Below are positions 1 to 64,000 of a stretch of 64,000 nucleotides of DNA, in pieces. Numbering within the stretch: the stretch's first letter is position 1; each line of letters begins with the position of its first letter. The notes below the pieces were generated by a model. That model saw only the letters and a program-made list of their open reading frames with translations. It searched no databases and was not told the origin of the DNA. The translations under genes and the position numbers were made by a program. Source of the stretch: Tribonema minus (taxonomy: Eukaryota > Sar > Xanthophyceae > Tribonematales > Tribonemataceae); contig JAFCMP010000135.1 of assembly GCA_017506865.1 (NCBI GenBank), forward strand, positions 620,001 through 684,000. Reading direction: 5' to 3'.

Positions 1-502
1 TCGGACAATTCAAGAGGCCCGATTCCGGCACCCACGTTGCAACAAACTTCCCCATGTCGCCTGGCACACTGTTTAACACGCGTCCTGCTCCATAAAGACA
101 CGTTGCACACTCTGTCGGATGTGCGATGAGGTGGCGATACAGTACGGCGAGATGACATCGTACCCGGATATAGGCTGAGCGAGGTGGCCATCCTCTGCCA
201 TGCTGTACCCAGAAGTGATGGCCGCTACATAAATTGCTGCTGCTGAGAGAAGCTGGGGTACACCACATTCGCGCGCTTGGCCTTCGACGGCTCCATCACA
301 CGCACGCCAGGACAAGCGGGCAATACTGCGACTCATGCGACGTCATATTTTGCGACTCATGCAACGTCAAATACACAGAAGAGGGAGGCAACACAGCAAT
401 AGTGCGGCTCATGTGATATCAAATACACAGCAGAGGGAGGCAACACTGTTTGCACCCGCACACGATGGCGCGTCCAAAGCACATTTTTTCGGTTTCGCTC
501 AC
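1..502. other. Intron after SPT16 exon 15 (left edge), with a short tandem repeat
   Basis: The SPT16 reading frame ends at a GTGAGC donor just above this stretch on the minus strand, so this is the start of an intron whose far end lies outside the window. None of the expected next SPT16 residues can be read here. Positions 328-450 hold short direct repeats: a unit starting GCGACTCATGCGACGTCA occurs twice, and a unit starting CAAATACACAGAAGAGGGAG occurs twice about 50 bases apart. No other coding signal is visible. Confidence 0.5.
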
Positions 503-3500
503 CTTGATGCTGATGAAGCGGAGGCCGTTGGTGTGCGCCTCCAGCGCGCCGGTGGTCTTGCCGGTGAGGTTGGGCCGCAGGGTGAGGTCCGCCAGCCGCG
601 GCACCTGCGCGCATGTTGAAGTGCAAATTAACAACTCAGTGTTCTCTGCAAGAGTATATATCGATTTACAAAAACCATATCAAGATGGAACAGAAGGTAG
701 ACTTGTATTGAATTTCAATACTTCACACATTGTTAGAAACTAATGAAAAAATGAATGTACGACGGGGGTGGGTAGGTATGGGCGCGTGCGCGCGTGTCAC
801 CAAGAGGGCACGCAGGTATGAGGGTACGGGACAATGACAACACGTATCAATACAGCCAGGGTGCAAGGCATTCCGCGCGAGTGTATCGCAGCCTCTCTCC
901 GGGTGCGCCGCGTGCGCAACGTGTGCGCAGAGCGCTGCGTGTCTCCACGCCACGCGCTGCCATGAATGCATCAGCGCAGAAGAGGAAATGCGTACACAGG
1001 GAGCGCACGTGAAATCACGCGAGGCAAACGTGTCAAAGGGGGCAGATGCGCGCCTGCGCATGCGCGCGCGGTCTGTGCACAACGCTCCCGCAGCCGCCGT
1101 CGATAGCACGCGCTGTGACAGTCGCCGTCGATAGCACGCACTGTGACGACCGAGTGCGTCTGCGGTGGGCAGAGCGCGCTTGCATCATCTCGTCTTCGTG
1201 CCGGTTGTAACAAGCATCGGCGTCGCCTGTAGCGTCATTAACATGCGCGAAGTTCCTGCCTTGATGTCAGCAATGCGCCTGCATTCATCTGGGCATGCAG
1301 CTGCTCACCTTCATGTCGGTCATGCGGATGAGCTCGGCCTGTACCAAGTTTCTACCTTGATGTCAGTATGTCAGTAATGCAGGTCAGCTTTGACTGCTTT
1401 GATCCGGACATTTTATGTAGCTGCTCACCTTCATGTCGGTCATACGGATGAGCTTGGCCTGTACCACCAGGTCCGCTTCCTCCACGGCTTTCTGCTCGCG
1501 CAGACGCAGGCGCTTGCGCAGCTCCTGCACCTGGCGGAAGGCCTGCAGCAGCGATCAGCAAGAGCCGTGCGCATGTCGAAAACGAGTCAAAAACGAGCAC
1601 ACCTTAGACGACGGCGCAGCCTACACGAACGAGTTGTGAGGGTTTGTCGCGACATCCCTGACAAAAATTATGTTGTGACACTGTCGCATGCGACCGCCCG
1701 ACTTGCCGTCGTCTGCACTAGAATGAGGGGATTCCAGTTAACTGCCAGTAAAGAGGCTGCTGGGAAAGGGGCGGCCGTGCGTTGGTGCTGACCGACGCCT
1801 TGGCACCCTTCTGCTACGGATGCCAACAGGACGGCATGAGCATCGGCGGGCAACCCAAACCCAAACACTCACCCTGCGCAGGCGCGAAGGCAGGTGAAGC
1901 GCTTGGCTGCGAGCATGCGGCGACACTGATGGGATAATTACGATGCCAATCCTAACACTGACCCAACCTTGACCCTAACTTCACATCCACAACGCGAGCG
2001 CGCTGTGTGTGTGGCAGGAACCAATCAGTGTGCGCATTAAAACGGCGCTCACTTCTTGCGACAATTCCGCACATGGGTGTTTCCGGGAAAAGAGGGTCTT
2101 CTCCAGCCACTTGCGAGGATGGCGCCTATAGAAGAAGCAGGTGCGCACTGCATGCCATTGCTCAGCGGCACGCGCGCAATCGCATCTGGTTCTCATGTCA
2201 CGCCGGCTGCAGGCAGCTGGCGGCTGTCTTCCGAATATCTGTTTTGTATCAATATAATCTCCACATTCGTACGACCACAACTGAAGGCGTCCCAGACGCC
2301 TATAAACTTACACACGTCAAGTAGAAGTATTTGGTGTAACTACTTCATCCATTGAGATAGAGGATGGCCTGCCGGGCTACTACTGTACTTCAAGCACAAG
2401 CGCACGCGCAGGCGCACACGCTGCCGGTGCGCTGCGCGCGTAGCAACGATGCTGCGACAACAGCGCACCCTCTACGGAACTCCCCGTATGACGAGGCCAT
2501 GTCACAGCGCTCACCATGCCCAGATTCTGCTGATCCAGCGAGCGGAAGGTGAGCTCCTTCACAAAGGCCTGCTTATCGCGCCCAAACCTGGCAGATGGAG
2601 GGGGAACGGGGGGGGGGGGGGGCAGGGGGGCAGCGACAACGGGCTGCTTGAGCACCCTGGGACCGCACAGAGGGTATGCAATTGCTTGAATCTTCACGTG
2701 CCAGAGTGAAGCGTGGCCGCGAGTTTGTCGCGCTGCAGTCTTAATACTTCAACTCCAACCTCAACTGCACCTCAACAGCTCGACGATGCGGCGCGACGCC
2801 GCCATCGCCAGCGCCTGCCCGGGCCCGTAAAAGGGTCAGATGATGACGCACGCTTCACACTCAAAGTAAAACCCAACCTCGACGGCAGTGGATATACTTC
2901 AACTGCAAATGTATCGACAGCGGCTGGTTGAACGATGATGGGGCCTTTCGCACTTCAGACTGAACTTCAACTGCAAGGTCGTCATGAACTTCAACTTCAA
3001 CTGCATCAACGGCGTGCGCGCGTGCGCACCTCTCGACGAGCTCGGCCATGCGGCGCGACGCCTCCTTGCCGAGCGCCTGCCCGTGCGCAAAGAAGTCAAA
3101 TGACTCAAAGTTCCAAACTACAATCCAAACATAATATACTTCAACTTCAACTGCATCGACAGCTCGCGCGCACCTCTCGACGAGCTTGGCCATGCGGCGC
3201 GACGCCTCCTTGCCGAGCGCCTGCCCCGGCGCAAAGAAGTTGATGCGCAGGTAGAAGGAGTGGTTGTCCGGCTCCGGCATGACGACGTTCTTGATGGTGT
3301 GTATGGAGAACGGCACCGGCTGGCCGTTGATGGGGCACAGCACCACCTCGCGGTCCATGTCGACCTTGATCTGGTGCGGCATGGTGTCCTTCGGGTACTG
3401 CGGTTTAAACCAATGGCAGGGGTGCGGTGGGGGGGTGGGGTTAAGGACGATAACAAGCTCCTCAACAGCCAGAGGTCATTCGGAAGGGTGGTTTGCACGA

Positions 3501-6500
3501 GGCATGAGCTGAGCGTTGAAGGGCACAGCACCACCTCGCGGTCCATGTCCACCTTGATCTGGTGTGGCATGGTGTCCTTTAGGTGCTGCGAGTTTTGGAC
3601 CACTGGCAGGGGTGGGGGGGGGGGGGTGGTGAGCACGCTGATACGCTGCTCAAACCAGCGGTCGTGTGTGTGGATTCAATGGCACAAGGCATGAGTGAAA
3701 GACCGATGGGGCACAGCACCACCTCACGATCCGCATTTGATCAGGTGCAGCATGGCATCGCTAGCATACTGCAGTTTGGGCGCACGGGGCAGGGGGCAAA
3801 GCGTGAAGCGTCAACAAGCGGGTATCACAAGTCAATGTGCAGGGGATCGTACGAGGCACACCAGGCAGGGCAGCTCGCGCACCCTGCCCCTCACTGTGCA
3901 CTTCGCAATGAGACTCTGTGGGGCATCAGCAAGGCAGCCCTGCTGCACAAACACACACCCCAGGGGGGTGGAAAGGGCGGCAGCCCTGCCTTGCGCGTCT
4001 GTCACTGGCAGTATGGTGCCCATCAGGCATCCCGTTGTGCCATGTCTCACATTCTGCTGCAGGTACATGCCCCCTCCCCCCCCCCTCGTGTGCTGCAATG
4101 CGTGGGCACCTATACCCCCATACCGCCCCCCATCACATACCTGTTCCGTGACCTCGTACAAGTCGAAGACCTCGTGCTCCATACCCCCATCACCCCCCCT
4201 CCCACTCTGCAAAGCATGGGCGGCCACAACCCCCCACCCCACCCCCCGCTACTGCATACCCCCCCGCTACGTACATACCTGGTCCGTGGCCTCGTACACG
4301 GCGAGGTCCTTTACCCCTACACACCCCACACGTACACCTTCCCCCCCTCTGCTAAGCACGGGCTCCTCCTCCAATGTGATCTTACGTGCGCAACACCCCT
4401 GCCCCCCCCCCACGCGTGCAATGCGTAGGCGCCGATACCCCCCCCTCGCTACTACATACCTGGTCCGTGGCCTCATACACGCCAAAATAAATGACCCACA
4501 AGTACCCCCTCTGCAATGCATGGGCGCCCATACTCCCCACCTCCCCCTCCCCCCCTACTGCATACCCCCCCGCTACGTACATACCTGGTCCGTGGCCTCG
4601 TACACGGCGAGGTCCTCCACCTCCTCCTCCTCGCTGTCGTCGCCGCGGTCCTTGTCGCGCCGCGCCATCTCGCTCGCGCGCTCCTTCGCGCGCCGCTTCA
4701 GCAGCTCGCTCATCCTCTGCTCGCGCTGGTTCAGCATGTCCTGGACCTGCAGAACAGCGCAGCGCGGCAGCAGCAGCGGCGGCGGCGCCGCGTCGGTGAG
4801 ACTGCAGTTGAAGTTGCCATGGCAGGGCGTCCGGGGCGATGGCGCGACTGCGATTCGAGCATGCTTCGCGCGTACATTCGCTTGAGACCCAGCGAGAACC
4901 GCCGCGTGTGCGGCGGCGGCGCGTCGGTAAGACTGTAGTTGAGGTTGCCGCGGCGGCGCGGGCGACGCTGCAGCGCGCAGCGTCACCGGGGCCACGGCGC
5001 GACTGCGATTCGAGTGCGTCATTCGGCCGCCGCCGCCGCCGGTGCCTCCGCTGCCGCCAAGGGGACCAGAGCCAGCGCTGCGTCGATGTCCCCGCCTGCC
5101 GCCGTCGGGCCCTGCATATGAGTCTGAACCTGATCCGCGCACGAATCTGTATCTGATCCGCTCTCGTGCTCTGGAGGCAGCGCACTGCGACTCACTTCCC
5201 TGCGCACGTGCACTGCCCCACCACAGCCGTGTTGCCGCGACCGCGCAGCCGGCGCTCCGCGGGCCCTTCATGCACAATACTTGCACCGCACTCTGCATGT
5301 ACCTGACTGCACTGTGCTTGTACTGCTGTTTTGTACTGTGTACTGCTTGCGAACTGCCTCACCTCGGCCGTGTTGCTGCGGTCGCGCAGCTGGCGCTCCG
5401 CGGGACCCGCATGTACAATGGTGTAGCTGATTGCACTGTGCTTGTACTGCTGTAATGCACTGTGAACTGCATGTGGACTGCCTCACCTCGCACGACGTGC
5501 GGCCGGCACTCCGCGCGACCCGCATATGCACAAGTGGGTGTACTGTACACTGCATGTGTACCTGGCTGCACTGAACTGGTGTACTGTACTGTGTACTGTA
5601 TGTGGACTGCCTCACCTTGACCTTGTCATTGCGGTCGCACGGCCGACCCTCCACGTGACCCGCATACACAATGGTTGCACTGCACACTGCATGTGTACCT
5701 AATTGCACTGTACTTATACTGCTGTACTGTACCGTGTACTCTGTGTGGACTGCCTCACCTCGGCCGTGTTGCCGCGGTCGCGCAGCCGGCGCTCCGCAGG
5801 CCCCGAGTGCTCATTGGGCCTTGCCGACGCCTGCAGTTAGGTTAGGGTTAGAGTTAAAGTTAGGGTCCGTCAGCAGCGCCATGGATCGTCGTGCAACAGT
5901 AAGCGAAAAAGGCAAACCGCAAGAGGTTGTAAGATCAACACATGCGCTTCCCGCTCCAGCAAATGACGATCCAGGGTTGCCTACGGTTCGTCAGCAGCGC
6001 CATAGAGCATCGTGCAACAGCAAGCGAAGATGGCAAACAGCAGGAGGTTGAGCGATCAGCACATGATAAGCTTTTCGCACGAGCACGGCGTTCCAGGGGG
6101 GTGCTAGAACATGACTGTGTGTCAAGCACCGGTGCTGGAGCATTGCAGGAATTGGTGCTGGTACGTGAGAGCGTTCTAAAATTAATGCTGGAGCATTCCG
6201 AATGGCGGCTGCTTCAGAGCGACGACTGATACCCTGCGCCAGTGTGAAGAAGTGTTCATAAGCAGCATATGGATGCCAGGACTGCGTTTGGACAGGCTCG
6301 CGCACCCTCAAAGCCGGATTGCAACTGCTACTGCGCCCACGCTGCGGCTCGTAGACACCACGCTGCGTGCTGTGCTGTTCTTGAGGTGTTGGATGACTTT
6401 AGTTGAAAGCTCATCATAGTACTTTCTAACTCAGCACACTGAATGCAAGTCGACGCTGCGCAAGCTACACAATGCTTTCTACATTCAGTCAAATGCAGCA

Positions 6501-9500
6501 CACATGAGATACATACCCAGAACACCCAGTATACGTACAATAAGTTAATAATCCAGGATACATGAAAGCACTTTAAAAGTATTAGCATCCTCCTCACCAG
6601 TACGCTTCGCGCTACTTTGCCCAGCACTTGCCTTCTTCTTGCCCTTGCTCTTGGCCTCCGGTTCGGAGTCCCCTTCTTCCTCCTCCTCCTCCTTGTCGCT
6701 GTCGTCGAGCGTGTACGAGATATCGGTCCACTCCTTTCCGCCCTTGGTCAGGAACTCGGCGGGCTGCACTCGCAGATGCAGAAGCGGTATTAGAACAGCG
6801 GCGCGCTCGTTTTCATGCCGATGTACACAACTACACTCTAAAAGCGCCTGGTGTTTGTCTTATGATGCAATAGACGTACAAGTACAAACATGAAGTACGA
6901 GAAATCGGTCCACTCTTTACCGCCCTTGGTCAGGAACTCGGCAGGCTGCAGGCGGGCGTGCAGATGCAGAAGCGGTATCAGCGTGTGTATCCTGTGGCGC
7001 GTTCAATTTCATGCCTATGTACATCATTACAAGCTGCTAGCATTTCAACTGGTGTTTATCTTATTATGCAATAGACATACAAACATAAAAATACGACATA
7101 TCGGTTCGGTCCTTCCCGCCCTTGGTCAGGAACTCGGCGGGCTGCAGGCGCGTGCACAAATGATGAAGCGGTATTAGTACAGCGGCGCGCTCACTTCCAT
7201 GCCGATGTACGCAACTACACTCCAAAAGCGCTTGGTGTTTGTCTCATGATGCAATAGACGTAAAAGTACAAACATGAAGTACGAGGTATCGATCCACTCC
7301 TTCCCGCCCTTGGTCAAGAACTGGGCAGGCTGCAGGCGCGCGGACGCAGCGTAATGAAGTCCGTGGTGAGTATTTGTTGCGGCGCGCACCATGTCACCAC
7401 CACTCTGTTCGAGACCTCTGATGTTTGTGTTATGACGCGATCTTCCTACGCACGCTATGTATGACTCTGACTGACCGTGACCGGCAACGTCGAGTTCAGT
7501 ATGAATCCGATGACAATCAGAGCCCCACAACTTGCGATGGCCGCAAGGCAGCGGCTGCTGGTCTGGTCTGGTTGCTGCATTACTGAAACTGTTGCCACTT
7601 GCTGTCGAGGTAAGCGCTCTGCCCGATCAGCAGTACCCAAACGCCACCAAGTTCAATTGTGGATATAGCTGATGGCAGCTGACTGCGGGACATGCAGTGC
7701 GCAGCACAGCGCAAGCATCAACGCTTTGCAGGCTGCAGGGTTGAAGTTGAAGTTGACAATCTCACCTCGTCCTTGTGGACCAGCAGCACGTCGCCAATGG
7801 CCATGGAGAACGTGTTGTGCTTGTAGTTGCTCCCCTTGCGTTGCTGCGGTGGGCGCAGACGGCACGATGAAACAGAGGCACGGCTCAGTTCACGCACCAT
7901 CAACTTCAACTGCAAGCAAATTTGATGGTGCATGTTCAACACTTCAACTTGAAGCATAACTTGTGCAAGTTCAAGACCGTTTGTGTCGACCCGATCACGA
8001 TGCGCCTCTCTCCGGAGTGGCTCCAGTCGCGGAAGCAATTGATGTTGCAGCCGCTTTTCGTGCGCGTGCGTGCGAGGCGCATTCTACCAAACAGGCCTGG
8101 GCCTCTTTGGATCTCGGCGGTATATGCATCGAGACAGAGACGTGTTACGCCACGCGTGCGTGCCCAGTTTGCCGCACGTCAAGATATACCAACTCACACT
8201 CAACGTCAACCTTGCAGTTGTGGTTGCAGTTGAAGCTACTGTACATTAACTGGTATATCCCCCCTCCCTCACACATCTGTACACGCCGCGCTCTCTTCGG
8301 GATAAGCACGTTTATGAGGCCGACTTTGAGGCTGACTACCAATGACAACGCGCACGGAGCAACTGTCAACCGACACGCCACCCCCCCTACGTGCAGTGAC
8401 CCACTCTTCCCACGAACAACAATTCTGATACTCAAAATGACCTAGAAGTATTAAGTTATCCAAGCTTATTGTAACAAACAACGCGACGCGCCACGCGACG
8501 CTGCGCTCTCCTCTCACCTCCTCTAAAATGGGCACGTCCGCGAGGCTGACGTTGAGGCTAACAACCATGCCGTTGCGCGCTGAGCTACTGTCTCATCAAC
8601 CTGCCTTTGCGTGCAGTGACCCCCTCATCCCCAGATCTAAAAACAAAAAACAATGTTTTGCAATATATAATCCAGGTATCTAAGCTTATTATGATAAACA
8701 ACTAGACGCATTACAAACTGCGCTTGCTCACCTCCTCCGGAATGGGCACGTCCGCGAGGCCGACGTTAAGGCTGAAGACCATGCCGTCGCGCGCGCGCGC
8801 CGCATCAACTATGATATTCATTATAAACTATTTTGAAGTACCTAAGCTTGTATGAGTTAACTGCTGTAGCTTTATTTGTTGGCCGCGCCCCAACGAGATT
8901 AGGGGGACCGTTTCTGTGTCTCGTAACAGATCTGTACAAGGTGTGCTCTCTCACCTCCTCCGGAATGGGCACGTCCGCAAGGCCGACGTTCAAGCTGAAG
9001 ACCATGCCGTCGCGCGCGCGCGCGGCGTTCTTGGCGTTGATGTCGAGCGCCCTCTCCCTGAAGTCCAGCCCCAGCGCAAAGCCCAGGGACTTGGTGAGGT
9101 GCGGCAGGAGATCCGCATGGCGCTCGCGCAGGAACGCGCGCGCCGTCTCGTACACGTCCTGCGGCACGCATGCGTATATGTAGGGTTAGGGTTAGGGTGA
9201 GGGTTTGGCCTCATGGCGATGTGTAGGGTTGGGGTTAGGGTCCCGCCTCATGGCGTCGCATCTAGGGTTGGGGGCGGCGGTCCGTGTGGCGCTTGCGCAG
9301 AAACGTGCGCGGCGCCTCGTACACGTCCTGCAACGCGGGCACGAACATGTAGGGTTAGGGTTTGGCATCATGGCGTCACAGTTAGGGTTAGGTTGTCTCG
9401 TAGACGCGCCGCAGCGGGCATCAGCCGGGATGGGTGGCGTGCACTTCACGGCATCGCAAAGCGCTGCCTCGTACACGTCCTGCGGCGCGCGCGCGAACAT

Positions 9501-10847
9501 GTAGGGTTAGGGTGAGGGCTAGGGTTTGGCCTCATGGCGTCACAGCTAGGGTTGGGGACGGGGGTCCGCGTGGCGCTCGCGCAGGAAGGCGCGCTGTCTC
9601 GTACACAACCTGCGGCGCGCGCAGATGTAGAATTAGGGTTACGGTTTGGCCTCATGGCGTCGCAGTGAGGGTTAGGGCCGGGGTCTCGTAGACGCGCCGC
9701 AGCGGGCATCAGCCGAGGGAGGGGGCGTGCGCTAGTCAACATCGCAAAGCGCCGTCTCGTACCACGTCCTGCGGCGCACGCGCTCGATTGCCAAGAGCAC
9801 GAGGCGGCGACGGCGCGCGGCGCACCGGAGCGGCGCCTGCGGGCATGTGCGCCGCTACCACCAGCAGCGCCTATGCGCCTCTGAGGTTGTAGTTGGGATG
9901 CATGTTCCTGCACACGTCGGCTCCAAAGCACCCTGTCTAATGCGCGTGGTTTCTAGAAAGTCAGCGTCTAGAAAGTCAGCGCCTGTCTTATGACGCCAGG
10001 TGCAGCAGCGCTCGATGCAGGCGCAGCGCTGCCCTTGCGCGCCTAGGCACCGCCACTGCCATTTGGGCCAACGCTTTAAACCAGAAACGGCTTGAGAATA
10101 CAGGAAACAGCCTGGAATCAGCCTGGAAGCGCATGGCGCGGCGCTCCTCACCGCAAGCAACGCGTCTACGCAGCAAACACCTTGAGCAGCACGCCCGTTC
10201 GCAACTCCAAGCCGCAGCACGTGTGGCGCCTGCAGCACCGCCGAGCAGGCATGCATTTCACCGGTGGCAGCTTGATGAATGCGAACAGCCTAATGACGCC
10301 CCGTGAAAAAGCCTAATATCACGACCCCTGTGGCAGTGCGCCTCGTCGCGAGCGACGCCCCCGTCGCTGACTCAGCACGCACCTTGAGCGGCACGCCGCC
10401 GCGCAGCGCGTCGCCACTGCGCGCGCACACCTGCAGCACCGCCGAGCGGGCATGCGTTTCACCAGCGACAGCTTCATAATCATCAACAGTCTAGCAACGC
10501 CCCCTGTGGCAACGCTCCTCTTCCCCCGCGCCGACTCATCACGCACCTTGAGCGGCACGCCGCCACGCAGCGCGTCGCCGCAGCGCGTGTGCGCCTGCAG
10601 CAGCGCGGCGTACGCCTCCTCGACGCGCGGCGGCGCGTTGACAAAGAACGAGCGCGTGAGCGTCGCGCAGTACGAGCGGTAGCGCGCGCCGACGGACGCG
10701 AGGATGAGGTCCGCGCTCATGGGCGCGTCGCTCGACTGAGCGCTGATGCGCAGGTCATACGCGCCGCCGCTCTGCACGATGGGCGCGTACGCCGTCTCCA
10801 CGTCCGCGCTCTCCACCTTGAGCTTGATCTGCGCGGCGGCGGCGGCA

Positions 10848-10879
<32 letters not shown>

Positions 10880-11107
10880 TTAGAATTGAATCTTGACTAG
10901 GGTCACAGCGCACCATCGTGTAGGGAAGAGCATATGAATGTGTAACACTGCGCTTGAGCTTGATCTGCACGCAGCGGCGGCGGCAGCGGCTGCGGCGGTT
11001 AGGACGTAGAGCTTGATGAGCGTCCCAGCGCACCATCGAGTAGCGAAGCGCATACGAATGCGTGAAACTGAAACTGCCACCTTGAGCTTGATCTGCACGC
11101 GGCGGCG

Positions 11108-11139
<32 letters not shown>

Positions 11140-14100
11140 GACGGCAGCAGTTGGAGGTCGAGCTTGACGAAAGTCCCAGCGCACCATCCTGTAGCGAAAA
11201 GCATACGAATGCGTCAAACTGAAACTGCCACCTTGAGCTTGATCTGCGCGCAGCGGCGGCGGCGGCGGCGGCGGTCAAAAGGTGGGGGTTGACGAGGGTC
11301 CCAGTGCACCACCCTGTAGCCAAAAGCATATGAATTCGTAAATTTGCATAGTGGCCCCCAAAGTCTAGCCGGTCGCGGCGGCGGAGCACGCAGCGGCGCG
11401 TCTGGGGCCGCAAGGCGGGGCACGGGGCGTTGAGCGGTGTGCATGGAGTACACGGATGCAAGAGGGATGCGCGTGCGTTGCGCAGCCGCGCGTGCGTTGC
11501 GCAGCCGCGCGTGCGTTGCGCAGCCGCGCGCGCGACGCGAGCGCAACGTTGCGTGTCTCAGCGACCAAGTGGATAGGCATCATCTGTGAATGAAACGGAA
11601 ATGGAGGCATCGACCGACGGTGCCAGTGACGGGGACGGTGGCATCGACCGGCGGTGCCAGAGCGGAGCGCGCGTCGCTGTTTCCACGAACATGCGCGATC
11701 TGCAGACAGGCCTGGGCAACAACGCAATCGCAGTGACCAGCGGCACATCTGACCCCTCATCGCACGATCGTGCCCGTCACATCCGGCGCATAGCCGCTGG
11801 CGAGGCACGGGGGGGGTAGGTATCGGGGGCATTGGCGCACAGGTACATACATACCTTGGAGGGGTTGGGGATGACATCCTCGACCTGCGCCAACAGCGCA
11901 GCGTCCTGGCAGAGGGGTAGGTATTGGAGGCATTGGCGCACAGGTACATACATACCTTGGAGGGGTTGAGGATGACGTCCTCGACCTGCGCCGACAGCGC
12001 GGCGTGCGTGACGGTGCTCTCGCTCTCAATCACGTCCTCCATCTTGTCGACGAAGGCCAGCCTCATGACCTGCCGCGCGGGGGGCGCAGGAGGTGAGGAT
12101 GGGCGCTAGGCATGAGATTTCAAAAGAAGAAGCCGCTGCTGCCGTGTGCCTTGAGGTGCCCCGATAAGCCGCATCTGTGCCCGCCGTGCAGCAGCGCTCG
12201 CGAATTGTGTAAACGGGTGCCCTGCGCCATTGCATTGGAGTCTACAGCCCCACGCGCTGCGCACCATAATGCTGTGGAACTCGCAGAGGTTGTGTCGTGT
12301 TGGGCAGTCAGCAGTGCTCAATTACTGCCTGCCCTAACCCTAACCCAAACGCTAACTCTGCCAACCCCAGTGCCGTGTTCGCAGTGATGATGTCAAGCAT
12401 ACATGGCTGGCGCCGCCGCGGGCAGCGGGACGCCCGCAGGCGATGGCGACACGGACGGCGGCAGCATCGCCAAGCGTATACTTTGAAGTATACTTCTAAG
12501 ACTGCAGCAAAGCGACAGACCGCACGCAGCCTCCGGCAGTACTACTGTGCACAGGCTTCCCAGGGGCAGCTTTTTGCACAATGAATGGCCAGTGCGCAAA
12601 CTAGCAAGGTTGTGGTTGCCTGTCATGATGTACAGCATAGGACGCCGCATTGGCACTGCAGTCGCCAGAAGGGCTGCTACTCATGGCGCTGTTGTCAAAG
12701 CTACCTTGCTGGATAGGACCGCGACTTTGCGCATACGAAGTCCTACAGGTCCGCTGCTCCACACCCAACGGTCTTGGACAAAACCGCTGTGACACTGAAG
12801 CGCTGTGATGATGTTGTCATCTCAGTCACCTTGCTGGGCAGAGAAGCGGCTTTGCGCATGAGCCTGTCGCCCTTCTGATCGTAACGACATTGCCGGACAG
12901 TGACGCGGTGTTGCGCCATAGACAGTTCTTTTCAGTGCGTGCATGGAGTGTCGCTGCATCACAGCCAACAGTCATGAAATCGGTGGGAACCAAGTGCCGT
13001 CAAGATCACCCTGCTGGACAGATGCCGCACCACAGCTCGTACTTTACTTCCAAGGTACCAAGACACATGGTGCCACATCGCAATCACCTTGCTGGACAGC
13101 GACGCGGCTTTGCTCATAAGCTCCATTGTCACCATAGTAGATACCTTTTCTGGCGCCTAAAAACTAAAAGAATCGTTGAGGCACTAAATTACTGCAATGG
13201 TGCCATATTGCAATCACCTTGCTCGACAGCGACGCGGCTTTGCGCATAAGCTCGATCTCCTCTGCGTCCTTCACCGCCAGCACCGTCCCCAGCGCCGCCG
13301 CTACGTCCACCGCCTGCACGCCCGCCGCCGCCCACGCCGCAGCCCACGCATCCACGAGCGCGCCGGAGGTTCTGATGCGCGCGCGGTGAAAGTAAGTTTC
13401 CAAAGCTTGGTCAATGAAGAAGACGGCGTGATGCACGCAAGACTGGCACGCAGAGCCTGGCTATGTGCGGCGTGCTAAGGGCGTGATGTGCGACAACGTG
13501 CGGTGGCGAGTGAGTTGGCGGCAGTTGCGGCAGTTACAGCCGCCTGCACGCCGCGGCCCACGCATCCACGAGCGCGCCCGAGGTTCTGATGCGCGCGCGC
13601 GGTGAGAAGTACGTTTCCAAAGCCTGGTGAACAGAAAGGACGGCGCCATGCAGCACACAGAGTCTGGCTATGTACGGTATGCAGAGGGCGTCATCTGCGA
13701 CAGCGTGCAGTGGCGAGAGGGTTGACGGCGCTTACGGCCGCCTGCACGCTGGGGTTCACGCGTCTACAAGGGCGCCGGACGCTCTGAGACGCGCGCGGCG
13801 GGCACGGCGGACGGCACGCAGCACACTGTTGAAGTTCTTTGAGTTGAAGTTCAAGTTGAAGTTCACACAATGTGCGCGTGCTGATGCGCGCACTGCACAT
13901 GCGGAGTAGGCGTGCAGCACCGATGTTGAAGTTTTCAAAGTCGAGATGCGCACATTGGATCTGCTGATGCGCACTCTGCGGGCGCAGCGTAGGCGTGCAC
14001 GCGCATTGCTTCCAAAGTTGAAGTTTGCACACGGGACGTGCTGACGGGCGCACGGCGGATGCGGCAGAGGCCCACAGCATGAATTTGTGAAGTCTGTGAA

Positions 14101-16871
14101 GTTCAACTGCGCAGAACGTGCTGATGCGCATGCAGCGGACGTGTGGCAGCGGCACTACCGCACGCGACCAAAGATGTAAGGGTTCAGAAGGTCAAATGCG
14201 CGCTTCGGTCGTAGTGCCATAATCTCTGACTGATAGGCAGCACATGCATACACTCCTACTTCTCAGGTACTGGCAAAAGTGCACGTTCGTCGCAGTGTCA
14301 GAGCCTCTGGTCGACAGGCGGAGAATACGAATACACCCCTACTTCTTCCGAGTATATACTGGCAACAGCTCCGCGCGCTCACTTCTCCTTCAAGATGGTC
14401 CCCAAGCGCAGCTCGCTTCAAATACACACTGGCAAAAGTTCAGTGCTCACTTCAAGTATACACTGACAACTTCAAGTTCACACTGGCAAAAGTACCGTGC
14501 TCGCTTCTCCTTCAGGATGGTCCCCGATTGCAGCTCGCCTCAACTGCATACTTCGAAGTACTGGCGAAAGTTCAGTGCTCACTTCTCCTTCAGGATGGTC
14601 CCCAAACCGCAGCTCGCATCAACTACACGCTGGCAATACTTCGAAGGAGTTCATTCAGTGCTCACTTCTCCTTCAGAATGGTCCCCAAGCGCAGCTCGCC
14701 GCCAGCCTCCGCGATGGCCGCGATGAGGCGCTTGTGGTGCGCCTCGTTGCCGTCCTCCTTGCTTCGCGGCAGCAGTTCCACGCGCAGGCCGCCGTACTCG
14801 TTCGAGCCTGCCGCCGCCGCGCGCGCCGCCGCCTCCGCCACCGGCTCCATGATCCTGGCAGCGGAAACGCACGTGACAGCGCTCGGTGAATGTACTCCGA
14901 TAGCTAGTAGTGTACCACAAGTGGTACACAAATGCACGCAAATGTGGCAGTACTCGTTCGAGCCCGCCGCCGCCGCGCGCGCTGCCGCCTCCGCCAGCGG
15001 CTCCATGATCCTATGCATGCAGCAGCGCTGGGTGAGTGTGTGCAAAGAAGCTAGTAGCGAGCGGTGATACACCACCCGTAGTACGTCATGCACACAAATG
15101 CCGCCACCTCCGCCACCGGCTCCATGATCCTGGCGGCAGGGCAGCGACGCCAGCGAGTGTATTCCGAAAGCTAGTAGCGGTAGTGCATCACAAGTGGTAC
15201 GCAAATGCACACACATGCGGCACTGGTCCGTCGATGCAATCAGGTGCCGCCGCGCGCGCCGCCGCCTCCGCCACCGGCTCCATGATCCGGGCGGCGGCGG
15301 AGACGCTTGCGGCAGTGCTCGGTCAGAAGTGTGTTCAGAGAATAGCGAAGTTGCACTGTTCACAGCTCTGCAATTACATGCATGTCGCACCAGTGCGACA
15401 TCACCAGTCTCGCCATCCACAAACGGCGCCACAGCCGCGTTTGCCAACTCACGACATGACCCACGCGGGAGCAGCAGCACCACGGAGAGGCAGCGACTCA
15501 CTTGCACTTTCCCGAGCTGCTGAGCACAAAGAACGTGCCCGCCTTGGTGAGCATCATCACAGTGTCCGGCATCTCGTAGCCCGTCACGTGCAGCTGGAAG
15601 GCGACCGACTTCTTGTAGATGAGGTCCTGGTCCTGCTTGCCGTGCACAATGCAGATCACCGACGCGCCGCCCCACTGGGGGCCGGACGCGCCTGCGCACC
15701 GCAGCGGCAGCAGCGGCAGCAGCAGCAGCAGCGGCAGCAGCAGCGTCAGCAGCAGCGGTGCTCAGCAGCAGCATCAGCAGCAGCAGCGGTGCTCAGCAGC
15801 AGCAGCAGCAGCAGCGCTCAGCACTGGCATCTGCTGCTGCAACGCTCAGCAGCGGTGTCAGCGCTCGGCAGCCGCATCAGCGCTTAGCAGCGGCGTCAGC
15901 GCTCAGCAGCGGCATCACCGCTCAGCAGCAGCATCAGCGCTCAACAGCGGCATCAACGCTTAGCAGCGGCATCAACGCTTAGCAGCAGCATCAGTGCTCA
16001 GCAGTGGCACAATCAGCAGCCGCGTCACTCAGTAGCAACATCAATCTTTTGATTCGTTTCCATCAATGCTCAGCAGCGGCATCAACACTCAGCAGCAGCA
16101 CGAAATGCTCAGCGGCAACACCAAATGCTAAGCAGCAGCACTAGCTTCAGCATCCAAGTCACGTGCGAGTGCTCATGGGATCAGGATTTTGTACGACAAC
16201 AGATATGCGGTCCGTTTGTCTACATGAGATCTGGGTAGGCCTTTCAAGTGGGGGCTGCTGATAATCAGTACGCAGTGCGGCGTGTGCAAAGTCCGCAGTG
16301 AATGAGCCGTTTGGTTACTCCTCGAAATATAAATCAAGCCAGGCATTTAGTCTGATGATACTTAATACCCTCTAAGCCATTGTGATCCCAAAAATCTAAG
16401 GTGTGCAAGCTAGCTACAAGCACTGGTCTGGAAGGCAGCGCTTGCGGTCCAGTATAAAACTTGTCATTCTACACATTACATAAGATGGCAAAGTGCCAGT
16501 AAGCATGGAGGTCAGGTCATGAGGCAGCAGGGCTTGAATAAGAAGGACAGGCGTGGCCACGCTTGCAATAGTGGCCACCCACCAATGGTCTTTGAAAGTA
16601 ACTGAGCATCGAAGTGAATTCCCAATGACATAAATCGTGTTGCTCTTGATCTGCATATGATATCAGCACGCGCGTATGCTGGCCAGAACACGCAGCCTGC
16701 TGACGATTAGTGTAACATAGTCGACAATCAACGAGTTAAGCGATATCCTGTGTCAACAGCGACATCACCATGTCAGCATAATGCGTCGGAGAAATGCTTA
16801 CCTTTCATCCACTGAGAGTGGATGCGGCGCAGTCTGGAAAGCATGCGGCCTGCATCTATGTGAGCAGCCAT
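503..16871 (-). CDS. SPT16: SPT16, FACT histone chaperone large subunit (3' end beyond window)
   Basis: SPT16 pairs with SSRP1/Pob3 in FACT, which removes and restores H2A-H2B around RNA and DNA polymerases in the nucleus. Exons, 5' to 3' on the minus strand: 16871-16802, 15691-15502, 14854-14666, 13371-13218, 12069-11956, 10828-10547, 9158-8955, 7843-7766, 6763-6632, 5830-5759, 4746-4585, 3397-3174, 2587-2515, 1542-1429, 604-503. All phases close, giving 720 codons of a protein that is usually about 1,040 residues. The N-terminal lobe is in exons 1-4 (HSQWMKG; ALVDAW; VLAVKDAEEIELMRKAASL). The catalytically dead peptidase-like domain is in exons 5-8 (APIVQSGGAYDL; KSLGFALGLDFRE; GMVFSLNVGLADV). 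An acidic linker follows in exon 9. The middle domain is in exons 11-15 (YPKDTMPHQIKVDMDREVV; INGQPVPFSIHTIKNVVMPE; GALEAHTNGLRF). The acidic tail is off the window. The exon 9 donor must be GC (AAG|GCAAGT); the GT sites nearby break the frame. Introns hold degraded copies of exon edges. Confidence 0.95.
1303..1346 (-). repeat. Degraded copy of SPT16 exon 14 3' edge
   Basis: GCTGCTCACCTTCATGTCGG followed by TCATGCGGATGAGCTCGGCC repeats, with few changes, the donor and last 40 bases of exon 14 at 1423-1465. It lies downstream of the real exon in transcript direction and keeps the GTGAGC donor. Confidence 0.85.
2776..3087 (-). repeat. Two degraded copies of SPT16 exon 12 3' edge
   Basis: Copies at about 3037-3087 and 2776-2833 match the end of exon 12 (coding for GKEASRRMAKLVE) at 3174-3235. 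The nearer copy keeps the GTGCGC-type donor region. TTCAAC-rich sequence accompanies each copy, so the repeat unit includes the start of the intron. Confidence 0.85.
3521..3775 (-). repeat. Two degraded copies of SPT16 exon 12 5' edge
   Basis: About 3521-3590 and 3711-3775 repeat the first part of exon 12 (coding for KDTMPHQIKVDMDREVVLCP), the nearer copy almost exactly. Both lie upstream of the real exon in transcript direction. Confidence 0.85.
4133..4480 (-). repeat. Three degraded copies of SPT16 exon 11 3' edge
   Basis: Copies at about 4272-4310, 4447-4480 and 4133-4175 match the end of exon 11 and its GTATGT donor (4579-4624). The surroundings are C-rich with CATACCCCCC motifs that also repeat. 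The 396-codon plus-strand frame through this region is repeat-driven. Confidence 0.85.
5222..5662 (-). repeat. Four degraded copies of SPT16 exon 10
   Basis: Copies at about 5618-5662, 5484-5523, 5364-5412 and 5222-5273 repeat the exon at 5759-5808 that codes for ERRLRDRGNTAE, most with a GTGAGG-type donor. Spacing is about 120-140 bases, with TGTACTG-rich spacers. Only the copy at 5759 has an in-frame acceptor. Confidence 0.85.
6898..7342 (-). repeat. Three degraded copies of SPT16 exon 9 5' edge
   Basis: Copies begin near 6898, 7098 and 7283, about 190 bases apart, and match the start of exon 9 (coding for PAEFLTKGGKEW) at 6710-6763 with its CTGCAG acceptor. The unit also includes flanking intron sequence such as the CAATAGACGTA stretches. 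Confidence 0.9.
8285..8802 (-). repeat. Three degraded copies of SPT16 exon 7 3' edge
   Basis: Copies at about 8731-8802, 8513-8580 and 8285-8345 match the end of exon 7 (coding for GMVFSLNVGLADVPIPEE). Divergence rises with distance from the real exon at 8955. The two nearer copies keep the GTGAG donor. Confidence 0.9.
9180..9783 (-). repeat. Copies of SPT16 exon 7 5' edge interleaved with TTAGGG repeats
   Basis: Four copies of the exon 7 start (CTCGTACACGTCCTGC on the plus strand) occur at about 9285-9345, 9468-9505, 9565-9625 and 9752-9783. Between them lie telomere-like TAGGGTTAGGG stretches near 9181, 9351, 9502 and 9632. The telomere-like tract therefore seems to be part of the duplicated unit. 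Confidence 0.85.
10180..10460 (-). repeat. Two degraded copies of SPT16 exon 6 3' edge
   Basis: About 10381-10460 and 10180-10262 match the end of exon 6 (coding for LLQAHTRCGDALRGGVPLK) and its donor at 10541-10600. They share a downstream tail (GGGCATGCGTTTCACC and GGCATGCATTTCACC), so the unit includes intron. Confidence 0.85.
10840..11275 (-). repeat. GGC-rich copies of SPT16 exon 6 5' edge
   Basis: The motif ACCTTGAGCTTGATCTGC plus a (GGC)n tract is repeated near 10950, 11080 and 11230. It copies the exon 6 start (IKLKVES) and acceptor at 10810-10830. Each copy is followed by similar sequence (CAGCGCACCATC, GAATGCGTGAAACTG). The (GGC)n tracts vary in length. Confidence 0.85.
11473..11532. 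repeat. Three-copy 18-base tandem repeat
   Basis: GCGTGCGTTGCGCAGCCGC occurs three times head to tail in SPT16 intron 5, followed by a CGCG-rich run. It does not resemble the flanking exons. Confidence 0.85.
11836..11905 (-). repeat. Degraded copy of SPT16 exon 5 3' edge
   Basis: GGTACATACATACCTTGGAG and the following 50 bases match the end of exon 5 at 11944-12010 (coding for LSAQVEDVILNPSK) with its GTATGT donor. The GGGGTAGGTAT spacer is also repeated. Confidence 0.9.
12699..13117 (-). repeat. Degraded copies of SPT16 exon 4 3' edge
   Basis: Copies at about 13081-13117, 13003-13022, 12826-12862 and 12699-12745 match the end of exon 4 (AATCACCTTGCTCGACAGCG on the plus strand). The nearest copy is the best preserved and keeps the GTGATT donor. 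Confidence 0.8.
13555..13800 (-). repeat. Degraded copies of SPT16 exon 4 5' edge
   Basis: About 13555-13640 repeats ACGCATCCACGAGCGCGCC and the following intron bases (TACGTTTCCAAAGCCTGGT) found at the real exon 4 start (13346-13412). A weaker copy lies at about 13745-13800. Confidence 0.8.
14381..14610 (-). repeat. Degraded copies of SPT16 exon 3 3' edge
   Basis: TTCTCCTTCAGGATGGTCCC occurs at about 14581, 14507 and 14383, matching the end of exon 3 (LGTILKEK) and its donor at 14661-14690. Spacers carry repeated ACTGGCAAAAGT motifs. Confidence 0.9.
14950..15290 (-). repeat. Degraded copies of SPT16 exon 3 5' edge
   Basis: Three copies (about 14950-15015, 15095-15135, 15243-15290) of GCCTCCGCCACCGGCTCCAT plus GATCC match the exon 3 start (IMEPVAEAAARAAAAG) at 14805-14860. 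Together they form a false 370-codon minus-strand frame. Confidence 0.9.
15700..16135. repeat. CAG/GCN repeat and GCTCAGCAGCGGCATCA array
   Basis: SPT16 intron 1 contains a long CAG-type tract (15703-15830) that grades into about fifteen imperfect 15-21-base units of GCTCAGCAGCGGCATCA and CTTAGCAGCGGCATCAA type. This looks like simple-sequence expansion; no coding role is supported. Confidence 0.85.
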
Positions 16872-18481
16872 GGTGTCGCGGTCGCTATTGGCAGCCTCCG
16901 AGCCTGAGAGCTGGGATCCTGTTCCTTCACCAGCGACTGCTGCTGATGCTCTGTGCTGGAAGTAGAGATTGTTCCGTCGCAGTGGGAGCAAGTGTCACAC
17001 TCTCTGCTTGCGCAGCTCTCCGCCCCCCCTTGATGCGCACCGGCGCCAGTCTTTGCAGCACTGCACACAAAAAAGCACCGGATTTGAACAGCGGAATGGC
17101 GCCAACTACAACCCCACTTAGTGACCACATCCCTAGACCAGCCGTCACCAGCCGGCGCGCCATTCTCGCTGCCGCCCAACTGATCTTGCAGGGGGCTCGA
17201 CCTCTTACTGCTATGCCAGGCCATACACGTCGGCGCACAGCTGGACGTGCGGCGGCTGCGCGTATGCCATGATCTTGGTGACCTGAAGGCCAGAGCCGTT
17301 CACGTGTTGACTTTTTGGACACTCGAGTCCTTTGTGATACAATGGAAAGGCAATTTTTGTAGGCGATTGTAATCTGCAACTGCAAGCACGCCTTGATATT
17401 GAGGTGGTGCCATAAATGTCAGGCTGCAGGCCAATGACATGCATGCAAGAAAGCCACATCTGTGATGATACAAAGGTGCGGATCCGCTACTGCTATGCTT
17501 TGCGACCACAGAAGCGTGGCTGCCCGAATATCATGCCAGTGAATGATAACCCTATGAGATATCAAGCTAAGTAGCTGCCACAGCTGCAATGCATGGTGCC
17601 GCACAAGCAGACGCACCAACAGTGAAAAATGTCAACAACAAATCTGAACAGCACAATGTGGTCGTTGTTCATCTCAGTGCACACATCACCCGCAGCCACA
17701 CTGTGGCACTGCACTGTGGCACTGCACTGTGGATGCCTGCTCATGACACCATGATGATTTGCTGCCCGACATGACCAACATGCAGACTGGCCTTGAGTGC
17801 ATGTGGCATTGTAAGCCGGTTACGTGGCCTATTGGCATCGCTTGTTTTACTGCCTCTCGTTCTGGCATCGCTGCTAACGATTGCTGTAGCACACTTGCTG
17901 CTATGCGGTGGCAGTCGCGCACCGCATACTGTCACTCTGCAAGCCACCCTTCCACTTCATGTGCCGCAAATCGCAGTGTACAACACTCATTAGTCGCCAA
18001 ACGCTTGCCTCGCTACAGTTGCCCCTGCCGCAATTGTGGTCAATCAAGCATCATACACACCTGTGAGAGCAGCTACATACGTACTGTCTGACACAGCCGG
18101 CCAGGTCAACCACCCTGATGCGTTGCCTCTTGAATGTGTACAAAGTCAACACTTCAATGACATACAAGATGTTTCTGCTTGGACAATTCGTAAGACATCT
18201 ATCTGCACTGCATCATCAAACATAAGCGTACATTGCTGCAAGTTGCCAGAGCCAGACACCGCTGCGCTTGCAAGAGGACATTGACTGCTGCACTTGCAAG
18301 CGGACACCGACGAGGGCATGCAGATTGTATCAAGCAAGGTACATGGTCAATATGCCTGCGTAGTACGCCTGTTTGTATTGGTGCAATGCCCATGAAGGCT
18401 TGTGTGCGTGGAGGACTGCCTGCACAAGCGAACAATGCTCTGTGACAGCACTGCGGCAAAAAGCTGCGCCCACGAGCTGTG
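16872..18481. other. Intergenic region between SPT16 start and ankyrin gene
   Basis: The SPT16 promoter should lie just above 16871 and the 3' end of the ankyrin-type gene just below 18482. I see no frame with recognisable protein features on either strand and no clear repeat array. Short frames here look like chance openings. Confidence 0.5.
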
Positions 18482-19615
18482 TCAGCGCGCCTCGGTGCCG
18501 CGCGCCTGCACAGCGCGCACCTCGCGCTGCAGCCGCGTGTACGCGGACCGGGTCTCGTCCCTGCAAGGGCAGCCATCCGCCAACGCCCACTCCACAGTCG
18601 ACACTACTCTGTCGGTGCGGTGATCGCCGATTGTGTACGCGGACCACCTCAAAAAAAGAAGGGGGTCCTCACCATTCCACCCGCGCGCCCGCAGCCACTG
18701 GAGGACGTCCAGATGCCCGTTGAGTGCGGCCGCTGAGCATGCGTATGGGTCCCAGGGGCGGCGTGTGGCGTGCAGCCACTCGAGCACGTGACTGTGGCCC
18801 GCGCCCGCAGCCGTAGAGTACGCGTCATATCGCGCAGGGCAGCCGTTCGCGTGGGCCCACTGCAGAAGCTGCAGATGGCCGTGTCTGACCGCGTGGTAGG
18901 ACGTCTCGCTGCTCCACGGACAGCCGTGGCTCCGTGCGTACTGGAGGATGTCGAGGTGGCCGCCTGCTGCGGCGCTGTTGCATGTCTCCTCGTCCCAGCC
19001 GCACCCAGCGCCGCGCGCCCACTGCAGCACCTCCAGGTGGCCGCCGGCTGCGGCGCTGCTGCACGTCTTCTCGTCCCAGCCGCATCCCGCATCGCGCGCC
19101 CACTGCAGCGCCTGCAGTTGCCCGCCGCGCGCCGCTGCGCTGCATGTCCTGGAGTTTAGCTCGCAGCCGTTGGCGTGAACCCACTGCAGCACCTCCAGGT
19201 GCCCGCTGCGCGCCGCTGCTGCGCTTGCATTAATGTCCCAGTTGAACCCGTTGGCGCGCGCCCACCGCAGCATCTCCAGATCGCCGCGTCTAGCAGCGTC
19301 CTCGCACAGATACACGTTGTGGGACGGGTCGATGCCCCCGCGCATGCGCTGCGCGTGCAGGTACTGCACCACTTCTAGAGGACTGCGCTGGGCGGCGCTA
19401 TACAGCAGCCCCAGGGTTTCCTTGCACCCGTTGGCAACCGCCCACTGTATGAGGGGCACTGATGTGATCATGGCGCCCGCAGCCGTTTCCTTCTGTGCCT
19501 GGGCCAGCCCCCTGCGCTGCATGGTACTGGCATACAGAGCGCGCCACGCAGTGCTCACGGATGACAGCTGGAGGTAGTGCCCAAGCGGCAGAAATTCGAA
19601 GACTTCCATCCACAT
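18482..19615 (-). CDS. F-box-like/ankyrin-type repeat protein, single exon
   Basis: 377 residues from the ATG at 19615. The frame opens further upstream, but that part starts at GTG and shows no protein-like pattern. The first 30 or so residues (MWMEVFEFLPLGHYLQLSSV) resemble an F-box. The rest is about ten degenerate repeats of 25-33 residues with the pattern AA..GHLEVLQWAR..GC.WD (for example SGHLEVLQWVHANGCELN and GGHLEVLQWARGAGCGWDEE). These are the ankyrin-like repeats common as large families in stramenopiles, haptophytes and giant viruses. They probably serve protein binding, perhaps substrate recognition for ubiquitin ligase if the F-box is real. Neighbouring repeats are very similar, implying recent internal duplication. 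It is the only intronless gene in the window, which fits a recently amplified or retroposed family member. No specific function can be assigned. Confidence 0.85.
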   Translation of the reverse strand: MWMEVFEFLPLGHYLQLSSVSTAWRALYASTMQRRGLAQAQKETAAGAMITSVPLIQWAVANGCKETLGLLYSAAQRSPLEVVQYLHAQRMRGGIDPSHNVYLCEDAARRGDLEMLRWARANGFNWDINASAAAARSGHLEVLQWVHANGCELNSRTCSAAARGGQLQALQWARDAGCGWDEKTCSSAAAGGHLEVLQWARGAGCGWDEETCNSAAAGGHLDILQYARSHGCPWSSETSYHAVRHGHLQLLQWAHANGCPARYDAYSTAAGAGHSHVLEWLHATRRPWDPYACSAAALNGHLDVLQWLRARGWNGEDPLLFLRWSAYTIGDHRTDRVVSTVEWALADGCPCRDETRSAYTRLQREVRAVQARGTEAR

Positions 19616-21524
19616 GTCTGAGGGCGTAAGCAAATGGAGGTGTTGGAAAGTTAACAACACGATATGCACCGCAAGAATGCCATGGTTCGAAGTGTCTGAC
19701 GGTGTCGTTTGCTGATTATATAGCAAATGAATGGTGCAACGAAAGCGAGATACGGTGTCTGCTATGTGACAAAATGCAGATGTCACAGCAGATGCGTGTA
19801 TTGTAATCTCCTCTTCCGCGCCACTCCATCACCACTATTACAAAATGAAAATGACAACACACTCTCACCACGTTGCTGTTGTCTCGCTTCCGCTTTGGCG
19901 TCACAAGAAGATGTGAGAGCCAGGACACGGGTCCTCTTCCTGGTGGTCACCATCTTTGCCAGCGATGCCTTTTTTTTATTTTATGGATCAAATCTTCACG
20001 TTTGAAGTCTCGTGTTTTTGACTTCAATAAAACCTTGAGCTCCGTGTACCAACGCTGTGTGCGCAGCGTTCGTGCCAGCAAAGCAGGCAGCGGCTGATGC
20101 TGTGAGGCATACAGCGAAAAGCGATGCTTGGCGTCAGGAGGCTCGCACTCCATGTGCGGAAGGAGGCTGCTAAAAGGGCTCGCAGTGGATCCTGTCCGAT
20201 GTATCAGCAGGTAAAGCTCATCTGCCCTGTGTGCCGATGCCGGTGTTTAGTTCGCCATTCAAGGCTGCATTGCTGGCAGCTCTGAAGGCGCCGGCCTTTC
20301 TCTAATACGTTTTGGGATAATATTCAAGTGTTCTCACATGAGAAATCCAGGCGTTCTTGCGTATCATGAACGTAGCAAGCGCATCTGAACTTTGAAACTT
20401 CAAATGTAAGGTATCACCATGAGCATGCCTTGCCACGTGCTCCGCCCAAGAACGTGTACGACATGCTCGTGTCTTCTCTCTGTGCCAAGTCGCAGCATTT
20501 GCAACGTCGCCAATACGCTCGCTTGCCAGAGCCTGCCGACAGAACCGTGACAGTCATAGCGTGGTCAGCGCAGCGTGTAATGCGATGTGCACGCCAGAGT
20601 CTGAAAATTGTGTGCCAAGGCTGTAGCAGCATATCAGCCACATCATGAGCCACAACTGTCGCTGTATACACTGCATGTGCCTGCCTACACCCCCCCTCCC
20701 CCAGTCAGCTACTGCTCTGCTCCGTGATTCCGATTTGAAGTAATGTCAACAATCACCTGGCCTAATGGCCTCACAATCCTTGTGTGCTGCAAGTGCTGGG
20801 TCCTGTTCAATGGCCGCACACATACAGGGCGCATGTGACAGCGAGGGTCTCGCATGCTATCTTCGCTGTGCAGCGTGCTGCTCATCAAATTGGCTCACTT
20901 TGTGGCTCGTCTCAGGATGGTCTTGGGCTCACTCGTAATGATATCAGCAGCATTGCTTGCCAAGGGGATTACTACTTCACCATTGCATTACGTAGGTTTA
21001 CAGGATTACTATTACCGGATTACTATTATTGCCACTGTAAGTTGCCTTTGACACTGCTCATCAGCCCAGAGTTTAGCTGCAGCTCCCCAATGCTGTGGAT
21101 GCACGCCATTCGATAAAATTTGTCTGCTATGCCTGGTGGCGCGTACGTTGGCTTCGATGCATCTCCCGTCTCAGGACGGCAGTTGGCCAACACAGACACA
21201 CATACGTTGAGTGGTACGCAATGCACCATACCGAGGTGTGTGACATGATGGAGCATGTGCCGTTCTATGTATGGCCAGCGCTCAAATGAACACTTTCAGC
21301 TCACATCCACTAGCGTCGCAAGCCGACTCAGCCTCAAGACTAGAGCACAGACTCTATTTGCACAGAGGCAGCGCAACAATGCCATCAACAGGAACTCAAG
21401 TGGTCACACAGTTGTACACGTAAGGCTGCTGCACTCTTGCAGCACGAGCCCACTGCATTTCACGTCTCGCGGAGCATACGTTTCACCTGCGCTACGCCAT
21501 GGTGCAGCGCGCACGCGACGCAGC
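19616..21524. other. Intergenic region between ankyrin gene and FtsZ
   Basis: The two flanking genes diverge, so promoters for both should lie at its ends. I recognise no coding sequence here. The composition is less GC-rich than the exons, and no repeat array stands out. Confidence 0.5.
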
Positions 21525-24500
21525 ATGTCAGCGCGCGCAGCACAGCTCACGCCGCTAGTCTCGCTGCTGCCGCTGCAGACGCGCTGCGCCTCTGCGCAGC
21601 CGGAACGAACGGCATCCAGCGCTCTGCCCGCACCGGATATCGCAGCAGCTGCAGGTAAGCTGTTGTGTGAGGACAACAAGCAGGCGCGATGCACAGATGG
21701 AGTGATGCAGTGATCCAGTTGACCAATGCGCTGCGAGCGCTTGAGGCAGCTCTGCGCGTGCCTGACAGCAGTGACCTTGCCGCGCTTCGTGAGGCGCACA
21801 GCGCGCGGCACGAGCGTCGTTTATCAGGCGCTTGGCCAAAGCTGAGGCCTCCGCCCCGGTTGCAAACAGCTTGGTGCGATGCACCGCAAGTCGGCAGGCG
21901 ACTGTGCTCGACGCCGTGAGTCGTGAACGAGTCTCGCCTCACACATGATGCAGGAAGCACACCTGTTCATACGGCGCGGGTCTAAAACAGCTTGTTTGCT
22001 GCCATCCAGGCCTCCTCGCCCGCCTCTGCGTAAGGCTCCATATACTCGCAGTGCCGTACAATGTGGATAATCATCAGCACGTCAAAGGCGATTCGTCCAC
22101 AATGCGCCTGCGTGAAGGCTCCCAGCGTGCTCCAGGACCTCGGGTGACGCGACGGCCGTGGAACACTTTCTACTTAGAGTCCAATGGCACACGTGCTTGT
22201 GCTCCGCAAGCTGAGCCGTGCGTCGCCGCAGTTGCGCGTCCTCTTGTATATGATGTGGAAATGCTCGTGCGCCAGCGCCTGTTGTCTGCGGTCCCGCCGC
22301 TGCCCGCACGTAGCGGTCGGGCTACACCCACGATGCCGCACTCGCTCAGCTGTGGACGATCGAGTCGCGACTGCCTGCTTGGCTAACTCGCCTTTGACAC
22401 GCAGCTGGAGTACGGTCTGTAGCCGTTTGTTGCCAAAATGATTTTAATTTTGAATACCTGAAGGGCAGTGCGCGACACGGTTCGGCACCAATGCTGTCGG
22501 AGAGCGCGATCGCGTGCGTCGCCCGCGCCGCGGACATCACCGCCAGTGGCACGCCTCCGCCCTTGGCGTGGGTGCTCATGCATGCTGCAGCGCTGGCGAA
22601 GCTTGGCTTGGACCTGATGCTGCGATGCGCTGCCCTCGCAACGCATGACGTGTACGCAAAAGGTCAAAGCTATACTAACCTGCGCCGGCGCGTTTGCAAC
22701 TTCAACTGCCGCAGTTGCGCCGCTCCTAGAGCCAGAGTTTGCTCACCCCGCGCCACCGAAGGCGTCGCCGGCGCCGGCGCGGCCGCCTCTCCAGGGTCAC
22801 ATCAACGAGTTCATGCCACGGATAGTGGTGGTGGGCGTTGGCGGAGGCGGCGGCAACGCGGTAAGTTATGCCTTAGGGCGGCTTTTACATGTCCTGCATT
22901 CGCAATCGGTATTGCGTGTTTTGAAGCGTCACAGCAGTTGGCGTGCGCACGCCCCTGGCGGCGCATCCATCTCATTTGACAGCAATGTGAAGCCATCATA
23001 CTGTGACGCCTGCACCTTGTCATCTCATCACTCTGCCCTGTCATACACCAGCACTACATCACGCAGCCGACTGTGTTGCCGCACAATTACTCCCACTAGT
23101 CAGTTCCACCATCACTTGCCTATGTAGGCGCATGGCTGCTGCCACCGTGTGCGCCGCCCAGTTTTTGTTTCTTTGCTTTGCCCGCCAGCCGCGTTAGACC
23201 AGCTTCACTGCTTCGTGGACGAAGTTGGGGTGAACAGTATTAGGGTTAGGGTTAGGGGTAGACTGCGCCCACAACGCTCAGTCTCGCGGCAGCTGCGCAA
23301 GGCGTGACGCGCGACGTGTGTGCAGCGAGTGCGGCCCAGAGCTTAGGGCTACTGTAGGGTTAGCGCTAGGATTGCATGCGGTGCCGCCCTGCTGCCCTTG
23401 CTCATTTCCCTGCGCTCCGTCGGGCTGCTTGCCAGCAGCGGCGATGAATGCGCACAATGCGACTTCCCCACTGCTCATGTGGAGATCACTTGCCCTGAAC
23501 CCCCCCCCCCCCCCCCCCCCCTAATAAAACACGCAATATACCGGGACCCTCAACTCACCTGCACAACCAAATGGTACTCCGCCCTTGCCCCCCCCTGCCC
23601 CTCCTTGCAGAGCATTGACGCCTTCTTGGGGTTAGGGTTAGGGTTAGGGTTAGGCAACGGCCGCTTGAACTTCTTGTCTCTCACTGTCCACCTTACACAC
23701 CCTATCCGCGCGCCCATGGCCGCACCCGTTTAAGTCGTTCTGAACACCCATTCAGCTCATTGCGGCTAGGCTTTCACAACGTCCGAACTTCAGCAAACGA
23801 TGCATGTCACGCTGCCAACATCCGTGTCTCTGAACGTCTACTTTTCACACTCCCTGGCCGCGAACGCAAGGCCGCACCCAACTCGACGAGCTGCCGCGTC
23901 TGCTGAAGTGACTCTATTGCATGTTGGGGTTGTGCCCCCCCCCCCCTCCCCCCCCCCGCGCGTGCAGGTCAACAACATGATCTCCCGTGAGCTGCAGGGC
24001 GTCGAGTTCCTGGTGTGCAACACGGACGCGCAGCACCTCTCCACGTGCCGCACGCCCAACAGGGTGCAGCTGGGCCGGTCCTCCGGGGAGGTCAGTGGCG
24101 TACACATGTTGACTGAGTTTGTGGCGCATGTATGTATATACTTCGAAGTACATGTAAATCTGTAGCATGGGCATCGGTGCTTAGTATGGCGGTGCCATAA
24201 CCCTAACTCTGACTTTCGACCTAGTTCAATCCTGTTGTAATATAAGATGTTCCAATGGATAGTGCATACCTCAGGGGCAGGGCTGAGTCTAGTTCTATGA
24301 GTGTCTCTGGCAAGTCCTGGCAAGTTATTGCAATTCTGGTATTCCCTGTGCAATTGAGTGATCCGCTGGCCTTTGTACTGGCCTTTGTACTGCGCCGACG
24401 ATCATGATCATGAATTATCATATGATCACATCACCTGTTCTTCCCGCCAGCTTGAGGCACTGCACATCGCCACATCTTCAGCAAACCTAACCCTGACCCC

Positions 24501-27500
24501 ATGCTGACGGCGTTCAGGTACTGCAAGCGTACAGCATGCCATGAAGATTACCGAGAAGGTGCCCGGGGCATACTGCGCATGCATGTTCAGCAGCGTCATA
24601 TCTGAACAAGTGGTTCCTTCTCTGCGTCCATACTCTGTCACCACCCCCGTCGGCAGCAGCACCTGTGGCACATGCCTTCAGTCTCAGGTCCTGCACATTC
24701 AGGTCACCTCTCCCCTGTTTGACCCCACCCCTAAGTCTCACCCCCAAACCGTGTCTGTGACTTTCTGCCAGGGCCTCGGGTGTGGCGCAAACCCAGACGC
24801 GGGGCGCGTGGCTGCGCTGGAGTCCAGAGACGAAGTCTTGGAGTACATCAGCGGTGCACACATGGTACACATGTTCGCGGGATCGTGAACTGCATACGTA
24901 CTATTGGTCCTGACCTCATTGCACATGGCGATCGGGCGTATTGAGGTCTACAGACATGCACACATGGTAGGTTTGCAGCAGTGTGACTGCACGCATACAT
25001 GCATGTACGGCCCTGAACTCTAGAGTACATCAGCGGTGCACACATGGTATGCATACATGCATATACGGTCTTGAACTCAAGAGTGCATCAGCGGTGCACA
25101 CATGGTACATATGTTTGCGTAAGCGTGACTGCGCTTTTACATGTGAATGTGATGCTGACCTTATCAGACACGGCGATTGTGCGTGTTGGCAACTGCACAC
25201 ATGGCATGTACGCAGGGTCCCGACCTCACACATGGTATGAATGCATTGTCCTGTCTTCACCATGGTTGGGTGTATCAACATGGTTGCACACAGTGGCACG
25301 CATAGCATGGTCTCGAGCTCACATGTGGAATGCAGAGACGTAGTTCTGGCTGTACATAAATGTATGGGTAGGTAATGCGTGCACACATGGTACGTGCGCA
25401 TGTTTCTCACAGCGCGCACACCAACGCTGCATGTGATGCTGATTGCACACACAGTGATGCTGGGCTTCCTGACTCTTCCAAAGCATGGTGCACACACACA
25501 CCACCACGACGCAACTCTCACTCGGCTTGGTTTGCCCCTCTTATGTCCGCCCTGCCTCCTATGCACTCCTATCGCAGGTGTTCATCACGGCGGGCATGGG
25601 CGGCGGCACGGGCACCTTGACTCCAGACTGTGGCATACTATTGTAATGCTTATGTTTTGTTTTTCTCGTTTCTTACAAGTCTGCTTCATTCGTCCCGCCC
25701 TTCACCCGCCCCTGTCGCAGGTGTTCATCACCGCGGGCATGGGCGGCGGCACGGGCACTGGCGCGGCCCCCGTGATCGCGGAAGCGTGCAAGCAGGAGGG
25801 CGTGCTCACCGTGGCTGTGGTCACAAAGCCCTTTAGGTGGGGCCGGCGGCAATGGTGCTGAGCAGCGGATCTGTCACTATGCGCAGCAAAACATTATTCA
25901 TATATTGAATGAAGTTGCAGCCCTTGTATGATTGCGAAAGCGTACAGGCAGGAGGGCGTGCTCACCGCTGCAGTTGTCACAAAGCCCTTCAGGTCGGGCC
26001 GGCCGAGCTTGGGATGGCAGTAGTCAGCAGCGCATCACTCACTTTGCGCGGCAACAATCCATTAATGTACTCAAGAATATACTCCCAGCCCTCGAGTGGT
26101 CGCGAGGGTGTGTAGGAGGGCGTGATCATTGTGGCGGTTGTCACGAAGCCCTTCAGGGCGGGCCGGCGAAGCTCAAGATGGCAGTGCTCAGCAGCTGATG
26201 GATCGGTCACTATGCATTTATTCGTGCACTCATGACAACATCTAAAGCTGTCCCATAATCGCAGAGACATGCCTGCACGCCCGCCTCGTCGCTCAACGCC
26301 CGCTGTCGCCACGCGCTTCGCTGCCCCTGCCCAGGTTCGAGGGCACCCACCGCATGCGCCTCGCGGACGAGGGCCTGTCGTACATGCGCCAGGCGACGGA
26401 CTCCCTCATCGTCATCCCCAACCAGAACCTGTTCAAGCTGGTGGAGCCCGGCACGAGTCTCGTGGAGGTGCGTGCAAGCAAGATCGTTGCCAAAGTGCCG
26501 TTGCGCTTGCGCTTGGGGACGGTGCGGTGCTTTCTCGACCTCAGGCTGTTTGCGCGGCGCATTGGCTCACGTGCGGATATTTCTGGTTGTGCGTTTCAGT
26601 CTGATAGACTTGTAGCCGCCGAATTGAGATTGGTCCAACTCGGAGAGCGTGGTGCTTAGGGTTGGGGCTAACCCTAACCAACCCTAACCCTAACCCTGCC
26701 ATGGTGCGCGCAATGCCGTGACGGCTCGAGCATGATAGCTCACAGCAGGCACAGCAGCCAGGAACTGCGCGGCTGGCGCATGTGCAAGCGAGCATCAGGC
26801 CCGCCATCTGGCCCATGGATGTGGCTTTGAAGCATTTGTCGCGCAACTCGCGCAGCTTGATGTTTGCCATACCGCGACAACTGCAGGAGAAAAAGTCCTT
26901 CTGCTCATTCAAATTGTAGCTGCTTGAATGTCGCATGCGGACAAGGGCGCGTTGAGCTCTGCTGCCTTGATGATGAGTACGTAATGTGCGTACCGCATTG
27001 CCCCGGGGCACTGCATCCCTCGCAGCACATGGGCTATAACTTTTCAAACCTGAGGCACGTACCTATGTATGTTTCCACTTCTCTCATGTCTCGCCCGACA
27101 CTCTCCCTGAGACACGAGCGCCGCGATGCGTCGTGCAGAGCATCGCTGCCCTCGTGAGCAACGATGCGACACGCATACGCGCTGACCGCGGTGCACTGCT
27201 CATCGCGATCAGTCCCCTGAGCTGCGTCTTCACAATGTATATTTGCTATTGTGCCCCACGTGGTGCAGGCATGTGCGCTGGCAGATGACGTGGTTCTCTC
27301 TGGCGTGAGCAGCGCGAAGCGCATGCTCGCTGACCGTGCCACATCGCTTGTCGACCCAAGCGGTCCTCAGCGCTTGCCCTGCACCCCCTCCTCCTCTACT
27401 TACAAGCAATTATTCATGCCGCGTGCGGTGCAGGCATTCGCGCTCGCGGACGACGTGCTCCTGTCCGGCGTGCGCAGCATCTCGGACCTCATGCTGACGC

Positions 27501-30379
27501 CCGGCCTCATCAACCTCGACTTTGCGGATGTCCAGGCCGTCATGGCCGACATGGGCTCTGCCATGATGGGTGAGGTCATACTGCGGTATCGCCTTGAAAC
27601 GTGTACTTCAGAGCGCACGCTTGAATGGTTGCTTCAACTGCTGGAGAGCCGTTGTCGAATTTCCTCAAGTTGTGAAATTATCGCCCCTAAATCAATACTT
27701 CTATGTGTAAACTTTTTTATGGTTTCTGACGAAAAGTGACACTCTGGAAAAAGCCAAGACGCTCTCTGTCGTTTAAAATCACAGCAACAAATTGAGATGG
27801 ATTCCAAGACTTGCCAGAATTTCTCTGAGGAGTGCAGTTCGCATTGAGCACTTCATGAAGTCTCAGCTTTTGTATTGCAGGCATCCCTGTGCTGGCCGAG
27901 CTGCACCCACTTGGCAGCGTTCCAGGCACATGTGAAGCCCCGTGCTGCAGCCAGCGCGCTCGCATGAAGTGCCGGCAGCTGGCCCCGATGCAACCCCATC
28001 AGTCGTCTCACTTGCTTGCCACGCGTCCTCCGCACCGTCGCTCACACCGATCATCCACACCGCTGGCCGTGACTCAACCTTCATGCCAGTGGCAGGCCCC
28101 AATGCACTCACAACATCAGGCCTCTCACCCGCTTGGGGCGGCTTCGCTGCCCGCACGCTGCGCAACGGCACTGCTGGCGCCGAGAGTTTACGCAGCCCCC
28201 CCCATCGCGCTCACGCCTTTCAGTATACTACGGTACAGAATTATGCTGCCATGAGAAAAAGGTTGTGTCTTGTTGGTTTTGAAACCGTACTCATGATTTT
28301 AGCTTTTTTTCTCTAGGTGTTAAGTTACAACCCTGCGCCCCCCCCCCCCCCCCCCCCTCTTCCTCTGCAGGGACGGGAGAGGCGGAGGCGAGATCTGCGC
28401 CGTGCTGGCGGCGGAGGGCGCGCTGCGCAACCCCCTGTTGGGCGATCTCTTCTCTCTGTGTTCATGCACCCCCACCCTTGCACTTACGCCCTGCGCCCCC
28501 CCCCCCCCCCCTTCTTCTGCAGGGACGGGAGAGGCGGAGGGCGAGAACCGCGCCGTGCTGGCGGCGGAGGGGGCGCTGCGCAACCCCCTGCTGGGCGACC
28601 TCTCCGTGCGCAGCGCCAAGGGCCTGCTGGTGAACATCGCCGGCGGCTCCGACCTGACGCTCTTCGAGGCGGACGCCGCCGCGACGCGCATCACGGATGA
28701 GGTGGAGAATGAGGTAGGCTGCACTCTCGCTGCTGCTGCGTGCGGCTGTACTTCTCAATTGATGTTTGTGTGTGTGTGTGTGTGTGAGGCGTGCAAAGTT
28801 CCTGGTGCGTGCGTACCGCTGTACTACGGTACTCGAGGATGTGGGTTCTGAGGTGCGGACGCCGCCGCGCGACGCGCATCACGGACGAGGTGGAGAACGA
28901 GGCGGGCCCTGCTTAAATGTCGCTGCTGCGCGCGTGTCGCTGTACTTCAAGGCGTTGATTTCTGTGTGTGTGAGGCGTGCGACGTGTTTGGTATGTACTG
29001 CTGTACTACGGTAGTTGAAGTTTGGGGTTTGGAGATGTAAGGCGGACGCCGCCGCGACGCGCATCACGGACAAGGTGAAGAACGAGGTGGGCACTTGACG
29101 TTTTATCAATTCTCGCTCAGGGCGCGGACAAGCCCACATGGTGGACGTCCATGACTTGCAACCAGAATCTACATGTGTCTTCGTGAACACCTTAGAAGTC
29201 TCAATACGCATTGCCGATCACTTCAGTGCTTCGAGTTGTTGATGTGTGTGTGAGGCGTGCAACATTCCCCTGGTACTGACCGCTGTACAGCGGTAGTGGA
29301 TGCCGCTGTGACGCGCATCACGGACGAGGTAGAGAACGAGGTAGGCCCTGTACTTGAAGTTGTTGATGTGTGTGTGTGTGAGGCGTGCGACGTGTCTGGT
29401 CTGTGCTGCCGTACTACGGTAGTTGATGTTTGGGGTTTTGAGGCGGACGCCGCGATGCGCATCACGGACGAGGTCGAGAACGAGGTAGGCCCTGTACTTC
29501 AAGGTGTTGATGTGTGTGTGTGTGAGGCGTGCGACGTGTCTGGTCTGTGCTGCTGTACACACTACCGTAGTTGACGTTTGGGTTTTCAAGGCGCGCATCG
29601 CGGACGAGAGGCGGCGAACGAGGTAGGCTGCAATCTGCTGCTTGGCATGGTGTGGCCACCATTGCAGAGATCATGATTGCTGCCGGTGCACCTGACCATG
29701 GCGGTGTTTCAATCTGCACAATTCCGCACCAGTCGCAGCGTCGGATTATCTGCTTCCATAGTGCTATCAACTCATCCTGCAGTGTGAAGCACGACGCAAC
29801 GTCCGTGGGGGCTATGATCCAGGGGCACTGCGCAGCTGACATATTTGTGGCGAGGACACGACACAAGCAAGCACTGATGCACTATCATCTCAGCATACGG
29901 TACGTATTGAGATAGCCCGCGCAATACTGCAGCGCGCCATATACTCTGTGTCTTACTCAATGGTTAGTGTCTTTGCCCCAGGTCTCCACGCACTTGACAC
30001 ACACAAGTGCTCCCCAGACACTGCTTGCACGCCGCCCGCTGGCGCTGCCCGGACTCATCACGAAAGCGGCCATGCGCTTCATGCACTGCTCACGCCGCTC
30101 ACATACTTCTCATCAATTCTCGCTCAGGCAGCGGAAAAGCCCCAGATGGTGGACGTCCATGGACTTGCAACCAGAATCTACGCGTGTCTTTGTGAACACG
30201 TTGAAGGTGTCCGCTCTCATGCACTTCCGCCGCCGTCGCGCGCTCCCCCCCTGCAGAACGCAAACATCATATTCGGCAGCGCGCACGTCCCCTCGCTGGA
30301 GGGGCGCATCCGCGTGAGCGTGGTCGCCACGGGGCTGGAAGACTTGGTGGCAGAATCGCCTGCAGCGGCTCAGCACTGA
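21525..30379 (+). CDS. ftsZ: FtsZ, mitochondrial-type division GTPase
   Basis: Tubulin-like GTPase that polymerises into a division ring. Nine exons: 21525-21654, 22715-22860, 23968-24090, 24772-24864, 25721-25836, 26335-26467, 27434-27569, 28523-28713, 30257-30379. All phases close, giving 396 residues. Residues 1-60 form an Arg/Ala/Ser-rich, acid-poor presequence ([12 protein letters not shown]...) suggesting import into mitochondria. Key parts: GVGGGGGNA at 84-92, the GTP-binding signature GGGTGTG at 172-178, and the synergy loop NLDFADV at 274-280. Stretches such as [36 protein letters not shown] and [10 protein letters not shown] match alphaproteobacterial FtsZ, not the cyanobacterial/plastid type. 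The protein stops soon after the core, without the long linker and MinC/FtsA-binding tail. Donors GTACAC (exon 4) and GTGGGG (exon 5) are weak but required by frame. The real exons sit among degraded copies of their own edges. Confidence 0.96.
23237..23656. repeat. Interstitial TTAGGG repeats and poly-C run in FtsZ intron 2
   Basis: TTAGGGTTAGGGTTAGGGG occurs near 23240 and GGGGTTAGGG with three further TTAGG units near 23629. A run of about 22 C lies at 23500-23521. These are internal, inside an intron, so they are not a chromosome end. Confidence 0.9.
25021..25110 (+). repeat. Degraded copies of FtsZ exon 4 3' edge
   Basis: GAGTACATCAGCGGTGCACA plus CATGGTAT (25022-25050) and GAGTGCATCAGCGGTGCACA plus CATGGTAC (25081-25108) repeat the end of exon 4 and its donor at 24841-24870. 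ACACATGGTA occurs several more times up to 25390. Confidence 0.9.
25577..25617 (+). repeat. Degraded copy of FtsZ exon 5 5' edge
   Basis: The acceptor and first 39 bases of exon 5 (coding for [13 protein letters not shown], the GTP-binding signature) are duplicated 144 bases upstream of the real exon, nearly identical, then the match stops abruptly. Confidence 0.92.
25930..26168 (+). repeat. Two degraded copies of FtsZ exon 5 3' edge
   Basis: About 25930-25997 and 26108-26168 repeat the coding stretch for [15 protein letters not shown], with the intron bases after it (GGGCCGGCG). The second copy has lost the frame. Confidence 0.9.
26655..26698. repeat. Interstitial telomere-like repeat in FtsZ intron 6
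   Basis: CTTAGGGTTGGGGCTAACCC is followed by three CCTAACC-type units. The repeat switches strand within the tract, so it is a short head-to-head telomere-like element. Confidence 0.85.
27250..27340 (+). repeat. Degraded copy of FtsZ exon 7 5' edge
   Basis: GTGGTGCAGGCATGTGCGCT and the following 70 bases match the acceptor and start of exon 7 at 27425-27510 ([13 protein letters not shown]). The copy has diverged and lost part of the coding pattern. Confidence 0.85.
28371..28450 (+). repeat. Degraded copy of FtsZ exon 8 5' edge
   Basis: About 80 bases match the acceptor side and start of exon 8 (28523-28600), including a preceding poly-C tract. A one-base deletion after GGCGGAGG breaks the frame. 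Confidence 0.92.
28857..29626 (+). repeat. Five degraded copies of FtsZ exon 8 3' edge
   Basis: Copies at about 28857-28906, 29041-29090, 29298-29347, 29442-29490 and 29590-29626 repeat the coding stretch for [15 protein letters not shown] plus the donor. Several keep GAGGTAGGC. Spacers carry TTGATGTGTGTGTGTGAGGC and GCGACGTGTTTGGT motifs, so the unit is roughly 140-250 bases of exon end plus intron. Confidence 0.93.
29098..29215 (-). mobile_element. Possible 3'-end fragment of the non-LTR element (copy 1)
   Basis: TCAATTCTCGCTCAGGGCGC and about 85 further bases match the repeat at 30108 closely. They match more weakly the stretch just after the retrotransposon stop codon at 51108-51217. All three share the boundary at AATTCTCGCTCAGG. 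Confidence 0.55.
30108..30215 (-). mobile_element. Possible 3'-end fragment of the non-LTR element (copy 2)
   Basis: This lies in FtsZ intron 8, just before exon 9. It shares TCAATTCTCGCTCAGG, GATGGTGGACGTCCATG and ACTTGCAACCAGAATCTAC with the copy at 29098, so one may be a local duplicate of the other. Confidence 0.55.
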
Positions 30380-31348
30380 GCAGTGCTCAGCAGGAGTATG
30401 TTTCCCCAAACTGGCCACACAGCGTCCGATGCGCTGCGCGCAATTTTGCAGTATGAGCGGTACTCTTGCTCAGCTCGTGAAGGATGCTGGCCTCCAAGAG
30501 CGACTATTGGAAGGCCCTGACCCAGCTGCTTGAGCGAGCTGCGGCATGTATATATGTAGACTGCTTTGTGCGGCAGGCCTGTGGAAATACACCTTTCTTT
30601 CACTGTTTGAGGGAAGCGTGGAATGCATGCTTGGTGCTTTCTTGTGCATGTCCGCGTCGCGCATCTGACGAGGGCCCATGTCGTCGGAAGGCGCAATGCT
30701 CACATCAGACGGGCACCTCATAGCACACCAATTTGAAATGTGAGGCTGTGTGTTGCGCACGATACTTGCAAGCAAATTGTGCGCAGTCCTCATGATGCGC
30801 ATCCAATCTATGCATTTCTTCAACTACCAGAAATGCACGCTTCACCATTTGCCAAATGTGGCCTGACACGAACCACATACTGCGAAGCATGCGACCGATT
30901 TCGTGGTCCCAGAGCTGCGGTGTGGCTGCGCATGAGGCAGACACATGCAATGAAAACCTTTACCACCGGTGCTTCTGACCGCTCAACTCAGAGGCAACTG
31001 TGGTCATTACCACTGACGCCACTGAAACCAAACTTCAACTGCTGGCCACTGCAATCGGAAGGAGCAAAAGTGAGAATTCTGCTGCCCAGACAACAGTTCG
31101 GCTTGCGTTGATTGAACATCCAGAGATCACTGCTAGCAGTTTTTCCTCTCGCAGCGGCCATGTAGCTATCTGGCTCGCCTCCCAGAAAGCATGGGCCAGA
31201 GGCCTCAACGCCGTTTAGAATCAAAATGGAGCTGAGCAGGTGGTGGCATCCCCGTACAGACACGAGAGAAGGCAAAACAGGTGTGACCATACAGACAGAA
31301 ATACTTGCATTAGTTTTTTACATAAGACTTGCGCCGCAACCGCATACG
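30380..31348. other. Region between the 3' ends of FtsZ and TRAPPC2L
   Basis: The two flanking genes converge here, so both transcription ends should lie inside. No coding sequence, RNA gene or repeat array is recognisable; short frames on both strands have no family resemblance. Confidence 0.5.
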
Positions 31349-32630
31349 CTAGCCGATGTCGGCATTGTAGCCGTTGACTTGCCGGTCGACAGCCAGCTTG
31401 AAGCGCTCGCTGCCAATGGGCTGGTTCAGCGGCGAGAACGGGTTGAGCTGGTAGTTGACGTAGAAGCCGTGTATTGTGTGCAGTAGCTGCGGGCCGCGCG
31501 GAAAACACAGCAGCACGAGGTGAGACACAGGCCGTGACCTGCTTGTGAAGCAAGTAGAATTTGGGACTTGAGCCGGCTGTTGATGCTGTTCATGCATGCA
31601 CTGAACAAACACAACAGTGCTGTTCTCACTGTCGCCAATCTGGCTCGCTTGGCAATGTGCACATGGCAAGATGGCATTAAAGCAGTATGCACCTGAACAG
31701 TAACAGAGGATTTACATTCTATTCACTTTCCCCAAGTCGCCCGTATATCGAAGCCTCTTCCTTCAGGTGTCGGCGACAACCAACAACACCAACTTCGCGT
31801 CAATGCACTTTCACACGCGACCACCAGGACACCTGAGATTGATTCTTGGCAGTCATACAGTGCTTGTGCTGCGAGAAGTACTCGTCCGCAATCATCCCTG
31901 ATTTGTGACCAGTCGTGAGGACATGCCGTGCATCCTTGTGAACGACAGGGCCGCAGGAAACGAGAAGCTTTGAAGGTAATGCAATCGGCATCAGCATGCA
32001 CTCGTGCAGCGCAACAGCTCTGGCAATCACAACTAAACGCTGCTTGCCTGCAGCAGAATGCATTTGCCGCTCATTGTACCAACAACTCACCGCTGCCAGC
32101 TCCGACTTTCTGGAAGTCACCGTTTCCTCCAGCACCGCCAGTATTTTGACCTGCGTGCTGGTCACGTAGCCATAAACCTCGTACTCGTCCATGGGGCAGA
32201 GATGCCCCAGGAACATGTCTCTTGTGGCTGCACACCAGCGACGGCAGGCCGGCACATGACGGCTAGTCAGGCATGGCTGAAGAAAAGAGGCATGATAACG
32301 GCGGCTGCCTCGCCTTCAGAAGGTGCACAGAGCTGTGCTGGTCGTTCGGAGCCGTGAACAGCACTTCACAGCACACGAGAATTCAGCTATTGCTGTGTAA
32401 GACGACAGCCATAGAAATGTCATTTAGTGCAGCTCTTGTAAGCTGCAAAAACTTCATCATGCACGCGACTCACCAGCTCTGGCTTCCTGCACGACATCCA
32501 GGCTGGTGTGCACAATGTGGTGAAATCTTATGGTCGTGTCTGCCTGGTCTTCTCCCAATGACGGATCCACATAGGTTCTGACCAGCAGAGGGGCATTGGC
32601 CTTGCTGATCACCGCCAGGCACACGATCAT
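31349..32630 (-). CDS. TRAPPC2L: TRAPPC2L, TRAPP vesicle-tethering complex subunit
   Basis: Small longin-like subunit of TRAPP, the complex that activates Rab1/Rab11-type GTPases in ER-Golgi and Golgi traffic; it works on the cytosolic face of membranes. Three exons on the minus strand: 32630-32474, 32227-32091, 31486-31349. They give 143 residues, the family's usual length (about 140). Matches to animal TRAPPC2L include MIVCLAVISKANAPLLVRT at the start, FHHIVHTSLDVV at 38-49, then DEYEVYGYVTSTQVKI and NPFSPLNQPIGSERF near the C-terminus. The loop between LDVV and FLGHLCP is about seven residues shorter than in human, so a very small exon in intron 1 cannot be excluded, although all phases close without one. 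Donors are GTGAGT. Unlike the larger genes here, its introns show no clear copies of exon edges. It diverges from SMC3, 443 bases away. Confidence 0.93.
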
Positions 32631-50359
<17,729 letters not shown>

Positions 50360-51107
50360 GGCGGGACTGCCGTGTTGAGAGCGGCGCTGCTGCTGTTTAG
50401 GGGGTAGGGCAGGGGGCCATGCGCAGCACGCGCAGCCACGCGGCTGCCATGGGCGCATTTTGTTCATACTTGTCACTCTCCTCTGCTTCGTGTGACGCAT
50501 CGGTGAGGGGCGGGGGGCATGCAGAGACCGCCAGCGGCGGAAAGGAGGGGTCTGCGGCAGCGGTATGGAGCCAGAGGCTGCTTCGTGTGTGCATGGGAAC
50601 CACCGACAGCAAGCTTGCGTTTGCCGCAACCATTGCTGGCCACGGCTGCGATGCTCATGCTGTGTGCCCCTGGCGAAGAAATCCATGCGGCGCCATTTAC
50701 AGAGTCTGTGCGCGGGGGCAAGGCAGCCATCAGCTGCGCCATCCTGCGAAGCAACAGCACTGCTGCGACTGGCTTGTGGCCAGCGCCCTGTGGCGGGCCG
50801 ATACGCAGGCTCTCAGCCGTGCGCTGCAGTGGCGCGCAGTTTGCACATGGTGCCAGAGACAGTGGCGTGGAGGCAGGTTTCAACTGCAGGGCACCTGTGA
50901 CGATGCGTATGACTTTACCTACGGCGGCCATTGCGACAAGAGGTCCGCATGAATGCCCACGTGATGTGCATAGTCAGGGACTTTTGCCGCTCCAACATCT
51001 CTCTTCTGTGTGCTTCTTCTGCTCCCAGACATGTTGGGCCATACTTGATGTGCATGCGGCAATGCCCATGTCACACCACCACTTGGGTACAAGTGTTGTC
51101 TGCCAGT
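50360..51107. other. Region between SMC3 3' end and retrotransposon remnant
   Basis: This should hold the SMC3 3' untranslated region. I recognise no coding sequence or repeat array. Several long frames overlap here on both strands without protein-like features. Confidence 0.5.
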
Positions 51108-52711
51108 ACTTTTTATTAATTCTCGCTCAGGGCGCGAAAAAGCCCAGATAATTGGCATCTAGCTGTAAGGAATCTACATGTCGTATGACAGTCTGAAAGT
51201 GTCGCAACGACAACCACTCAAACGCCGCCGCCGCCAAATGGCATCTCGGGGTCCTCCCCTACGTCCTCCTCCATGTGCCCCCCCCCCCTGGATTCTGCCA
51301 TGTGTGTCATGACACGGCCAGAGTACGCCATGTGGAGCGCTGCCGACAGTGCCGAGCGTAAGCGCGCCAGGGCGATGCCCTTGAGAGCTTTAGGGCGCGC
51401 TCCTCCGGGCACTGACATCCTGCTGGCATACTCCGTCGCCACAGCCTCCAGCAGCTTCCGCCCCTGCTCCCCGATGCTGCCAAATGACCCTATTGCCAAA
51501 GTGGCAAGTTTGTAGCAATTCTGATCATAATGACCAGAATAGTGGGTAGTCTTGGCGGCCTCTTGGTCGCGGCAGCATCGCTCGGGGTCTGCTGCAGTCT
51601 TCCCCGCCCGCGACGCCACCTGTGCCTCGAAGCAGGTAACGTCCACCATGAGCGGTAGGTGGCGTGTCGGGTCGTCGTAGCCGGTCACCGGGAAGGCGTC
51701 GGCAGGCAGCACGATGTCCATCCTGCAACTCCCCGGCGGCCCGGCGGACCCCAGAAACGGCGCGTAGTCCTCGTCCACCAGTCCCGTTTTGAGGTATTGC
51801 CGCAGGATGCGCTGCGTGGCCCTCTTGACGCTATTGTGGACAATGGTGTCGTGCGCCTTGACGCGTGGCGCTTGACACAGCCGTGCATGCAGGGTGCCGC
51901 CCGGCGACTTCCCGCACAGCTTGCAGCCTGCCGTCTGCTCCTCTACTCCGATGGCGCGTTTGACGGCCAGCTGCCAGGATAGGCCATCGAACGAAGCCGT
52001 TGTGGAGTACATGGGCTCGTTGAGGAATGCCATGCCGATCGAGTGCATGTGGCGCTGCGACCGGAATCGAGCAAGTGCTTGCGTGCGTTGCGTGCCCTGC
52101 GGCAGCTGTTGCAGGTCCGCCTCCACCTTATCTGCAAGCTCGGTAGCGACGGCATCTGCAAGCGCACTCTGATTGGGGCGCTTCAGGCTACACTGCAACT
52201 GCAGAGCACTGGCGTCAAGTACGCAAGCAGCATCCGCACCAGTGCCACCACCTGCTGTCGGCCGCAGCGGCGGCTGCTGCGTAGGTGGTTGCTGCTGCAG
52301 TGGCGTTAGCGCTGGTGGCAGTATATGTTCCAGCTTGTCACCTGTTGCTGCACGTAGAGATGTGGCAGCTGTGGCGATCGTCCGCATGAGGGGCAGGCGC
52401 GCCTTGTAGCATTGCTGGTGTGGAACGCGCAGCGCCTGCATTGACGGCTGCCGCTGCTGCGTGCGCTGGTGCTGCAGCTGCGCCGCCTGCCGTTGCTGCT
52501 GCTGCCAGTGGTGTTGCTGCTGCCGCAGGTGTTGGTGCAGCACCTGCCGCATTGGCCGCTGCCACCGCCATTGCCGCTGTCGTAGCCGGCACGGTTGCGG
52601 CGCCGCCTGCCGACGCTGCTCCTGTTGCAGGTGCTGCAGCAGCCCTTAGGCTAGTAGGGCCTGTAGCAGCTGTGTTGCCTATGCCCGCAGCCGCTGCTGT
52701 TGATGCTGCAG
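51108..52711 (-). mobile_element. Non-LTR retrotransposon 3' part with restriction-like endonuclease
   Basis: An open frame runs on the minus strand from a stop at 52712 to the stop at 51218. The first ATG is at 52552, giving 444 residues. After a Gln/Ala-rich start, a CCHC knuckle CKLCGKSPGGTLHARLC (C-x2-C-x8-H-x3-C) is followed by RMDIVLPADAF, LMVDVTCFEAQ and a later AAKTTHY. This order (zinc knuckle, then a PD-(D/E)xK-like endonuclease) is that of the C-terminal part of R2/NeSL-type elements, which cut the target and prime reverse transcription. No reverse transcriptase motifs are visible, so the copy is probably 5'-truncated. Just beyond the stop, minus-strand AATTAATAAAAAGT contains AATAAA and ends a repeat shared with 29098-29215 and 30108-30215. 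A domesticated endonuclease gene is the alternative. Confidence 0.62.
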
Positions 52712-53240
52712 TTAGTGATGCCGCCGAGGCCACTTGAGGTGCAACATGTGCTGCCGCTGCTGCAGCAGCCTCTGATGCTGGAGCAGCTGCTGCTGCCACC
52801 GCTGCTGCTGCCGCCGGAGTAGTTGCGCTGTGCGCCGCCGCTGCTGCTGCTGCCGCTGGTGCCGCCTGTGCTGCCGCCGCGGCCCCTGATCCAGCGGCAG
52901 CTGCGTCGTGTGTTGCTGGAATGGCTGCGCCATAAGCGCGGCCAGCCGCTGATGCAGTTGCCGCTGCCGGAGCGGTCGCGCCTCCACTGGCAACCGCCGC
53001 TGCCACTGTACAGTTGCCGCTGCTGATGCTGCTGGTGCTGGTGCTGCTGCCGCTGCTGCCGGTGCCGCTTGTGTTGCCGCATCCTCAGCAGCGTTGTCTG
53101 CAGCCGCTTGAGGAGCCGCCTGCTGCAGCACCCCCGCCCATCCAGAGAGTGCTGGTTGCAGCGCTTGCAACGTGCCCGCCACATACGCAGCATCAGCGAT
53201 GTCGCAGGCGCTGGTAATGCCAAGGCCGCCATGCCGTGTT
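52420..53240. repeat. GCN/CAG simple-sequence region
   Basis: This stretch consists of GCTGCTGCC-type triplet repeats. It gives long Ala-, Gln- or Leu-rich frames in every register on both strands (for example 222 residues of mostly alanine on the minus strand, 52338-53006). It borders the retrotransposon frame and may be the decayed or expanded upstream part of that element. I do not call a gene from these frames. Confidence 0.75.
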
Positions 53241-54669
53241 GGGAGTCGCGCTTGCTGTAAGTCTGCCAGTACTATAAAGGCGACCGCGGTTATTGGTGGA
53301 AGGCACTTGCGGCTGATTATCCCTTGTCACCTAGAGCTCGACGATCATTTGATACGTTTCATGAAGGAAGGGCACTTCACACCTCCCAGAGAGGGGAGGT
53401 GCCAGATGTTTGGTCGTGTGACTTGGCATTTTAAACCTTAGCGTTCAGGTCATGGAATGGCAGATCCCAGATGAGCATGTTACAGGACTGCCTCGTTCAT
53501 ATTACAGGACCATCATACACTTTTTTGCCCTGCATCGCTGTATGTCGATGGCTACAGCCCCTGGAAAACGAGCCTGGCCCACGCCCCCATGAAGGGGGGA
53601 GGGGGGCAAGTGCAAGTGCAATCGACCCCTGCATCGTCGTCTGCACCACATCAATCGGGCCTTCCAGGCATGCTTCACACAAGACGAATGCATGCATTAC
53701 TTGATGCGCCTCACTCCATGCCAAACCATGCGCCCCTCAGTTGCATCATCACCGATGCTGAGGTGCCCTGTCAGCGCCGTGTCATCGTGCGCGTGAGTAG
53801 AAACATCGCATGCCGCGAGCGGAAGCCGCGGCGTAGTGGTTGTAGCGTCGTTCCCAGGCCTGTTGCAGTTCGCCATCAAACGGGCCGATCGACATGTGCT
53901 GCGCAGACTGCACCTGCTTGCTCCCTCTCGCAGCATACATTTGAGAAAGCATCAAGAACAGACATGTGCAGTCAACAGCAGACGAGACATCGCACACAAA
54001 GGACCCGGTCGTGAGTGCATTATCACTGCACGCGCGCGCTGACAAGCGGCACGGCAACAAGTGCCACTGCGCCTGCTGCGGGTTTTGTCTCAACAGGTTC
54101 TGTAGCCCCCCCTCCACCCCCCAGGCCCCTCTTGGAGGCCTCGCATACAGCTGATTGGGCCAAGACGTTTGGGCAAAAACACCCCGTCGGTTTGTGCTTA
54201 TGACTGGGTGTGTAACGCTGAGAAAGTACTGTGGTGGTGTTAACTACGTGAATGCAGAGTAACTACTTGAATGCAGTGATGATTGACATTGACACTCCGG
54301 GGCCCGAGAGCAGTCGCGGGTGCAGGCAATGGGCTTGTCAAGAACAGAAACTCGCATCGGCATCACAAGCCCCTGATTCCCGCCCAACCCCCTTCCCATC
54401 CCCTCGGCGGACCCTCAGGTTGGACCCCAACAGCTTCCGTTTGGACAGCTCATGCTGCAGCGCGCGCTCAGCTCAGCTGTGCAGCAGCGCTCAGCTTCTG
54501 CTGCAAAGCTCAGGTAAGCTGTGCAGCAGCGCTCAGCTCAGTTCAGCAGTAGCGCTCAGCTCATGCAGCAGCGCTCAGGTCAGCTGTGCAGCAACGCTCA
54601 GCTTATGCCGCAGCGCTGTTCGGCTGTCCGGGGGAACTCGCTGCGGAGGCAGCCAGCTGGCCACGCCTT
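53241..54669. other. Region between retrotransposon remnant and plastid-protein gene
   Basis: No coding sequence is recognised. About 54465-54612 is an imperfect tandem array of GCTCAGCTGTGCAGCAGC-type units, similar in kind to the array in SPT16 intron 1. The rest shows no pattern. Confidence 0.5.
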
Positions 54670-57600
54670 TCAAGAGGAACTTCGTTGAAGGCAGCGCGCG
54701 CTGAGGGAGAGGATCTGCTGCTGGAAGTCCGAGGCGCTGCACCAGAGACAAAGAGGCAGACAGACATCCCAAGATAAGTACATCAGGCGCACTGCACGTT
54801 GTTGTAGGTCCATGTACTGGGACCTATGACGTTTTGCACAGGCCACTTGTCGGCACTCTGGCTCTGTGCCTGTACTGTAAGTATCTTGGCGGACGTCGAC
54901 GCTGTGTGTGACATCTGTACTGAGCCTGTACTGTACTACCATCCAGCGGCGGCAGCGCTCACCTCTTGCACTCCCTGTCGAAGGACACGTACACCGTGGG
55001 CACCGCCGCCCCACCAATGATGATACAAATACGGCGCACTAACAGTATTCAAATCAGTGCTCAGCAACAGCAGCGCTCACCTCTTGCACTCCTTGTCGAA
55101 GGGCACGTACACCGTGGGCACCGCCTCGCCGCCGCCCGCCGCCTCCGCCGCGACGCCGAAGCCATAAGGCGTGAGCGCCTGCATCTCGCAGCGCCGCACC
55201 GCGCACGCGACGGGCACCGCCGAGTAGCGCGCCACAAAGCTCAGCAGCTCGTCCTGCAATGTGCGCGGCGGGTGGGGGCGGATGGCGTGAGCGAGGCTTC
55301 GTCAGATGATTTCATGTGATGATGTCGCGCGTACCCTATGATTAGGGCTTGCTGAGCACTGCCGAGTGGCGCGCCACAAAGCTCAGCAGCTCGTCCTGCG
55401 CAGCGCGCGCGGCGCGGGGGCGGGCGCGGCGCGAGCGAGACTCTTCCGATGATGTCTGCCTACTTTTATAAACAATCCTCTGCTATCGTAAACCAAGGGG
55501 CACCAGCCGGTTCCGAAGCAGGTTGAGAGCACGGCTCAGCAGCTCGCCGTACATGCGGGGGCGGGTGGCGCGAGCGAGGCTTCACAAAGTTACTTCTGCC
55601 TCATGTGGTGGCATTGCGCGTGCCCTATGCTTAGGGTGTGCTGAGCACTGATGAGTGGGAGCGTCACTTGCCGTTGCCTGTAGTTGAACCATGATCAATC
55701 TCGCCGGGATCTCTGGTGGTGCGTGTGGTGCACTGCTGCTTGCACAGCGCAGTTCTGCTTGCCCGGAAGTGCCTTGCTTCTCCACGCAGTTTATGAGAAG
55801 AATGTCTTGTATTGTGAACTGAAAGCAGGACACCGACTGTTTTCAAAGCAGGTTGAGAGCGAGGCTCGGTAGGCTGCCCTGGATACAAGGCGGGTAGCGG
55901 CAGTGGGTGCGGTGAGAGGGGGACGTGCAGACAAAACGTCCGCGCGTCGCCGCCTCGCAAAAGCGCGTGCATTTCAACGCGGCTTCTTGCGTTCGTGCAA
56001 GCGCTTGAGGCCAAGTGCGAGTACAGGCCGCATGGCCACAGACAGGGTCGGCCACAGTTCAGAGCGTAGCTCGCGGCCTGGGACACGCGCCAATTCAATT
56101 GCGCCTGTTCGTGCAACATCACGCATCACAAGTACGCCTGTTGTGCCGCACAAACTCCAGCTGTATCGCTGCTCGGCAGTGATGCATAAAGTGCGCGAAG
56201 CTGCAGTACCACTACTCACTTCCCGAACCGATACGTGTTCCTTCTCTGACGCACTGCGGCGACAGCGAGTCGAGTCAACGAACCGCGCTGAGCATCACTG
56301 CCAATTCTGCACCGGAGTCAGCAGTCAATGTCGCCACCACATTGCTTCTTTGCACTGCCCCCCCCCCCCCCCCGCTCAAGCACGACCTGCTGTTATTGTT
56401 TGAGCTTCAGCCGTACCCGCCGCTAGCGCTGGCTGCAGTGCTGCCCTCGCGCAACCTGCAGTGACGCGCTCCCTGCAACTAAGCGTGCGCATTTCGGTGC
56501 AATCAGCCATGCCTGCCGCTGGCGCTGACCCCGGGGCTGCTGGTGTTTCGCGCCCCTGCAGCTACACTTACGTCTCGCGCATTGCAGTGAGTCGCGCTGG
56601 GCATCACCATCGCCGCTGCGCCCCCCGGTGAGCGCTGTCGCCCGACCCCCCCCCCCCCCCCGCTGAGCATCGCCATCACCACCACAGGCGCGCTTGAACA
56701 TCTGCGGCCGTGACCGCTGCCTCGTCGTCTCCTCGCGCTGAGCATCACCGCGCAAACTCGCACTGAGCATCACCACCACAGAAGTCGGCGGCCATGACCG
56801 CCTCGATGCGCCGCATCGTCTCCTTCCACTGAGCATCACCAAGCCAAACTCACACTGAGCGTCACCACCAACCTGCAGTCGCCATGACCGCCTCGATGCG
56901 CCGCATCGTCTCCTTCCACTGAGCATCACCACACCGACCCACACTGAGCATCACCATCTCCACCAACCTGAAAGTCGGCGGTCATGACCGCCTCGATGCG
57001 CCGCATCGTCTCCACCAGCGCCGGGTCCAGCGCCGCCGCCGCCGCGCGCCGCGCCGCGCCGGTCTCCCAGTCCGTCTCGCACTTGTCGCCGTCGTTGCAG
57101 ACCATCTCCTGCGGTGAGCGCAGCACACACGCACAGGACATGAGTATGGTGTGTACTGCCTGCAGAGTATGTAGGCATGTAGGTATGCATGTACACCTCC
57201 CAGACGGTCTCGCACTCCTCGCCGTCGTTGCAGACCACCTCCTGCGGCGAGAGCGGGGCGCGCGCGCGCATGGCGCGGTGAGTACGGTATGTAGTCTACT
57301 GCCTGTAGGCAAGTAGGCATATGCCGCGGTGCTGCCGCGTGGCGGGGTGCGGGGACAAACTCACTTTGATGTACATACATGCATGCATACGAGACGTACC
57401 TCGAGCTCGTGTATGGCGTCGTCGATTTCCTGCTCCGTGTCGCAGTGGTGCGGGAACTGTATGGGGACCTCCACCGCGACGCACGTGTCGTCGTCCTTGT
57501 TGCAGTACACCACGTCGATAGACATGAAGTCGCCGTCGATCCTGCCCACATGGATCTGCAGGGGGGGGGGTCAACGTGTGGCGATGCTCAGCGCAGTGTC

Positions 57601-58707
57601 TGGTCACCGCTGTGATGAAAAACGAATCAAAAGATCGTAGAGGTCTAGGTGACAAGGAGTGGATAGCCGCAAGTGCCTTCCAAGAACTATTGTGGTGTGT
57701 GTGAGGGGGGGGGAAGGGGGGCAGTGGTATAGTGGGCCGGGCCTGCAGTGGTTATCATGTGCATGATTGGGCGCATACACTAGATGTATACAATGCTGAG
57801 TACAAAGGTATGGAGCGCGAGGTCATGTCGTTGTTCACAGCACACGGGTTGCGCACGCTGCAGATTATGCTTCAGCTGCTGTCGCTGTCGGCGGCGGTGG
57901 TGATGATGGTGGGAGCGTGCATAAGTGGCCATTTGCATTGCTTCATGGCTGCGATGCTCAATGCCTGCACAGGAGTGCATCCGGTGGATCCACACAGAAG
58001 CACCTGTTGTGGGTCGCCACTGCATTGGAGATCGAGGATGCACTGTAAGTAATAGAATCATTCGGACTTGTATGCCTAATTCAAACAAGACCACACTTAC
58101 ATTCATGTCTACAAGGCATAGCAATGGCCGTAACAAGACAGGCAGAAATCCGGACCGACGCGCACGGCCTTTGAGTGCCCACCGCTGCTTGCGACAGTGG
58201 CTATGCAATGCTTGAGGCAATATTTGATTTTGAAGACTGCTGACTTGAGGCACTTACATCTTCAATATCCTCTATGCTGGATATGAATTTGCCGAATTTG
58301 AAGCTGAGAAGAGCCTGCAGCGGGCGCAAACAGGCATGTCAACATTATGTGTGTCAACAAGCAATTATACTACAGTAGCTGATACATGGGTTGGAGCAGC
58401 GGGACGAACAAAAGATGGGGCAGCTCGTAATGTTCGAACAGCATGCCCCGTGACAAGGCGCGTGCGAGCAGTCGCAAAAAGCCAGCTCGCTGCATCGTAC
58501 CAGATCGCCCTTCATGTCTTTCTCGAGGTGCTCGATGACCCTGCTTTCATCGAACGTGTGCAGTCGCACAGTGCCCGCCGGTGCACCCACTCGCACGGCA
58601 GCATGCGTGCGGCATACCCTGGCTCCTCCCGGTGCCAGCACAAACGCCGTGGATGGCGTGCAGGCCAGCGATAGCGCCACCACACGCAATACACCTGAAC
58701 GACCCAT
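54670..58707 (-). CDS. Plastid-targeted conserved protein of unknown function
   Basis: Six exons on the minus strand: 58707-58501, 58314-58258, 57555-57400, 57108-56968, 55253-55081, 54736-54670. All phases close, giving 266 residues. The N-terminus has a signal peptide (MGRSGVLRVVALSLAC), an ASAFAP-like STAFVLAP and an Arg-rich, acid-poor stretch: the bipartite presequence of plastid proteins in algae with complex plastids. The mature part seems to have two related halves: FKFGKFISSIEDIEDIHVG...VAVEVPIQFPHHCD and LLSFVARYSAVPVAC...TVYVPFDKECK. They are joined by a Cys/acidic segment (CNDGDKCETDWE). The second half faintly recalls DUF2470, but I cannot confirm a family. Donors GTACGA (exon 1) and GTTGGT (exon 4) are weak. 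The last exon is supported only by its acceptor, phase and stop. A 15-residue duplicate of the exon 4 start lies at 57197-57241. Confidence 0.68.
54958..55008 (-). repeat. Degraded copy of plastid-protein exon 5 3' edge
   Basis: GCGCTCACCTCTTGCACTCC and what follows to GTGGGCACCGCC repeats 55073-55122, the coding stretch for VPTVYVPFDKECK and its donor, with few changes. Confidence 0.92.
55353..55405 (-). repeat. Degraded copy of plastid-protein exon 5 5' edge
   Basis: GCCACAAAGCTCAGCAGCTC plus GTCCTGC copies the exon 5 start and acceptor (55231-55256). Weaker copies follow near 55532 and 55851, with repeated GGCGCGAGCGAG spacers. Confidence 0.88.
56700..56925 (-). repeat. Copies of plastid-protein exon 4 3' edge
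   Basis: GCCATGACCGCCTCGATGCG plus CCGCATCGTCTCC occurs at about 56881 and 56795, with a weaker copy at about 56705. It matches the exon 4 end at 56975-57014 (ETMRRIEAVMTADF). ACTGAGCATCACCA is repeated in the spacers. Confidence 0.92.
57197..57241 (-). other. Duplicated mini-exon of the plastid-protein gene (possibly spliced)
   Basis: 45 bases flanked by a good acceptor (CTCGCCGCAG) and a GTGTAC donor code for EVVCNDGEECETVWE, against EMVCNDGDKCETDWE at the start of exon 4. The length is a multiple of three and both ends are phase 0, so it can be included or skipped without breaking the frame. It is either a second, alternative exon or one more decaying exon-edge copy. Confidence 0.6.
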
Positions 58708-59006
58708 GGCTCGCGACGAGCTGGCTCGTGGGCTCACCGGCCAACAGTGGCGGGCTGCACCTGCTACGCGACAGCGGCGTTACCAGTGTGTGTGCCTCGA
58801 CGCCAACTTCAAAACCTTTGCGTCAACCGCCGCTTGAAACTACCTCAGACCATACACGTGACGACGCCAGCACAAGAAGCAGCGGTAGCGTGAAGATCAG
58901 CAACGCCAACAGCAGCCCATGAACCGTGGCGGCTCCGTACATAGAGTGGAGACGAACGCGATGCCCTAGGATGCCGTAGGCAGTGGCAGCACATTTGTCG
59001 AACACA
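58708..59006. promoter_or_regulatory. Divergent intergenic region, plastid protein and TVP38 genes
   Basis: 299 bases separate the two start codons, so both promoters and 5' untranslated regions must be here if no further 5' exon exists. No TATA box or repeated operator-like motif is evident. Confidence 0.45.
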
Positions 59007-60346
59007 ATGAGGCACCCAGTGGCACAGGGAGAGCAGTCCGGAGAGCTGCGAGGCAGGACGCTCAGTGCCCGCTTCCCCTTCTATGAGCACGAGCAGCAGA
59101 GACATAGAGGGTGGAAATGGTGGATCTTGACTGCCTCATCAGTTATATTATTAATCGCGGTGCCGTGTCTTCTGGGATACTGGCAGAGGAGGCGCCTCGA
59201 GATCATGGGAGCCTGGATACAACAAAAGTGAGAGCCGGCGGAGGGCTGTTCTGTCACCGCAGGCTGCTTTGCACACTACAACTTGTCAGTTGCACCTACC
59301 GACACAGGAAAGCAGGCTGCTTTCCAGTGACAGAGTGTCCATGCTGTTGAAATGCGACGAACCCCTAGCAGTAGGGCCGACTAAGTGGCTCTAAGCAAAT
59401 AAGGCAAGGTTGCAATGTGATCTTTTGTCCTTTCAACGATCAGCCGAAACGCCCTGCGCTAACACACTGCTGCTTCTGCGCTGCCCTGCTGCTGCGTTGC
59501 TGCTGCTGCTGCTGCTGCCGCCGCTGCTGCTGCTGCTGCCGCCGCCGCCCCGCATCCGCGCGGCGCAGAGGGCACGCGGGCATGGGCCTCTTCTTCCTCC
59601 TCGTTGTCGTCTGGACGGTCCTATGCCTGCCGGTCACCCCCCTCGAGGTCACCGCGGGGCTGCTGTACCCCTTCTGGACCGCGTGGAGCGTCACACTTGC
59701 GGGTCAGCTCCTGGGGAGCGTTGCCTCCTTCCTGCTCGCGCGCCACCTCCTGCGCGCGTGCCTGTACGTCGTGTTCGTGCGCAAGTACGCGTTCATGCGC
59801 CGCCTGCGCGCGGCCTTCAAGCGCGCGCCGCGGCGCTGCGCGCTGCTCCTGTCCTTCTCCTACACGCCGCTGTACGTGCACACATTCGGCCTCGCCGTGC
59901 TGCCGTGCTCGTTCCTCCAGTTCCTCGGCGCGTCCGCGCTGTCCGGCGCCGTCTTCGCCTCCATCTGGACGGGCGTCGGCGCAAGCGCGCGAACCGCGCT
60001 CGCCGCCGTCGACCGCGACCGCTCCGCCAGCTACCTCTCCTCCTCCTCCTCCATCACCGCCACCGACGCCGCCGCCGCTGCCGCCACGGCAGCGCAGCAC
60101 TCCGGCGCTGCGGCGGCGGCGGCGCACGGCGGCGGCGCGGCGGCCGCCGGCGCGCTGCTGCGGCCGCGCACGGAGCTGCTGCTGATGGGCCTCGGCGTGG
60201 CGGTGGCGGGCGCGTTCCTGGTCATCGTGCAGCGCCAGGCGGCGCATGAGCTGGCGCATGTCGGCGAGGCGGAGGAGGCCGCGGGGCTGTGCTCTGCGGA
60301 CACATCGCCCGTGGCGGCGAGGGCGGGCACGAAGGGGGTTGCGGGG

Positions 60347-60388
<42 letters not shown>

Positions 60389-60499
60389 GGCGCGGAGGCG
60401 GCGGAGGCGGGGCACGGCACGTTTGCGGCGGCGGCGACGCCGCTACGGGGCGGCGCGCAGCGGGAGGTGCAGCTGTTTCTGGACGGCGATGGCGACTGA
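59007..60499 (+). CDS. TVP38/TMEM64-family (VTT domain) membrane protein
   Basis: Two exons, 59007-59227 and 59569-60499, 383 residues, phase closes. The start is the ATG at 59007; the open frame above it begins only with GTG. A first membrane segment lies at about residues 38-58 (WWILTASSVILLIAVPCLLG), followed by EIMGAWIQQ, the usual lead-in of the family. Exon 2 carries the VTT (SNARE-associated Golgi) domain: FFLLVVVWTVLCLPVTPLEV, then a long hydrophobic segment, an Arg-rich cytosolic loop (residues 136-158), and LLSFSYTPLYVHTFGLAVLP with the re-entrant proline region. A last membrane segment is LLLMGLGVAVAGAFLVIV. Relatives (Tvp38, TMEM41B, VMP1, DedA) act in Golgi/ER membranes, some as lipid scramblases; this member's activity is not known. 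The C-terminal tail has a run of about 17 glycines from a GGC repeat and is probably disordered. Confidence 0.87.
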
Positions 60500-62929
60500 A
60501 GGGCGAGACGCGAGTGAGAGGGGAGAGCGGTGGGGCGGGGGAGGGGGGGGTTGGAGGTGAACCTGATGGTTTATTGGTGTTTGGGGGGTGCGCGCTGACC
60601 ACAGCCCTGTCACAAAAGGGACGCAACCGTCTTGCACCCCCACGCGAGGAAGGAGCGGGGGGCTATGGCCCCCTCGGCGCATCTGTGAGCGCGGCACTAT
60701 TGATAGAAGGAGAATGTGCGTCCGCACGGACGCCTATAATGCGACAGCAGCGGCGCAGCCTTTTGTGCCGCAGCATCGGTGGTGCGACTGCTGCTGGCGC
60801 TGCGGCAGCGAACGGCAGCAGCTGCGCATGCGCAGCAGCGGAGAGAGTGCCGATGGCAGCAGGAATGTGAGCCGCAGCAGCGCTGTCCTCGCTGGCAATG
60901 GCAACTGCGGCCGCAACGCGGCAGCAGCAGCAGCAGTGGCAGCGGCAGCGGCGGTGGCTGCCCAGCTGTGGCGACTGTGGCCGCAGCAGCGCACTAGCAC
61001 ATCATCCAAGCACCACCCAGCAACGGCAGCGGTGATTGCAGCCGCTTTGGCAGCGGTGGCGGCAGCAGCAGAAGCCACTGTGACTACATGTCAGCAGTGG
61101 CGGCAGCGCATCACGACCAACAGCAGTGAGAGGGGCTCGCGGAAGCGGTCGCACAGAGAGCAGGCAGCGGCGCGTTCGCCGTCTCTGAGTTGTTGTTCCT
61201 AGTTGTACATGGCAGCAGGGGCCGGTCTTTAGACTGCGGCAGCAATGGTTTGTCATTCCCGCATTCATGACCGCCTACTAGAAACGCTACACACATCGGT
61301 AGAGGCGGCATACATTTTTCTCCTGAAGTGACACTTGCAGCCAGTGCCGCTTGATGATGACAACGGCACTGCAGCAGCATGGTGCTTTCAATCACACACA
61401 AAGGCCTCGGCTGCTGCTGCTTTGGCAGACGCACTGCAGGCAGCGTCAGCGGCGGCAGCAGCAGCAGCGCACATTCAACTCGAAAACGGACCTTGGTCAC
61501 ATTTCCTGCATAATCCTGCCCTTTTACATAATATACACAAGTGGCACATGGCGCTTCATTCTTGTATGCAAACTGGCGCTGCCGCTGATGGAATTGCATA
61601 TGCTGCACGCGTCGCGGAGGAAGCAACATGAAGATGTATCACTTGTGTCTGCCGAAGCTGCGAGTGTTCGCAATAGTGTCTGCTGAAGCCAGCTGTGTGT
61701 GTTCGTGTTGCTGCAAACGTTTGCGCGAGGGCCGTACTTGATGAGCATGCACTACGACGCACATGTGCCTGGCACCCACCCAGGCATGCGACCCGACGCC
61801 AACTCCCACACACACACGATGGGTATGCATTGATGCTATGTACTCTGACGCAGAGTGCTTCATTAATATTTCAGGCTTTCGGCGCCCTAAACTAGAGCAG
61901 AAAACATGCAGGTCGCAACAATGTGTGCAGCCCCAGTGTACACGTACACACACGCTCTGCATGAAGACGCAGGACAATGTCGGCCACCTGGCGCGCAAGT
62001 GCAGTGCGCTTTGCACGCAGAGCCAGATTGCACCACGCCCGACGCCCAGACACTGCCTGTGCTACACCACCAGCTTCCCCAGGCTTCCGCAATTGCGTTT
62101 CGACGTGCAATGTGTATTTCAGGCCGGACGGGCCCACACACTGCAGCCTGGATGGCGAGCTTCTATGGGTATGTGTGGGTGCAAGCGGGTTTCGCAACTG
62201 AAAGGTTTGCCATTACTGTGCATGGCATGCTTTCATGTCAACTTGCAGTGCTCATTGACGCTGTGCGCCTGAATTGCACCATAACGTGCACCTCCTGTGT
62301 ACACTCCTCAAATGCTCTCCACCTACCGTGTTTGGCACCACTTTGATGATTCATCAATGGCATCGACTGGTTTGATGGCAGTTCGATGGGGCCATTCAGC
62401 ACAAGCGCTTGCCGGTTCTCGGCGCTTTGGATGACATTGGCGCTGGCATTACACTCATAGCGATGTAGAGGAGTTAGTGAACGAGGCTGAGTGGGTGACG
62501 TGGAAGAGATCGTGTCGCATGATGACATGTCATGCCCGAGATGGTCCACTGTTTGACCTTGAATGGACACGGCGGGCGGCGGGCGGGCGGCAACAGGGCG
62601 GCCGAAGGCGGCGAAGGCGGCGAAGGCGGCATAGGGCGGCCGTGAGGCGGCGAAGTAATTAAGAAAGAGCCTGCGGTTGATGCCTCCTCTTGGGTCAATC
62701 AAGGGCTTTGCACTGCAAGTCGGCAGTCGCCACTGTTTTGACTCTGCGAACGGTTTCAAATGAAACCGCCAAAAGTGAAAAGTGAAACTTCGCTTTGCTT
62801 GCTGCTAGGCAGTGCATGATGCCTCAAGCGCTGAAACAGAGAATGAGGCGACGAACGGGATCAGCACGGAGCTGGCTGCTGGCGGCGGTGCTAGCGCGAC
62901 ACACGACCAGATCAACCGCCACTCCTTGC
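60500..62929. other. Region between TVP38 and the EGF-like exon
   Basis: About 60735-61130 is rich in CAG/GCN triplets and gives long Ala/Ser-rich frames on both strands. About 62570-62650 carries a short GGCGGCGAA-type tandem. Upstream exons of the EGF-like gene may lie between 61300 and 62900. Short frames with acceptors occur (for example after TTTCAG at 61875 and 62122), but none can be assigned to a family. Confidence 0.45.
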
Positions 62930-63138
62930 AGTCCAAACCTATGCAGTGGGCACGGCAGCTGCGAAAGTGCCGGCGCCCGTAGTACTCCCAGGCAATGTTT
63001 ATGTGTTTCGGGCTGGTTTGGAGCTGACTGCAGTCTCAAGTCGTGCCCGACTCATGCGGCGTGGGATGACATTGCCTCCGCCAACGAGGTGGCTCATGGC
63101 CCAGCGGAGTGTGCGAACAGAGGAGCATGCGACAGGTG
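62930..63138 (+). CDS. EGF/tenascin-like protein, one exon of a partial gene
   Basis: An exon after CACTCCTTGCAG (62928) and before GTGAAT (63139) codes for SPNLCSGHGSCESAG, then CLCVSGWFGADCSLKSCP, then AAWDDIASANEVAHGPAECA and NRGACDR, ending in phase 2. The six-cysteine spacing and CLC..GWFGADC are an EGF-like module. The following AW.D.A....AH..AEC...GACDR is a pattern I associate with secreted or surface EGF-repeat proteins of stramenopiles. The frame stays open upstream to about 62795 without EGF features, so the acceptor could be earlier (AG at 62809). Downstream exons, expected to continue a second EGF module, are not certain: a frame after CTGCAG at 63536 reads GTCQCPQ in matching phase. 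The function is probably extracellular matrix or adhesion. Confidence 0.62.
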
Positions 63139-64000
63139 AATGTCCATCAGCACATGATCTGTCACTCGTGCTCACGGTCCTAGTATTTGGCGATAGAAAG
63201 TGCAAGACATTGGTGTTTCCGTACCTAGACACGACGCCGACGTATACGACATGAAGAATCTGTTGCCCTGAATGAACGCTGCCAACCAAGGATTTGCGCC
63301 TCTCTTGGTGTTGTTCTCAGTGAATCAGTATCTGTTCCAAGCCGTAGCTGCCACTGGACTGACATGCTTACTCAGTTTGAGGTGTTCAAACATCATAGAA
63401 GTTTGACAGGCATTGTCAGTAGCTGACCGCAGTACAGATTCATGTCGCCTCTCGGCGGCTACGACAAGCGGCAGCTAGCGGTGCATTTGCCTTCGGTACA
63501 CTGCAGCAAGCATGCTACTCATCTTCTGAACCTGCAGAGTGCCGCTGCATGGGCAGCAAGGGACGTGCCAGTGCCCTCAAATCTCTGTTGGCAATCTCGG
63601 CAGATGCGTCTTGAGCACCCCCATGCACATTCACCCATATTGCCCAAACAGCTTTCGGCTATCGGTACAGGCCGGGCCACAAAGGGGCTTGTCCTCGCTG
63701 TCTCAACGATGCACGCAACATGTGCCGCACATTGTCAGCAAAGCACCGTGCTAGGGCCCGATCTTGTGGCTTTCACAAATTGCCGCCGCGTACGGGCACT
63801 TGTGCAGGCGCAGCGGTGAGAGCATGCGCGCCGCACTTCTCAAAGGTTCTTTAACGACGCAACTGTTCTGCAAGACATCGCCTCAGTGGCAGGGGGCCGC
63901 CCGCGGCGTGGTCGCGTCCAGATCCCAATCACTGTGCCTGTCCACGGCGTCGAAACGCTGGCACCGGATGCCGCACGTCCAAGGCAGCTCGTCTCATGAC
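63139..64000. other. Right edge, probable intron(s) of the EGF-like gene
   Basis: No exon is certain. The frame from about 63537 (CTGCAG acceptor) stays open for about 70 codons in the right phase and includes GTCQC, but lacks full EGF cysteine spacing. A 125-codon frame at 63442-63819 overlaps it in another register without family resemblance. Confidence 0.4.

Follow-up and report, generated by a model that had tools for sequence, protein, structure and literature searches.

The gain in length of introns is usually ascribed to transposons and neutral drift. Several described systems resemble in part the case presented here. In the potato RdRp gene, as far as that report describes the case, a tandem duplication took place across an existing intron-exon boundary, and the splice signals of the copy came mostly from the parental boundary (PMC4974935). 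Rogers and Bendich (2025), in their treatment of intron borders, report direct repeats of 4-30 bp between the two borders of an intron and read them as insertion scars (PMC11782384). Introner elements, for instance those of Amoebophrya, are presented in the corresponding part of the source as dispersed related elements with inverted repeats (PMC7789003). The window analysed here, a stretch of 64,000 nucleotides from Tribonema minus, supports another route, in which introns of several unrelated genes are lengthened by recurrent tandem duplication that crosses their splice junctions.

Three genes of the window were modelled. SPT16 (503..14854, minus strand; 13 modelled exons, from 503-604 to 14666-14854, and 12 introns) continues beyond both ends of its model and was identified by Pfam matches (SPT16, PH_SPT16 and Peptidase_M24), PDB SPT16 alignments and splice sites. 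FtsZ (22700..30340, plus strand; 8 exons and 7 introns, with the start of the first exon and the end of the last one not fixed) was recognised by a PF00091 (tubulin/FtsZ) match at 25712-25840, together with the exon reading and the splice sites. SMC3 (33074..47790, plus strand; PF02463 and splice sites) has 19 modelled exons and 18 introns in a model that stops before the later exons, and contributes 18 exons and 17 introns to the count of edge copies. In the 36 introns of the three genes that enter this count, the donor is GT in 35 cases and GC in one, and the acceptor as set is AG in 34, the remaining two being set one base off; their splicing is predicted purely from reading frame and GT-AG signals. 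The exons of a further, 'plastid-targeted' gene (54944..57320, minus strand) are treated as putative because the Pfam search gave no match there. Four arrays lie within it, with edge copies recognised by eye, and the window 3' of 57320 has zero arrays at the threshold used. A putative ankyrin frame contains an 81-bp array (18940-19288). Among lineage markers sought beyond these genes, RbcS gave no match and PF02972 was as empty as its control; of two LHC fragments, one matched a mixture of algal structures and the other nothing; 18S DNA is present, and a haptophyte 18S probe has no exact match.

With a score of at least 46 as the threshold, 27 of the 72 modelled edges of SPT16, FtsZ and SMC3 (16/36 donor sides and 11/36 acceptor sides) are accompanied by 56 same-strand copies within the intron next to them. 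The preliminary description had counted more than twenty such edges in four genes, which holds for these three, the fourth ('plastid-targeted') resting on inspection by eye. The copies score 48-146 in their own intron, whereas 99% of the 632 scores of the null set (edges compared with a sample of the other introns in these genes and with the antisense strand of their own intron) are at most 34, the top five being 36, 37, 39, 45 and 51. When kinesin genes (22 of about 45 loci) and tubulin genes are added and nine of their introns with poor splice prediction are set aside, 43 of 130 edges have 88 copies, compared with 0/130 edges in the antisense control and 1/65 in the exon-interior control, whose query extends into the preceding intron for exons shorter than 180 bp. 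Furthermore, self-BLAST of the window with low-complexity masking off yields 132 direct and 3 inverted matches less than 500 bp apart, and 16 direct and 17 inverted ones at 500-1500 bp. The preliminary observation is thus confirmed.

In SPT16 (all on the minus strand), arrays on the donor side accompany exons 1429-1542 (1295..1466, 1 copy), 3174-3397 (2746..3240, 2 copies), 4585-4746 (4071..4617, 3 copies), 5759-5830 (5208..5805, 4 copies), 8955-9158 (8454..9026, 2 copies), 10547-10828 (10161..10606, 2 copies), 11956-12069 (11813..12005, a 101-bp unit with 1 copy, 93% identical), 13218-13371 (12818..13256, 2 copies) and 14666-14854 (14357..14699, 3 copies). Those on the acceptor side belong to exons 3174-3397 (3319..3777), 6598-6763 (6713..7349, 3 copies in ~188-bp units), 8955-9158 (9112..9783, 4 copies with TTAGGG-like tracts in the units), 10547-10828 (10813..11342, 3 copies), 13218-13371 (13327..13797, 2 copies) and 14666-14854 (14791..15323, outside the placement test, its upstream exon not being modelled). 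Two intron-only arrays of this gene are counter-examples, lying ~33 bp (4779..4960) and ~31 bp (5861..6065) from an acceptor. In FtsZ (plus strand), donor-side arrays are found at exons 24772-24864 (24841..25132, 2 copies), 25721-25836 (25773..26215, 2 copies) and 28523-28713 (28663..29628, 5 copies), and acceptor-side ones, with 1 copy each, at exons 25721-25836 (25568..25758, 96% identical), 27434-27569 (27262..27478) and 28523-28713 (28331..28603). In SMC3 (plus strand), the donor side is affected in exons 34559-34873 (34824..35134) and 35616-35823 (35764..36245, 2 copies), and the acceptor side in exons 38642-38835 (38498..38648, with 7 bp of exon), 40060-40311 (39966..40098, under the threshold of the edge-copy count), 44793-45029 (44431..44842, 2 copies) and 46828-46984 (46288..46884, 3 copies). 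Besides the 27 counted edges, two further SMC3 donors have arrays: those of exons 46828-46984 (46939..47200, 1 copy, 96% identical) and 47584-47790 (47748..48149), the latter with a GC donor that is retained in the copies.

These arrays account for 51% of the intron bases in SPT16, 32% in FtsZ and 18% in SMC3, and the median intron is 937 bp long with copies versus 592 bp without them, which upholds the earlier proposal that introns grow in this way. As had also been described, polarity is strict, in that the copy nearest to the exon is the one in use and the extra ones are intronic; as a finding in itself, however, it adds nothing to what preservation of the protein already requires, and cannot count as separate evidence because protein selection forces it. 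The new point beyond polarity is the localisation of the arrays at splice junctions. We consider it probable that recurrent tandem duplication, biased to those junctions and followed by neutral decay, is what lengthens the introns. Short tandem duplications would recur at exon-intron junctions, and splicing would stay with the copy joined to the exon body, because any other choice inserts sequence into the protein. With that copy alone in use, all the extra ones would turn into intron and decay unconstrained while new duplications arrive, so that the intron would grow from its edges. The junction excess would then stem more from the sites of origin of the duplications (a mutational hot spot tied to transcription, splicing or chromatin) than from selective retention. 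Tentatively, one could go further and propose that splice junctions are DNA duplication hot spots in this lineage, with a segment of ~50 exonic and 100 intronic bp copied in tandem by a process associated with transcription, splicing or exon chromatin, and that the introns of this genome may grow mainly in this way.

Is a hot spot needed at all? Tandem duplication might be uniform and neutral, with the coding events purged and those overlapping an edge merely visible, an alternative that we regard as unlikely and that selection would help by yielding the polarity on its own. In the window, 26 of 28 arrays lie at an exon edge, where random placement within introns predicts 10.9 (P=6.7e-10), or 13.4 if edges are assumed to be 1.5 times more detectable (P=1.9e-7); the simulated advantage of edges is 1.3-1.4-fold, too small for detection bias to lie behind the excess. 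The window is the discovery data for this test, and its list was drawn up without 14791-15323 and 38767-39312 (weak, offset 511), both at exon edges, and without 46939-47200 and 47748-48149, which fell outside the introns modelled at that point. In two freshly sampled kinesin genes (L041 and L042), whose edges are ends of HMM matches and not splice sites, 13 of 14 arrays are at edges versus 4.3 expected; because one of the 13 overlaps the exon by 7 bp, at least 8 bp of exon were also required, leaving 12/14 (P=4.3e-6). The excess in the window and in these two genes thus survives the detectability advantage. The first kinesin batch is weaker and speaks for uniform duplication, with 9 of 18 arrays at the edge of an HMM match (6.8 expected, P=0.16), or 11/18 with 30 bp of slack (P=0.018), in a count that includes two interior rows contained within larger arrays (L022 and L031) and sets aside introns with a possible missing exon. 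The same can be said of the share of sequence covered by local repeats, which stays flat next to the ends of kinesin exons (4-24%, from 0 to 1000 bp outward), and of the local direct repeats that make up 9.8% of the 40 kb sampled at random loci, where splice-like signals in 12 arrays showed no clear enrichment (P=0.11). Moreover, L030 has a duplication of very recent origin that is confined to an intron. Uniform duplication nevertheless fits poorly with the DNA between genes, since three hand-chosen stretches of the window (7.9 kb) contain 0 arrays versus 7.8 expected at the intron rate, and with the make-up of the copies, as 87 of the 88 in the 130-edge set span the junction and a single one is intron-only. 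Their exon reach goes from -4 to 86 bp (median 46, none above 100; 38 edges) and is non-uniform in relative terms (KS P=0.001, n=26), and a limit of 86 bp is not what uniform duplication would leave.

The biased duplication that we favour also has to be weighed against selection, by which junction copies would be fixed more often as spare splice sites or exonic enhancers aiding the recognition of the true site or regulated alternative splicing. That the units are centred on junctions, and that 60 of the 67 copies that align well retain GT/AG, would suit this explanation, but we judge it decidedly improbable. Such intactness is barely above that of neighbouring exon dinucleotides (donors P=0.08, acceptors P=0.10) and thus near the neutral expectation; an early subset was positive (42/44), and the signal weakened to the present figure with more data and a fairer exon-side control, and the suggestion that the copies serve as decoys or alternative splice sites found no backing. 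Splice sites are neither weaker nor stronger at edges with copies than at those without (P=0.73 and 0.68). The exon-derived parts decay with frame-breaking indels (20/21), which rules out the copies as coding alternative exons, and their mismatches by codon position amount to 8.6, 7.8 and 16.8%; the copies decay like non-coding DNA, and a clear sign of function is absent. As for the decay with distance claimed beforehand, the nearest copy outscores the farthest at 14 of 17 multi-copy edges (P=0.006), although a copy in the middle of the array often scores best; the gradient thus holds on average and not strictly.

Regarding the structure of the units, the distance between the true edge and its nearest copy ranges from 79 to 238 bp (median 144, of which ~104 bp are intron; 27 edges), and a typical unit combines ~46 bp of exon with ~100 bp of intron. 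In 24 pairs of similar length (those differing by more than 60 bp being left out), homology extends over the whole unit from one junction to the next, with an identity of 0.59-0.79 per eighth versus 0.49 when shuffled. Among the 50 of 56 spacers that were scored (6 not being scorable), 29 are homologous (z>3), which rejects simple insertion (copy, foreign spacer, copy) as the general case, and 14 have no homology (z<2), so that some copies depart from a clean tandem unit; same-strand copies form mostly tandem arrays. It is very improbable that the copies were pasted as junction-centred segments from pre-mRNA fragments or by template switching, since, despite the 14 non-homologous spacers and the abrupt loss of similarity outside some 96-97% identical copies (L042 3138-3206; window 25568-25615, exon side) in an ungapped display where indels may hide homology, the spacing within arrays is fairly regular and over half of the spacers are homologous.

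A genome whose introns visibly grow from their splice junctions through datable copies would make the rate, size and place of duplication directly measurable. In addition, such natural arrays of near-identical competing splice sites would allow the rule of proximal-site choice to be read from RNA data.

Compared with known systems, the head-to-tail imperfect units of tens to hundreds of bp (TRF, BLAST) have the structure of an ordinary minisatellite, which leaves their placement at splice junctions unexplained. Introners, as characterised in the part of the source concerned, share the growth of intron sequence by a recurrent DNA process and differ in that the units are here private to each edge (PMC7789003). 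No introner-like relatedness between introns was found within the three window genes (maximum of 51 among the 632 null scores), and, as to a possible parallel to their terminal inverted repeats, self-BLAST gave 3 near inverted matches versus 132 direct ones. The repeats of Rogers and Bendich (2025), in what their text gives on them, also lie near splice sites, whereas the present ones are longer copies of one edge (PMC11782384). The model of exonic AGGT-segment duplication has in common the tandem duplication and the splicing out of the surplus, but it duplicates an exonic segment and creates an intron, while the units described here straddle a pre-existing junction. Among the matches listed by the literature searches there is no genome-wide case of junction-duplicated exon edges, although a single-gene precedent exists. 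The potato RdRp gene, on that report's own description, likewise involves a tandem duplication crossing an existing intron-exon boundary; unlike that single case, in which a new intron was made, the duplications described here affect many edges in several genes and lengthen existing introns (PMC4974935).

About 359 kb of the 158-Mb genome of Tribonema minus (554 contigs), the window included, was read in the study of copies, i.e., same-strand imperfect repeats of exon ends (edges) in the adjoining introns. The identities of SPT16 (minus strand) and SMC3 (plus strand) were confirmed, and that of FtsZ (plus strand) is based on a PF00091 match and the reading of its exons. In these three genes 39 exons were placed, with splice sites fixed through reading frame and consensus, and the 36 modelled introns have 35 GT donors and one GC, together with AG acceptors in 34 cases as set, the remaining two being placed one base off. 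A GC donor (CGCCAG/GCAAGC) closes the SMC3 exon 47584-47790, and GC is retained in both downstream tandem copies. The genome gave 75 matches to light-harvesting proteins and none to the small Rubisco subunit. At one locus outside the window (L012), a light-harvesting protein fragment best matched several long LHCI chains of PDB 9vfj (411-1048 aa among the matches listed), and another (L043, G000:C259) carries 18S rDNA with apparent single-base losses within short runs relative to typical 18S sequence, which would be a pseudogene copy or assembly errors.

Self-comparison of the window gave 132 direct matches less than 500 bp apart versus 3 inverted ones. When 60 bp on each side of every splice site were searched against the adjoining intron (score threshold 46), at least one copy was found at 27 of 72 window edges, with 56 copies in total; null scores from 632 comparisons, made with antisense sequence and with a sample of the other introns in these genes, reached a maximum of 51, 99% of them being 34 or lower. 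Kinesin and tubulin genes outside the window carry copies at 16/58 edges, which gives 43 of 130 edges and 88 copies overall (24/65 donor sides and 19/65 acceptor sides), and all copies but one, which is intron-only, span the junction (87/88). Antisense searches gave matches at 0/130 edges, and exon-interior queries in 1/65 cases. Random intron-interior points gave matches in 30/216 one-sided and 49/216 two-sided searches, although this is not a clean control, since such points may fall within edge arrays (rows of tandem copies). There are differences among genes (22 genes, P=0.027).

The distance between a true edge and its nearest copy is 79-238 bp (median 144 over 27 edges), and spacing inside arrays is fairly regular. 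Junction-to-junction units align over their whole length (0.59-0.79 per eighth vs 0.49 shuffled, 24 pairs, with anchored ends that favour the ends), and spacers compared on their own show homology (z>3) in 29/50 cases and none (z<2) in 14/50. The arrays thus consist largely of tandem duplications in which the intronic portion decays rapidly, to some extent via indels. In some young copies similarity stops abruptly, so a further process may contribute. TTAGGG-like telomeric tracts (9178-9250) lie inside units of the array 9112-9783, duplicated together with the junction, and another (5838-5868) adjoins an intron-only array. For the best copy at each of 38 edges, the reach into the exon runs from -4 to 86 bp, with a median of 46, and never exceeds 100 bp, versus exon lengths of 72-315 bp in the window.

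Regarding placement, 26 of 28 window arrays lie at an edge, versus 10.9 predicted when the same arrays are placed randomly in the same introns (P=6.7e-10). Edges are easier to detect because the protein holds one copy, but the simulated advantage is 1.3-1.4 fold, and even 1.5-fold detectability predicts 13.4 (P=1.9e-7). Age hardly explains the scarcity of interior arrays, since simulations with 0.1 changes per site in each lineage still recover 90-100% of them, and those with 0.15 recover 68-90%. In two kinesin genes with known motor exons (L041 and L042), selected among the listed matches prior to any inspection of their repeats, 13/14 arrays lie at an edge versus 4.3 expected, one overlapping by just 7 bp; requiring at least 8 bp of exon leaves 12/14 (P=4.3e-6). 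Between genes, three hand-chosen stretches (7.9 kb) held no arrays, versus 7.8 expected at the intron rate. Evidence contrary to the edge excess is that repeat coverage is flat around kinesin exon ends, although this profile is blurred by unmodelled neighbouring exons; that the first kinesin batch gave 9/18 strictly (P=0.16), 11/18 with 30 bp of slack (P=0.018) and 13/18 with 60 bp (P=0.0006); and that arrays from random loci (n=12) did not clearly present a splice-like signal (P=0.11). One of them (L040, 2925-3480) lies about 260 bp downstream of an RRM-family match on the same strand, and its common unit, resembling an acceptor followed by coding sequence, is possibly the next RRM exon. A very young tandem duplication (L030, 3459-3660; 101 bp, 97% identical), entirely intronic, is a clean counter-example to edge-only duplication. 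Elsewhere in the window, a GCA-rich minisatellite (15688-16140) lies upstream of the modelled SPT16 exons, and an 81-bp array (18940-19288) within a 448-aa open frame, the "ankyrin" of the preliminary description, may be a protein repeat, not an intron array.

Where the 56 window copies derive from exon sequence, their mismatches amount to 8.6, 7.8 and 16.8% at codon positions 1, 2 and 3, and 20/21 indels are not multiples of three, a pattern that rejects the copies as coding sequence. Read most simply, copies in the intron diverge by roughly 8% irrespective of codon position, and the true exon adds about an equal amount at third positions. GT/AG is preserved in 60 of 67 well-aligned copies, barely above the exon-side dinucleotides (P=0.08 and 0.10), and edges that carry copies were no different in splice-site strength from those that do not.

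The strict polarity described previously is present, but it is forced by the protein, because only the copy joined to the exon body leaves it intact after a junction duplication; the informative results are the excess at edges and the limited reach into exons. We favour a model in which a duplication process biased toward junctions, be the bias mutational or selective, would act first, and neutral decay of the copies would then follow. In SPT16, 51% of intron bases fall within detected arrays, compared with 32% in FtsZ and 18% in SMC3, and copy-bearing introns are longer than those without, so considering this a main way of intron growth is fair for some genes and, genome-wide, a lead. In the open-access literature (titles and abstract openings among the matches listed), junction-spanning tandem arrays did not appear as a genome-wide feature; the known precedents concern either one isolated case or models of another kind (PMC4974935, PMC11782384, PMC3443670, PMC7789003).
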